The notes beneath the pieces were generated by a model that searched no databases, was not told where the DNA came from, and was given only the letters and a program-made list of their open reading frames with translations. Source: Archivesica marissinica (taxonomy: Eukaryota > Mollusca > Bivalvia > Venerida > Vesicomyidae). Taken from it: 64,000 nt of DNA. Positions 1 through 64,000 of this stretch are shown here, in pieces; the stretch's first letter is position 1; every line of letters begins with the position of its first letter. Where the stretch lies: contig CM026400.1 of NCBI GenBank assembly GCA_014843695.1, forward strand, positions 18,056,294-18,120,293, read 5' to 3'. Made by a program: the position numbers and the translations under genes.

Positions 1-133
1 AGTTGATGCTCGGATCGTCCACCTTGTACCAATTGTTCGGGTACCAGCCAATGATAAACCATACATACTTTTTCCCGTATAGCTTCTCCTTATATGCCTT
101 ATAACAAATACGTCTGTTTGTTAGTGATTTACA

Positions 134-385
134 CACAGTGGTGTGTTCAAAGTGAAGTAATACAGCTGTTGGACTATTGCACTACTGTATAGGTAAGGCA
201 ATATACGATAGCTTACAGTGGTGTGGGTTCAACGTCAAGTAATAGAGCAGTTGGACTATTGCACTACTGTATAGGTAAGGCAATATACGATAGCTTACAG
301 TGGTGTGGGTTCAAAGTCAAGTAATAAAGCGGCAGTTGCAATATTGCACTACTGTATAGGTAAGGCAATATACGATAGCTTACAG
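134..385. repeat. 82-85 bp tandem repeat, 3 copies
   Basis: The segment from CAGTGGTGTG to TACGATAGCTTA recurs with spacings of 82 and 85 bp. The copies differ by a few substitutions and a short insertion near AAGCGGCAG. It is non-coding and I do not recognise the family. Confidence 0.9.
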
Positions 386-433
386 GTAATGTGACGTATT
401 GTTTGATTTATGTTCCACCCTGGATCGCCTTTA

Positions 434-568
434 GTCCATACAAATTTATTTTAGCTGGATTACGAAACAAGTTCTTACAACTTATAGTATTCACTTCCGA
501 TACCTCATTCCTGATGTACTCCATCGCCACGAGGGAGAGAGAAGAGGCAACGTGGCATTTAAATGACT
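434..568 (-). mobile_element. SINE A, 3' part
   Basis: In reverse orientation it shows the SINE A tail (GATTACGAAACAAGTTCTTAC) and the body with CCATCGCCACGAGGGAGAGAG. The tRNA-derived head is missing. It abuts a SINE C copy directly, which suggests insertion of one into the other. Confidence 0.85.
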
Positions 569-790
569 TAAACTTTATTTATTTTACAATGATTGGGAAG
601 CAAGTTTTAACAACTTATATGAATCACTCTTGTTGGCGCGGATGAAAGCGTATATGTGGTTATTCGTGTGGGAGGAAACCGGAGTACCAGGAGAAACCCC
701 ACCTGTCCGATCTGACGACCACCGTACCATCTCACATGCTTCCCGGTCCCTGGATCGAACCCGGGTTGCATTGGTGAGAAGTGAGCCCGC
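569..790 (-). mobile_element. SINE C
   Basis: Reverse-strand copy: tail AAACTTTATTTATTTTACAA, body GGAGGAAACCGGAGTACC, and B box GGATCGAACCCGGGTT. The copy ends within the head at the TTGGTGAGAAGTGAGC segment. The missing A-box part resembles the separate fragment at 960-1012. Confidence 0.88.
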
Positions 791-959
791 TAACAAATCT
801 TCTTTTTCATTTATGATTTCCAATGATTTTGGGTAATAAAATAGTTATAATATTTAATTAATTTTATCTGCCCTGTCGGGACCCTCATTTCTCTACAATA
901 CACAACCGCACAACCACTTATGTTTGTGTGAACATCCGTAATAAGAAATAATTCTGGCA

Positions 960-1012
960 TAATTGTGTGAGAAGCGAGCGTGCTAACCACTGCGCTAATC
1001 GGACAACCGACA
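960..1012 (-). mobile_element. SINE C head fragment
   Basis: GAAGCGAGCGTGCTAACCAC followed by TGCGCTAATCGGACA is the reverse complement of the SINE C tRNA-like A-box region (TTAGCGCAGTGGTTAGC). It may be the displaced remainder of the 569-790 copy. Confidence 0.7.
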
Positions 1013-1494
1013 TTATACAGAATGCTCCAAAGTCCAGACCTGGAGTCTGTAAACCTTTCTCCAGTCTCAGTCTCAAGGGTTCTGATTGGCTACGTCTCAG
1101 ACACAACCAATCATATTACTTGATCTCGAGTTTGAGACCTGAAACAAGGCTAGAACATCCGACCAAGGTGTGGATATGGAACATGAAAGCTATTTTACTC
1201 TTATATAATAATAATATAATAATATAATAATAATAATATACCACTATTCCAAAATTTAGCAAAATTTATAAAATTGTCTTTAGTTATTAGTAATAATATA
1301 AATGTGTAATTGCCAAATTTTATTTATCACTCTCATTTATATTTAATTGTCACGTGATCATTAAATATATATATATGTTATTACTAGTTTTGTTAAGACG
1401 ATGTATGTATGTACAAGTCTGCCAAAATAAACTTCTGTTCTGTTCTGTTCATGTGCAGCGGTCAATGGCTCCAAAAGAGCTCTAATTAAGGAGT
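1013..1494. other. AT-rich spacer with ATA microsatellite
   Basis: No coding signal is seen. A short (ATA)n tract lies at about 1203-1241. CCAAT boxes face each other at 1084-1112 (GATTGGCT and AACCAATC), but with no gene nearby I assign no function. Confidence 0.6.
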
Positions 1495-1815
1495 TAGTGC
1501 TCCCCGAGGTAGAACAAATTGGTATATTATCATCAATTAGGGTCTTATGGACCCGAAGCAAGTTCTTGGCATGTTCAATTCGATGATTCAATGTTTTTTA
1601 TTCTTACTTTACTATATGGTATTGCTATTTTCAAAAGTTAAATAAATTGCAGGGTAGGGTAAATATTTTGAGAAATGCATATTTATAACACCTATAACAC
1701 GATACATGTTACATACCGTTGGAAAGGTAATACATTGTTCTAATTGTTTGGCTATTAAATATAATGTATTAATGACGTCGGCGTCATACTGACGTCATAA
1801 TTAACATTTTGCCAT
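1495..1815 (+). repeat. Left TIR of transposon 1
   Basis: It pairs with 5935-6264 in inverse orientation. Shared islands, read inward: CTCCCCGARGTAGAACA, ATTGGTATATT, GTTCTTGGC, GTGATTCAA/GATGATTCAA, GGGTAGGG, ATATTTTG/GTATTTTG, CCGTTGGAA and TGACG..ATGACGTCATA-like motifs. Identity falls inward, so the element is old. Confidence 0.82.
1772..1797. promoter_or_regulatory. CRE/ATF-like palindromes in the left TIR
   Basis: A perfect TGACGTCA palindrome lies at 1790-1797, next to TGACGTCGGCGTCA. The opposite TIR has the related ATGACATCACCATGGCGTCAT. CREB/ATF sites have this core. A role in transposon transcription is only inferred; the gene is read from the opposite end. Confidence 0.35.
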
Positions 1816-2121
1816 CGAAACTGTAAGTGCGCATAATCTTGGTCTCAATACTTCGTTTTATTTTATGTCTCATCACAAAATTACACTATTTAGTGGAAGA
1901 CATGGAGATAATAAAGAGTAGCTACTGTGAAAATGAACACTATATGTTTATACATCAAGCAAGATGAACTTATATGCCGTTGTTAAAGGGGAAGTGTAAT
2001 GCCGATTTTAACATAAAATTACATAAACTCACAATATCTTCACTTTGAACTATTATCAAGTGTCCATGTCATGTACTAGCGTATACAACCATAATATTAT
2101 GTGTTGTACCGATACATCAGA

Positions 2122-2270
2122 CTAATATTGGTCTTCTAGTGCTGCTTGGATGTTGTCCGTTAAACATTCTGCATAGCAACGACAGTTTTCAGTACAATTA
2201 AGTCCGGCCTGAATGCATTGACAGTGCTGCTTATTATCACACATTGAATCTGTGCAAAATAAGTGTGTCA
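2122..2270 (-). other. C-terminal eight-Cys cluster, transposon 1
   Basis: The pattern is C-x4-C-x5-C-x-C-x6-C-x3-C-x-C-x3-C. It is like one half of a CXC (tesmin/TSO1) zinc-binding domain. Transposon 2 has the equivalent cluster at the same C-terminal place. A DNA-binding role is inferred. Confidence 0.6.
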
Positions 2271-2513
2271 TTGCTCTAACTTCAACTGGTCCTGGATCTT
2301 TCTCGAAAAAGACAGCGGCAATAGCACCATCAGGCAGTCTTCTCCAGCCATGGACAATTGGGCTACTGACATCAGGCCGCTGAATGTGACTATGCTTCCG
2401 AATGTATAATTGGTAAGCGCAGCGACGTACGTGCTGTGTGAAAGCGTCCTCGGTTAGTGGTAGATCGGCAGCAGATTTGTCTGTAGATGTAGCAATAACA
2501 TATCTAAGTTCAT

Positions 2514-3017
2514 CTAAATCGGAACACAATTGCCGTTTTCTTTCTTCTTATTCCCATACAGTGTCAATGCATTTAGCCTAGTTATACTCTGCATCTCATT
2601 AGATACCTGTAGCTTGTCACCCAGCAATGATATCGGCTGAATGTCATGCATGTTCTTTGTAGGATTTTTGAATGCTGTTCGTTTGCCAATCCTAAACAAT
2701 GAATGTGTACTATCACATCCCGTTAAGACATGTATTGCAGGTAGGCATTGTGTTAGAGCTGCACCCAAGGTTGACGTCACTTCATTGATTGGGATGAATC
2801 GTTGCCTATTCGTCAATGCCCCTTCGTGACCAGCATGCATGCACGTGTTGATGGGTATATCTCTGTGGCCACAGTAATACAACAACAACACCAATACATC
2901 GGTTTCACCACAGCGCACACTAATGCGAGTATAGTTGACCACAGAATCTATAACATGCAGTAACATTCTTGTGTCAGTTTCCTCGTGTGTACTGTATAAA
3001 TGTTCCAGGTCAAACAC
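2514..3017 (-). pseudogene. Nuclease-like block of transposon 1 gene
   Basis: The longest frame (167 codons) that keeps the putative active site: an EETDTR motif near residue 12, ETDVLVLLLYY near residue 38, and GCDSTHSLFRIGKRTAFK near residue 98. In FEN1/XPG enzymes, acidic residues in comparable EAEAxxA, DxD and GCDY..GIG contexts bind catalytic metals and DNA. Spacing and hydrophobic context fit that scheme, but the match rests on motif reading only. The frame runs on into LNALTLYGNKKK, then shifts into the C-terminal segment at about 2529. Confidence 0.65.
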
Positions 3018-5565
3018 CGACGTTGGTGTTATTTGCTGGTAATTTCACAATTGCCATAGCCACCTGCAAGTATAACGCAACTTCCAACAGGGATATGCAC
3101 TTGTATATGTGCGTCTATGTACTCTGAAATATGAGATGTCAATGAACCTTTGTTCTTTGAATGTTTCAAGAATCGTTTGTAATTTGGAACATTGCGTGTA
3201 CCCAAGACTACATGTGACACAGTTTCACTACCACCAGCTCGTCGGTTACGCTCAGCATTTTTAATCGAGTCAGGCGTGTCGTATCGATCGAATACAATAG
3301 AAGAACACAAGTTACAACTGATAGCCTACCACGCATGGTTCATATAAGTCTATTCATAACAATATTTGCTAATTCATCAAATGTCTTGAACAATCTATCA
3401 TTCAGTGTCTGCAACATGGCCATTCCATCAATAATGTATGCGGTGCTTAGCAATGGTTCTCTGTAGTCTTTCGAATTGTTCCGTCGTCATTGAATAGCGT
3501 AGGGGGTACATCGGCTAACTCATGCTTTATAACAGTTTTCAGATCAACATGTCTTTGTTTTGCAACGGCTAATAATCGCCTGAACAGTACTTCTGAATTG
3601 ATCTTCAGCTGTTTCGATTGCAGTGTGACACTTGGTTTCATATCAGCAAATGTTAATTGTTTAATTTTTGCATCGGGCTTCCAAAAGCTAACTACCTTGT
3701 TGTCGTCACACAACCTCTTCTCAAAGAACTCGACTGAACGTTTATTCCCATTTAACCAGTCAGTGATGTGGCTATAGCTTGAGATGCAACCAAACCAGTG
3801 AATATGTTAATCAACATATCAGGTACATCTTCTAAGTTGAATGGATTTTGCCACTGGTCTGATATAATATCAACTATTTGACGTGAATCCTTTGCATCTC
3901 TTGTACTATTCTTAGCACTCTCGGTCTCATTCTCGTTGGCAATTCCACAAAACGACTTAATGCACGCTGCATACTCTCCAGTTAAATGTCGGGTAATCAG
4001 CCACCTGGTCAAAGCACTTTTGATCAATGTGAACCCGACGACCCCATCACGACTTTTACAGTCCTTATTCACTGACTGTTCCAATGCCTGGTCAGTGGCA
4101 ACATAGATGAATAGATTGTTGTTGGATCGCCGGACCATAAATCCCCATTCAAGAAGATGTTGGTACGCAGGTGGGTTTTTGGATTCCAACATTCTCATCT
4201 CGGTATGATATACAGGTAAGTACTTTGCGTAATTATTACGCCCAGCAGCCCGCAGGATGGGGATTGCTTCTGCAACAGCATTCAGGTGTAATAGAAAATC
4301 TGCGCTGCGATCTTCCCGAAGTAGACGTAACAAAACATGCACTCCTTTTAGAAACTTAAACCAATAGTCAAATGTCTGTGATTGCTGTACCCCTTTACTC
4401 ACAAACTTAGTGATAGCTTCAGAAATTGAATATAGCTTCTTGTTAATAGTGCCAATCAAATCAGTTGACAGATCCTTGTCATGGTAGGTAAATGAACGTT
4501 GCAAATCTTCTAAGTCAAGCCGAAGTGCATTGGACATGAACTCCGTGCCATTGGCAGCAGCCATCCATTTTGTCAAACCTTCAAACAGCAGTGCAGTTAA
4601 AGCTTCCATTGCCAACCTAATTGCTCGAATGCCTCTTGACAGATGTTTTCATTGCAAAAGCATTGTGCACGAACTATCTGCATACACTCCCGACTCAGTC
4701 AAGAATGCATACAGGCCGCCATCAGCATACAGTTTACCGATGCTAGCTATCAATGCCATCAGAAGATGCATCACGCCAAGCCGCATAGTCACCTTGTTTT
4801 GCAACAATGGGGGTTTACTCCATAACTATTCCTGAGCTTTGCTATAAATGGAAAGGTTACACATATGTTCTTGCCCAAGCGATTCTGCCAAACGTACTAT
4901 TTGAATCAAGGCAGTATATATTGTATTCAGATCAGTGGGTTGAGCATGTATAAAAGGTAAGTATCGGATGGTTGTCACAGACTGTGTAGATTCTGACAAT
5001 ATGGCATTAAATGCTGTCCACAAAAGGAATCTCATTTTGTTTGCTTATATACCTAGCAAGACACCAAAGCAAATCCATGGAAACAGCTGTATTGAACGAA
5101 TACAGATATATGTCCATGTTGATGGAGACTGTGGCTGGAACAACTGGGGGCTCGGGGCGATTGCGCGGTTTTCAATATCTCTCAATCAAGTTAGATTCAT
5201 CTATGCCATCATTTTCTGTCAGCGTCTTACTGGTTACTCGTGGTATGCGAATACTTGGCACATGTGTTGTGTTACGCTGATAAATGACAGCCGCCATTGA
5301 GTGGGTTGTGGACTTGCCATCGAGTGTTCCTTCATTCTGATCGAAGTTGTCAATTGCTGCATCTATGGATGAAGAGCCTTCTGTCCCGATCGGGATCAAT
5401 CCTGTAGGATCATACCTGTTATCATCTCCGATCTGGCATTTAGCCAAAGACGACATAAATCGCCTTACTTCATCATAACTCATACAAACCCAAGAGAATG
5501 CAACATGTCAATTAGTGGTTTACTCCCATGGTCATGGTGATTTGGTACAGCTAGTCCAAGTTTTG

Positions 5566-5934
5566 TAATATATTCATGAATTATAATGTAAATTGTTTAA
5601 AGGGAAATGATTTCAACCTTATGTGATGCTGTTCTGTTCTAGAAACAGTTTATTCTCTACATCATATTAAAGGTCTTGGCATCAAAACAAATAGCTTAAT
5701 GTTTTATAAAATAAATTGTAAAATGTTGTTGAATTGTATAAATATATTTCGCATATCACTACAGCATCATGCTACTATATATAGGAAATGTTCACATTTT
5801 AATACTTCTAAGTGATAATAATGTTTCAATATTGATCAAGCGAGTACAATTGATACCCAAATCACTCTTGTTTTGTACAAATTATATATATAAAATATAA
5901 ATTTAGCATCACAAAATATATCTACTTCCGTTTT
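5566..5934. other. AT-rich 5' non-coding part of transposon 1
   Basis: No coding similarity to the N-terminus of the transposon 2 gene is seen here. About 370 bp of AT-rich sequence with TATATA runs separates the last gene remnant from the right TIR. The missing N-terminal part was probably deleted. Confidence 0.5.
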
Positions 5935-6264
5935 TGACGACTACTATTACGTATGACATCACCATGGCGTCATCCTCATATTACTGCAAAATAAATCCTT
6001 GCAACATCAAGTACAACTCATACCCGTTCCAACGGAATATAATATATACGATTTCATTTCTTTGATAGTGGTTTTATTTTCAAAATACTACCCCTACCCC
6101 CTTTTATTTTAGGCGTTTAAAAAACACTACATCATCTTATTAAAAGCTCTATACATGTCTTGAATCACCGTTTTGAATAGGCCAAGAACTATTTTCGAGT
6201 CTATGAAACATTAACCTACAAGAATATACCAATTTCGCTTTGTTCTACTTCGGGGAGCACACTA
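5935..6264 (-). repeat. Right TIR of transposon 1
   Basis: Reverse complement of the left TIR in conserved islands. The end reads CTTCGGGGAGCACACTA. It includes GACATCACCATGGCGTCAT, the counterpart of the CRE-like motifs on the left. Confidence 0.82.
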
Positions 6265-6555
6265 GCAAAATTCCTGGCCCAAACCACTGCTGTTTGTGGA
6301 AGGGGGTAGGCTGAAAGCTGTATCGGATGAATATGCCACATGACGATGTTCAAGCTGTTTTGGCAGCCGTGCTTCTCCGCGCAGTATTTCCGTCACCCAC
6401 TAGAACATCCGAATATCAGCAAACCAGTTGGACGTAATATAATTCGTCACAACCAGTAGGATTCACACCAACAAAGGACAGTTGCAAATTATTTGAAGCC
6501 AGCCACCTAAACAAGTTTAACAAGTGTGGATCTTGTTATAATATTTTGACCATTT

Positions 6556-6850
6556 TGGCAATTATTTGGGCCATCGCCGTGGCCGTGTGGTTACACTCGT
6601 TGACTTCAAATAATGTGCCACTCACCAGGTTCGAATTCCACTAAGGGTGTATAATTCTTTCATGTATTGAAGTTATCCAGCTGGCTTGCGGACGGTCGGT
6701 GGTTCTACCCGGGTGCCAGTCCGTGCCACAGTGAAATACTGCTCGAATGGAATGGGCACGCGGGATCTTCCTCCACCAATAACAGCTGGAGATGTACCAT
6801 CTACCCTAAGCAGTTGGAGCGACTTTGAACCCCAAAACAAACTCAAAACT
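6556..6850 (+). mobile_element. SINE E, tRNA-headed
   Basis: The head has GCCGTGTGGTTACACTCG and a B box GGTTCGAATTCC. The body has TATCCAGCTGGCTTGCGGAC, GGTTCTACCCGGGTGCC and CTTCCTCCACCAATAACAGC. Reverse copies occur at 30690-30940 and 43739-43930. Confidence 0.75.
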
Positions 6851-7136
6851 ATAGCAATTAAGAGTAGCAATCTCAGGAGCAAGTTGTACCAATACGTGTT
6901 CAAAAGACGCCTCTATAAGGCTTACTTATCGAACTAATGTCATTCTACATCAACTTCCCAGTGCAAAAGTATGAACAATGAATGGTTTATAATACAAATT
7001 GTGAGCAGCACATGTATGGCTAATAATTACATCAATCAAGTGTCTGCAGTCTGCAGTAACTTCTCAGTCTAATTTGATACAGGTCTTTTGTGCAGTTTTC
7101 ATTAAACGAGGGTATTGCCGATAATTATGCAGTTTT
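6851..7136. other. Spacer, nothing recognised
   Basis: AT-rich unique sequence between two SINEs. No ORF, repeat or signal of note. Confidence 0.5.
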
Positions 7137-7373
7137 TAGTTTATACACATTTATTTTAGCTCGATTGCGAAGCAAGTTCTTACAACTTATATTAATCACT
7201 CTCGAGACTTCATTCCTGATGGAACCCATCGCCACGAGGGAGAGAGAAGAGGCAACGTGGAATTTAAATGCCTTACCTAAGGGCACATTCGTAACGGCTC
7301 CAACGGGGCTCGAACTCCGGACCTTTCGCACCTGAACCGAACGCGCTACCACTGCGCTATCGCCACTTCCACA
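7137..7373 (-). mobile_element. SINE A, near full length
   Basis: Reverse-strand copy from the tail (AGTTTATACACATTTATTTT) through the body to the head: B box GGGCTCGAACTCC, A box CCACTGCGCTATCGCCAC, and terminal CTTCCAC. The flanks carry similar AAATGCATATTTT and ATGCAGTTTTT, a possible imperfect target duplication. Confidence 0.88.
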
Positions 7374-7559
7374 AATGCATATTTTAAAAAAGCTCCATCG
7401 TTTAACCAGTAATTGTCGACATCAATGCTCAAGTTCTAGTCATCTAGCGTAATAATCGGTTTGTATTCAAGAGTAACACTTTCGATCCTGCATGGTGCAC
7501 GACGACTTATGTTCTCACCAGTTCCACAAGGAAGATGGAACTTCATAAATCGGACTTGA

Positions 7560-10500
7560 ACCCTCATCCACGGGTCCGATGCAACTTCATAAGCCGGGCT
7601 TGAAGCTCATGCACAGGGCGTATGGAACTTTATAGTCAAACATGATAGCTCATCCAACAAGCCAATCCAACGTTATAAGCCGGGCTTGAAGGCCCATCCA
7701 ACGAGCCAATCCAACGTTATAAGCCGGGCTTGAAGGCCCATCCAACGAGCCAATCCAACGTTATAAGCCGGACTTGAAGGCCCATCCAACGAGCCAATCC
7801 AACTTTATAAGCCTGACTTGAAGGCTCATCCAACGAGCCAATCCAACGTTATAAGCCGGGCATGAAAGCTCATCCAACGTTATAAGCCGGGCTTGAAGGC
7901 TCATCCAACGAGCCAATCTAACGTTATAAGCCGGGCATGAAAGCTCATACATCAAGCCAATCCAACGTTATAAGCCTGGCATGAAAGCTCATCCAACGTT
8001 ATAAGCCGGGCTTGAAGGCTCATCCAACGAGCCAATCCAACGTTATAAGCCGGGCATGAAAGCTCATCCAACGAGCCAATCCACCGTTATAAGCCGGACT
8101 TGAAGGCTCATCCAACGAGCCAATCCAACGTTATAAGCCGGACTTGAAGGCTCATCCAACGAGCCAATCCAACGTTATAAGCCGGGCTTGAAGGCCCATC
8201 CAACGAGCAAATCCAACGTTATAATCCGGGCTTGAAGCTCATGCACAGGGCGTATGGAACTTTATAGTCGGACATGATAGCTCATCCAACAAGCCAATCC
8301 AACGTTATAAGCCGGGCTTGAAGGCCCATCCAACGAGCCAATCCAACGTTATAAGCCGGACTTGAAGGCCCATCCAATGAGCCAATCCAACGTTATAAGC
8401 CGGGCATGAAAGCTCATCCAACGAGCCAATCCAACGTTATAAGCCTGGCATGAAAGCTCATCCAACGTTATAAGCCGGGCTTGAAGGCTCATCCAACGAG
8501 CCAATCCAACGTTATAAGCCGGGCATGAAAGCTCATCCAACGAGCCAATCCACCGTTATAAGCCGGACTTGAAGGCTCATCCAACGAGCCAATCCAACGT
8601 TATAAGCCGGACTTGAAGGCTCATCCAACGAGCCAATCCAACGTTATAAGCCGGGCTTGAAGGCCCATCCAACGAGCCAATCCAACGTTATAAGCCGGGC
8701 TTGAAGGCTCATCCAACGAGCCAATCCAACGTTATAAGCCTGGCATGAAAGCTCATACATCGAGCCAATCCAACGTTATAAGCCGGGCATGAAAGCTCAT
8801 CCATCGAGCCAATCCAACGTTATAAGCCGGACTTGAAGGCTCATCCAACGAGCCAATCCAACGTTATAAGCCTGGCATGAAAGCTCATCCAACGTTATAA
8901 GCCGGGCTTGAAGGCTCATCCAACGAGCCAATCCAACGTTATAAGCCTGGCATGAAAGCTCATCCAACGTTATAAGCCGGGCTTGAAAGCTCATCCAACG
9001 AGCCAATCCACCGTTATAAGCCGGACTTGAAGGCTCATCCAACGAGCCAATCCAACGTTATAAGCCGGACTTGAAGGCTCATCCAACGAGCCAATCCAAC
9101 GTTATAAGCCGGGCTTGAAGGCCCATCCAACGAGCAAATCCAACGTTATAATCCGGGCTTGAAGCTCATGCACAGGGCGTATGGAACTTTATAGTCGGAC
9201 ATGATAGCTCATCCAACAAGCCAATCCAACGTTATAAGCCGGGCTTGAAGGCCCATCCAACGAGCCAATCCAACGTTATAAGCCGGACTTGAAGGCCCAT
9301 CCAATGAGCCAATCCAACGTTATAAGCCGGGCATGAAAGCTCATCCAACGAGCCAATCCAACGTTATAAGCCTGGCATGAAAGCTCATCCAACGTTATAA
9401 GCCGGGCTTGAAGGCTCATCCAACGAGCCAATCCAACGTTATAAGCCGGGCATGAAAGCTCATCCAACGAGCCAATCCACCGTTATAAGCCGGACTTGAA
9501 GGCTCATCCAACGAGCCAATCCAACGTTATAAGCCGGACTTGAAGGCTCATCCAACGAGCCAATCCAACGTTATAAGCCGGGCTTGAAGGCCCATCCAAC
9601 GAGCCAATCCAACGTTATAAGCCGGGATTGAAGGCTCATCCAACGAGCCAATCCAACGTTATAAGCCTGGCATGAAAGCTCATACATCGAGCCAATCCAA
9701 CGTTATAAGCCGGGCATGAAAGCTCATCCATCGAGCCAATCCAACGTTATAAGCCGGACTTGAAGGCTCATCCAACGAGCCAATCCAACGTTATAAGCCT
9801 GGCATGAAAGCTCATCCAACGTTATAAGCCGGGCTTGAAGGCTCATCCAACGAGCCAATCCAACGTTATAAGCCTGGCATGAAAGCTCATCCAACGTTAT
9901 AAGCCGGGCTTGAAAGCTCATCCAACGAGCCAATCCACCGTTATAAGCCGGACTTGAAGGCTCATCCAACGAGCCAATCCAACGTTATAAGCCGGACTTG
10001 AAGGCTCATCCAACGAGCCAATCCAACGTTATAAGCCGGGCTTGAAGGCCCATCCAACGAGCAAATCCAACGTTATAATCCGGGCTTGAAGCTCATGCAC
10101 AGGGCGTATGGAACTTTATAGTCGGACATGATAGCTCATCCAACAAGCCAATCCAACGTTATAAGCCGGGCTTGAAGGCCCATCCAACGAGCCAATCCAA
10201 CGTTATAAGCCGGACTTGAAGGCCCATCCAATGAGCCAATCCAACGTTATAAGCCGGGCATGAAAGCTCATCCAACGAGCCAATCCAACGTTATAAGCCT
10301 GGCATGAAAGCTCATCCAACGTTATAAGCCGGGCTTGAAGGCTCATCCAACGAGCCAATCCAACGTTATAAGCCGGGCATGAAAGCTCATCCAACGAGCC
10401 AATCCACCGTTATAAGCCGGACTTGAAGGCTCATCCAACGAGCCAATCCAACGTTATAAGCCGGACTTGAAGGCTCATCCAACGAGCCAATCCAACGTTA

Positions 10501-11130
10501 TAAGCCGGGCTTGAAGGCCCATCCAACGAGCCAATCCAACGTTATAAGCCGGGCTTGAAGGCTCATCCAACGAGCCAATCCAACGTTATAAGCCTGGCAT
10601 GAAAGCTCATACATCGAGCCAATCCAACGTTATAAGCCGGGCATGAAAGCTCATCCATCGAGCCAATCCAACGTTATAAGCCGGACTTGAAGGCTCATCC
10701 AACGAGCCAATCCAACGTTATAAGCCGGGCATGAAAGCTCATCCAACAAGCCAATCCAACGTTATAAGCCGGACATGAAAGCTCATCCATCGAGCCAATC
10801 CAACATTATAAGCCGGACTTGAAGGCTCATCCAACGAGCCAATCCAACGTTATAAGCCGGGCTTGAAGGCTCATCCAACGAGCCAATCCAACGTTATATG
10901 CCGGGCATGAAAGCTCATCCAACGAGCCAATCCAACGTTATAAGCCGGACCTGAAAGCTTATCCATCGAGCCAATCCAACGTTATAAGCCGGGCATGAAA
11001 GCTCATACATCGAGCCAATGCAACGTTATAAGCCGGACTTGAAGGCTCATCCATCGAGCCAATCCAACGTTATAAGCCGACATGAAAGCCCATCCATCGG
11101 GTCAATGCAACTTTATAATCCGCGCATGAA
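7560..11130. repeat. Satellite array, 44-bp unit
   Basis: About 3.5 kb of a 44-bp monomer containing CCAATCCAACGTTATAAGCC and GGCTTGAAGGCTCATCCAACG. A frequent 31-bp variant lacks 13 bp between two ATCCAACG direct repeats. Variants alternate GGGCTTGAAGG, GGGCATGAAAG and GGACTTGAAGG. Short reverse-strand open frames inside are products of the repeat. Confidence 0.97.
8231..10725. repeat. 927-bp higher-order repeat in the 44-bp satellite
   Basis: The marker CTTGAAGCTCATGCACAGGG lies at 8231, 9158 and 10085, exactly 927 bp apart, and whole blocks repeat almost letter for letter. The third block diverges at about 10725. An earlier marker at 7599 gives a shorter 632-bp partial block. This shows recent block duplication. 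Confidence 0.95.
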
Positions 11131-11369
11131 AGAACTTGCGATTATGCCCCAACTTTGTAGATATAAATAAACCGCACGTGACATGATCAAATGAAAAACA
11201 ACATCCGATTCTATTGCAGTAAAAGCATTTTCTGATATACCTATTTCCGAGAACCTGGTTCGAGCGCATGCGCACTACAACATTACCTGACAGAAGACTC
11301 GCCGGGCCATATCTTCATAAAACACACCTACAATTATCCTCGCGTCCTGTCTCTGAAAAGTATAATACA

Positions 11370-11535
11370 TTTTACACGTTAAAATACACGCTAAAATACA
11401 CGTTAAATGCACGCTAAAATACACGTTAAAATATGCGTTAAAATACACGTTAAAATACACGTTAAAATACACATTAAATGCACGTTAAAATACAGGTTAA
11501 AATACACGTTAAAATACACGGTAAAATACAAGAGT
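11370..11535. repeat. 12-bp minisatellite
   Basis: About 13 copies of GTTAAAATACAC with C/T and length variants. Followed by a (GTT)n tract at about 11550-11575. The open frames across it are repeat artefacts. Confidence 0.93.
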
Positions 11536-11666
11536 AGTTATTTTAACAAATGTTGTTGTTGTTGTTGTTGTTGTTTGTATGTGTGTTGTGGGATGTTTAT
11601 TTCTGACATACACATACTTATGTACATAGTCATAGTTATCTAACACATTTGTTTTAATCATATGTT

Positions 11667-11957
11667 TGTGTATTTTACGTTTATTTATCGTCGCTACTGG
11701 TTGCTCATATGAGCGACGCCTCCTGAAGAGATTAGTAATTTTAGATTATTGGAGGATAGTGTAATGATACAGACAGAGACGCATTCCAGAGTCTCCTCTG
11801 GTTCTTTTACGTGCACGGTGTAAAGCACAGACACGAGACCTCGGTTTAAAGTCCCAACTGAAAGACTGTTAATTTGATCTGGGTCAGACATGGGATCGAA
11901 CCTGCAATCCCTGGATTACCAGTCCAACGTGTTAACCACTAGACTACAGATCCGTCT
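11667..11957 (-). mobile_element. SINE B, full length
   Basis: Reverse copy: 3' end TTTTACGTTTATTTATCGTC, body with GAGACCTCGGTTTAAAG, and head with GGATTACCAGTCCAACG and ACAGATCCGTCTG. The head keeps the B-box GGGATCGAACCTGC. Confidence 0.9.
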
Positions 11958-12690
11958 GTTAATCATATTTTATTGCATTCATTCTATATATACAATGTAC
12001 AGAACAAAACAAATGAACACATTTGTATAATTATGCATAGTATATACGATTTATGTCATTCGTTTGCACAATACTTGTCAATAAATGTTGAAGCAAATTG
12101 GTTGGGCCACAAGTTTTTAACAACATTAGTTACGGCCCTCCACCTAACAAATAGTACATAATAATAAATGTATCAAACTGTGGCATGCTCCATTCTATTA
12201 ACCCTTTCCCTCATAGAATCACCTCTCGACGCCATTACCAATACGACATACATTGACAATGTAGTAGCCAAACCAATGCTCATAATAAAGGCCATAATCT
12301 CATGTAGTCCCAGTAATATCTATGGAGGTGGGATAGATATGGCAACAACTTATCTACTGCATGATGGCTAAATGGCTGTCGTTTGTATGTATATATAATA
12401 CAAATAAACCTAAATATCTATGAAGGAAAGGGTTAACTATAGCTCTATTTGGAAATAAATTCCGTCCAACTAAAATAGTTTTTGAGTTTAGAATAAATAG
12501 CATAGAAATAAATAATATACTTAACTTGACATAGAAATAAAATGCGATTAAATCCATTTTCATTCTGTATACAATTTATATGTACTGCACATTATGAACG
12601 AATAAATATGTTTAAACCAACTGCGATTGCTACATGTGTACGGGGATACAGTATATTGGGGGGGGGTGTATATCAGATATATATATGATA
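11958..12690. other. Spacer, no gene
   Basis: AT-rich unique sequence with a G10 run at about 12658-12667 and a TATATA stretch at 12675-12690. Open frames up to 69 codons show no family features. Confidence 0.55.
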
Positions 12691-12694
12691 TAGA

Positions 12695-12850
12695 TCAGCG
12701 TAACGCCGCGTCTGCTCAGGAGCTATGTTTTTTGCTATTCAGACAAGTGATTTAGCTCCACTATCTGAATAGCAAACAACATAGAGCCTGATCAGACCTT
12801 CTGATCTGGCTCAATGTTGTTTGCAAAAGCGATTTTAGTCGTGATTGGCA
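12695..12850. mobile_element. Hairpin repeat of bivalve type
   Basis: It contains perfect 11-bp inverted arms TGCTATTCAGA / TCTGAATAGCA about 20 bp apart, then AGCCTGATCAGACC and CAATGTTGTTTGCAAAAGC. Repeats with paired CTGATCAG and ATGTTGTTTGC modules are frequent in bivalve genomes as I remember them. The exact class is unknown. Confidence 0.55.
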
Positions 12851-12887
12851 GGTTATGGGTTAAATATGTTTTATGTTAACATTGTTG

Positions 12888-14735
12888 TTTGTGGTGTATT
12901 CGTGATCAAATAATTCACATTGTTCGTAATCTTTCAGCATTGTTCGTGATCGCTTAGCATTGTTCGTAATATTATAATATTGGTCGTCATATCTTAGCAT
13001 TGTTCGTAATATTATAGCATTGGTCGTGATCGCTTACCATTGTTCGTAATCTTTCAGCATTGTTCGTAATCGCTTAGCATTGTTCGTAATATTATAATAT
13101 TGGTCGTCATATCTTAGCATTGTTCGTAATATTATAGCATTGGTCGTGATCGCTTACCATTGTTCGTAATCTTTCAGCATTGTTCGTGATCGCTTAGCAT
13201 TGTTCGTAATATTATAATATTGGTCGTCATATCTTAGCATTGTTCGTAATATTATAGCATTGGTCGTGATCGCTTACCATTGTTCGTAATCTTTCAGCAT
13301 TGTTCGTGATCGCTTAGCATTGTTCGTAATATTATAATATTGGTCGTCATATCTTAGCATTGTTCGTAATATTATAGCATTGGTCGTGATCGCTTACCAT
13401 TGTTCGTAATCTTTCAGCATTGTTCGTGATCGCTTAGCATTGTTCGTAATATTATAATATTGGTCGTCATATCTTAGCATTGTTCGTAATATTATAGCAT
13501 TGGTCGTGATCGCTTACCATTGTTCGTAATCTTTCAGCATTGTTCGTGATCGCTTAGCATTGTTCGTAATATTATAATATTGGTCGTCATATCTTAGCAT
13601 TGTTCGTAATATTATAGCATTGGTCGTGATCGCTTACCATTGTTCGTAATCTTTCAGCATTGTTCGTGATCGCTTAGCATTGTTCGTAATATTATAATAT
13701 TGGTCGTCATATCTTAGCATTGTTCGTAATATTATAGCATTGGTCGTGATCGCTTACCATTGTTCGTAATCTTTCAGCATTGTTCGTGATCGCTTAGCAT
13801 TGTTCGTAATATTATAATATTGGTCGTCATATCTTAGCATTGTTCGTAATATTGTAGCATTGGTCGTCATATCTTAGCAGTGTTCGTAATATTATAGCAT
13901 TGGTCGTCATATCTTACCATTGTTCGTAATATTATAGCATTGGTCGTCATATCTTACCATTGTTCGTAATATTATAGCATTGGTCGTTATATCTTACCAT
14001 TGTTCGTAATATTATAGCATTGGTCGTCATATCTTAGCATTGCTCGTAATATTATAGCATTGACCGTCATGTCTTAGCATTGTTCGTAATATTATAGCAT
14101 TGAACGTCATGTCTTAGCATTGTTCGTAATATTATACCATTGACCGTCATATCTTACCATTGTTCGTAATATTATAGCATGGGTCGTCATATCCTAGCAT
14201 TGCTCGTAATATTATAGCATTGGTCGTCATATCTTACCATTGTTCGTAATATTATAGCATTGATGGTCATATCTTAGCATTGTTCGTAATATTATAGCAT
14301 TGACCGTCATATTTTAGCATTGTTCGTAATATTATAGCATTGACCGTCATATCTTACCATTGTTCGTAATATTATAGCATTGGTCGTCATATCTGACCAT
14401 TGTTCGTAATATTATACCATTGGTGGTCATATCTTAGCATTGTTCGTAATATTATAGCATTGACCGTTATATCTTAGCATTGTTCGTACTATTATAGCAT
14501 TGACCGTCATATCTTAGCATTGTTCGTAATATTATAGCATGGGTCGTCATATCCTAGCATTGTTCGTAATATTATAAAATGGGTCGTCATATCCTAGCAT
14601 TGCTCGTAATATTATAGCATTGATCGTTATATCTTAGCATTGTTCGTACTATTATAGCATTGGTCGTCATATCTTAGCATTGTTCGTAATATTATAACAT
14701 TGGTCGTACTATCTTAGCATTGCTCGCTACTGCTT
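12888..14735. repeat. 20-bp satellite array
   Basis: Alternating 20-bp monomers of the type CATTGTTCGTAATATTATAG and CATTGGTCGTCATATCTTAG, giving a 40-bp period over the right half. Substitutions such as TGACCGTCAT and TGCTCGTAAT accumulate to the right. Confidence 0.97.
12901..13860. repeat. 120-bp higher-order repeat, about 8 copies
   Basis: Six 20-bp monomers form a 120-bp block that repeats eight times with almost no differences. The first block is partial and the last changes one base (ATTGTAGCAT). It is far more uniform than the adjoining 40-bp-period section. Confidence 0.96.
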
Positions 14736-15305
14736 AGCCATATTTGCGATATTCCAGCATATTGCTCGTGATATTTTACCACTATTCCGTTAATAATTCA
14801 CAATAGTTCGTAGAAATCGTGATAGCGCAATAGTAGCGCGTTCGTTTCAGACGCAAACTTCCCGAAGTTCGAACCCCGCTGGAGCCGTTGCGATTGTGCC
14901 CTTAGGCAAGGCATTTAAATTCCACACGCATCTTCACGCTCCCTTGTGGCAATGGAGTCCATCAGGAATGAGGTATCGAGAGTGATTGATATAAGTTGTA
15001 AGAACTTGTTTCGCAATCGAGCCAACATATCTTGGCATAAACTAAATTACACGTAGTTCGTAATATCTTAGCATTGTTATCGACAGCGTATGTTCGTGGC
15101 ATTACACGTGATATTTAACATTAATTCTGTGATACTTTACCATTTGTAATATTTCACAATAGCTTTTAATCTGTTTGTGGCATTGTATCCTTTTATTTCG
15201 TGATAATTGTACCTTGTTCGTCATAGTTTTAGCAATCTTCCTTACTTCTTAAAATTCTAGCTATTTTCGTGATATTTTATCATTGTTAGCGACATTTTAA
15301 CAGTG
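14736..15305. repeat. Decayed edge of the 20-bp satellite
   Basis: Degenerate monomers such as TCGTGATATTTTACCA, TTCGTAATATCTTAGCATTG and TTCGTGATATTTTATCATTG continue on both sides of a SINE A insertion, so the array was once longer. Confidence 0.7.
14823..15053 (+). mobile_element. SINE A inside the satellite edge
   Basis: Plus-strand copy with head TAGCGCAATAGTAGCGCG, B box GTTCGAACCCCGCTGG, body ATGGAGTCCATCAGGAATG and tail TTTCGCAATCGAGCC. TAGTTCGTA flanks it at 14814-14822 and 15054-15062. The array itself contains TTCGTA, so part of this 9-bp match could be the repeat. Confidence 0.88.
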
Positions 15306-15496
15306 AAACATGCTTCCATCAAGTTTTAATTACGTTGTAATTCAAAACAACTTAATTTAAGAAACTGTTACTAAGCAATTCCCCACGGGCTGGAATTATC
15401 TTAAAGATTTACAACAGTTTCTTCTCAATCAATAACACAAACATTATCTGCAAGTATGGCAAGGTGTTTGTACAATAATTCAGAATACATAACGTA

Positions 15497-15715
15497 TACT
15501 AGAAGATATAGAAAACGCACACCTACATTATATGATTATTATTACATGGAAACGATAAGGATTCCATCAAAGTCATATCATATCTTTATTACAAAACACC
15601 AACTCTGAACAATTAAAAATAGTCCAAAATGTTTAAAACTATGTATTTATATAGTTATTGTTTTTCATGTAAAAACACACTTATCCGAAGTGTGTGTTTT
15701 CTATGTCTTCTAGTA
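15497..15715 (-). mobile_element. MITE, TIR TACTAGARGAYATAGAAAAC
   Basis: A 219-bp element with ~26-bp inverted ends (TACTAGAAGATATAGAAAAC and its mirror ending in CTTCTAGTA), flanked by TA on both sides. Two other full copies are at 45147-45367 and 54783-55009. No coding capacity. TA duplication suggests Tc1/mariner-like mobilisation; that is inference. Confidence 0.85.
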
Positions 15716-15829
15716 TATTTGTTTATTATAGTGTCACACCACAGACGCTTGTTTCAGTCAATACCAACCATCTTCTGTTTATATTGACACAAGCGGCTAG
15801 AGGGATATATTTGTTTTGTTTTTATTGAC

Positions 15830-16232
15830 TGAAACAAGCGCCTGTGTGTGAAACATGTTGAACGGGCCAGCCATTGAAACAAGCGCCTGTGTGTGAAACA
15901 TGTTGAAAGGGCCAGCCATTGAAACAAGCGCCTGTGTGTGACACATGTTGAAAGGGCCAGTCATTGAAACAAGCGCCTGTGTGTGACACATGTTGAAAGG
16001 GCCAGCCATTGAAACAAGCGCCTGTGTGTCACACATGTTGAAAGGGCCAGCCATTGAAACAAGCGCCTGTGTGTGAAACATGTTGAAAGGGCCAGCCATT
16101 GAAACAAGCGCCTGTGTGTGACACATGTTGAAAGGGCCAGCCAATGAAACAAGCGCCTGTGTGTGAAACATGTTGAAAGGGCCAGCCATTGAAACAAGCG
16201 CCTGTGTGTCACACATGTTGAAAGGGCCAGCC
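15830..16232. repeat. 45-bp minisatellite, 9 copies
   Basis: The unit contains ATTGAAACAAGCGCCTGTGT and ACATGTTGAAAGGGCCAGCC. Because 45 is a multiple of three, it gives a 145-codon reverse frame of 15-residue repeats (MAGPFNMCHTQALVS), plus a second open frame. I treat this as non-coding. Confidence 0.95.
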
Positions 16233-16420
16233 ATATCTGGCGTATGAGAAACCTATTATGGGTATCAGTACTTCACGAATCCTATCATTGTAGGCCATGC
16301 ACCATCGTTTCCATTTAATTACACAAGCAAAATACAAGTAGATGAATTAATTGATTATATATATTATAATTATTTATTCCTAAAAAATTGTCGGACGCCT
16401 TAACCACAAGGCCACTTCGT

Positions 16421-16465
16421 TCGTTCGTTCGTTCGTTCGTTCGTTCGTTCGTTCGTTCGTTCGTT
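16421..16465. repeat. (TTCG)n microsatellite
   Basis: About 11 TTCG units placed exactly where the 3' part of the adjacent SINE C should begin. Confidence 0.95.
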
Positions 16466-16637
16466 GTAAATGTGGTCATTGGTTGTAGGAGGAAACCGGA
16501 TTACCCGGAGAAAACCCACCTGTCCGATCTGGCGACCACCGTACGTACCATCTCACATACTTCCCGGTCCGAGGATCGAACCCGGGTTACATTGGTGAGA
16601 AGAGAGCGCGCTAAGCACTGCGCTAATCGGACAGCCA
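16466..16637 (-). mobile_element. SINE C, 3' truncated
   Basis: Reverse copy with GGAGGAAACCGGATTACCCG, B box GAGGATCGAACCCGGGTT and A-box region CTAAGCACTGCGCTAATCGG. Its tail is replaced by the (TTCG)n tract. Confidence 0.88.
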
Positions 16638-16754
16638 AATGTACTTGACCATTGTTGAACAATATATAATCTCATTTTGACTATGTTACTCTTGTTTTCA
16701 TTAGACTCCTCGTAGCTCCATTTCTCCGTAACAATCGTAGCAGCAATGAAATTA

Positions 16755-17250
16755 ATATACATCACTTTTACCATGTTTTATTAATATACATCACTTTTAC
16801 CATGTTTTATTAATATACATCACTTTTACCATGTTTTAGTAATATACATCACTTTACCATGTTTTATTAATATACATCACTTTTACCATGTTTTAGTAAT
16901 ATACATCACTATTACCATGTTTTAGTAATATACATCACTTTACCATGTTTTATTAATATACATCACTTTTACCATGTTTTAGTAATATACATCACTTTAC
17001 CATGTTTTATTAATATACATCACTTTTACCATGTTTTAGTAATATACATCACTTTTACCATGTTTTATTAATATACATCACTGTTCCCATGTTTTATTAA
17101 AATACATCACTTTTACCATGTTTTAGTAATATACATCACTTTACCATGTTTTATTAATATACATCACTTTTACCATGTTTTATTAATATACATCACATTT
17201 ACCATGTTTTATTAATATACATCACTTTTACCATGTTTTATTAATATTGC
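16755..17250. repeat. 29-bp minisatellite, about 17 copies
   Basis: The unit holds TTAATATACATCACTTTTACC and ATGTTTTA. Variants have ATTAATAT or AGTAATAT and lose 1-2 T in the T run. Confidence 0.95.
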
Positions 17251-17289
17251 TGGCATAAAAACAGGAATAGGAATATATCTTTAACTTTG

Positions 17290-17690
17290 GAATTAGACTA
17301 GCTGCAGACATATAGCAGTTTGCACACTACTTTGGAATCAGACTAGCTGCAGACATATAGCAGTTGGCACATTACTTTGGAATTAGACTAGCTGCAGACA
17401 TATAGCAGTTTGCACATTACTTTGAAATTAGACTAGCTGCAGACATATAGCAGTTTGCACATACTTTGGAATTAGACTAGCTGCAGACATATAGCAGTAT
17501 GCACATTACTTTGGAATTAGACTAGCTGCAGACATATAGCAGTGTGCACACTACTTTGGAATTAGACTAGCTGCAGACATATAGCAGTTTGCACATTACT
17601 TTGGAATTAGACTAACTGCAGACATATAGCAGTTTGCATATTACTTTGGAATTAGACTAGCAGCAGACATATAGCAGTTTGCACATTACG
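17290..17690. repeat. 45-bp minisatellite, 9 copies
   Basis: The unit holds TTTGGAATTAGACTAGCTGC and AGACATATAGCAGTTTGCAC. It ends abruptly at the SINE A tail at 17692. Confidence 0.95.
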
Positions 17691-17691
17691 T

Positions 17692-18985
17692 TTAGCTCGA
17701 TTGCGAAACTAGTTATTATAGCATTTCTTTAATCTCTGTCTATCTCTCTCGACCTTATTCCTGAAGTGATCAATCGCCAGGACGGAGAGAGAAAGATATG
17801 AGAGAGAAAGAGAGAGTGAGAGGAGAGAGAGGGGAGGTAGAGAGAGAAAGAGAGAGTGAGAGGAGAGAGAGAGGAGGTAGAGAGAGAAAGAGAGAGTGAG
17901 AGGAGAGAGAGGGGAGGTAGAGAGAGAGATAGAGAGAGAGAGAGAGGGAGAAAGAGGAGAGATAAGAGAGGGGGAGAGAGATATAGGAGAGAGAGGGAGA
18001 TAGCGGAAAGAGAGAGCGGAGTGAGAGAGAGGAGATATATGAGAGATAGCGATGAGAGAGGGAGAGGTAGGAGAGAGGGAGATATATATATATATATATA
18101 GAGAGAGAGGTATAAGGAGATAGAGAGAGGAGAGAGGGAGAGGGGGGAGAGAGAAGAGAGATAGAGAGCTAGTAGAGAGAGTGAGATATATATATAGAGA
18201 GAGATAGAGATGATAAAAAGAGGACGGGAGAGGGAGGTAGATAGAGAGAGGGAGGTAGATAGATATATAGAGAAGGAGTTAGATATATAGAGAGGAGAGT
18301 GAGTGGATATATAGAGAGAGAGAGGGAGATATCTAGAGAGAGGGAGATATACAGGAGAGAGAGGGAGATAGAGGATAGAGATGAGAGAGAGGGAGATAGC
18401 GGAAAGAGAGAGCGGAAGATAGAGAGAGGGAGATAGAGGAGAGATAGACGGGAGAGAACAAGGGAGGATAGAGAGGAGATAGTGGGAGAGAGAAATGGGG
18501 GAGATAGAGAGAGAGCGAGAGGGAGGGAGGGAGGGAGGGAGGGAGAGGGAGACATATATATATAGTGAGAAAGTAGAGATAGGGAGAGAGGGATATATAG
18601 AGGGGAGTGATAGAGAGAGGGGGGAGAGAGAAATATGTGAGAGAGAAGGAGAGAGAAGGAGAGAGATAGAGAGGAGAGAGGGGAGCGAGATAGAGAGCAA
18701 AGAGATAGAGGGGAGAGAGTGGAGGAATAGAGGGTATATATAGAGAGAGAGGAAGAGAGAGAAAGGGAGATATGGAGAGATAGGGGAGAGATAAAGAAAG
18801 AAAGGGAGAGAGGGAGAGTTAGAGTGGAGGGGAGAGATAGAGAGGATACATAGAGAGAGGGAGAGAGGGAAAGGGGGAGATAGAGGGAGAAATAGTGAGG
18901 GGAGAGGAGGGGAGATATGGGGAGAGAGAAAGAGGTGGGAGAGAGAGCAAATGCAATGTGGATTTAAGTGTATTTCCAATGGTTC
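17692..18985 (-). mobile_element. SINE A split by a 1.1-kb purine tract
   Basis: The left part (17692-17795) reads TTAGCTCGATTGCGAAAC, TCTCGACCTTATTCCTGA and CAATCGCCAGGACGGAGAG. The right part (about 18930-18985) reads GAGAGAGCAAATGCAATGTG then GATTTAAGTG. Together they match the SINE A order of tail, body GAGGGAGAGAGAAGAGG and GCAACGTGGAATTTAA. The GA-rich insert sits precisely in the SINE's own GAGAGAG stretch. Confidence 0.75.
17796..18945. repeat. 1.15-kb GA-rich purine tract
   Basis: Nearly pure GAGAGA with irregular GGGAGA, GATA and TATATA interruptions on the + strand. It gives a 424-codon reverse frame of Leu/Ser/Pro repeats that is not a gene. Such long polypurine runs can form triplex (H-DNA). 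Confidence 0.97.
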
Positions 18986-19786
18986 CCAGTGAGTAGAGAA
19001 CATTTTATTTTGTTCTTTGTCAGGAACATTGGGGTTTGGGAATTATTGTATAAACGGCTTACCATAAACAATGTACATGCCTGTATAGACAAATATTGCA
19101 ATGACAAAACCATAGCTCTTTCGAGAATAATAAATGAATCATTGATGTAGATTGCATATAGGTACAAGGGCGGTTCCTTTGATAGATAACAATTGGGAAA
19201 TCACAGGTCATTAACGACCGATTTATGGACGAGATAAATCGTATTTACGACACACAAACATTTATTACAATCAGTAGGGACATTGTTAAGCAGTATTGCA
19301 ACCTGGAACCACATTATATTGGTGTACATAGTTCCCACGGCCTGTGAAAATAGTCAAAAACACTGATAAGATCTTATCTTGGCAGCCATTTTGACTGGCA
19401 AATTTTATTAACCGCAATTTCAGGATTTTACTAGTAATTCTTTAAGTGCAATAACTTTATTAATTCTGGTTTCTTAATATAACATTTGGTATGATTTTAA
19501 AGGTATTGAAATGTACTTTGTAAATATTAATTTATTTTTTGACAATGATTTATGGATTATAAATTATATGAACTTAACTTGCACCTATTTTTGAAAGTCT
19601 ATATTGAAATATTAATAATATACAGGTAAATTATTATTTATTCGTTGTTGATACGAAATTTGTGAAATGATACAAAGCATATGTCCGTTGAGAGCTTTCC
19701 AACAATAAATATTTTTTGAAGAAAACAAAATTAAGTTTATTATATATAATATCTGATAAACTTTGCCAATGAAAATGGGGTATCCA
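18986..19786. other. Spacer, no gene
   Basis: AT-rich unique sequence without repeats or coding signal that I can recognise. Confidence 0.5.
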
Positions 19787-20508
19787 GACAAAATGCCACA
19801 GGACAATGCCACGGGACATAATGCCACAGGACAAAATAATGCTGGACATATTGCCACTCTTTTTTTATAAATAAATAAAGAAACCACAGCCATTCTTAAT
19901 TGCAGTTTGTACTTCATTAATTAAAGGAAACCACATACAGTTTTTACTAGTTTATCATATCAGCTCAATGTTAATTACTCACAGAAGCCCCTGTGATGTC
20001 TATACCAACACTCTGGTAATTTAATTGAAGTCACATCTAAATGTACGGTCTTCCTATTTCTACTTTGCAGTGTTAATTATTATTATTATTAAACATGCTA
20101 AATTAGTATTAATTAGTATTATACTTGGGGAATGCTCAGTATTAAAATGAAACTTAATAAATAAAAATCTTACTTAAGTACAAGGGATGGGTGTACAGGT
20201 CCCCCTTTAAGCTACCTTCATTATTTATGTATTAAACGTTGGATAGGCTTCAGATAGGCACACCCTATTAATATATCATCATATTAGTTATTACTGTAAA
20301 TAGTGATAATTTTTCCATTTTTGTAGTGTGACATTGCTGTAGATATGGATATATACTGGGGAAAAAAAATGATTTGAAATAGTGTGGCATTTTGTCTTTT
20401 ATTTCGTATTGTGACATTTTGTCCTGTGGCATTTTGTCCTGTGGCATTATGTCCTAGTCAATTTTGTGGCATTATGTCCTGCGGCATTTTGTCCTGTGGA
20501 ATTTTGTC
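19787..20508. mobile_element. Putative non-autonomous DNA element with inverted GACAAAATGCCAC repeats
   Basis: The left end is a short tandem of GACAAAATGCCACAGGACA-type units (19787-19857). The right end (20385-20508) is the same in reverse, for example GTGGCATTTTGTCCTGTGG. The ~525 bp between are AT-rich with no gene. The outer ends GACAAAATGCCACAGG and CCTGTGGAATTTTGTC are inverted copies. The target duplication is unclear. Confidence 0.65.
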
Positions 20509-20619
20509 CCGGATTTGAAAATGGCAGCCACAGTAGGAATGGTGACGTCACACGGGAACTGTGTCATATCATAAATTATAGAGTCTGTTCCGTGGGGAGT
20601 ATCACGGGTGTAGCGGGAG

Positions 20620-20644
20620 CCCCAATAATAATAATAATATTCAC

Positions 20645-20693
<49 letters not shown>

Positions 20694-20695
20694 TG
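20620..20695. repeat. (ATA)n microsatellite
   Basis: About 22 uninterrupted AAT/ATA units after a short TATTCAC interruption. Confidence 0.95.
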
Positions 20696-20774
20696 TGTGC
20701 TGTTATGATGTGTGGGGCATTTGTAGTACATTAAACAAAGATTATTAATTACTACTGATATATGTTGACGAGAA

Positions 20775-21125
20775 GACACCGGTCAATTACTGCCCCTGAA
20801 TGCTCCCTATAAAATATGTGGGTACTCTATAAAGTTGTTTCCTCTGTTTTTATCGGTGTTTCCTTTGCACACCATGCTAGCAATGTTCTTCCACTTTCTC
20901 ATATACGTATTATGTTACTATATCTCGACAGATATCCTACAGTATATCCAATGGGTAAACAGTCTGTACATTTTTTTATCGATTAAACCATGACTTGGAT
21001 AAAATCGCATGTATCATAACGCAACATCTTGTTATGGAACAACTGTAAAAACAAAGGATTCCAACTGAAAGGACCGCTATACATTTAGAGATTTATTCGG
21101 ATAAAGAAATTAGCTTTTTTTGTTG
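20775..21125 (+). mobile_element. Dispersed element Q, copy 1
   Basis: About 350 bp that is the near mirror of 46366-46715. Shared: TTACTGCCCCTGAATGCTCC, GTTGTTTCCTCTGTTTTTAT, CTTCCACTTTCTCAT, GACAGATATCC and AGGACCGCTATACATTTAG. A short relative is at 28248-28375. The other end in copy 2 is CTGCCAAGGGAGGTAATAG. Confidence 0.8.
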
Positions 21126-21429
21126 GCTTTTTTTTGTAAACCGGATCCGGATGTTGTACCGATGATTCAACTGGCTATAGTAGTGTTCCCAGAATGCATC
21201 ATATATTCTCAGAAATGACTTGCTAAATATAGTGTTATGAATCTCCCTGGTTAGTGTTAATTATATTTCAATTATCTGTCACAATCCATCAGTAAGTGAT
21301 TAGTCTCCGGCGCATCATTATCTAAAATACCAATATTGAAAGATACACAGAACACGTGCGTCACGGTTTTTAATCACTGCTGTGGGAATGGTGGTTGTTG
21401 TTTTTTTTGGCATCAGTCGTTGCATATAT

Positions 21430-21790
21430 CAGTCTGTTTGTCAGTGTATGTGTGTCAGTCTGTATTAACGTGATAGCTCAGAAAGTTGTGGGTGTATTTT
21501 GATGAAACTGTGTGGATATATCGAGGGTTTGTCCAGGGGGGAGTGATTCGATTTTGGGAAAGATCGGTCAAGGTATGTGGTCATCGCGGTCAGCCACGTG
21601 TCCGTATTCATGCATGTGTCCGAACTCAAGCATTTGTTTTGTGTCAAAATACCAGTGCGGGGGAAGGCATCTCTCCGAGTTTGTTTTTGTTTATGTGTTG
21701 TTTTGTTTATTGGGGCGGGGGGTGGATGGCAATGTCGGCTACAGCTACACATATGTGCGATTCTCTAGCAGTAATCTGCGGATGAAAACA
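21430..21790 (+). mobile_element. Dispersed element R, copy 1
   Basis: It shares the order GTTGTGG, GATGAAACT, ATATATCGAGG, ATTTTGGGA, GCATGTGTCCGAACTCAAGC, ATACCAGTG, TCTCCGAGTTTGTTT, ATTGGGGCGGG and GCTACAGCTACACA with 30003-30345. Open frames are not conserved between the copies. Confidence 0.78.
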
Positions 21791-21811
21791 CTAGGTAGCG
21801 TATACACATCT

Positions 21812-21936
21812 ATTTTATATTAATCATTCTCGAGACCTCATTCCTGGTGGAATCCATCGCCATGAGGGAGAGAGAAGAGGCAACGTGGAATTTAAATGCC
21901 TTGCCTAAGGATACAATCGTAACAGCTCCAGCGGGG
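21812..21936 (-). mobile_element. SINE A fragment
   Basis: Reverse copy from ATATTAATCATTCTCGAGACC to GTAACAGCTCCAGCGGGG. It ends at the B-box region and is followed by SINE E sequence. Confidence 0.85.
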
Positions 21937-22010
21937 TAGCCGGGTAGAACCATTGAATTTCCACAAGCCAGTTGGATAGCTTCACGTCCGGAAGACCTAG
22001 TCTACATTAA
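21937..22010 (-). mobile_element. SINE E fragment
   Basis: GCCGGGTAGAACCATTGAAT, CCACAAGCCAGTTGGATAGC. It matches the body of the reverse SINE E copy at 30690-30940. Confidence 0.7.
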
Positions 22011-22044
22011 ACTTGATAAACTAGAGAAACAAGCTCTCTTTTCA

Positions 22045-22115
22045 CCAATGCAACCCGAGTTCGATCCGTGGATCGCTTGGAACGGGACGTATATGAGATG
22101 GTATGGTGATCACAA
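22045..22115 (+). mobile_element. SINE C head fragment
   Basis: CACCAATGCAACCCGAGTTC and GAGATGGTATGGTGATCAC are SINE C head and early body. Confidence 0.7.
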
Positions 22116-22119
22116 GGTG

Positions 22120-22350
22120 GAAGTAGTGATAACCCCGTAATAGCGCGTTCGCTTCAGGAGCGAAACGCCCGGAGTTCGAGCCCCACTGGAGTCGTTACGA
22201 TTGTGCCATTAGTCAATGCATTTAAAGTCCACATGCTTCTTCAATCTCCCTAGTGGCGATGGACTCCACGAGGAATGAGGTCTCGAGAGAGTGATAAATA
22301 TAAGTTGTAATAACTTGTTTCGCATTCGAGCTAAAATAAAATTATATAAT
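22120..22350 (+). mobile_element. SINE A, diverged
   Basis: Plus copy: TAATAGCGCGTTCGCTTCAG, B box GTTCGAGCCCCACTGG, body GGCGATGGACTCCACGAGG and tail TTTCGCATTCGAGC. Confidence 0.87.
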
Positions 22351-22383
22351 TTAAATCACAAGGTCAGACAGGTGGTTTTAAAG

Positions 22384-22735
22384 TTTAAACTTTATTTATT
22401 TTATAACGATTGCGAAGCAAGTTTTGGTTTAATCATATTCATTCCACTATATACATTCACAAAACAACACATGTACACACAATCAAAGAATAGGAAAGGA
22501 TCAAAACGGAAGCAGAGCTTATATAGTTTTAACAACACTAATCACTCTCGTTGGCGCGGATGAAAGCGTATATTTGGTCATTCGTGTGGGAGGAAACCGG
22601 AGTACCCGGAGAAAACCCACATGTCCGATCTGGCGACCACCGTATCATCTCACATACTTCCCGGTCCGAGGATCGAACCCGGGTTGTATTGGCATGAAGC
22701 AGCGTGCTAACCACTGTGCTAATCGGACTGCCAAA
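22384..22735 (-). mobile_element. SINE C with ~110-bp insertion
   Basis: Reverse copy whose tail (AACTTTATTTATTTTATAAC, GCGAAGCAAGTTTT) is parted from ACACTAATCACTCTCG by about 110 bp of foreign sequence at roughly 22424-22533. The rest is typical up to the A-box CACTGTGCTAATCGGAC. Confidence 0.85.
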
Positions 22736-22961
22736 TTCAATTTGTTCGGAAGTGTCACTTTAATCGGACAGCCTAAATATGTCGGTTATGTAAAAAAAAC
22801 TCATGTAATGTAACGTATATAATTATACCTTTAGATTTCTCACAGCGTTTGTAGGGTCGGTAAGGAAGTTTTGTCTCACAGCAACATCTATACCCGCCGC
22901 CTTTACACGTTCCTCCAAGTCTTCAACTGTCTGAAATACACAATAACTCAAATGGTGGACC

Positions 22962-23023
22962 TTCTGTTGTTTTTTATCGTCGCTACCGGTATATGAGCGA
23001 CGCCTCCTCGAGAGATTGGTCAT
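22962..23023 (-). mobile_element. SINE B 3' fragment
   Basis: TTTTTTATCGTCGCTACCGG and GAGCGACGCCTCC are the reversed SINE B 3' end. It lies head-on to the plus SINE B that follows, making inverted GAGCGACGCCTCC arms. Confidence 0.8.
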
Positions 23024-23274
23024 ACAGACGGATATGTAGTCCAGTGGTAACACGCTGGACTGGTTATCCAGGGATCGCAGGTTCGATCCACCGTCTGACC
23101 CTAATAAAATTAACATTCTTTCAGATTGGACTTTAATCCGAGGTCTCGTGTCAGTGCTTTACACCGTGTGCGTAAAAGAACCAGGGGAGACTCTGGAATG
23201 GGTCTCTGTCTGTATCATTGCACTACCGTCCAACAATCTAAAATGACTAATCTCTTTAGGAGGCGTCGCTCATA

Positions 23275-23453
23275 TAGTCCGGCAGAACCTGGGTTGGACC
23301 TGGATTTGTTGTCTTAAGTTTTTTTTTGGACTGATTTAGGTGGACTAATACATAGAGTTCCAAAATCTGTCGCATGACCCCCCGTCACCCTTGAGCATTT
23401 TCCGCCATCTTGAATTCAAAATGGCCGCCATGCACATTTTATGAAAAATGCAG
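23275..23453 (+). repeat. Left TIR of transposon 2
   Basis: Inverted partner of 27463-27645. It ends inward at GAAAAATGCAG. It includes GCCATCTTGAATTCAAAATG and GGCCGCCATG, which look like two divergent YY1-type (AAnATGGC) sites. Confidence 0.88.
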
Positions 23454-24033
23454 TTACTGATCAATACAGTTTACTTTCTGAGAACAGAGTGCCATTTTAG
23501 CAACATTATAATGAGGGCAAGCTCCAAAATGTTCAAGATACTATTAATAATGCATTTTCTGTACATAACAATGTTGGTACAATGAAATCAATATGGTCGC
23601 CATCATCAAATAATATTGATATTTAATGGAAATGTATATATGATCCTTCAATTACCTTTACCTCTATATTAATTTGTGACTTGTTTAATATATTTTACAA
23701 ATATAATGCATGAATAATGCATCTATAGCTTTATTTTTAAGAATATGTCAATAATAAATGTAATATATATAAACAAGCACGTGTTGTGCAAATATTTCCA
23801 TTCAATTATGTATAGATTATTTCCCCAAAAAAGTCCTAAAGTTAGAACTGCATTTTGTTTCTTTGTAACTTTAAAACCCTATAAACTAAACCTAATATAC
23901 TTTGTTTGTGTGCCTGCATGTAATCAGAGTAACCATGGAAGATGTAGTATAGTATTAGTAGTAGTAGCAATACCTTCCATTCCATAAAAGGCAGCAGATT
24001 ACAGGACAGCTAACAACTGGTATAAAAACAGTC
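23454..24033. other. AT-rich 5' leader of transposon 2
   Basis: Between the left TIR and the first gene remnant. No coding signal. A TATA-like run AATATATTTTACAAATATAAT is at about 23688-23708. The promoter is not identifiable. Confidence 0.45.
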
Positions 24034-26734
24034 ATGGCAAGTAAAGACGTCTGTTTCTTCCAGTGGATGTTTAACGGCGAAAATAAGGAATAGCAGTTCA
24101 TTGAATGTGGAGTTGCCCGCATAATAAGCATCATTAAGTGTAGTAAAATTTACAATGATGGTATTCATGAACAACTTGAAGAAGATCTACAACAAAACAG
24201 TGAATTTAAAATAAAGTGCCATAAAAACTGTCCATCAACTTATACCTCACCAACACAAACAAAAAGGTATATCAAGAGACAAGCATCAGAAACACATGGT
24301 TCACATGCTCCTGCAAAACAGAATGGGCAGTCTAGTAGTGTAAGCTGTGACTTTAAACTGCAGTGTCTATTCTGTGCAAAAGAATGCCTTCTAAAGAAAG
24401 ACCCTACAAATCCAACTAGTTGGCGAGAAGCATACTTGTTCCGTCAGATTCTGAAGAAAAGGTGACAAAAAACAATTAAACAGTCTATTTTGGATATTTG
24501 TGACAAAAGAAATGATGAGTGGGCTATGGAGGTCAGAACACGTCTTGAAGGAGCAATCAGTGATCTGCATGAATCATGGTATCATGTAGACCAAATTTTT
24601 ATGTCAGAAAAGTCAGTAGTATCAGCTGTGAATTTGCAAACAATCCCAAATGAAGTGGATAGTGCTCTTCAGTCTTTGATTAAAAACATTGGTGAAGACT
24701 TTTGGTGATGATCTGTTAGTGCTGTCCTCACCTGGTATAGCTAGCATAATTGTGTTCCGAAGCAAAGCCTCCAATGTTCTAAAGTTAGTTGATGAGGAGG
24801 AGGAGGATATGGATGCTGCCATAACTAAAGTTTGTAAACAAATCAAAAGTGATGTGAAGGGTATACCAGTAGACAAAGAAAAGTATGATGCCCATATCAA
24901 CTGTGAAATGGGATTGGACTCCATGAGTTATACACTTATTGAACTGCTAGCAAGTTTATCTCCAAAGCTAGACAGGACACTTCTAGCTATATTGTTCAGT
25001 AATTAGTAGCTCTCTACATAACCATCCTACATCCTTACAGTTATCCCTTGGAGTTTTAATTCGAAGTTCAAAAGAGCTTGTGAGCAAAATGCATGATTAT
25101 GCAATAACCTGTTCTTATGATGAAGTTCTCCGTTTCAAGAAGTCGACAGCATTCGCAGCAGTGGAGCAAATGGTCGCAGATAACTTTGATACTGAGATAT
25201 CATCTCAAAATGGGAAATTGTCAACTCACTCATTAGCAGTACTGTTAACACAGGCAGAGCAGACTGTAGACATGATCGACAAGCAACAGAAAATCAAACG
25301 CATTAAGAAGAGAGTAATGTATGATCCCATTAACTTTGAAACAACTGTTCACAGATATAATGGACCAAAGAAGCCTGATGTGCATGGACCAAAGACGCCT
25401 GATGTGCACAACACTACACAATTGTGGGTTGATGTTGTAATCAAACCAGTGTTTATTATGATGATGTTTATCAGAGCAGAAAGAGAAGGAGATTGGTTGC
25501 TCCACCCAGATGTTTACAGACTTATGGTGCCATATTTCTTCGCAGCTGGGCATGTGTACTATGCACGGTATGGGCTATACTACCTCAGGTCCATGGAACA
25601 TCTACCTGATAATGTGCTGAAACCATTCTGAAAGGACAGCTGTTCCTGGTCTCTGGAATGGTATCTGGAGTGACATGTTCATAGAAACTACTTTTATGAG
25701 GTATGGGCATGGACAGTGAGGAATTATTGGTATCACACTTAAGCCAGAAACACTTAAAACCTGGGCATTAAGTCTCCACATATGCAGTCAACTGGCGGTA
25801 GACCTGTCTGACATGATTGATGGAGGAAAAGTTAATGTTCAAAGTTGTCACAAGGAGGAAAACAAAGGAAGGATTGCAAGTGATACAAAAGCCAGGGAAG
25901 GGATAAGGAAGAAACTTCAGCTCTGCATTGACCCCCCTTGATCCAACAAAGCATCCAGATGAGATAGTGAACATCATTAGTGGCAGACTAGGCTCATCAT
26001 CAGTTAATGTGCATGATGCTGTTGAAATAGGGACAACTCTGATGAAAGAGTATGAAAAGACATGCCCAGAAGGTTTTCATAAAACAATTCATAAGAAAGT
26101 AACAACCATGACAGCATCAAATAAACATATATGAGTGGATGATGAGAAAGTCTTTGATACAAGCCTTATCTACTCAAGAGTGATAGGGCTTCATGCCAGT
26201 TCCCGCAAAACAGACATCAATGGTGGGTCAATTGAATGTACCTTTATCTGCAGTAATAAAACAGGCTACACAATTTATGGCTACATGTTATGGACAGTCA
26301 GAATGTGATACCATGTCAACTGCACGCATCAATGTTTGGGCTGCTAAGACCTGGCAAAGGGTACGTACACCTCAACACCCAAACTCTGCTCCCTTCCTCC
26401 TACAACGCAGGCATTTGAGGAGAATGTCAAACGGGCACATCACCAAGCTTGCACATGGAGATCTCTGGAAAAGTTGGAGTCACCTAGACTTGACACAGAG
26501 AAATACGGATGGAAGAAAGATGAAACAAACAAAACGTTATTGCCAGTAACTGTTCCGGAGAACGTACCCCTTGCACCTGCTAACATATTGCGCCTTATTA
26601 AGTGTGGGTGTGAAAGTCAGGCTCCTTGTAGTTCTTCCAGGTGTGGCTGCATCAATGCAAAGCTTGCATGTACTTTATTCTGTGCCTGCCATGGAGTGAG
26701 TTGCTTCAATCCACATACCATTGACAATGTTTGA
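24034..26734 (+). pseudogene. Broken transposon protein, N-terminal Cys/His region to Cys-rich C-terminus
   Basis: A candidate ATG at 24034 opens a frame that runs to about 24700 with two in-frame stops (24091 TAG, 24463 TGA). It encodes a Cys/His-rich start (CHKNCPSTY, CLFCAKEC). The reading then shifts through 24689-25006, 25080-25631 (LRFKKSTA after SYDEV; FAAGHVYYARYGLYYLRSM), 25632-25900 (VPGLWNGIWSDMFIETTFMR), 25928-26134 (VHDAVEIGTTLMKEYEKTCP), 26135-26220 (DTSLIYSRVIGLHASSR), then ATCYGQSECDTMSTARINVW and LPPTTQAFEENVKRAH, ending with the Cys cluster. The segment that holds the nuclease motifs in transposon 1 is missing between about 26210 and 26240. At least two stops, four frameshifts and one internal deletion make it inactive. 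The function as transposase is inferred from its place inside TIRs. Confidence 0.88.
26590..26734 (+). other. C-terminal Cys cluster, transposon 2
   Basis: C-x-C-x5-C-x4-C-x-C-x6-C-x3-C-x-C-x4-C, nine cysteines including CGCINAKLACTLFCACHG. It is close to a CXC/tesmin half-domain and to the cluster at 2122-2270. Zinc or DNA binding is inferred. Confidence 0.65.
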
Positions 26735-26771
26735 TTATACTAAATAATAGAGTTGTTTCTTAATGCTCATG

Positions 26772-27432
26772 TGTATGTACCCACACGAAACTTGCGGTCG
26801 CAGAACAATGCTACTACACTCGTGGTGCCAAGAGGCCGCAAAGTCATGTACGGTGACAGAAGCTTTGCTACTGCTGCACCAAGACTATGGAATGCTCTCC
26901 CGGCAGGAATCAGAGAGTCTAGATCAGTATCTAGTCTTAAGACATCACTTAAAACACACTTGTTCTTACAAATACACGGACACTAAACTGGTGTGCATAT
27001 AGAAGTGTTTTGACAACTTCAACATTAAGAATGTTTGAAGTAGTTTTATCTTATTTATATTGTTTTAACAAACAATCCTTAAATCTTTTAATATATATAT
27101 CTGGTATACATATTCTTTAACTGCATATCTTAGTCTTATGGCGTATGCCTTTTAGTTCTTGCTTTGAAGTCCACCCACGCTTTCCCTCTTCTGCCATGGG
27201 GACAGGGTCTCTGGCAGGCGAGGGTGGGCCTGGTATGCGACCCTTACATTATTTTTTTTAAACCTCATTGACTAAGTTAGTTAGGATACATTTTTACATT
27301 ACTTTAAGTTATACTATTGTTTTATTACATGTTTTACTGTTTTTACCTGCAGACTCTTATTGTAAAGCACCTTTGAACGTATCTGATATGAAAAGGGTGC
27401 TATATAAATGTGGTATAATAATAATAATAAAA
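26772..27432 (+). mobile_element. 5'-truncated LINE with reverse-transcriptase ORF C-terminus
   Basis: The first 70 codons are the typical end of a non-LTR retrotransposon ORF2: RNLRSQNN, VPRGRKVMYGDRSFATAAPR, LWNALPAGIRESRSVSSLKT, LKTHLF. The 3' UTR ends with a hairpin (AGCACCTTT / AAAGGGTGCT at about 27366-27403), then ATATAAATG and an (ATA)n tail, as in L2/CR1-type elements. ATG(C/T)TCATG at 26763-26771 and 27433-27441 is a likely 9-bp target duplication. It lies between the transposon 2 gene and right TIR. Confidence 0.85.
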
Positions 27433-27462
27433 ATGTTCATGAATTTCATGTGTGTTATACAT

Positions 27463-27645
27463 CTGCATTTCATTTTGATGGCGGCCATTTTGAAATCAAG
27501 ATGGCCGACAATGCTCAAGCATGACATGATGTCATGCGACAGTTTATGAAACTACATACCCTACTCTAACATAATAAGCAATAAAAAAAAACTTAAGACA
27601 ACAAAACCAGGTCCAGCTTATATCTTGGGTTTGGCTGCCGGACTA
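27463..27645 (-). repeat. Right TIR of transposon 2
   Basis: Mirror of the left TIR; outer end GGCTGCCGGACTA. It has an extra segment of ~20 bp near the end (CCAGCTTATATCTTGGG) and a longer stretch around ATAATAAGC compared with the left. Confidence 0.88.
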
Positions 27646-27699
27646 ATATGGGCAACCGGTAGCGTCGATAAATAAACGTAACACATACAAGATATTGAT

Positions 27700-27880
27700 T
27701 ATTTTAGATTTAGATAGTGCAATGACACAGATAGTCTCCCCTGGTTCTTTTACGTGCACGATATAAAGAACCGACACGTGACCTCGGTTTAAAGTCGCAT
27801 CTGAAAGACTGTTAATATTAATATGGTCAGACGGGGGATCGAACCTGCGATCACTGGATTTGCAGTCCAGTAAGAAGTAG
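27700..27880 (-). mobile_element. SINE B, 3' truncated
   Basis: Reverse copy with CCCCTGGTTCTTTTACGTGC, ACCTCGGTTTAAAGTCGC and B-box GGGGATCGAACCTGCGATC. It is followed by a microsatellite. Confidence 0.85.
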
Positions 27881-27884
27881 TAGT

Positions 27885-27990
27885 AATAATAATAATAATA
27901 ATAATAATTATAATAATAATAATAATAATAATAAATAATAAATAATAATAATAATAATGAAAATAATATTAATAATAATAAAGACTTTAT
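27885..27990. repeat. (AAT)n microsatellite
   Basis: Interrupted AAT/ATA units directly after the SINE B head. Confidence 0.93.
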
Positions 27991-28247
27991 TTTACGAGGG
28001 AACTCATTTAACAAAAAGTATTCTACCATGAGACCATTAACATAATATTATATACAAATCAAATGCAATCAAAAGATAGGACTATAAGTGAAAATGGAAT
28101 TATATAGTAATGTTTAAGCTGAAAAGTAGAGAAACTATATTTAATTTATTGAACTTGTTATCAAAACTGTTCAAGCAAATTAAGAATGTAAAAGCAGGTT
28201 TGATATCTTGATATGGAAAGCTGGTAACGAATACAATGAGAAATATC

Positions 28248-28375
28248 GGACAGTTACTGCCCCTGAATACTACCTAAAAAAGATAGGTTTTTATTGTTGT
28301 TTTCTTTGCACATTTCATCCACTTTCTCGCGAAATCTGAATTTATCTGCCAAGGGAGGTAATAGAAAAAACCAGC
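28248..28375 (+). mobile_element. Dispersed element Q, internally deleted
   Basis: It has both outer parts of element Q: CAGTTACTGCCCCTGAATAC, TTTGCACATTTCATCCACTT and TATCTGCCAAGGGAGGTAAT. The middle ~220 bp found in the copies at 20775 and 46366 is absent. Confidence 0.7.
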
Positions 28376-28820
28376 GATATATCGCATTGTATGATAGCAA
28401 TTTATGTTAGAAATTCTGACATGAATATGACAATGCGTAGACAATATGGCAATGAAGCGTGTAGATAAACTATAAGTTATCAGTAAGAGGAATATGCTGC
28501 AACCGTGTACAGGCAAGAATGATGGTGCAGTCACAGACACTTGCTGAATGATCCATTAGCATGTTGGTGCCAATCCGTGTCTGAAATAATGCTGGAAGGG
28601 GCACCCACGGGGTAATAGTCCACCAATACTATCTAGAGAAGCGCCATATGAATTGAGCTGTATGTGCGATTTTTGACACCCACCAAAACAAAAATATCAA
28701 CAACTTTGCCATTTAGCTATTGGAAAAAAAGTTTGTAAAATGTTCCATAGACATCACCATTCTTCAAGTTGTAAACACAGTACAACACATTATATGCAAA
28801 CACTAAAGAACTACAGATTA
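28376..28820. other. Spacer, no gene
   Basis: Unique sequence with no recognised element or reading frame of interest. Confidence 0.5.
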
Positions 28821-28822
28821 AC

Positions 28823-29112
28823 TTGTATTAAGAGACCATCAAAATGGAAGGGCAAACGTGTTATCTAAGCAGCAATGGTCTATTAATACAGACTAATTTG
28901 TTCTTTAACAACACAGGTTGGAACAAAAATAGTGGTCTCTTAATACAAGTGGTCTCTTAATACAAGTGTTCTCTTAATACAAGTGGTCTCTTAATACAAG
29001 TGGTCTCTTAATAAAAATGGTCTCTTAATACAAGTGGTCTCTTAATACAAGTGGTCTCTTAGTACAAGGGGTCTCTTAATAGACGTGGTCTTGCGAGCAA
29101 GTTTGACTGTAC
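28823..29112. repeat. 17-bp GGTCTCTTAATACAAGT repeat with inverted arm
   Basis: About nine copies of GTGGTCTCTTAATACAA at 28937-29090. One inverted copy (ACTTGTATTAAGAGACCATC) lies upstream at 28822-28841. The array ends in GCAAGTTTGACTGTA, a motif also found near 34250, 49370, 55300-56820 and 63785. Confidence 0.88.
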
Positions 29113-29422
29113 GCGCACTATCCAAACCATGATGTTAGCTTACATGTATGCCATCTGGATAGTAGTATTGCTTTTCTAGACGAATGGGAATTTATGTGAT
29201 AAGAATTACTGCTATGTATTCGTATTATAGGTATTAAAAGTGTCCAATTGTAATCAGGGGAACTAGTTCCAAGCTTCCACTGGTGTGGCGCATAGAAATA
29301 CAGACCAGAAAGGACTAGATCAATCTATTTACGCAGTTGAAATTCTACAACAATAATTGACAAATCTGCTAATTGTTTTGTTTGTTGGGGGGGGGTTAAA
29401 ATCGCACCAACAGCTTAAGTCA

Positions 29423-29575
29423 TATGGCGCCTCCGTTGTCGAGTTGTTAAAGTCGCTGACTTGTATGCCACTGTAACCTATCATAACTGATGGTCACTGG
29501 TTCGAGCTATTATTGACGGAGGTAGACCCCGGGTGTCTCTTCGATGAGTAATTCAGGCACGGACGGGTACCAATA
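29423..29575 (+). mobile_element. SINE D/E chimera fragment
   Basis: Leu/Ser-like head GTCGAGTTGTTAAAGTCGCTG with CACTGGTTCGAGC resembles the SINE D head at 52817. The following GGAGGTAGACCCCGGGTGTC resembles SINE E body. Confidence 0.6.
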
Positions 29576-30002
29576 TGTTAATGAACCATTCACCAAGTGT
29601 GCGCGTGTATCTGCGTGTGTATGTGGCGTGCAGTGTACATCGTAAATCTATGACAAAACGCACGTTCTCCATCTCGCTAACAAACATTATAAATTCATGC
29701 TAAAACCTGAGTAGGAGTGAAAATAATGGTTTGAAATAGTTAAACCATATAAATACAGTCTCAATATCCTCAGAACATGTTGAAGCCATACAAAAAAGCC
29801 GCATTAAAATAACATTAGATGTGAACGCAAAGTTGTCGTAAATGCTAGTTGCTGGAATTTAATCACAGTGTGAACAATGCTTACGCATTGGCTGTGTTCT
29901 CCACATGCGCTATCGTCGGTGTACCCGGCAGTAGGAACGGGGCTGCGTGTGTACGTGAGTCGTATCGTGCGTTAGCAAATCTGCGTGCTAGTGGAATAAC
30001 GC
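29576..30002. other. Spacer, no gene
   Basis: No repeat or coding sequence recognised. Confidence 0.45.
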
Positions 30003-30345
30003 CAAAGTTGTGGATATAATTTGATGAAACTTTGGGATATATAGAGGCTTGATCCGTGATTTTGGGAGTAATCATGCATGTGTCCGAATTCTAGCATGTG
30101 TCCGAAATCAAGCATGTGTCCAAAATCATGCATGTATCCGAAATAATGCATGTGTCCGAAATCAAGCATGTATCCGAAATAATGCATGTGTTCGAAATCA
30201 AGCATTTGTCAAATACCAGTGTGTGTGGGGGCGGGGGGGGGGGGCATTTCTCCGAGTTTGTTTATGTTTATATTTTTGCTATGCGTTTTTTTTTTATTGG
30301 GGTGGGTGGCAAAGTCTTGCTACAGCTACACAGCCTTTCGTTTTT
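30003..30345 (+). mobile_element. Dispersed element R, copy 2, with internal minisatellite
   Basis: Homologue of 21430-21790: AGTTGTGGATATAATTTGATG, GATTTTGGGAGTAATCATGC, ATACCAGTGTGTG, TTCTCCGAGTTTGTTTATGT, ATTGGGGTGGG, GCTACAGCTACACAG. In this copy the segment GCATGTGTCCGAAATCAA is amplified to about seven 19-21-bp units; copy 1 has about two. Confidence 0.78.
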
Positions 30346-30368
30346 GGGCGAAATCAGGCAACACATGA

Positions 30369-30500
30369 GGTCAGGGCTGTCAGGGCGGTCAGGGCTGTCA
30401 GGGCGGCCAGGGCTGTCAGGACGGTCAGGGCTGTCAGGGCGGTCAGGACTGTCAGGGCGGTCAGGGCGGTCAGGACTTCACGGCGGTCACGGCGGTCAGT
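30369..30500. repeat. 9-bp G-rich minisatellite
   Basis: About 14 copies of GTCAGGGCG / GTCAGGGCT. Being a multiple of three it keeps frames open (VRAVRAVRA), which has no coding meaning here. Confidence 0.93.
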
Positions 30501-30689
30501 AGGAATGCAACTCTTTTGCTATTCTATAGCTTTTGTTTTTGGATCATTCAAATCATAACGCCATTTGTATGCTGAAATAGCAGGGAATGAATCCAACGAT
30601 TGCAAATGAGCCACATGACTGTGTTTATGCCCAAACGACGAATTATTGTGATAGTCGAACGTGGTTTATACACATGTGTTTATTGGTGT

Positions 30690-30940
30690 TTAAAGTCGCA
30701 CCAACAGCTTAGTATACGAATCTCCAGTTATTATTGGAGGAGGAAGACCTCAGGTACCCCTCTGAAGAAGTATTGTCGTCTCGGACGGGCATCAGGTAGA
30801 ACCACTGACCTACCACAAGCCAGCTGGATAGCTTCCTCTAATTAAATAATTCGACAACCCCTCGATTCGATCGTACAACGATGAGGTGCAAGTGATTTGA
30901 TGACAGCGACCATATCCACCCGGTCACTGAGGCCTCTGGT
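30690..30940 (-). mobile_element. SINE E
   Basis: Reverse copy: TTTAAAGTCGCACCAACAGC, TTATTGGAGGAGGAAGACC, CCACAAGCCAGCTGGATAGC, then the head with TCGATTCGATCGTACAACG. Confidence 0.75.
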
Positions 30941-31250
30941 TTATACACATTTATTTTACCTAGATTGCGAAACAGGTTTTGCAACATTGGAGTAAAGTAA
31001 TCGCTCCCGAGACCAGTCCTGATTCCTGATGGAATCTATCGCCATGAGGAAGAGAGAGAGGCAATGTGGATTTAGGTACCTTGCCTAAGGACACACCCAT
31101 GGTGGTTCTGACGGGGATTTAGGTACCTTGCCTAAGGACACACCCATCGTGGTTCTGACGGGGATTTAGGTACCTTGCCTAAGGACACACCCATCGTCGT
31201 TCTGACGGGTCTTTAGCTCACAACCTCTCGGTTACAACACGGATTCCGTA
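30941..31250 (-). mobile_element. SINE A with internal 47-bp triplication
   Basis: Reverse copy. The segment from GATTTAGGTACCTTGCC to GGTTCTGACGGG is repeated three times with an exact 47-bp period (31069, 31116, 31163). Only one such unit exists in other SINE A copies. Confidence 0.85.
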
Positions 31251-31335
31251 ATCAGTATACTCCGATGGCTCCACGAACACAATGTATGTATAGGATATAT
31301 GCAGAAAACGATGCAATATCTATAATATTGGACTG

Positions 31336-31553
31336 TCGTTTAAGCTTTATTTATTTTACAACGATTGCAAAGCAAGTTCTAACAACTTATATTAATAACT
31401 CTCGTTGGCGCGGATGAAAGCGTAAATGTGGTCATTTGTGTGAGAGGAAACCGGAGCACCCGGAGAAAAACCACACGTCCGATCTGGCGACCACCGTACT
31501 GTCTCACATACTTTCCGGGCTGAGGATCGAACCCGGGTTTCATTGGTGAGTGC
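31336..31553 (-). mobile_element. SINE C
   Basis: Reverse copy from TTTATTTATTTTACAACG to GGATCGAACCCGGGTTTC and ATTGGTGAG; the A-box end is missing. Confidence 0.88.
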
Positions 31554-31630
31554 AATATTAATAATGGACTGCAAGTACAAATGTATGACGGCACGTAAGT
31601 GTTTTAAATAGCAATAACGATTATGTGCTT

Positions 31631-31865
31631 AGTTTATACAAATTTATTTTAGCTCGATTGCGAAACAAGTTCTTTCAACTTATATTAATCACTCTGGAGA
31701 CCTCATTCCTGATGGAATCCATCGCCACGAGGGAGAGAGAAGAGGCAACGTGGAATTTAAAGGCCTTGCCTAAGGGCACAATCGTAACGGCTCCAGCGGG
31801 GCTCGAACTCCGGACCTTTCTCACCTGAAGCGAACGCGCATCCACTGCGCTATCACGACTTCCAC
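31631..31865 (-). mobile_element. SINE A, full length
   Basis: One of the best preserved copies: AGTTTATACAAATTTATTTT to CACTGCGCTATCACGACTTC, with all boxes. The flanks GATTATGTGCTT and GATTAATTGTGTTT may be a damaged target duplication. Confidence 0.92.
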
Positions 31866-31874
31866 GATTAATTG

Positions 31875-31996
31875 TGTTTGTAGAGGTTGGTGCACCAAAT
31901 ACAGGTTAACCGCTGGAGCCTGGCCAGGAAAGATGTTGTTAGGTAAACTGTCCGTCGCTCAAATGGGCAACCGGTAGTGACGTTAAATAAACTTAA
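31875..31996 (+). mobile_element. SINE D, 3' part
   Basis: GTTGGTGCACCAAATACAGG, GGTTAACCGCTGGAGCC, TGTTGTTAGGTAAACTG and a SINE B-like end GGGCAACCGGTAGTGACG. The head is missing. Confidence 0.75.
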
Positions 31997-32541
31997 AATT
32001 AAAACAAAAAAGTGCTCAATGCGGCGCGGGCTGACGCATTTAGCCCGTCGTGTACTTTATGCATTGTAAATCACGACACTGATCTACTCTTTTTGCACTA
32101 CTATACGCGATGCGCGGCGCACTATATGTGGCCTTATCAAGTATAATGATCTTTCACTCGATCGTCTTGTCAAGTTAAAGTGGATTACGTCCACAGATAG
32201 GCATACAATTTTACATGAGTTGGCGATTGTTCAGTAGTCAATGAGCTAACGTCATGGGAAATAAATGACACACTATTTCAATACTCGTGGAAATAAATCA
32301 CTTGCGCATGAGCGAGTTCTCGCCATCGGGGAAACATTTACAAGGATTGGAATCATCGCATATCCTGTCCAGCGCAGTTCCACCAGTCAGGTACCTTCTC
32401 ATCCATGCTGATTAATGTGTTCAGCGTGATACGCCTTTGATGTGGTTAATGTGTAGGAATCGGTGGCTCTAATGCAAACAAATGCAAATTACATATACAC
32501 AGTGATTGTCTTTGATATAAGCACATGTATGCCATATCTGG
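31997..32541. other. Spacer, no gene
   Basis: No recognised element. Slightly richer in CpG around 32018-32060 (GCGGCGCGGGCTGACGC). Confidence 0.45.
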
Positions 32542-32903
32542 AAGTCGTGATAGCACAGTGGATGCGCTTTCGCTCCAGGTGCGAAAGGTCCGGAGTTCGA
32601 GCCCCGCTGGTGTACTTGCGATTGTGTCCTTAGGCACGGCATTTAAATTCCACGGGGCCTCTTCTCTCTCCCTCGTGGCGATGGATTCCATCAGGAATGA
32701 GGTCTCAAATGTGCGAAATGCCTGAAGTTCGAGCCCCGCTGGAGCCGTTACGATTGTGTCCTTAGGCACGGCATTTACATTCCACATGCCTCTTCTATCT
32801 CCCTCATGGCGATGGATTCCATCAGGAATGAGGTCTCTCGAGTGATTAATATAAGTTGTAAGAACTTGTTTCGCAATCGAGCTAAAATAACTTTGTATTA
32901 ACA
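32542..32903 (+). mobile_element. SINE A dimer
   Basis: Head and body (TAGCACAGTGGATGCGC ... CATCAGGAATGAGGTCTC) are followed at about 32706 by a second partial head with its own B box (GTTCGAGCCCCGCTGG), a second body and a single tail. The order is head-body-partial head-body-tail. Confidence 0.87.
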
Positions 32904-32950
32904 TGTATGGCGGGGATCGCTAATATATGATTTTCTTTTATGCTTTCCAA

Positions 32951-33442
32951 ACAGGAATATCAGATCACGGCTTGATATATCTGTATTAAATTCCCTACCT
33001 GACACTGTGTTTTTTGGGTGCAAAGATTCCGTTTTCTTTTATGCTTTCCAATGAATGATAACAGCTTTCTCAGTGAAAGAAAACTCCATCTTCCACTGTT
33101 TTGAAACAGTGAAATATGTCATTTTCACTGTCACTGCATGAGATTCGTATTCCTCCGCGGTTATATGTACTTTTGTATTTTAGCTATTTTCTGATAATAA
33201 CGAACAGTTAATTATGAAGTAATATATTTTAATGAAATCGTTTTGTCTGTAGTTTTTAGTTTTGACAGCAAATAGAAACTAACTTGAAATTGATACCGTA
33301 ACTTTTTCTTATTACGGCCGTTCACACATACAGAAGTGGTTATATGGTTGCGCATTGTAGTGAAATGAGGCTCCCGATAGGCAGTTAAAAATGAATACAA
33401 TTTGAAACAAATATTATATTAGCCAAAGTTATTGGATATCAG
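32951..33442 (+). mobile_element. Dispersed element S, modules a and b
   Basis: Module a (32951-33115: CAAACAGGAATATCAGATCA, TTCCCTACCTGACA, TCCAATGAATGATA) recurs at 35128-35305. Module b (33241-33442: GACAGCAAATAGAAACTAAC, TTCTTATTACGGCCGTTCAC, TTATATTAGCCAAAG) recurs at 40794-41000. No coding capacity. Confidence 0.75.
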
Positions 33443-33780
33443 GGAATCGCTATGTGGCATAATCTAATAGCGTGACTTGAACCCCACAAAACACACACAC
33501 AAACAAAAGCATTGTTTTAGGCTTCAAAGCGTGTTTGCCAAATAATTCATTAGTCCTGAGTTATCTCCCGAGTTCTTTCTGATTTCCCATGCTTTTCTGG
33601 GTTGATATTACAGGTAGTGTGGGTGAAACTAATTTGCATAATTAGGGAAATCCCAAATTAGGCAGCGCCTTGATTATGTCATATTAATACGCTTTATATG
33701 CAGAAGTTGATTAGTAAAAAGTAGTTCTCATATTAGATTGCTGTTTTGTCGCATAGTGTATTGGAGTACAGATGTCGTCA
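33443..33780. other. Spacer, no gene
   Basis: Nothing recognised apart from a short (CA)n run at about 33490-33502. Confidence 0.45.
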
Positions 33781-34052
33781 AGTTAGCTTCCTCTTCGTAT
33801 AATCATATTTTGATTGTAAACATAAACACCAATCACAATCATACAGATTGTATATGTAAACATAAACGCAAAATGACCAGCATACAGATTGTATATGTAA
33901 ACATAAATACAATCATACAGATTGTATATGTAAACATAAACACAATCATACAAATTGTATATGTAAACATAAACACAATCATGCATATTGTATATGTAAA
34001 CATAAACATAAAATCACAATCATACAGATTGTATATGTAAACATAAACACAA
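33781..34052. repeat. 33-bp minisatellite, about 7 copies
   Basis: The unit holds ATTGTATATGTAAACATAAAC and ACAATCATACAG. Three times eleven codons keep several frames open; not a gene. Confidence 0.93.
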
Positions 34053-34609
34053 AATTGGGAAAAGGCGTTGATATATTTTGCCTTGTCAGTCATATAAATA
34101 TATTTTAACACTATTGAGTTTCTGATCATGTCATTTTGCCAGAAGTAAATTAGTGAAAAATCGACAGACTGGAACCCAGACTACAACCTGTTGCTAAGCA
34201 GCCACGTTCTACGATTACCATGGATGGCTGTTTAAGACAGGGTTTGGCTGTACATGTATGTAAAATGCGTATTAAACATGTACTATTTGTATGTCGAGGG
34301 AAATAAAGATAGCATATATGTACTGCGACTTGGGAGCTGAAAGATCGCTGCACAATATTTCCCCCGTCAATTGCATATAATATCCTCGAGACAGTGTAAC
34401 CGTGCGGTATTAATACAGGCAAACCTGTTTGCAAAGATCATCTGCATGCATGGTTGTGTCGTACAGTCGATCATTTATCGAACTCGTAAATATTGATGTT
34501 GAATATTAAATCATATGGCCTTTTTTTTCATTATTAATTGCCTTTGATCTTTTGGCATAATGGGATTCGGTCCGTAAATCCTTTTCAGTCCATCTTATAT
34601 ACAGTAAGT
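34053..34609. other. Spacer with a TAAGACAGGGTTTGGCTGTA motif
   Basis: At about 34190-34260: CTAAGCAGCCACGTTCTACG and TGTTTAAGACAGGGTTTGGC, relatives of the GGTTGCTTAAGACAGGTTTG motif at 63766. Otherwise unique and non-coding. Confidence 0.5.
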
Positions 34610-34841
34610 TAACCCATCGTGTGGAAGTCTTCGAGTTCGCTTCCTATGCGAAATGACCCGAATACGCGCTCAGCTTTAGCCGTTACGATTGTGCCCTTAG
34701 ACAAGTCATTTAAATGCCACATTGACTCTTCGTCTCCCTCGTGGTGATGGAGTACATCAGGAATTGAGGCCTCGAAAGTGATTAATATAAGTTGTAAGAA
34801 CTTGTTTCGCAATCGAGCTAAGCTAAATTTGCATATACTAA
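34610..34841 (+). mobile_element. SINE A, diverged
   Basis: Body GCCGTTACGATTGTGCCC, CTCCCTCGTGGTGATGGAG and tail TTGTTTCGCAATCGAGC are clear. The head (TTCGAGTTCGCTTCCTATGC) has lost recognisable A and B boxes. Confidence 0.85.
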
Positions 34842-35127
34842 AGGCGATCCAGGATGGTTAATAGAGACATATGTTAATGGGTGGTCTATATTCGGGTTGT
34901 GGTTTTGAAGGTGTCGAGAGAGAGGGGCATTATCGCGGGTTAGGCTGTAAATAAATATTGACAAGCGTTTCATTCGCATCGTCGCTCCGTCTCAGGCTCA
35001 ATAAACGGGTGTCGTATCTGATTGGAAATCTGCTGGAAGTGCAGACTGGATCTGACGTAATATTTACATTTGAATGTGCACTGTCTAGATTATCTCTAAC
35101 CCTTCTGTCTGTCTGCTTCGTAAGGTC

Positions 35128-35735
35128 AAACAGGAATATCAGATCACGGCTTGATATATCTGTCTTATATTCCCTACCTGACAGCTGGCAAACTGTGGTT
35201 TTTTTGGGGTGTGGAAAGATTCCGTTTTCATTTATCCTTTCCAATGAATGATAGCGTTCTCTCAGTGAACGAAAGCTCCATCTTACACCGCTTGGAAACA
35301 GTGAAATGAAGCATTTTCTCGTGATCAACGAAATATGTATGTCCGCTCGTGGTTAACGCCATTCGTCGAGATACAAATTTCGGTGATTACACGATGAAAT
35401 ACAGACGTATATATAGTCCAGTGGTAAAACGCTGGACTGGTAATCCAGGGATCGCAGGTCTGACCCTAATAAAATGAACAGTCTTTCAGATGGGACGTTA
35501 AACCGAGGTCTCGTTTCGGTGCTTTACACCGTGCACGTAAAAGAACCAGAGGATACTCTGGAATGGGTCTCTCTCTGTATCATTGCACTATCCTCCAAAA
35601 ATCTAAAATAACTAATCTCTTCAGGAGGCGTCGCTCATATGGGCAACCGGTAACGACGATAAATAAACGTAAAACACCAACAATGAAACCAAATCCTATC
35701 TTAAACTAATAAACATAAATATCCTCTATTTGCTT
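35128..35735 (+). mobile_element. Dispersed element S, modules a and c, split by SINE B
   Basis: Module a (35128-35305) is followed by module c: TCTCGTGATCAACGAAATATG, CCGCTCGTGGTTAACGCC, TTTCGGTGATTACACGATG. It resumes after SINE B at 35683 with AATCCTATCTTAAACTAATAA. The undivided module c at 41048-41190 proves the join. Confidence 0.78.
35400..35682 (+). mobile_element. SINE B, full length, inserted in element S
   Basis: Head AGTCCAGTGGTAAAACGCTG, body GATGGGACGTTAAACCGAGG, end CGATAAATAAACGTAAAACA. A short ATGAAA duplication flanks it (35394-35399, 35683-35688). The B-box GGTTCGATCC is partly deleted (GCAGGTCTGACCC). Confidence 0.9.
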
Positions 35736-35795
35736 AATTAAGGGTTTGAATCACACCAACAATTTACATATTTTTTATGATGCATTTGTTATCGT

Positions 35796-35835
35796 TACCC
35801 CCCCCCCCACCCGCGTTTCCCCCCCCCCCCACCAC
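35796..35835. repeat. Poly-C tracts
   Basis: Two runs of 10 or more C separated by ACCCGCGTTT. On the minus strand, this is a potential G-quadruplex-forming stretch. Confidence 0.9.
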
Positions 35836-35879
35836 CACACCGCCCTGGTGATCGGGGTGACACACCCAGAAGTCGTTGT

Positions 35880-36073
35880 ATGTTTTGGAGGATAGTGCAG
35901 GATACAGAAGGTGCTCCAAATTGTAGAAGCATCCCTCGCTCTTTTACATACCCGGGGGATAGCACCGATACATGATACCTCAGTGTATCGTCTCATCTAA
36001 GAGACTGTTAATATTATGAGGGTCAAACGAAGAATCGAACCTGCGAACTGTGGATTCCACTGGATTACTCATC
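35880..36073 (-). mobile_element. SINE B, old copy
   Basis: Diverged reverse copy: TTTGGAGGATAGTGCAGGAT, CTCGCTCTTTTACATACCC, GAGACTGTTAATATTATGAG, B-box AGAATCGAACCTGCGAAC. Confidence 0.75.
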
Positions 36074-36345
36074 ATGTGTTTTACGTTTATTTATCGTCGC
36101 TACCGGTTGCCCATTTGAGAAATGAGTCATTTTAGATGTTTGGAGGATAGTGTAATGATACAGACCGAGACCCATTCCAGAGTATCCTCTGGTTCCTTTA
36201 CATGCACGGTGTAAAGCACCGACACGAGACCTCGGTTTAAAGTCCCATCTGAAAGACTGTTAATTTTATTAGGGTCAGACTGGGGATCGAACCTGCGATC
36301 CATGGATTACCAGTCCGGCGTGTTACCACTGGACTACAGATCCGT
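36074..36345 (-). mobile_element. SINE B
   Basis: Reverse copy, near full length: GTTTTACGTTTATTTATCG, GACCTCGGTTTAAAGTCCC, GGGGATCGAACCTGCGATCC, ACTGGACTACAGATCCGTA. Confidence 0.92.
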
Positions 36346-36398
36346 ATGTGGACTACTCATCCATCTGCTAAGCAGTTTATATAGCGACATTCATTCAG

Positions 36399-36590
36399 GT
36401 GTAGTGAAGGAAGACGCCATGGGTTCACGTAAGGGATTCTCTAAATATCATATGTCGATCGCGCATCCATGTAGAACCCCCAGACCACCCGCAAGCCAAA
36501 TTGAAAGCCTCCTCACAAGAAAATATTCGATGCTCCAGTGGGATTCGAACCTACAACGGCGGAAAGCAACTAACTTGAAGTGAACGACAA
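36399..36590 (-). mobile_element. SINE E-like fragment
   Basis: AGTGAAGGAAGACGCCATGG, ACCCGCAAGCCAAATTGAAAG and the reverse B-box GGGATTCGAACCTACAACG suggest a diverged tRNA-headed SINE near type E. Confidence 0.5.
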
Positions 36591-36626
36591 GAACGACCAC
36601 GTCAGTGTACAAAGCAACATACATCA

Positions 36627-36770
36627 CGGGTTCGATCCCCGCTCATGGAGATTAGTACACAAACTACTGGTTAACCGCAGCAGCCTGCACATATACGGTG
36701 CTATAGGTATACTGCACGTCGCTCGCTCACGTCGGGCAACCGGTAGCGACGATAGAAATAAACGTCAAAT
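36627..36770 (+). mobile_element. SINE D-like fragment
   Basis: B-box GGTTCGATCCCCGCTC, then ACTACTGGTTAACCGC and the end GGGCAACCGGTAGCGACG. Same 3' end type as SINE B and D. Confidence 0.65.
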
Positions 36771-37007
36771 AACATACACAAAGAGAGAATGTACAACCAC
36801 AGTCGCTATATGACCTAAGCTTTAAGTATTAGCCAAACAAAATCATACAACTAAGAGCTGAAAAATCTACGCCTGGAAATACGAACTGAGTATCAATATT
36901 CACATATTAAGTAAGATTCTGTTGCAATGGTGTCGTCGGATTGGTTGAAAAAGTGTAGGGAAGCCCTTAATAGTTATTGGGTATATGGAGCTAGCTCGGC
37001 CAATATG

Positions 37008-37530
37008 AAAGAGGTAACAATACAAGCATGTTGCTTTCTCATCAATCCTACATGTATGTACATAGGAAAGAGGTAACCATACAAGCAGGTTGCTTTCTCA
37101 TCAATCCTACATGCATGTACATAGGAAAGAGGTAACCATACAAGCAGGTTGTTTTATCCTCAATCCTACATGTATGTACATAGGAAAGAGGTAACCATAC
37201 AAGCAGGTTGCTTTCTCCTCAGTCCTACATGTATGTACATAGGAAAGAGGTAACCATACAAGCATGTTGCTTTCACCTCAATCCTACATGTATGTACATA
37301 GGAAAGAGGTAACCATACAAGCATGTTGCCTTCACCTCAATCCTACATGTATGTACATAGGAAAGAGGTAACCATACAAGCATGTTGCTTTCTCCTCAGT
37401 CCTACATGTATGTACATAGGAAAGAGGTAACCATACAAGCAGGTTGCTTTCTCCTCAATCCTACATGTATGTACATAGGAAAGAGGTAACCATACAAGCA
37501 TGTTGCTTTCTCCTCAGTCCTACATGTATG
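37008..37530. repeat. 59-bp minisatellite, about 9 copies
   Basis: The unit holds GGAAAGAGGTAACCATACAAG, CAGGTTGCTTTCTCCTCAAT and CCTACATGTATGTACATA. A single related unit with the same downstream AAATATTGTTTAA lies at 50369-50480. Confidence 0.95.
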
Positions 37531-37707
37531 TAATATTTATACTTGACTAGAAATAAATATTGTTTAAACTAGTAGTGAAAGTTGCTTCTTAGAACTAAAC
37601 ACCAATGTACCATATGTATTTTGGAATACAAGTTGGTGCACACAAAAAACAGCATAATACAAATGCAGGTAGCAGTGTAACATCCAACACCAAAATTAGA
37701 ACAAATT

Positions 37708-37942
37708 GGAAGTCGTGATAGCGCAGTGGATGCGCGTTCGCGTCAGGTGCGAAAGGTCTGGAGTTCGAGCCACGCTGGAGCCGTTACGATTGTGCCCTTA
37801 GGCCTTTAAATTCCACTTTGCCTCTTCTCTCTCCCTCGTGGCGATGGATTCTATCAGGAATGAGGTCTCGAGAGTGATTAATAAAGTTGAAATAACTTGT
37901 TTCGCAATCGAGCTAAAATAAATTTGTATATAAACCAAATTA
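37708..37942 (+). mobile_element. SINE A, full length
   Basis: GGAAGTCGTGATAGCGCAGT, B box GTTCGAGCCACGCTGG, body GGCGATGGATTCTATCAGG, tail TTTCGCAATCGAGC and AAATTTGTATATAAAC. Confidence 0.93.
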
Positions 37943-38817
37943 CATTCAGATGGGCGCCATTTGTCGACAATAATTCTAATAAAAACGTTATTGGTCAATC
38001 CTTTTGGAATTAGCCATTTTCTTGTGGCTCAAAGGTAAATCTGTTGAATAATACAGTCTTTTGTGCCAAACTAGTTTTGTGGAAACAAATACTGACATCA
38101 AAAAGAAACTGGGCACTTGCCTTAGAGGTAAAATATATATTTATGAAAATAATATAGGCACATTTAGTATCAAAATGTGCGAACTATGTGTAAATTATTG
38201 CAATGTGTGAAGGATTATTTTCTTCACTCATGATAGTAAAATCCATAATTCTAAAATTTGCAACGAACCATATAACGCTCAATATAAAGGTATTGTTTTG
38301 TTTTGATGTCAGGATATAGCGGCAATTCCAATATGGGCGTCAGACAATCATTATGAGATTTTACGAAGACATTGCTGCGCCAACTACACAAACAATAACT
38401 TGTCCTTCAAGTTAAGATTCAAAAACAGAAACCTAATAAAATTAAACATCCCACAGACCTAAGCTCTGACTTTGAACAAAACAAAAAATTCAATCCAATT
38501 TCAACACAATTCGAGGAAATGTAAACGTGAGGACGTTTAATGCACGTCGTGTCGTAATTAATTTAGAGGTGAAGTTATTGGCAAATTGGTTTTTATTTGA
38601 CAGTGTCTTGATTGCGTAAATCAGCGAATTGTACAAAGAACACCATTTAATCAAGATCAACGTCATGTACTGTGAACTAGTAACGAACGATTTCACTAGA
38701 ATGTCACAACGCCATACGCAAGGTTGGTGGGTGTATATAGTTGGTGGGTGTATGAATTAAATGTTGTGAAGCACGAGTCTAAATTGATTTGTTAATGGGG
38801 ACACGTGCATGCATGAA
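37943..38817. other. Spacer, no gene
   Basis: AT-rich unique DNA. Frames up to 68 codons have no family features. Confidence 0.5.
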
Positions 38818-39069
38818 TATATCGCCATGAAGGAGAGAGAAGAGACATGTGTAATTGAAATGCCTTGCCTAAGGGCACACTCATAACGGCTCCAGCTGGG
38901 CTCGAACTTCGGACTTTTCGCACCTGAAGCGAATGCCCATCAACTGCGCAATCACGACGTAGTCGGAACTTATAATTCGTTGTTAAGTTTATACAAATTT
39001 ATTTTAGCTCTATTGCGAAACAAGTTCTTACAACTTATATTAATCACTCCGGAGATCTCATTCCTGATA
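38818..39069 (-). mobile_element. SINE A, rearranged
   Basis: Body plus head (38818-38957) come before a tail (38985-39069: AGTTTATACAAATTTATTTT to CTCATTCCTGAT). This order cannot be one simple copy, so it is either two truncated copies or a broken tandem dimer. Confidence 0.8.
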
Positions 39070-39332
39070 TAGACGGCTCTGTAGTTCAATGGTTATCACA
39101 TTGGAATGGTAATCCAGGGATCCTCCGTCTGATCCTAATAATAAAAAACAGTCTTTCAGATGGGACTTTAAACCGAGGTCTCGTGTCGGTGCTTTACACC
39201 GTGCACGCAAAGGAACCCGAGGAGACTGGAAACGGGTCTCTGTCTGTATCATTGCACTATCCTCCAAAAATCTAAACTGATTAATCTCTTCAGGAGGCGT
39301 CGCTCATATGGGCAAATAAATAAACGTAAATC
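39070..39332 (+). mobile_element. SINE B
   Basis: Head GTAGTTCAATGGTTATCAC, body TGGGACTTTAAACCGAGG, end CATATGGGCAAATAAATAAACG. It lacks the CCGGTAGCGACG segment of other copies. Confidence 0.88.
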
Positions 39333-39474
39333 CACCACCACCTATAGTCAATCAGAGTCAAGTATCTGACCAGGAACAATACTGCACACAGTCTTCAGCA
39401 CATTTGTACATTACCATTGTTATATTTACTAGATTCGGTGAAAGGTTGACATTAACCTGATTTAAGGTATGTGG

Positions 39475-39715
39475 AAGTTGTGATAGCGCCGTGGATGCGC
39501 GTTCGCTTCATGTTCGAAATGCCTGGAGTTCGAGCCCCGCTGGAGCCGTTACGATTGTGTCCTTAGGAATGGCATTTAAATTCCACGTTGCCTCTTCTCT
39601 CTCCCTCGTGGCGATGGATTCCATCAGGAATGAGGTCTCTCTCGAGTGATTAATATAAGTTATAAGAACTTGTTTCGCAATCGAGCTTTAAAATAAAATT
39701 GTATAAAGTAAAGTA
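39475..39715 (+). mobile_element. SINE A, full length
   Basis: GTGGAAGTTGTGATAGCGCC, B box GTTCGAGCCCCGCTGG, body GGCGATGGATTCCATCAGG, tail TTTCGCAATCGAGC. Confidence 0.92.
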
Positions 39716-39838
39716 TGTGAGATGGTACGGTGGTCGCCATATCGAACAGGTGGATTTTCTCCGGTTTCCTCCCACACGAATGACCACATAATATTATACG
39801 CTTTCATCCACGCCAAGTTGCAAAATAAATACAGTTTA
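39716..39838 (+). mobile_element. SINE C, head missing, deleted tail
   Basis: GTGAGATGGTACGGTGGTCG, TTCTCCGGTTTCCTCCCAC, CTTTCATCCACGCCAAG, then AAAATAAATACAGTTTAAAC. The ACTCCGG segment and much of the tail are deleted. Confidence 0.82.
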
Positions 39839-40027
39839 AACTAACCTTATTTCGTATTTATTCTCAAGATACCCCTATAAGTCATATCTGTACATTGTTA
39901 TATAGATTTATTGTCATGAATTGTCTCATTCCCCCTTTTCTTCTCTACTAGCCAAATCCATACATCATCATATTGAACAACGTATACAGTTTCTCTACTT
40001 TTCAGCTTTAACATTACTACATGTATA

Positions 40028-40252
40028 TAACTCGCTTCTCACCAATGCAACCCGGGTTCGATCCTCGGACTGGGAAGTATGTGAGATGGTACGGTAGTCG
40101 CCAGATCGGACAGGTGAGTTTTCTCCGGGTACTCGGGTTTCCTCCCACACGAATGACCACATTTACGCTTTCATCAGCGCCAACTAGAGTGAGTAATATA
40201 AGTTGCTAGAACTTGCTTCGCAATCGTTGTAAAATAAATAAAGTTTAAACTT
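40028..40252 (+). mobile_element. SINE C
   Basis: CTCGCTTCTCACCAATGCAAC, B box GGTTCGATCCTCGG, body TTTTCTCCGGGTACTCGGG, tail TTGCTTCGCAATCGTTG. The A-box half of the head is absent. Confidence 0.92.
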
Positions 40253-40793
40253 AAACTTATATAATTCCAATGTGCAGTTATCACTTATTAGTCTGTACCC
40301 CCCCCCCCCATGTAACTCCTCTCTAGTTTTGAAAATGTGAATACAATACGAAGATGGTGGTCATTCTGTTAAATTTTATATGGTAACGCAGATTACTAAT
40401 AAAATATGTTACTTATCGTATTTAATCCCATGTGAAATATAATGCGTCTCAAAGTGCAGTTACCAGGGAGTAATATAAACGACTGTATAATGCTAGCAAT
40501 GCATTTATATGTAATAAAGTAACCTTTACAATATAATCTTTATTATCTCTATTTTATTATAGTAACGTATTTAAAAGAGCGTAACGTAAAACAGCCCCAA
40601 CGCGCAGCTGGCAGAAAACAGGAAAATACTCCACAGGTATTGGTCTTTCAGAAAAACTAGGTCTAGAATCCTTCTCCCATGGGTGAGGGTTCGTCATACT
40701 AGCCCACAGCCTATATAGTCCTATATTTTGATTTGATTTGTAAATATGTTGAGTGACTCATGGTAGATTAACTTTTGTTAAATGAGATATCTC
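40253..40793. other. Spacer, no gene
   Basis: C9-10 run at about 40300; otherwise unique AT-rich sequence. Confidence 0.45.
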
Positions 40794-41200
40794 GTAGTTA
40801 TTATTATTATTTTTAATTTGACAGCAAACAGAAACTGACTTGAAAATTATACTGGAACTATTTCTTATTACGGACGTTCACATTAAGAGACGTGGTAGTG
40901 TAACGTAGCTCAACGAACCTCCAGATATGGGCAGTTAAAATGAATAAAATTTGGAAAACAAATAATTTATTATATTAGCCAAAGTCATTGGAAATCATAA
41001 CAATAAAAGAAGAGTTGTGTTTATTAGTGTAAGATAGAATTTATTTCATCTCGTGATCACCAAAATATGTTTATCCACTCGTGGCTAACGCCACTCACGC
41101 CACGAGTGGAAATGCAAGTGTCGGTGATCACGAGATGAAATCAAATCCTATCTTACACTAATAAACACAACATTATCATCTATACATCAATGCTAGTGTA
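40794..41200 (+). mobile_element. Dispersed element S, modules b and c with foldback
   Basis: Module b (40794-41000) is followed by an intact module c (41048-41190). Module c is a hairpin: CATCTCGTGATCACC at its left pairs with GGTGATCACGAGATG at its right, and CCACTCGTGGC pairs with GCCACGAGTGG. Confidence 0.8.
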
Positions 41201-41305
41201 ACTGTTGCCGACACATAACGTGTGGATTGAACTTTATCTGTTTTGATGTATGTTTCATATCGCGGTGTAGAGTATAGCCGTCTGTAGTAAGCTAATGTAT
41301 ATTAA

Positions 41306-41461
41306 AGAGCGAGCACGGTGGTACGGCGGTCGCCAGATTGGACAGGTGGGATTTCTCCGGGTACTCCGGTTTCCTCCCACACGAATTACCACATATACGC
41401 TTTCATCCGCGCCAACGAGAGTGATTACTATAAGTTGTTAGAACTTGCTTCACAATCATTG
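41306..41461 (+). mobile_element. SINE C, 5' truncated
   Basis: GGTACGGCGGTCGCCAGATTG, TTCTCCGGGTACTCCGGTTT, CGCGCCAACGAGAGTGAT, tail CTTGCTTCACAATCATTG. Confidence 0.88.
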
Positions 41462-42340
41462 CACATGCACTTTACGATTCAGAGAAATATATCAACGCTG
41501 GCCCATATCCAGCTTTTTTCATGAGGGTCGATTCGAGGTCCTGAAGGGACCGAGGCCGCTGGGGTCCGGGTCATGGCCACTTGAACATTTTTTCAATCTA
41601 GATGGTCTGAAACGCCATTTCCTGCAGTATGGTCAATGACGGAGCATGTAATACGGCATTATTATTTGATTTTAATATAGATCATATATGTCAAAGGATG
41701 TCTGACAATGTTTGGACATATATGTAGCAATTACCTGTGCATTAACATAAATCTCCAAACCAACTCGTCTTCCACGGTAATCTCGGTGAACTCGAGTCGT
41801 CCGCCATTTCGTACATAGTTAAAAAGCGACGGCATATAGAGAACGTTCAGAGAAAGCCTCTTATAAACGATTCCCAGGTAGTGCTTGCATCACGAATACT
41901 ATAGTAACTGTGTAAACATTCTAATATAGTTCACATCGGGGAATTATGGGGGGTGGATAGTCCGATTGCTACAACCCTCCCTAGTTACGGGCATGCAACT
42001 TTGCTGACAATGGTACTGATTACGACGTACGAATCAAAGACATACTGGGGGATAGTGAATCGTATGTTCACCGGATACACTAATATAATGTGCAATGATA
42101 GGTCATTGGCAAGAAGGTTGTAACATATCAAATTGGTCCAAATTGTAAATTGATATTGGCTTTATTTCATACATCACTCTGCAATCATTGGTAGCTTGCC
42201 AGAAAGTACGAAATACTGGTTGTGACATTTACTGTATCATCATTCATCATTTCTACAATAGTACACACATTCACTGTATCATCATTTCATCATTTCTACT
42301 ATTGTACACACATTCACTGGTTTACATTCTCGAATTCACT
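41462..42340. other. Spacer, no gene
   Basis: No recognised repeat or coding region. A short near-duplicate (ACACATTCACT with CATCATTTCTAC) occurs at 42240-42320. Confidence 0.5.
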
Positions 42341-43135
42341 ATTTCGACGTCACGAATTCAAGGTTTCAACGTCATGATTTCAACGTCACGAATTCAAGGT
42401 TTCAACGTCATGATTTCGACGTCACGAATTCAAGGTTTCAACGTCATGATTTCAACGTCACGAATTCAAGGTTTCAACGTCATGAATTCAAGGTTTCAAC
42501 GTCATGAATTCAAGGTTTCAACGTCATGATTTCAACGTCACGAATTCAAGGTTTCAACATCATGATTTCAACGTCACTCATGATTTCAACGTCACGAATT
42601 CAAGGTTTCAACGTCATGATTTCAACGTCACGAATTCAAGGTTTCAACGTCATGATTTCAACGTCACGAATTCAAGGTTTCAACGTCATGATTTCAACGT
42701 CACGAATTCAAGGTTTCAACGTCATTTTAACTTCATGAATTCAAGGTTTCAACGTCATGATTTCAACGTCACGAATTCAAGGTTTCAACGTCATGATTTC
42801 AACGTCACGAATTCAAGGTTTCAACGTCATGATTTCAACGTCACGAATTCAAGGTTTCAACGTCATTTTAACTTCATGAATTCAAGGTTTCAACGTCATG
42901 ATTTCAACGTCACGAATTCAAGGTTTCAACGTCATGATTTCAACGTCACGAATTCAAGGTTTCAACGTCATTTTAACTTCATGAATTCAATGTTTCAAAG
43001 TCATGATTTCAACGTCACGAATTCAAGGTTTCAACGTCATGATTTCAACGTCACGAATTCAAGGTTTCAACGTCATGATTTCAACGTCACGAATTCAAGG
43101 TTTCAACGTCATTTTAACTTCATGAATTCACGATT
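42341..43135. repeat. 36-bp satellite, about 20 copies
   Basis: The unit is ACGAATTCAAGGTTTCAACG plus TCATGATTTCAACGTC. Every few units one carries the variant CATTTTAACTTCATGAATTC, giving a higher-order rhythm. The multiple-of-three length yields a 229-codon frame; I treat it as non-coding. Each unit has an EcoRI site (GAATTC). Confidence 0.96.
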
Positions 43136-43204
43136 TCAGCTTCATGAATCGTCGAAGTTTGTGCATAGACATTATTTGTTAAATTTACAATGAATGTGGC
43201 GAAA

Positions 43205-43337
43205 CATGATGCATGTGGTCGTTCGTGTGGGAGGAAACCGGAGTACCCGGAGAAAGCCCACTTGTCCGGTCTGGCAATGGTTCGGGTTGCATGGGCGAGA
43301 AACGATCCTACTAACAATTTCTGCACTAATCGAACAT
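43205..43337 (-). mobile_element. SINE C, internally deleted
   Basis: Reverse copy: GGGAGGAAACCGGAGTACCC, then GTCCGGTCTGGCAATGG joined directly to TTCGGGTTGCATGGGCGAG. It is flanked by inverted CTTCATGAAT / ATTCATGAAG motifs. Confidence 0.8.
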
Positions 43338-43738
43338 CCAATTCATGAAGCTGAAATTGTGAAATAATGAAATAGCGAATTTCATCACCGGTCTTTCGTA
43401 AGAAAGCGGTATCATGAAAAAATTTTCAATACCCAGAATGCATCATTGCCGGTGTAATTGTTGATCATTTTCAGCGAGATGAAGCAAACAGTACTCTGCA
43501 ATTACAGGACTTTGATAAATGTACGACCCATGCCCGTAACCGGAACTACTTAAGTCAGTTCGTCTTATTTCGAATATGTAAATACATGTCAGAACTGTCA
43601 TAGAGTGAATGAGCTTGCCAATCTAGCGAAATGAATAGTAAATACACATATCGCATGATTCACAAACGTAAGGTTACTTACCTTAGTTCAGACATAGTGG
43701 GGCCATTGAATACATCGCCGCATCCTTCTTTGTTTCTT
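43338..43738. other. Spacer, no gene
   Basis: ATTCATGAAGCTGAAATTGTG at 43342 is the reverse of the satellite edge. The rest is unique. Confidence 0.45.
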
Positions 43739-43930
43739 TTTGAGGTTTAAAGTCGCACCAACAGCTTAATATGTCATGTGGAATAATACTTATTGGTGGA
43801 AGAAGAACCAGGCCGCTCAGAGCAGTAGTATAGGCACGTACGTACTGACACCCTGGTAGACCCACCGACCTACCCCAAGCCATCTGGATAGCTTCTCAGA
43901 TTAACACATTCGGTGGGATACGAACAGGGG
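43739..43930 (-). mobile_element. SINE E
   Basis: Reverse copy: GGTTTAAAGTCGCACCAACAG, TTATTGGTGGAAGAAGAACC, CCAAGCCATCTGGATAGC. It leads straight into the 81-bp array, whose first unit may derive from its head. Confidence 0.72.
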
Positions 43931-44650
43931 GTGCAGGTGATTTAAAGTCAACGGTCGTAAGAACTCGCTCTCGGAGGCTATCATTGTCATGTTGGAACCT
44001 ACAGCAGTGAGGTGCATGTGATTTAAAGTCAACGATCGTAAGAACTCGCTCTCGAAGGCTATCATCGCCATATTGGAACCTACAGCAGTGAGGTGCATGT
44101 GATTTAAAGTCAACGGTCGTAAGAACTCGCTCTCGGAGGCTATCATCGCCATATTGGAACCTACAGCAGTGAGGTGTAAGTGATTTAAAGTCAACGATCG
44201 TAAGAACTCGCTCTCGAAGGCTATCATCGCCATATTGGAACCTACAGCAGTGAGGTGTAAGTGATTTAAAGTCAACGATCGTAAGAACTCGCTCTCGGAG
44301 GCTATCATCGCCATATTGGAGCCTACAGCGATGAGATACAAATGATCTAAAGTTGTGGAAGTTGTGATAGCGCAGTGGATGCGCGTTCGCTTCATGCGCG
44401 AAAGGTCCGGAGTTCGAGTCCCGCTGGAGCCGTTACGAGTGTGCCCTTAGGCTAGGTATTTAAATTCCACGTTGCCTCTTCTCTCTCCCTCGTGGCGATG
44501 GATTCCATCAGGAATGAGGTCTCGAGAGTGATTAATATAAGTTGTAATAACTTGTTTCGCAATCGAGCTAAAATACATTTGTATAAACTATCTAAAGTCA
44601 ACGGCCTTCACAACTCGGTCTCGGAGGCTAGCATTGGCCATACAAAGACG
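43931..44650. repeat. 81-bp minisatellite interrupted by SINE A
   Basis: Five units at 43931-44353 contain GTGATTTAAAGTCAACGGTC, GTAAGAACTCGCTCTCGGAGG and CATATTGGAACCTACAGCAG. After the SINE, a sixth partial unit follows (AAAGTCAACGG ... GGTCTCGGAGGCTAGC). Being 27 codons long, the unit gives a 164-codon reverse frame, not a gene. Confidence 0.93.
44354..44589 (+). mobile_element. SINE A, full length with 9-bp TSD
   Basis: It is flanked by ATCTAAAGT at 44345-44353 and 44590-44598. This fixes the SINE A ends: it starts TGTGGAAGTTGTGATAGCGC and ends AAAATACATTTGTATAAACT, 236 bp. A box TAGCGCAGTGG, B box GTTCGAGTCCCGC. Confidence 0.96.
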
Positions 44651-44763
44651 GTACATACGGTTGAAATTACTGATTGGATCAGAGAGGGCCTTAAAAAGAT
44701 TAGGAGCACATCACATGGAAACCTGTCCATCAGGATTCAGGAGTGCCGCAGTGAATCATTTGG

Positions 44764-45052
44764 TGTGTGTTTTACGTATATTTATCGTCGCTACCGGTTG
44801 CCCATATGAGCGACGCCTCCTGAAGAGATTATTCATTTTAGATTTTGGAGGATAGTGCAATGATACAGACAGAGACCCATTCCAGTCTCCTCTGGTTCTT
44901 TTACGTGCACAGTGTAAAGCACCGACACGAGACCTCGGTTTAACGTCCCATCTGAAAGACTATTAATTTTATTATGGTCAGACGGGGGATCAAACCTGCG
45001 ATCCCTGGGTTACCAGTCCAGCCTGTTACCACTGAACTACAGATCCGTCTGT
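44764..45052 (-). mobile_element. SINE B, full length with 12-bp TSD
   Basis: It is flanked by TGAATCATTTGG at 44752-44763 and 45053-45064. The copy is 289 bp: 3' end (TGTGTTTTACG) at the left, head ending ACAGATCCGTCTGT at the right. Confidence 0.96.
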
Positions 45053-45146
45053 TGAATCATTTGGATTGTCCATACACGCTATACCATTTGAATAACTCGA
45101 CCCAAATGACTTTAGTCAACCGTATGTTATGTTTGTTGTAAACGTA

Positions 45147-45367
45147 TACTAGAGGACATAGAAAACGCACACTTCGGATAAGTGTGTTTGTCATGAAAAA
45201 CAATAACTATATAAATACATAGTTTTAAACATTTTGGAATATTTTTAGTTGTTCAGTTTGTGTTTTGTAATATAGATGTGATATATCTTTGATGGAATCC
45301 TTCGTATTTCGTTTTCATGTAATAATAATCATATAATTTAGGTGTGCGTTTTCTATGTCCTCTAGTA
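45147..45367 (+). mobile_element. MITE, TIR TACTAGAGGACATAGAAAAC
   Basis: 221 bp with perfect outer arms TACTAGAGGACATAGAAAAC and its reverse complement, extended by GCACAC / GTGTGC. Flanked by TA. Interior holds TTTAAACATTTTGGAATA and TTTGATGGAATCCTTCG, also in the copies at 15497 and 54783. Confidence 0.92.
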
Positions 45368-45607
45368 TATATGCGTCTTGTTTCTATGTAGTTTCCCATT
45401 AATGTCCTCACTAATGATATGCAGCTGACATGCGCACTCGAAGTTACGGGCATGCGCATTGGCAGTGTTTGGGCAGCGGTCCTTTGATATTAAAGATCAC
45501 GCTGTTCCAATGATGATCTAACTACAAGATCCGCCATACGGTAGGTCTAAATATATTTAAATGCAAAGTGCGATAGTTTTTACTTTGTGCCATTGAAAAG
45601 AATAGTT

Positions 45608-45654
45608 AATAATAATCATACACTGTAGTTGTGCGTTTTCTATGTCCTCTAGTA
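45608..45654 (+). mobile_element. MITE solo end
   Basis: AATAATCATACACTGTAG then TTGTGCGTTTTCTATGTCC and TCTAGTA: the 3' ~47 bp of the same MITE without the rest. Confidence 0.85.
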
Positions 45655-46365
45655 TAGTTGTGTACATGTGACGCGTTTCCTGATTTATCCGCGGACAGTT
45701 TATTATAAATTGTCCGCTGATTAAAATAAACTGTCATGGGACAACATAAATTGTCCGAGGGTGTTTGTCCCTTATTGGGGTTTTTGCATGGTGGCATGTT
45801 GAATCATATTCATGAATCACAGAAATTGTATTTACTCGGTATCTCAGAATATATCTTCATTGCTTTCTTCAACATAACCCATTAACTTACCGACGTGAAC
45901 ACTTCCTGTGTTTCCTGTATCGTGGCTATCCGCTTCCATTTGAACCTCTGAAAGATCCTTACTCTTGTCGGATTGTGCAGCGTAGCTGACGGGTGGGTCC
46001 GGAAAAATGTCGGGAATCGGTCACGGTTTGATAACGCCGGTGAGCTGGAACCATAAGCTAGCTGAAATGTATAAAGAGACTGACGACTGAGTTCTGTTCC
46101 TACGCCGTTAATTCTGGTCATTTGTTTCAAGCCAATTCCTGTTCAAAATGACTCATACTTTCTAAAAAGAGTGTTACCCATATTCAACATTATGTTCCAT
46201 CAACACTTATTGGCAATTCATGTAGTCAGGGTAACCTATTTTTAATCCCATATGTTGTCTAAGGACATTAAGTTGCCTCGGGTAGAATCGATCTGGCTGA
46301 GCTATCGAACACTACTGTATGGTTGTAAGACAATGAGGGATCTCGTTGGCTTTTCTATTACCTCC
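45655..46365. other. Spacer, no gene
   Basis: A small hairpin-like stretch around 45686-45760 has ATAAATTGTCCG and CGGACAATTTAT-type motifs (GCGGACAGTTTATT, AATAAACTGTC). Nothing else recognised. Confidence 0.5.
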
Positions 46366-46715
46366 CTTGGCAGATAATGCTCGATGTATCCCTAAATGCA
46401 TAGCGGTCCGTTTCGTTGGTCTCCTTTGTGTTTACAGTTGTTTCCTAACCAGATGTTGGGTTATGATAAATGGGATCTTATCCAAATCATGTTAGTTAAT
46501 TGATAATCAAAATTTACAGATTGTTTATCCCATTGGATATACTGGTGGATATCTGTCAGAGATATAGTAACATAATAATTATAAGATGAGAAAGTGGAAG
46601 AAAAAACGATAGAATGGTGTGCAAATGGAACAGCGATAAAACAGAGGAAACAACTTAAGAGAACCTACATACTTTTAAGGAGTATTCAGGGGCAGTAACT
46701 GACCGATGTCTCTCA
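46366..46715 (-). mobile_element. Dispersed element Q, copy 2
   Basis: Reverse copy of 20775-21125: CTATTACCTCCCTTGGCAGA at one end and TTCAGGGGCAGTAACTGACC at the other. ATTACC/ATTACT with CTCCC/GCCCC gives weakly inverted ends, so a DNA transposon is possible. Confidence 0.8.
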
Positions 46716-47079
46716 TAGGGTAGTGGTGTCCTAACATAATTGAAATCCCGTAAGAACTGAAAGTTGCGCATGCGCATAAGGGTACATCTTAGCGGGCGTG
46801 AAGAATGGAAGACATTCGCTTTATTTTCAATATTTGTGCTAAGTATCAGTATTATGTGGCATTTATGAACCTATAGATATTTATAAAGTGTGTGGGGGAA
46901 TTTTCGAATTTCTATGTAAGCTACCCCGGTTTATGCTTTATCCTGACATACCGGATACGAATACACGCGGTCAATTGATGGAACAGCCTACTTTTATTGA
47001 CATTCGAGCTAAATAAGGTAATAATTATATTAGAAATCTACTGTTTGGTTTTATTAATTGAAGCAGTTATCACATTCCA
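46716..47079. other. Spacer, no gene
   Basis: No recognised element. Confidence 0.45.
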
Positions 47080-47285
47080 TTATTCATGTATGTATGTATG
47101 TTCCTTTAATGTCAAACCCCTCGCGGGCAGGCTTAGCCGACTTAAGCGATTAGCCAGTACTAAGCAATGTGTGTGAGGTGCCTTGCTCAATGGCACTACA
47201 TACGTGGCCTGACCGAGTATCGAACCCGGGATCGTTCGATTCCAAATCCGACGCTCTACCACTGGACCATGGACGCCAACATTCA
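47080..47285 (-). mobile_element. SINE F, Pro-like tRNA head
   Basis: In reverse: GGCGTCCATGGTCCAGTGG, TAGAGCGTCGGATTTGGAATC and B-box GGGTTCGATACTCGG. The anticodon loop TTTGGAA reads Pro(TGG). The body has AGCAAGGCACCTCACACAC and GCCTGCCCGCGAGGGG. It is the only copy in the window. Confidence 0.72.
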
Positions 47286-48029
47286 GCAACATTCAGTAGT
47301 GATGTTAGTGACGTGTTTGTACCGGTTGTCACTGTGTTATCAGTTGTAATTTGACTGTATATTTCATTGTTATCTTAGCAATATACAACGATATCTCATC
47401 ATCTGATATGTATCATAGGTTTAATCCTTTTATTCCCACTTGCTGTTGTCCAGTAGTACTCTTATTCCCACTTCATAGGTAAATGACCATTCCAAATTTT
47501 TGGCGAATGCACAAGTTCAAATTGAGTTTGTCCGCAACAAACGCAGTGGACAAAGTCTTGTTGTTGGTGGTTACAGGTTCATGGTATGTATATATATAGT
47601 TGATGTCTGTCTGCGTGTCTGTCCGTCCGTTTGATTGTATTTGATCTTAAACACTCTTAAACACACTGCAACACACATCCTCTTATTCCCACACCCGTTT
47701 TTACCTAATTTTATATAAGTGGGAACAATAGGACTACACCGTATCATACACATGTATTCGTTACAAAACAAGTATTTACTAAGCTTTGCAGTAGAGAAAT
47801 CCAACAGTTTTACCATGTTTTTTAATGAACTTGAACACTGTTAAAAATATAAACTTATTTTTACTAGGTTAGTTGTTTTAGTTCAACTCAACGTAGCTGC
47901 CTTTCTCGGTAACACGTCATACTAGCATTAAAGTTATTGAGCGTAAATCACTTTTATAGCATATAAGTGGTGGAAGATGACCATAGAAGATCCATCTGAG
48001 AAGTACGCAGGGACAGGCAGCCAGGAATT
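47286..48029. other. Spacer, no gene
   Basis: Short direct repeats of CTCTTATTCCCAC at 47458, 47689 and a variant TTTTATTCCCAC at 47427. No gene recognised. Confidence 0.5.
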
Positions 48030-48785
48030 GTATCACATACCTTCCACAACGCCACATATATTCCCCAACGCAACATACTTAACCCAAAACCACATACCTT
48101 CCACAACGCCACATACATTCCCCAACGCAACATACCTTCCACAACGCAGCATACCCTCCCCAACGCAGCATACCTTCCCCAACGTAACATACCTTCCCCA
48201 ACGCAACATACCTTCCCCAACGCAACACACCTTCCCCCACACAACATACCTTCCACAACGTAACATACCTTCCACAACGCAGCATACCTTCCCCAATGCA
48301 ACACACCTTCCCCAACGTAACATACCTTCCACAACGCAACATACCTCCCCAACGCAACACACCTTCCCCAACGTAACATACCTTCCCCAACGCAACATAC
48401 CTTCCACAACGTAACATACCTTCCACAACGCAACATACCTTCCCCAACGCAACATACCTTCCCCAACGCAACATACCTTCCACAACGCAACATACCTTCC
48501 ACAACGCAACATACCTTCCCCAACGCAACACACCTTCCCCAACGTAACATACCTTCCACAACGCAACATACCTTCCCCAACGCAACACACCTTCCACAAC
48601 GCAACACACCTTCCCCAACGTAACATACCTTCCACAACGCAACATACCTTCCCCAACGTAACATACCTTCCACAACGCAACACACCTTCCACAACGCAAC
48701 ACACCTTCCACAACGCAACACACCTTCCACAACGCAGCATACCTTCCCCAATGCAACACACCTTCCCCAACGTAACATACTTAAC
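48030..48785. repeat. 19-bp minisatellite, about 39 copies
   Basis: The unit is ACATACCTTCCCCAACGCA with CC/CA, GC/GT and AACACACC variants. No in-frame stops arise, so several frames of 145-296 codons stay open; these are artefacts. Strong strand asymmetry: almost no G on the + strand. Confidence 0.96.
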
Positions 48786-49263
48786 TCAAAGCCAATGAAT
48801 AAATTCCTTACAATTTTGTTTTCTATAACTATTGAACCTATCAACCATGATAAAGTTATGTAGTCATTAAGGTCGGTAATTCAGTGAATCTGTAGTCGAT
48901 TTTCAGCAATAAATTGCATTATTTTGGCTTTTATGCCAAGTATGAGATATATTGTATGATTAAATGCAATTGTAGTGAGTGTGTATTGTCATCCTGCACA
49001 TTTTGATACACAATTTGTGCATATAGCTTGAATATTAACTGATATACTTGGAAAAAACATATATCGTCAAATTGATTCTCGGGGTCCTCATCTACACATA
49101 TATAAATGAGATTTTCATAATGACCTACAATGATCTCAGATTCACAACCATCATTTTCCAACTCCCCAGACCACCCTCTTCAAGAAAAAATAGGCTGTGT
49201 CTTGTTCTACCATGGGGAGGGGTACCCGACCAAAAAGTACCCCTTGACCACTACACTATAAAG
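48786..49263. other. Spacer, no gene
   Basis: No recognised element. Confidence 0.45.
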
Positions 49264-49380
49264 CGGTCTCTAAGCAGGAGTAATCTCATAATACCGGCTA
49301 AGTTGTTATGTAACAACACAAAAAGGAACTAAAAAGTGGTTACTTAGTAGATGTGGTAATTCGAGTGTGTGACTGTATAT
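49264..49380. mobile_element. Fragment with TTACTTAGTAGATG..GACTGTATA ends
   Basis: GCGGTCTCTAAGCAGGAGTAA, then TGGTTACTTAGTAGATGTGG and GTGTGACTGTATA resemble the GGTTGCTTA..TGACTGTA motif shared with 28823-29112 and 55282-56820. Confidence 0.5.
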
Positions 49381-49392
49381 GGGGCCCGACAC

Positions 49393-49490
49393 CCATTAGG
49401 GATGTAGAATTCGTTCAGCCATACAGCTGGTTTGCGGGTTCCCGAAGTAGTGCAATATTCATCACAAGAGCCTACACCTCGTCTGACTTT
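49393..49490 (+). mobile_element. SINE E fragment
   Basis: CATACAGCTGGTTTGCGGGTT and CACAAGAGCCTACACCTCG resemble the plus SINE E body at 6670-6740. Confidence 0.45.
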
Positions 49491-49496
49491 CATAAT

Positions 49497-49930
49497 AGAC
49501 ATAGTTTACTAAATTCCAGTTAGGCTTTCAAGCCCATGAGGACATACATACATACATATTATATACAGTTAGCGAACAGTGCAAACATAATGCATACATT
49601 ATATACATAGACATAGTTTACTAAATTCCAGTTAGGCCTTCAAGCCCATGAGGACATACATACATATTATATACAGTTAGTGAACAGTGCAAACATAATG
49701 CATACATTATATACATAGACATAGTTTATTAAATTCCAGTAGACTTTCAAGCACATGCGGACATACATACATATTATATACAGTTAGCGAACAGTGCAAA
49801 CATAATGCATACATTATATACATAGACATAGTTTATTAAATTCCAGTAGACTTTCAAGCCCATGAGGACATACATACATATTATATACAGTTAGCGAACA
49901 GTGCAAACATAATGCTTACATTATATACAA
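49497..49930. repeat. 107-112 bp tandem repeat, 4 copies
   Basis: ACATAGTTTACTAAATTCCAG starts units at 49499, 49611, 49719 and 49826. Each holds TATTATATACAGTTAGCGAAC and a variable (ACAT)n run. Confidence 0.95.
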
Positions 49931-50192
49931 ATCATTGTGAACTCCCACACGCATAGCCATGTATATTTATTTCTATGTGTAAATACATGTAATATTTATC
50001 TGATACGTGTCTTATAATTAAACAAAAGATGTTCTTTATTTCTAACATGGAGGTCAAGAGGTCAAAAGACGCAACAAAACACAAACATAAAACATTGAAG
50101 TTGTAACATATATGGAAAGTTGTTAATTAATATTAAAATGTAAGTGTGCCCACACTTGTGTATGTGTTGTAAAGTTGTATAGTATTAACAGT

Positions 50193-50345
50193 CTTTCAGA
50201 TGTGACCGAGGCAATATAAATATGTATCAATGTCATGCAAAAGAACCAGGGATGATTCTGGATGTTGGACCGTCTTCTGTATCTTGCACTATCCTCCAAA
50301 ACATAAAAATGACTAATATACTTCCAGAAGCTTCACTCCTATTAA
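50193..50345 (+). mobile_element. SINE B, old headless copy
   Basis: TTAACAGTCTTTCAGATGTGA, AAAGAACCAGGGATGATTCTG, TTGCACTATCCTCCAAAAC and ACTCCTATTAATAAGG; the tRNA head and the last ~25 bp are degraded. Confidence 0.78.
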
Positions 50346-50368
50346 TAAGGGACCGAAGTTAAATGAAC

Positions 50369-50480
50369 TAGGAAAAGGGTAACCATATAAGCAAGTTGCT
50401 TTCTCCTCAATCCTACATGTATGTATATCGTATGTTTACGAGTCTATGTATATTTAAAGAAATAAAATATTGTTTAAGCT
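50369..50480. repeat. Single unit of the 59-bp family
   Basis: AGGGTAACCATATAAGCAAG, TTGCTTTCTCCTCAATCCTAC, then AAATATTGTTTAAGC, as after the array at 37008-37530. It shows the array arose from a dispersed element. Confidence 0.78.
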
Positions 50481-50516
50481 AAGTTAAATGAACCTGTGCA
50501 ACAAAAATGACTAACG

Positions 50517-50905
50517 CTAAACAAACATCTTCTGAGAATATATTGCAAACAAACGTATTCTGAGAATAGATTGCAAACAAACAGCTTCTGTGAATAGATT
50601 GCAAACAAACAGCTTCTGAGAATATATTGCAAACAAACATCTTCTGAGAATATATTGCAAACAAACACCTTCTGAGAATATATTGCAAACATACTTATTC
50701 TGAGAATATATTGCAAACAAACAGCTTCTGAGAATAGATTGCAAACAAACAGCTTCTGAGAATATATTGCAAACATACTTATTCTGAGAATATATTGCAA
50801 ACAAACAGCTTCTGAGAATATATTGCAAACAAACATCTTCTGAGCATATATTGCAAACAAACATCTTCTGAGAATAGATTGCAAACACACATCTTCTGAG
50901 AATTC
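50517..50905. repeat. 28-bp minisatellite, about 14 copies
   Basis: The unit is CTTCTGAGAATATATTGCAA plus ACAAACAT. Variants: TTATTCTGAG and AATAGATTG. Open reverse frames of 70-150 codons result from the repeat. Confidence 0.95.
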
Positions 50906-51144
50906 TTTATCTATTTCAACAGCCCGCATTTAAACGCGACAATTGTGAGGATTAATTATTGTGAAATTACAGCAGACGACAATAGTATGTCTCTTCTAGT
51001 GCGTCATTGTCGTAGAAATTAAGTTTATGATTTAAACACTCAATAAAACTGCTTTTAATACACTTTAGAATAATTTGTGTGCATCTTAATGCAGGTCTCT
51101 GAATGTGATGGCAATACATTGACAATTTATCACGAAACTCATCG

Positions 51145-51426
51145 AATCTGTAGTACAGTGGTAACACGCTGTACTGGTAATCCATGGATCGCAGGTTCGA
51201 TCCCCCGTCTGACCCTAATAAAATTAACAGTCTTTCAGATGGGACGTTAAACCGAGGTCTCGTGTCGGTGCTTTACACCGTACACGTAAAACAACCAGAG
51301 TAGACTCTGGAATGGGTCTCTGTCTGCATCATGCACTATCCCCCAATATCTAAAATGACTAATCTCTTCAGGAGGCGACGCTCATATGGGCAACCGGTAA
51401 CGACGATAAATAAACGTAAAACACAC
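51145..51426 (+). mobile_element. SINE B, full length with 10-bp TSD
   Basis: Flanked by AAACTCATCG at 51135-51144 and 51427-51436. Head ATCTGTAGTACAGTGGTAAC, B box GGTTCGATCCCCCG, body GATGGGACGTTAAACCGAGG, end ATAAATAAACGTAAAACACA. Confidence 0.96.
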
Positions 51427-51436
51427 AAACTCATCG

Positions 51437-51844
51437 GCTTACTGCTACAATACTAATACTCATACTAATACTAATGCAAGAAATGGCTGTGCAAATTAGT
51501 TATACAAGTACAATACATGCATGTCTAATATAGGCGAAGATGATGCAGAAAACATGTGTTTTGACATACCATGGTATATCGTACATCAGTTTTGAAATTA
51601 CGTTTCAACCCTGTCTCCCATGTTTCTTCCCAATTGTCTAGCGAAGACTACCCATTGTATATTTGCCTTCAATGGTTAACACAACGTTACCGAATTGCCA
51701 TTGTAAACAACAAAATAAACACCGCAGCCTGAAATCCGGCGTCAGATGATCTAGACAAATGTCTGTAATTTTATATATTCAACTTAAAACACATGACAAT
51801 GTCTTAACATGTTTGAGGGGCATACTGTTTTGTGAGTTAAGGGT
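51437..51844. other. Spacer, no gene
   Basis: No recognised element. Confidence 0.45.
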
Positions 51845-52290
51845 GCGATATCATTAACATTGTCCTGTTCTGTTGGAAATGCTCCTCAATACCTTATTGA
51901 ACTTTTGTCCAGTAAAGTCACAAACCGCTCACTACGATCCTCTGAATCATCAGTAGGATGCTATCTTGTTCCTTATAATAAGAAAAAGACCTTCAGTGAC
52001 AGAAGTTGTAGTACTGTTGGACCCAAGCTTTGGAATGAACTGCCTTTGAGCCTTAGACAAAGTGAGTGAGTTAACATATTCAAAAAACAATTGAATACTC
52101 ACTTCTTCAGAGACTACTACGCATTGTTCTGAATATTCTAATGTGATTTCTTCATTGATGACTGGTTATTTAATGTTTGTATCTGGATTGGTGTACTGTT
52201 TGTATTATCTTTTAATTCATTATTGTACAACGCCATTGAATATGTATTTATATGTAGAAATAGGCATTTAAGCAAATAAGTTTCAAAGTT
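51845..52290 (+). mobile_element. LINE fragment, reverse-transcriptase ORF C-terminus and 3' end
   Basis: Codons 51860-52069 read RSLRSSES, YLVPYNKKKTFSDRSCSTVG and PKLWNELPLSLRQSE, the usual ORF2 end of L2/CR1-like LINEs. A TGA follows, after which the same frame goes on with VNIFKKQL and THFFRDYYALF. The 3' UTR has the terminal hairpin type CAACGCCATTGAATATG ... ATAGGCATT. A separate insertion from the one at 26772. Confidence 0.85.
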
Positions 52291-52461
52291 TTCACTAATG
52301 GCGAAATAATAAGAGGCCAAGGCGTATGTTTTATAATTGACGATTGTCCAATATCCATGAAAAATACAATCAATACTAAAAGCAACACATTGAATATACA
52401 TTGCTACTTGACCTTGCTAACGAGTATTGGTTACCCTACCATTAAGTATTTCGTTTCTTTT

Positions 52462-52570
52462 TTCTAAAGTTTATTTAACGTCCGTTTGAACAACGGGCAG
52501 TTTACCAACCAACACCTTTCCTGGACATGCTCCAGCGGTTAACCAGTACTTGGTACACCAATGTATGCAT
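52462..52570 (-). mobile_element. SINE D, 3' part
   Basis: Reverse: AAAGTTTATTTAACGTCCG, GGGCAGTTTACCAACCAACAC, AGCGGTTAACCAGTACTTGG. Mate of the plus copy at 52817 but headless. Confidence 0.8.
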
Positions 52571-52816
52571 TCCAGTTATTAAACCTCTGCTATACCCTTG
52601 AATAGTTCGTTTAAACAGTATTTATTGCAAAACATAAATCACATATAACACACAAAGACATACATAATACATAATGCAAAGGATTGAGTAGGAAGCTAAA
52701 ATTAGCTTTTATAAAACATTTTCCTTGCCTTGACTCTTAACTGCGATGTATCCAAAACCCACGTACATCAACCATGTTTGTTCTAAGCAATGCCATTTGC
52801 TTTAACATTATTGAAG
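52571..52816. other. Spacer, nothing recognised
   Basis: AT-rich unique sequence between two SINE D copies in opposite orientation. Confidence 0.45.
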
Positions 52817-53080
52817 TCCGCCTCTGTGGTCGAGTGGTTAAGGTCGCTGACTTGTATACCACTGTAACCTATCATCACTGATGTTCACGGGTTCGAGCCC
52901 GGCTCAGACCGTGTCTCATTTATATGAAAAAGTTGGCTGTTTCTTACGGAAGTTGGTGCACCCAAGTACTGGTTAACGGCTGGAGCCTGCCCAGGAAAGG
53001 TGTTGTTAGGTAAACTGCCCGCCGGCGATATAGCCCAAAATGGTGCTGATGCAGGCGTAAAACCCGAAATATAACATAAC
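52817..53080 (+). mobile_element. SINE D, full head
   Basis: Head CGCCTCTGTGGTCGAGTGG, TTAAGGTCGCTGACTTG and B box GGGTTCGAGCCCGGC, like a class II (Leu/Ser) tRNA. Body: GTTGGTGCACCCAAGTACTGG, GGCTGGAGCCTGCCCAGG, TGTTGTTAGGTAAACTGCCC. Confidence 0.87.
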
Positions 53081-54020
53081 AGTATTGAATTTCATTCTTT
53101 ACAATTATAATGTAAGTGCTTCGAGTTCATTTTCAAAACTTTATTTGACATTTGCAAATTTTAATTATGCTCCTACCGTTATGGCATTTCATATAGTGCA
53201 TCAAATATAGTGGAATGCTTTCTTGGCGTCGACTAATAAAAATACCGAAACAAGCGGTCATCCAATTCAGAATTAAATACCGTTAAATCATGTTTATTGT
53301 CTCACACAAGCGTAGTTGTCGGAGACTCGTCAATATTAAGCTAACTTTAAGTCGTTTGCACGGTGTCCACGTGACATTATCAGTGTGTTGTTATATTGTA
53401 ACGTTGTGCTAATTGTCACTTCAGTGTCATTATGGAGACTTTACAAAGCCCCTTAGACACAAGGAAAAGAATTATCTGTCTTATTGCACAGGCTTAACAA
53501 CTTTCCATAAAACATATCGGTTAGACATTTTTTTAGACGTAGCAATTTTCGTCGTCCAATTCAAAAGGATAGCCGGTGACGATATAAGCTTAATTCCAGA
53601 CAAATTAATCCCCTCGACACCCGTAAGAAATTGTCCAGAACATCATTAACGGAGGTAATCTACCGTGTAATGCTAATCAGTAATTATTATAGAGACTTTA
53701 CAAAGCCCCATCAAATAAAGAAAATAATATGTATGCGTCTTTTTGCATAGGTTGTATAAAGCTAAGCCCACACATGATTCGTAGTTATGCCAAAACCTAT
53801 TTTATTATTCTACAGAGGCTACCGTTTTTAGTATTTAATAACTTTGAATTTTGTAAATAATGTCATTATTTCTTACTATTTGTCACTGATGAATTTATTA
53901 TCTCGTCTGTATTATCTCTGCTAATGCTAATCACTGTGAATGAATGAGCTTTTATGCTGTACACTATTTAATTATGTAACGTTATTGTACATCAAATCAT
54001 GTGGTACAAAGAACATACCT
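53081..54020. other. Spacer with a diverged 257-bp-spaced duplication
   Basis: GAGACTTTACAAAGCCCC at about 53435 recurs at about 53692 with matching downstream parts (GTCTTATTGCACAGGCTT / GTCTTTTTGCATAGGTTG). No gene found. Confidence 0.55.
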
Positions 54021-54025
54021 TTAAC

Positions 54026-54235
54026 CCATCATCATCATCACCATCAGCAGCAGCATCAGCAGCATTATTATATTCATCATCACCACAATTATCATCATCA
54101 TCGTCACACTCATCAGAATCATCATCATCATCATCACTATCATCATCATCGTCACACTCATCAGAATCATCATTATTATCATCATCAGCATCATCATCAT
54201 CACCACCATCATCATCACAATCATTAGCATCATTA
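54026..54235. repeat. (ATC)n microsatellite
   Basis: About 70 imperfect ATC/ACC/AGC triplets. Frames for His, Ser or Met runs stay open; not a gene. Confidence 0.95.
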
Positions 54236-54782
54236 TTAGTATTATTGTTGTTTTATTATCCTGGATATCGAATGAGATGTAAATAAAGATTACTACCTAC
54301 TACTTGTAACTAGGTCTAACAACATCTCTTGGCATGTCTATTACAATTACGAAACAAGTTTTACTTACGCCATGTAAATTCGTTTAGTCAGGTTCCATTT
54401 TCAGGTGACAGTCCACTTCTTTTGATGCCATTTCAAAGTATCATATGTCAGATCATATCTCCGGAGCCGTTTTCTTGCACTTCCTTTTTACATATGCTTG
54501 TCATTTTAATGTAAGATGCATTAAATCATATATCTTAGCTCAGTAAGACGAACTTGCATTTTATAAATGAGCGTCTCGTTCTTATTTCTGCAAGAACGTT
54601 GGCTATTTCACAATTCCAACTTCACGAATTCATGATTTTAACTCAGCTTCCTTACTAATAACAGAAAGTCTTTCTCAGTTGAAATAATTCCACCATTTGT
54701 GTGAGTTTGTCCTCAATGAAATACCCTCGTATATATATATCCTTGTTTTTGGTGAAGTCATAAACTTCGTTTATTCATTATA
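54236..54782. other. Spacer, no gene
   Basis: At about 54608 CACAATTCCAACTTCACG then AATTCATGATTTTAAC resembles one unit of the 36-bp satellite at 42341. Confidence 0.5.
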
Positions 54783-55009
54783 TACTAGAGGACATAGAAA
54801 ACGCACATTTCGGATACGTGTGTTTTTAAATGAAAAACAATAAGTATATAAATAGTTTAAATACATAGTTTTAAACATTTTGGAATATTTTTAGTTTGGG
54901 TTTTGTAATAAAGATTTGATATATCTTTGATGGAATCCTTGGTATTTCGATTTCATGTAATAATAATCATATACTGTAGGTGTACGTTTTCTATGTCCTC
55001 GATATAGTA
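54783..55009 (+). mobile_element. MITE, third copy
   Basis: Left arm TACTAGAGGACATAGAAAAC; right arm TTTTCTATGTCCTCGATATAG then TA, with an extra GATA. An internal duplication around ATATAAATAGTTTAA makes it slightly longer. TA flanks both sides. Confidence 0.88.
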
Positions 55010-55281
55010 TATATAAGTATAAATGCACACTTATATTTACACATATATAGTACACGTGCATAACTGCACACATTTAATTACAATAAACTTTCAAAATTGT
55101 ATAAAACTTCTTAGAAACCAGATTTAAAAAATGATCCACCATCCAGCTTACAAAGAAACGAAACATGAAGCGTGGATATTAGGACATATTTAATGCAAAA
55201 CACACATCTAGGCTGATCAGAATTTCTCACATTAAGACAACATTATTAGAATGTACGCATATCATAGTCCTTTATGAAAGT

Positions 55282-56820
55282 TGTGTGTTTTACGTTTTCA
55301 ATCTGGTACAGTTAGACCTGTATTGAGCAGCCAGTCAAAGGACGTACAGTAAATGGTTGCTTAGTGTGTGTGTTGTACGTTTCCAGTACAGTTAGACCTG
55401 TATTGAGCAGCCAGTCAAAGGACGTACAGTAAATGGTTGCTTAGTGTGTGTTTTACGTTTTCAATCTGGTACAGTTAGGCCTGTATTGAGCAGCCAGTCA
55501 AAGGACGTACAGTAAATGGTTGCTTAGTGTGTTTTTTACGTTTTCAATCTGGTACGGTTAGACCTGTATTGAGCAGCCAGCCAAAGGACGTCCAGTAAAT
55601 TGTTGCTTAGTGTGTGTGTTGTACTTTTCCAGTACAGCTATACCTGTATTGAGCAGCCAGTCAAAGGACGTCCAGTAAATGGTTGCTTAGTGTGTGTGTT
55701 GTACGTTTCCAGTACAGTTATACCTGTATTGAGCAGCCAGTCAAAGGACGTACAGTAAGTGGTTACTTAGTGTGTGTGTTGTTGTACGTTTCCAGTACAG
55801 TTAGACCTGTATTGAATAGCCAGCCAAAGGACGTCCAGTAAATGGTTGCTTAGTGTGTGTGTTGTTGTACGTTTCCAGTACAGTTAGACCTGTATTGAGC
55901 AGCCAGTCAAAGGACGTACAGTAAATGGTTGCTTAATGTGTGTGTTGTACGTTTCCAGTACAATTAGACCTGTATTGAGCAGCCAGTCAAACCAGTCAAA
56001 GGACGTACAGTAAATGGTTGCTCAGTGTGTGCTTTACGTTTCCATTACAGTTAGACCTGTATTGAATAGCCAGTCAAAGGACGTACAGTAAGTGGTTACT
56101 TAGTGTGTGTGTTGTTGTACGTCTCCAGTACAGTTAGACCTGTATTGAGCAGCCAGTCAAAGGACGTACAGTAAATGGTTGCTTAGTGTGTGTTTTACGC
56201 TTCTAATCTGGTACAGTTAGACCTGTATTGAGCAGCCAGTCAAAGGACGTACAGTAAGTGGTTGCTTAGTGTGTGTTTTACGTTTTCAATCTGGTACAGT
56301 TAGACCTGTATTGAGCAGCCAGTCAAAGGACGTACAGTAAATGGTTGCTTAGTGTGTGTTTTACGTTTTCAATCTGGTACAGTTAGACCTGTATTGAGCA
56401 GCCAGTCAAAGGACGTACAGTAAATGGTTGCTTAGTGTGTGTTTTACGTTTTCAATCTGGTACAGTTAGGCCTGTATTGAGCAGCCAGTCAAAGGACGTA
56501 CAGTAAATGGTTGCTTAGTGTGTTTTTTACGTTTTCAATCTGGTACGGTTAGACCTGTATTGAGCAGCCAGCCAAAGGACGTCCAGTAAATGGTTGCTTA
56601 GTGTGTGTGTTGTACGTTTCCAGTACAGTTATACCTGTATTGAGCAGCCAGTCAAAGGACGTCCAGTAAATGGTTGTTTAGTGTGTGTTTTACGTTTTCA
56701 ATCTGGTACGATTGACCTGTATTGAGCAGCCAGTCAAAGGACGTACAGTAAGTGGTTGGTTAGTGTGTGTGTTGTACGTTTCCAGTACAGTTAGACCTGT
56801 ATTGAGCAGCCAGTCAAAGA
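55282..56820. repeat. Satellite, ~75-86 bp units, about 19 copies
   Basis: Every unit has CAGTTAGACCTGTATTGAGC, AGCCAGTCAAAGGACGTAC and AGTAAATGGTTGCTTAG. Two linkers alternate: long TGTGTTTTACGTTTTCAATC and short TGTGTTGTACGTTTCC. A block of long-type units at 55443-55610 recurs at 56260-56600. Confidence 0.96.
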
Positions 56821-56821
56821 C

Positions 56822-57291
56822 GTTATGAAATTTCCTCAGTGTGGTGTTAGCCTTTTCTTTCAGGTAGACATATATTTAAACTCGTCAAATAACTTTCAGT
56901 AAGGACATCCATTTAACGGTTTTTTTATGTGTTTTTTTACCTATCCCATATGGCGAAGTTAGACCTTTACTGGACAGCTAGTACTTGACCTCCGTAAGTG
57001 GCTGTATAGTGTGTGTTTTACGTTTATTTATCGTCGCTACTGATTGCCCATATGAGCGACGCCTCCTGAAGAGATTGGTCATTTTAGATTGTTGGAGGAT
57101 AGTGCAATGATACAGACAGATACCCATTCCAGAGACTCCTCTTGTTCTTTTACGTGCACGGTGTACAGTACCTACACGAGACCTCGGGTTAAAGACCCAT
57201 CTGAAAGACTGTTATGAAATTTCCTCAGTAGTGGTGTTAGCCTTTTCTTTCAGGTAGACATATACAAATTTAAACTCGTCTAAAAATAACT
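56822..57291. repeat. Direct ~80-bp duplication flanking a SINE B
   Basis: GTTATGAAATTTCCTCAGTG with GGTGTTAGCCTTTTCTTTC and AGGTAGACATATA occurs at 56822-56900 and at 57211-57291, 389 bp apart. Confidence 0.88.
57006..57210 (-). mobile_element. SINE B, headless
   Basis: Reverse: GTGTGTTTTACGTTTATTTA, GAGCGACGCCTCCTGAAGAG, ACCTCGGGTTAAAGACCC, ending at AGACTGTTA where the duplicated flank starts. Confidence 0.9.
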
Positions 57292-57576
57292 TTCTAATGT
57301 CAAGATCTATCGGTCTCTTTTCACTTTGGTAGTAAGATTTATATAAACAGAATATGACGAAATTTAGTATAATGTTAACGTCATTATAGCAATCTGATTC
57401 CCTGGATTATATATAATCACCCCAGACTGGGTTCCGGTTTATCGATGTTTCACGTTTTTATTTCGGGCAAAACGACACAGTTGATATTATCAGAAAAATT
57501 CAATACGAATCAATTAACGGATTGGGTGTTAACTATATTATCAGAAACTCGACACGTCTCATTTAACGGTTTTTTA

Positions 57577-57795
57577 TGTAAGTTTATTTAACGTCGCTAC
57601 CGGTATCCCATATGAGCGAAGTTTACCTAGCACCACCTTTACTGGACAGGCTAACTAGTACTTGGTGCACCAACCTCCGTAAGAAACTGTCAACATTTTC
57701 ATATGAAGAGACACGGTCTATGCGGGGCTCGAACCCATGACTATCAGTGATGAGTCAGCGACCATAATCACCCGACCCCGGAGGCGGAATCGTGC
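57577..57795 (-). mobile_element. SINE D
   Basis: Reverse: AAGTTTATTTAACGTCGCTAC, TAGTACTTGGTGCACCAACC, GGGGCTCGAACCCATGAC, then ATAATCACCCGACCCCGGAGG (head). Confidence 0.85.
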
Positions 57796-57806
57796 GGTTT
57801 GAGTGT

Positions 57807-58108
57807 TGTGTGTGTGTTTTACGTTTATTTATCTTCGCTACCGGTTGCCCATATGAGCGACGCTTCTTGAAGAGATTAGTTATTTTAGATTTTGGAGGAT
57901 AGTGCAATGATACAGACGAAGACCCATTCCAGAGTCACCTCTGGTTCTTTTACATGCACGGTGTAAAGCACCGACACGAGTCCCGCCACGAGACCACGGT
58001 TTAACGTCCAATCTATAGACTGTTAATTTTATTAGGATCAGACGGTGGATCGAACCTGAGATCCCTGTATTACCAGTCCAACGTGTTAACACTACTACAG
58101 ATCCGTCT
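57807..58108 (-). mobile_element. SINE B with small internal insertion
   Basis: Reverse full copy. CACGAGTCCCGCCACGAGACC shows a 10-bp tandem duplication of the CACGAGACC part. Head end ACTACTACAGATCCGTCTG. It directly precedes the 60-bp satellite. Confidence 0.92.
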
Positions 58109-58139
58109 GTGCTGTGGTTTGGGTGTTATATTAATTATG

Positions 58140-61100
58140 GGGTTGTGATGTTAGCCTGGGAACAGGCGATGATATGTTTTGCCCTGGCCGTCACACACAC
58201 ATATGTGATGTTAGCCTGGGAACAGGCGATGATATGTTTTGCCCTGGCCGTCACACACACATATGTGATGTTAGCCTGGGAACAGGCGATGACATGTTTT
58301 CCCGGCCGTCACACACACATATGTGATGTTAGCCTGGGAACAGGCGATGATATGTTTTGCCCTGGCCGTCACACACACATATGTGATGTTAGCCTGGGAA
58401 CAGGCGACGATATGTTTTGCCCTGGCCGTCACACACACATATGTGATGTTAGCCTGGGAACAGGCGATGATATGTTTTGCCCTGGCCGTCACACACACAT
58501 ATGTGATGTTAGCCTGGGAACAGGCGATGATATGTTTTGCCCTGGCCGTCACACACACATATGTGATGTTAGCCTGGGAACAGGCGATGATATGTTTTGC
58601 CCTGGCCGTCACACACACATATGTGATGTTAGCCTGGGAACAGGCGATGATATGTTTTGCCCTGGCCGTCACACACACATATGTGATGTTAGCCTGGGAA
58701 CAGGCGATGATATGTTTTGCCCTGGCCGTCACACACACATATGTGATGTTAGCCTGGGAACAGGCGATGATATGTTTTGCCCTGGCCGTCACACACACAT
58801 ATGTGATGTTAGCCTGGGAACAGGCGATGATATGTTTTGCCCTGGCCGTCACACACATATATGTGATGTTAGCCTGGGAACAGGCGATGCTATGTTTTGC
58901 GCTGGCCGTCACACACACATATGTGATGTTAGCCTTGGAACAGTCGATGATACGTTTTGCCCTGGCCGTCACACACACATATATGCCTGGGAACAGGCGA
59001 TGATATGTTTTGCCCTGGCCGTCGCACACACACATATGTGATGTTAGCCTGGGAACAGGCGATGATATGTTTTGCCCTGGCTGTCGCACACACACATATG
59101 TGATGTTAGCCTGGGAACAGGCGATGCTATGTTTTGCCCTGGCCGTCACACACACATATGTGATGTTAGCCTGGGAACAGGCGATGATATGTTTTGCCCT
59201 GGCTGTCACACACACATATGTGATGTTAGCCTGGGAACAGGCGATGATATGTTTTGCCCTGGCCGTCACACACATATATGTGATGTTAGCCTGGGAACAG
59301 GCGATGACATGTTTTTCCCGGCCGTCACACACACATATGTGATGTTAGCCTGGGAACAGGCGATGACATGTTTTTCCCGGCCGTCACACACACATATGTG
59401 ATGTTAGCCTAGGAACAGGCGATGATATGTTTTGCCCTGGCCGTCACACACATATATGTGATGTTAGCCTGGGAACAGGCGATGATATGTTTTGCCCTGG
59501 CCGTCACACACACATATGTGATGTTAGCCTGGGAACAGGCGATGATATGTTTTGCCCTGGCCGTCACACACACATATATGCCTGGGAACAGGCGATGATA
59601 TGTTTTGCCCTGGCCGTCACACACATATATGTGATGTTAGCCTGGGAACAGGCGATGACATGTTTTTCCCGGCCGTCACACACACATATGTGATGTTAGC
59701 CTAGGAACAGGCGATGATATGTTTTGCCCTGGCCGTCACACACATATGTGATGTTAGCCTGGGAACAGGCGATGATATGTTTTGCCCTGGCCGTCACACA
59801 CATATATGTGATGTTAGCCTGGGAACAGGCGACGATATGTTTTGCCCTGGCCGTCACACACATATGTGATGTTAGCCTTGGAACAGGCGACGATATGTTT
59901 TGCCCTGGCTGTCACACACACATATGTGATGTTAGCCTGGGAACAGGCGATGCTATGTTTTGCGCTGGCCGTCACACACACATATGTGATGTTAGCCTTG
60001 GAACAGGCGACGATATGTTTTGCCCTGGCTGTCACACACACATATGTGATGTTAGCCTGGGAACAGGCGATGCTATGTTTTGCGCTGGCCGTCACACACA
60101 CATATGTGATGTTAGCCTTGGAACAGTCGATGATACGTTTTGCCCTGGCCGTCACACACACATATATGCCTGGGAACAGGCGATGATATGTTTTGCCCTG
60201 GCCGTCGCACACACACATATGTGATGTTAGCCTGGGAACAGGCGATGCTATGTTTTGCCCTGGCCGTCACACACACATATGTGATGTTAGCCTGGGAACA
60301 GGCGATGATATGTTTTGCCCTGGCCGTCACACACACATATGTGATGTTAGCTTGGGAACAGGCGATGATATGTTTTGCCCTGGCCGTCACACACACATAT
60401 GTGATGTTAGCCTGGGAACAGGCGATGATATATTTTGCCCTGGCCATCACACACACATATGTGATGTTAGCCTGGGAACAGGCGATGATATGTTTTGCCC
60501 TGGCCGTCACACACATATGTGATGTTAGCCTGGGAACAGGCGATGATATGTTTTGCCCTGGCCGTCACACACATATGTGATGTTAGCCTGGGAACAGGCG
60601 ACGATATGTTTTGCCCTGGCCGTCACACACACATATGTGATGTTAGCCTGGGAACAGGCGATGATATGTTTTGCCCTGGCCGTCACACACACATATATGC
60701 CTGGGAACAGGCGATGATATGTTTTGCCCTGGCTGTCGCACACACACATATGTGATGTTAGCCTGGGAACAGGCGATGACATGTTTTTCCCGGCCGTCAC
60801 ACACACATATGTGATGTTAGCCTAGGAACAGGCGATGATATGTTTTGCCCTGGCCGTCACACACACATATGTGATGTTAGCCTAGGAACAGGCGATGATA
60901 TGTTTTGCCCTGGCCGTCACACACACATATGTGATGTTAGCCTAGGAACAGGCGATGATATGTTTTGCCCTGGCCGTCACACACACATATGTGATGTTAG
61001 CCTGGGAACAGGCGATGATATGTTTTGCCCTGGCCGTCACACACATATATGTGATGTTAGCCTGGGAACAGGCGATGATATGTTTTGCCCTGGCCGTCAC

Positions 61101-62400
61101 ACACATATGTGATGTTAGCCTTGGAACAGGCGACGATATGTTTTGCCCTGGCTGTCACACACACATATGTGATGTTAGCCTGGGAACAGGCGATGCTATG
61201 TTTTGCGCTGGCCGTCACACACACATATGTGATGTTAGCCTTGGAACAGTCGATGATACGTTTTGCCCTGGCCGTCACACACACATATATGCCTGGGAAC
61301 AGGCGATGATATGTTTGCCCTGGCCGTCGCACACACACATATGTGATGTTAGCCTGGGAACAGGCGATGCTATGTTTTGCCCTGGCCGTCACACACACAT
61401 ATGTGATGTTAGCCTGGGAACAGGCGATGATATGTTTTGCCCTGGCCGTCACACACACATATGTGATGTTAGCTTGGGAACAGGCGATGATATGTTTTGC
61501 CCTGGCCGTCACACACACATATGTGATGTTAGCCTGGGAACAGGCGATGATATATTTTGCCCTGGCCATCACACACACATATGTGATGTTAGCCTGGGAA
61601 CAGGCGATGATATGTTTTGCCCTGGCCGTCACACACATATGTGATGTTAGCCTGGGAACAGGCGATGATATGTTTTGCCCTGGCCGTCACACACATATGT
61701 GATGTTAGCCTGGGAACAGGCGACGATATGTTTTGCCCTGGCCGTCACACACACATATGTGATGTTAGCCTGGGAACAGGCGATGATATGTTTTGCCCTG
61801 GCCGTCACACACACATATATGCCTGGGAACAGGCGATGATATGTTTTGCCCTGGCTGTCACACACACATATGTGATGTTAGCCTGGGAACAGGCGATGAT
61901 ATGTTTTGCCCTGGCCGTCACACACACATATGTGATGTTAGCCTGGGAACAGGCGATGCTACGTTTTGCCCAGGCCGTCACACACACATATGTGATGTTA
62001 GCCTGGGAACATGCGATGATATATTTTGCCCTGGCCGTCACACACACATATGAGATGTTAGCCTGGGAACAGGCGATGATATATTTTGCCCTGGCCGTCA
62101 CACACACATATGTGATGTTAGCCTGGAACAGGCGATGATATGTTTTGCCCTGGCCGTCACACACACATATGTGATGTTAGCATGGGAACAGGCGATGATA
62201 TGTTTTGCCCTGGCCGTCACACAAACATATGTGATGTTAGCCTGGGAACAGGCGATGATATGTTTTGCCCTTGCCGTCACACACACATATGTGATGTTAG
62301 CCTGGGAACAGGCGATGATATATTTTGCCCTGGCCGTCACACACACATATATGCCTGGGAACAGGCGATGATATGTTTTGCCCTGGCCGTCAAACACACA
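58140..62400. repeat. 60-bp satellite, about 71 copies
   Basis: The unit is GTGATGTTAGCCTGGGAACA, GGCGATGATATGTTTTGCCC, TGGCCGTCACACACACATAT. Each has a 5-bp hairpin GCCTG-GGAA-CAGGC. Sixty is a multiple of three, so frames up to 353 codons stay open on both strands. Variants: a 50-bp unit lacking GTGATGTTAG, and AC-run length changes. Confidence 0.98.
58935..61340. repeat. ~1.12-1.18 kb block repeats in the 60-bp satellite
   Basis: The marker TTGGAACAGTCGATGATACG occurs at 58935, 60118 and 61241, each followed by the shortened unit CATATATGCCTGGGAACAGG. The order of variants after 60118 and 61241 is nearly the same. Confidence 0.85.
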
Positions 62401-62470
62401 TATATATATATGTGTGTTTGACGGCCAGGGCAAAACATATGATCGCCTGTTGCCAGGCTAACATCACATT
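62362..62470. repeat. Inverted terminal unit of the 60-bp satellite
   Basis: The last forward unit (TTTTGCCCTGGCCGTCAAAC) runs into ACACATATATATATATGTGT and then its own reverse complement (GTTTGACGGCCAGGGCAAAA, CCAGGCTAACATCACA). The perfect arms exceed 30 bp around an AT centre. Confidence 0.95.
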
Positions 62471-62834
62471 CTGGTTTCAGTTAATGGATGCCCCGGAGAA
62501 CAACTAGCAATAACACTAAACAGAAGCAACAGTCTCGTGTAAATAAAACGAGTGAATCAAAATAGAAACCTTGTTGACATGCATTCCAAATAAATGTAAT
62601 GGAAATTTACCACGCAGAGGAAACATCAGAGCAATTACGAAGATTGATTCGTGCCTACTATAACATGTCCAACGACTAAACTAAATTGGACCTTTCCAGA
62701 ATTAGGATCGTAATAAGTGAAAACATATATAATGTTAACAACTTTGGCTTATATGGGTGTACATTGAAACTTAAATATTCCCCTACCAGTTGACATTTGG
62801 GACGGACGGACGAACAGACGGACCGATAGTTCCA
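62471..62834. other. Spacer, no gene
   Basis: Unique sequence with a GGACGGACGGACGAACAGACGG-type run near 62799-62822. Confidence 0.5.
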
Positions 62835-62956
62835 TCGGACAGGTGCATTTTCTCCGGGTACTCCGGTTTCCTCCAACACCGCGCCAACGAAAGTTATTAA
62901 TATAAGTTGTAAAACTTGTTTCGCAATTGTTGTAAAATAAATAAAGTTTAAATTAA
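62835..62956 (+). mobile_element. SINE C, 5' truncated
   Basis: ATCGGACAGGTGCATTTTC, TCCGGGTACTCCGGTTTCC, then a deletion joins CCAACACC to GCGCCAACGAAAG; tail TTGTTTCGCAATTGTTG. Confidence 0.87.
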
Positions 62957-63096
62957 ATGTCAACTTTTTGGGATTTTGAAATACAAACGTTCACAAGTAC
63001 AACACGATGGACATACCCAACTAATATCATCGTTGGGCATGGGGCGTTACTCTGTCACGGTCGTGTAAAAGACACGGGTACCCACCTCAAATGTCA

Positions 63097-63276
63097 GTTC
63101 GAGCCCCACTGGAGCCGTTACGATTGTGCCCCTAGGCAAGGCATTTAAATTCCACGTTGCCTCTTCTCTCTCCCTCGTGGCGATGGATTCCATCAGGAAT
63201 GAGGTCTCTAGAGTGATTTATATAAGTTGAAATAACTTGTTTCGCAATCGAGCTAAAATAAATTTGTATAAAAAAT
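63097..63276 (+). mobile_element. SINE A, 5' truncated with 13-bp TSD
   Basis: Flanked by ACCTCAAATGTCA at 63084-63096 and 63277-63289. The copy starts inside the head at GTTCGAGCCCCACTGG and has full body and tail. A 5'-truncated SINE with duplication is expected from LINE-driven priming. Confidence 0.95.
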
Positions 63277-63289
63277 ACCTCAAATGTCA

Positions 63290-63895
63290 AGGTTATACAA
63301 AAACAAAGATGTTAAAACTGACACATTAATATATTTCATGCTAGGACTGTAAGCGTTCATGACCGAGGACCATACCTCTAAAAGTATATAGATACCATAT
63401 GTAAAGAATATGATCTGTGTCATATATGATGCTACAAATCCATCTATCCAGCAGAATTATTGAAAATTCCCATCCAAAGACAAAATTATATCCACAAAAA
63501 AACATTAGTGGACAAAATCAAATTATTGTTACGGTCGATGTGTTCATAAAGTGGGTTGAAGCCGATGTGTTCTTAAAATGTGTGGAGGCCGATGAAATCA
63601 ACCTAAAACACGGTCGTGATGTCATACATTGGTGCCTGTGTTAGTGGTCACCACCATTAAGCCGCCAACCCTTTAAAACTGTCAGTTTCTATATAACCAA
63701 TATTGTCTTATTATACATTTGCCCCCTATTAAGGAGCCAAAGCCATTTTTGTGATGCCCTTGGCTGGTTGCTTAAGACAGGTTTGACTGTATAACAGTTT
63801 TGTTTATGGCTATTAAGATATGGATGCAAACACGCCCAATTTAAAGATATATCAACCAAACCATCGTACAGGTACCTAAATTCGATTAAAATGGT
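63290..63895. other. Spacer with a GGTTGCTTAAGACAGGTTTG motif
   Basis: The motif lies at about 63766 and ends in ACTGTATA. No gene recognised. Confidence 0.5.
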
Positions 63896-63899
63896 TGAT

Positions 63900-64000
63900 C
63901 TGGTTGCCAAAACCATAGTTTTACAAATACATCCTGACTGTAGATGTGAAGTGTACAAGAAATCTTTACAATACTCTGGTCCAAAGATATGGAATTGTCT
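63900..64000 (+). mobile_element. Possible LINE ORF end, runs out of window
   Basis: The last codons read CEVYKKSLQYSGPKIWNC, like the K-x-SFxYxGPKLWN motif near the ORF2 end of non-LTR elements. Upstream no reverse-transcriptase frame is visible, so it is 5' truncated. Confidence 0.5.

Follow-up and report, generated by a model that had tools for sequence, protein, structure and literature searches.

Two degenerate transposons in Archivesica marissinica belong to families that encode a transposase fused to an XPG-type nuclease and are probably AcademX elements

The window analysed here, 64,000 bp of contig CM026400.1 of the Archivesica marissinica assembly GCA_014843695.1 (positions 18,056,294 to 18,120,293), contains two elements, named E1 and E2, that are in all likelihood (a probability of about 0.85) dead, internally deleted copies of two large cut-and-paste DNA transposon families belonging to the AcademX lineage of the Academ superfamily. 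This assignment is made by features described for Academ, namely a DDE core, a nuclease and the target duplication. As part of the same explanation each full-length element, of about 6.6 kb in the E1 type and about 5.4 kb in the E2 type, very probably encodes one protein of ~1450-1600 residues, in which an N-terminal Cys/His region is followed by the DDE core, the XPG-type nuclease and a CXC-like Cys cluster. That both families are DNA transposons in the host genome (1.54 Gb, 2808 contigs) is clear from the ends that their copies have in common, from the number of these copies and their 3-bp duplications, and from an empty site. The preliminary description of this DNA, which had read both in this way, is thus borne out, and its wider claim, of a transposon origin for the protein family as a whole, stands for the two families in this genome. 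The features of both elements are collected in Table 1; beyond these, the full-length reference proteins P0001 and P0040 had no further match in the window at E<=1e-4.

Table 1. Features of E1, E2 and the empty site in the window
Feature	Position	Strand	Basis
Element E1, degenerate copy of TAGTGCAGCGGT...ACCACTGCTCTA transposon	1451..6294	- (gene strand)	ends taken from 20 relatives
E1 left terminal inverted repeat, outermost bases of TAGTGCAGCGGT mutated	1451..1591	+	inverted-repeat search, relatives' ends
E1 C-terminal Cys cluster, weak tesmin/TSO1 CXC match	2164..2262	-	TCR E 0.027, below cut-off
E1 gene remnant, several frames, P0001 residues 435-1584	2176..5560	-	match to P0001
E1 XPG/PIN-like nuclease part (IDGM, VFDRYD, HEETD, ETD, GCD)	2526..3447	-	motifs, model, alignment
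E1 transposase (RNase H/DDE) part	3662..5486	-	motifs and P0001 match
E1 right terminal inverted repeat	6160..6294	-	inverted-repeat search, relatives' ends
SINE-like repeat copy without insert, empty-site paralogue of E2 target	11655..11934	-	repeat search, flank alignment
E2 target duplication left, ATA	23272..23274	+	flanks and empty site
Element E2, internally deleted, TAGTCC...GGACTA	23275..27645	+	ends, duplication, empty site
E2 left terminal inverted repeat	23275..23431	+	inverted-repeat search
E2 gene remnant, P0040 residues 5-502, 718-990, 1293-1454	24052..26710	+	match to P0040
E2 C-terminal Cys cluster, CXC-like	26600..26711	+	MSL2-CXC E 0.06, TCR E 0.44, both below cut-off
E2 right terminal inverted repeat	27478..27645	-	inverted-repeat search
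E2 target duplication right, ATA	27646..27648	+	flanks and empty site

Comparison with other copies in the genome moved one end of E1. This had been placed at TAGTGCTCC (position 1495), a boundary that was rejected because all 20 of the fetched relatives are homologous for 37-44 bp further out. In these 20 copies homology reaches as far as TAGTGCAGCGGT at one end and ACCACTGCTCTA at the opposite end, and the outermost bases of E1 are mutated in the window, so that the element is taken to span 1451-6294 and to lack a target duplication at these ends. The two broken genes of one family do lie between long inverted repeats, as had been proposed. Further copies of either family were readily found by genome-wide search: the 306 bases inside the position-1495 end occur at no fewer than 40 genomic places, the window's own counted and the others 95-96% alike (40 scored of 181 first-look candidates). 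The 20 loci fetched were chosen as those most similar to one end at the DNA level and do not form a random sample. Both ends are present in 17 of them (the exceptions being L012, L023 and L027), and a perfect 3-bp duplication flanks 15 of these 17, including L018 despite its mutated ends; L010 and L021 have none, and a 4-bp duplication occurs in none of the 17. When left and right flanks of different copies were paired as a control, three bases agreed in 16 of 272 pairings.

The E1 gene itself has lost about 1.73 kb of the full-length copy L054 at ~5561-5567 and, with a match that starts at P0001 residue 435, lacks the N-terminus of the protein. Its read-through translation matches relatives with a best E of 0. 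For a transposon origin of the protein family outside this genome the support is weak and indirect: 19 of 39 E1-type relatives have a longest contig of 5.0-7.9 kb, approximately the element length, short contigs being common in such data. The N-terminal 434 residues were found in none of the 20 E1-type loci at tblastn E<=1. Six copies (L010, L015, L016, L017, L019 and L021) have one common net deletion of ~68 bp in the coding part; the five compared are 98.3-99.2% alike, and four (L015, L016, L017 and L019) carry perfect duplications that differ in sequence. Most simply, these copies moved after their gene was broken, in which case an intact relative would have moved them.

For E2 the originally proposed span, the TAGT ends and the clean ATA duplication all proved correct, in agreement with the empty-site paralogue in the window: when the flanks of E2 are joined and aligned with the second SINE-like repeat copy in 11601-11960, 122 of 139 columns match; a gap at the join is explained by flanks joined one base too far, and the two other gaps lie away from it. 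The read-through of E2 matches the 39 E1-type relatives with a best phmmer E of 3e-40. The core residues 503-717 are gone at ~25382/25413 and XPG residues 991-1292 at ~26217 (P0040 numbering). A stretch of ~670 bp within E2 (26766-27433) is absent from the full-length relative L037; its translation resembles the 3'-terminal part of a reverse transcriptase gene from a LINE, and an ATA-rich tail follows. E2 and the E1-type copy L028 have each entered this SINE-like repeat at its CATA/TG point and are each flanked by an ATA duplication; this common insertion point possibly reflects a site preference.

Across the genome a stretch of 249 bases spanning the left end of E2 gave 41 matches (40 scored of 71 first-look candidates), which include eight opposite ends (79-80%) and one 27-bp piece, leaving at least 32 left ends with the window's own counted. 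Duplications in this family were read by eye and not by script; by this reading 6 of 11 copies have a 3-bp duplication (the window copy, C8, C10, C7, C4 and L056), while C6, whose left end is short of a base or two, has the 4-bp duplication ACAA. No duplication was seen in the remaining C14, C5, C9 and L057, each of which is without terminal bases at one end or both. Loci L037, L038, L049 and L050 represent a pair of E2-type copies, each of 5.4 kb, that lie on C5 and C9 and are 99.98% alike; to the left the pair remains identical for 800 bp or more beyond the element, but to the right the flanks diverge exactly at the element end. A further family with the left end TAGTGCAGCGGCAACAGGGG (L051, L052 and L053, ~6.4-6.5 kb) has members 98.5-99.4% alike with different left flanks; in L053 a 3-bp duplication is absent.

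A search of the host genome with P0001 (29 scored of 6084 first-look candidates) gave a stop-free frame of 1595 residues corresponding to P0001 positions 5-1586, together with two frames of 1601 residues that a single stop interrupts, and a search with P0040 (32 scored of 5571) gave five frames of 1459-1527 codons that run from residue 3 to at least 1454, four of them stop-free and one listed with a single TGA; the first-look counts are not numbers of confirmed copies. The E1-type element L054, found by this protein search, measures ~6.6 kb by coordinates when taken together with L055, and its E1 ends enclose the frame of 1595 codons. Of ten motif patterns, nine are present in the L054 frame and the GDGGL pattern was not found there; the flanks of L054, ACA and ATA, are not a perfect duplication. 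The E2-type L056 is ~5.4 kb long and contains a frame of 1527 codons; its ends read TAGTCCGGCAG, and a TGT flanks it on either side. In a Pfam scan of six relatives, four of them 1458-1615 residues long, the sole match at E<=0.01 was DUF6589 for P0136, and no CXC family was matched; the TCR matches of the window fragments (E 0.027 and 0.44) are likewise below cut-off, and the likeness of the C-terminal cluster to CXC lies in its Cys spacing as judged by eye.

The DDE core is recognised by near-invariant acids in the aligned relatives (D in DNFD, D in TxDxxxY and E in DxxxE) and, in models, by an RNase H fold with an all-helical insertion. In E1 the motifs IDNFDQ (D1) and DQALEQ (D..E) are intact and the TAD motif of D2 is damaged. 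It had been suggested that the same blocks are shared by both genes, which is so for SYDEV and for the Cys cluster at the C-terminus. Only E1 has VFDRYD and the XPG-like part, and only E2 has IETTFMR, E1 showing DQALEQ in its place. Foldseek found no match of the DDE model at E<=0.001. A VIA second look, which only re-ranks Foldseek's own candidates, indicates a fold that resembles Hermes (hAT) and P. The core is weakly matched by DUF6589 (PF20231; E 0.0045 for E2 and 8.6e-06 for P0136, neither of which reaches the cut-off of the family) over the segment leading to the last acidic residue. This domain is precomputed in 2 of 120 listed relatives, and a literature search found none that names it, against one paper that names AcademX.

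The proposal of an XPG nuclease is upheld by a PIN-like fold with an acidic cluster, seen in model and alignment. The nuclease is found in both protein types, in the full-length L054 and in E1, and is deleted in E2 itself. Its acids are kept in most of 100 aligned relatives, the GCD column being left out of the count because the reference row P0115 does not match the pattern. The family profile found seven PDB sequences at E<=10, the best of them EXO1 at E 0.38, which by itself is not significant, with VFD and GCD aligned to EXO1. Identity to XPG, FEN1 and EXO1 nucleases is ~8-16%, and the E1/E2-family nuclease differs from these in being fused behind a transposase.

With the DDE/D (RNase H-fold) transposase, the XPG-type nuclease and duplications of 3 bp (15 of 17 E1-type and 6 of 11 E2-type copies) or 4 bp (1 of 11 E2-type), the three testable features of AcademX are present, which agrees with the earlier suggestion of an Academ type by description and not by sequence match. 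The Academ nuclease is of XPG type. The AcademX lineage is reportedly due to Kojima in 2020. PMC10045372 places AcademX and AcademH in the same superfamily, ascribes duplications of 3 or 4 bp to the former and 9 or 10 bp to the latter, and links them to a nuclease, in that word only, and a helicase; a RecQ helicase is mentioned for Academ in PMC3627910. The window copies differ from AcademX in being deletion derivatives. AcademH, with its helicase and longer duplications, was rejected, as the E1 and E2 families make 3-bp duplications and no helicase Pfam match was found in the six relatives scanned. Nor was a helicase-bearing relative found among 96 in a profile search of proteins up to ~1.75 times the 1379-residue query (7992 candidates scored).

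The core fold, being like Hermes and P, might suggest a CACTA/EnSpm, Kolobok or hAT element, and this is very improbable. Elements of the CACTA/EnSpm group have the termini CACTA or CACTG, Kolobok duplicates TTAA and hAT duplicates 8 bp. All three were rejected: the termini here are TAGTGCAG and TAGTCCGG, beginning TAG, and the duplications are 3 bp and of varied sequence. We know of none of these groups with an XPG nuclease; hAT (Hermes), the P element and RAG1/Transib are not known to have an XPG domain and differ in duplication length. A separate DDE superfamily that gained its nuclease independently of Academ, so that only architecture and a short duplication are alike, is improbable. The weak DUF6589 matches are the sole tie to a named family, which would suit such an origin; against it stand the three AcademX features and the abundance in bivalves of Academ elements of similar length to the E1 and E2 types (100 curated, mean 5565 bp, according to PMC10294476). 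Host genes of an uncharacterised animal XPG-like family that adjoin inverted repeats by chance would explain why gene sets of animals list relatives under wrong names or as uncharacterised. This is hardly credible given tens of copies with common ends and different flanks, two copies on different contigs that are 98.6% alike and the empty site, and in the host genome it was rejected on the duplications.

Another idea is that the host was the source of the XPG part, which would then be a mere passenger without a role in transposition; we regard this as unlikely. Deleted copies such as E2 moved without the XPG part, though such copies can be moved in trans, and a role for the nuclease is proposed from sequence and models. 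The close pair L056/L057 (dN/dS 0.53) gives no evidence of strong constraint. On the other side, both protein types include the XPG part and most of the aligned relatives keep its acids, and between L056 and L037 changes in the nuclease part are mostly silent (pS 0.84, pN 0.20, over a 533-codon piece outside which the L037 frame is broken); since silent sites are saturated in distant pairs, the contrast of pS and pN alone was used.

On the AcademX reading the DDE core would cleave at the TAG ends and link them to a target cut with a stagger of 3 bp, the FEN-type nuclease fused to it would trim branched or flap DNA arising from excision or strand transfer, and the Cys regions would bind DNA. 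Broken copies such as E1 and E2 would most simply be moved in trans by intact relatives. More tentatively, transposase and flap nuclease may form a single enzyme whose two active sites differ in fold. In that case the DDE site would cut and join the transferred strand, and the FEN/EXO1-type site would make or resolve the second-strand cut or a branched intermediate. Were the second strand or branches handled in this way, excision could proceed without a hairpin or a host nuclease, and a two-nuclease transposition route would lie hidden in uncharacterised proteins across animals. The nuclease role in an Academ-type transposase is now directly testable, and the 3-D models give evidence that such a protein combines a P/hAT/RAG-like core with a conserved FEN-family nuclease.

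Elsewhere in the window four stretches (42149-43193, 47947-48880, 50474-50929 and 58019-62176) are rich in repeats whose units produce long open reading frames, and several of these can be read in more than one frame or from both strands. They resemble minisatellite arrays, and the open frames there are probably not genes.

Elements with a transposase and a flap nuclease are a kind already known, and members stand unlabelled in animal gene sets, so that a large group of unnamed animal proteins receives a physical identity. Among public gene models P0020, P0025 and P0034-P0036 contain the transposase and are misnamed, as Beta-glucanase in a fish or as Ankyrin-1 in a sea spider; one of them carries PF10683, a hAT/Hermes DNA-binding domain.
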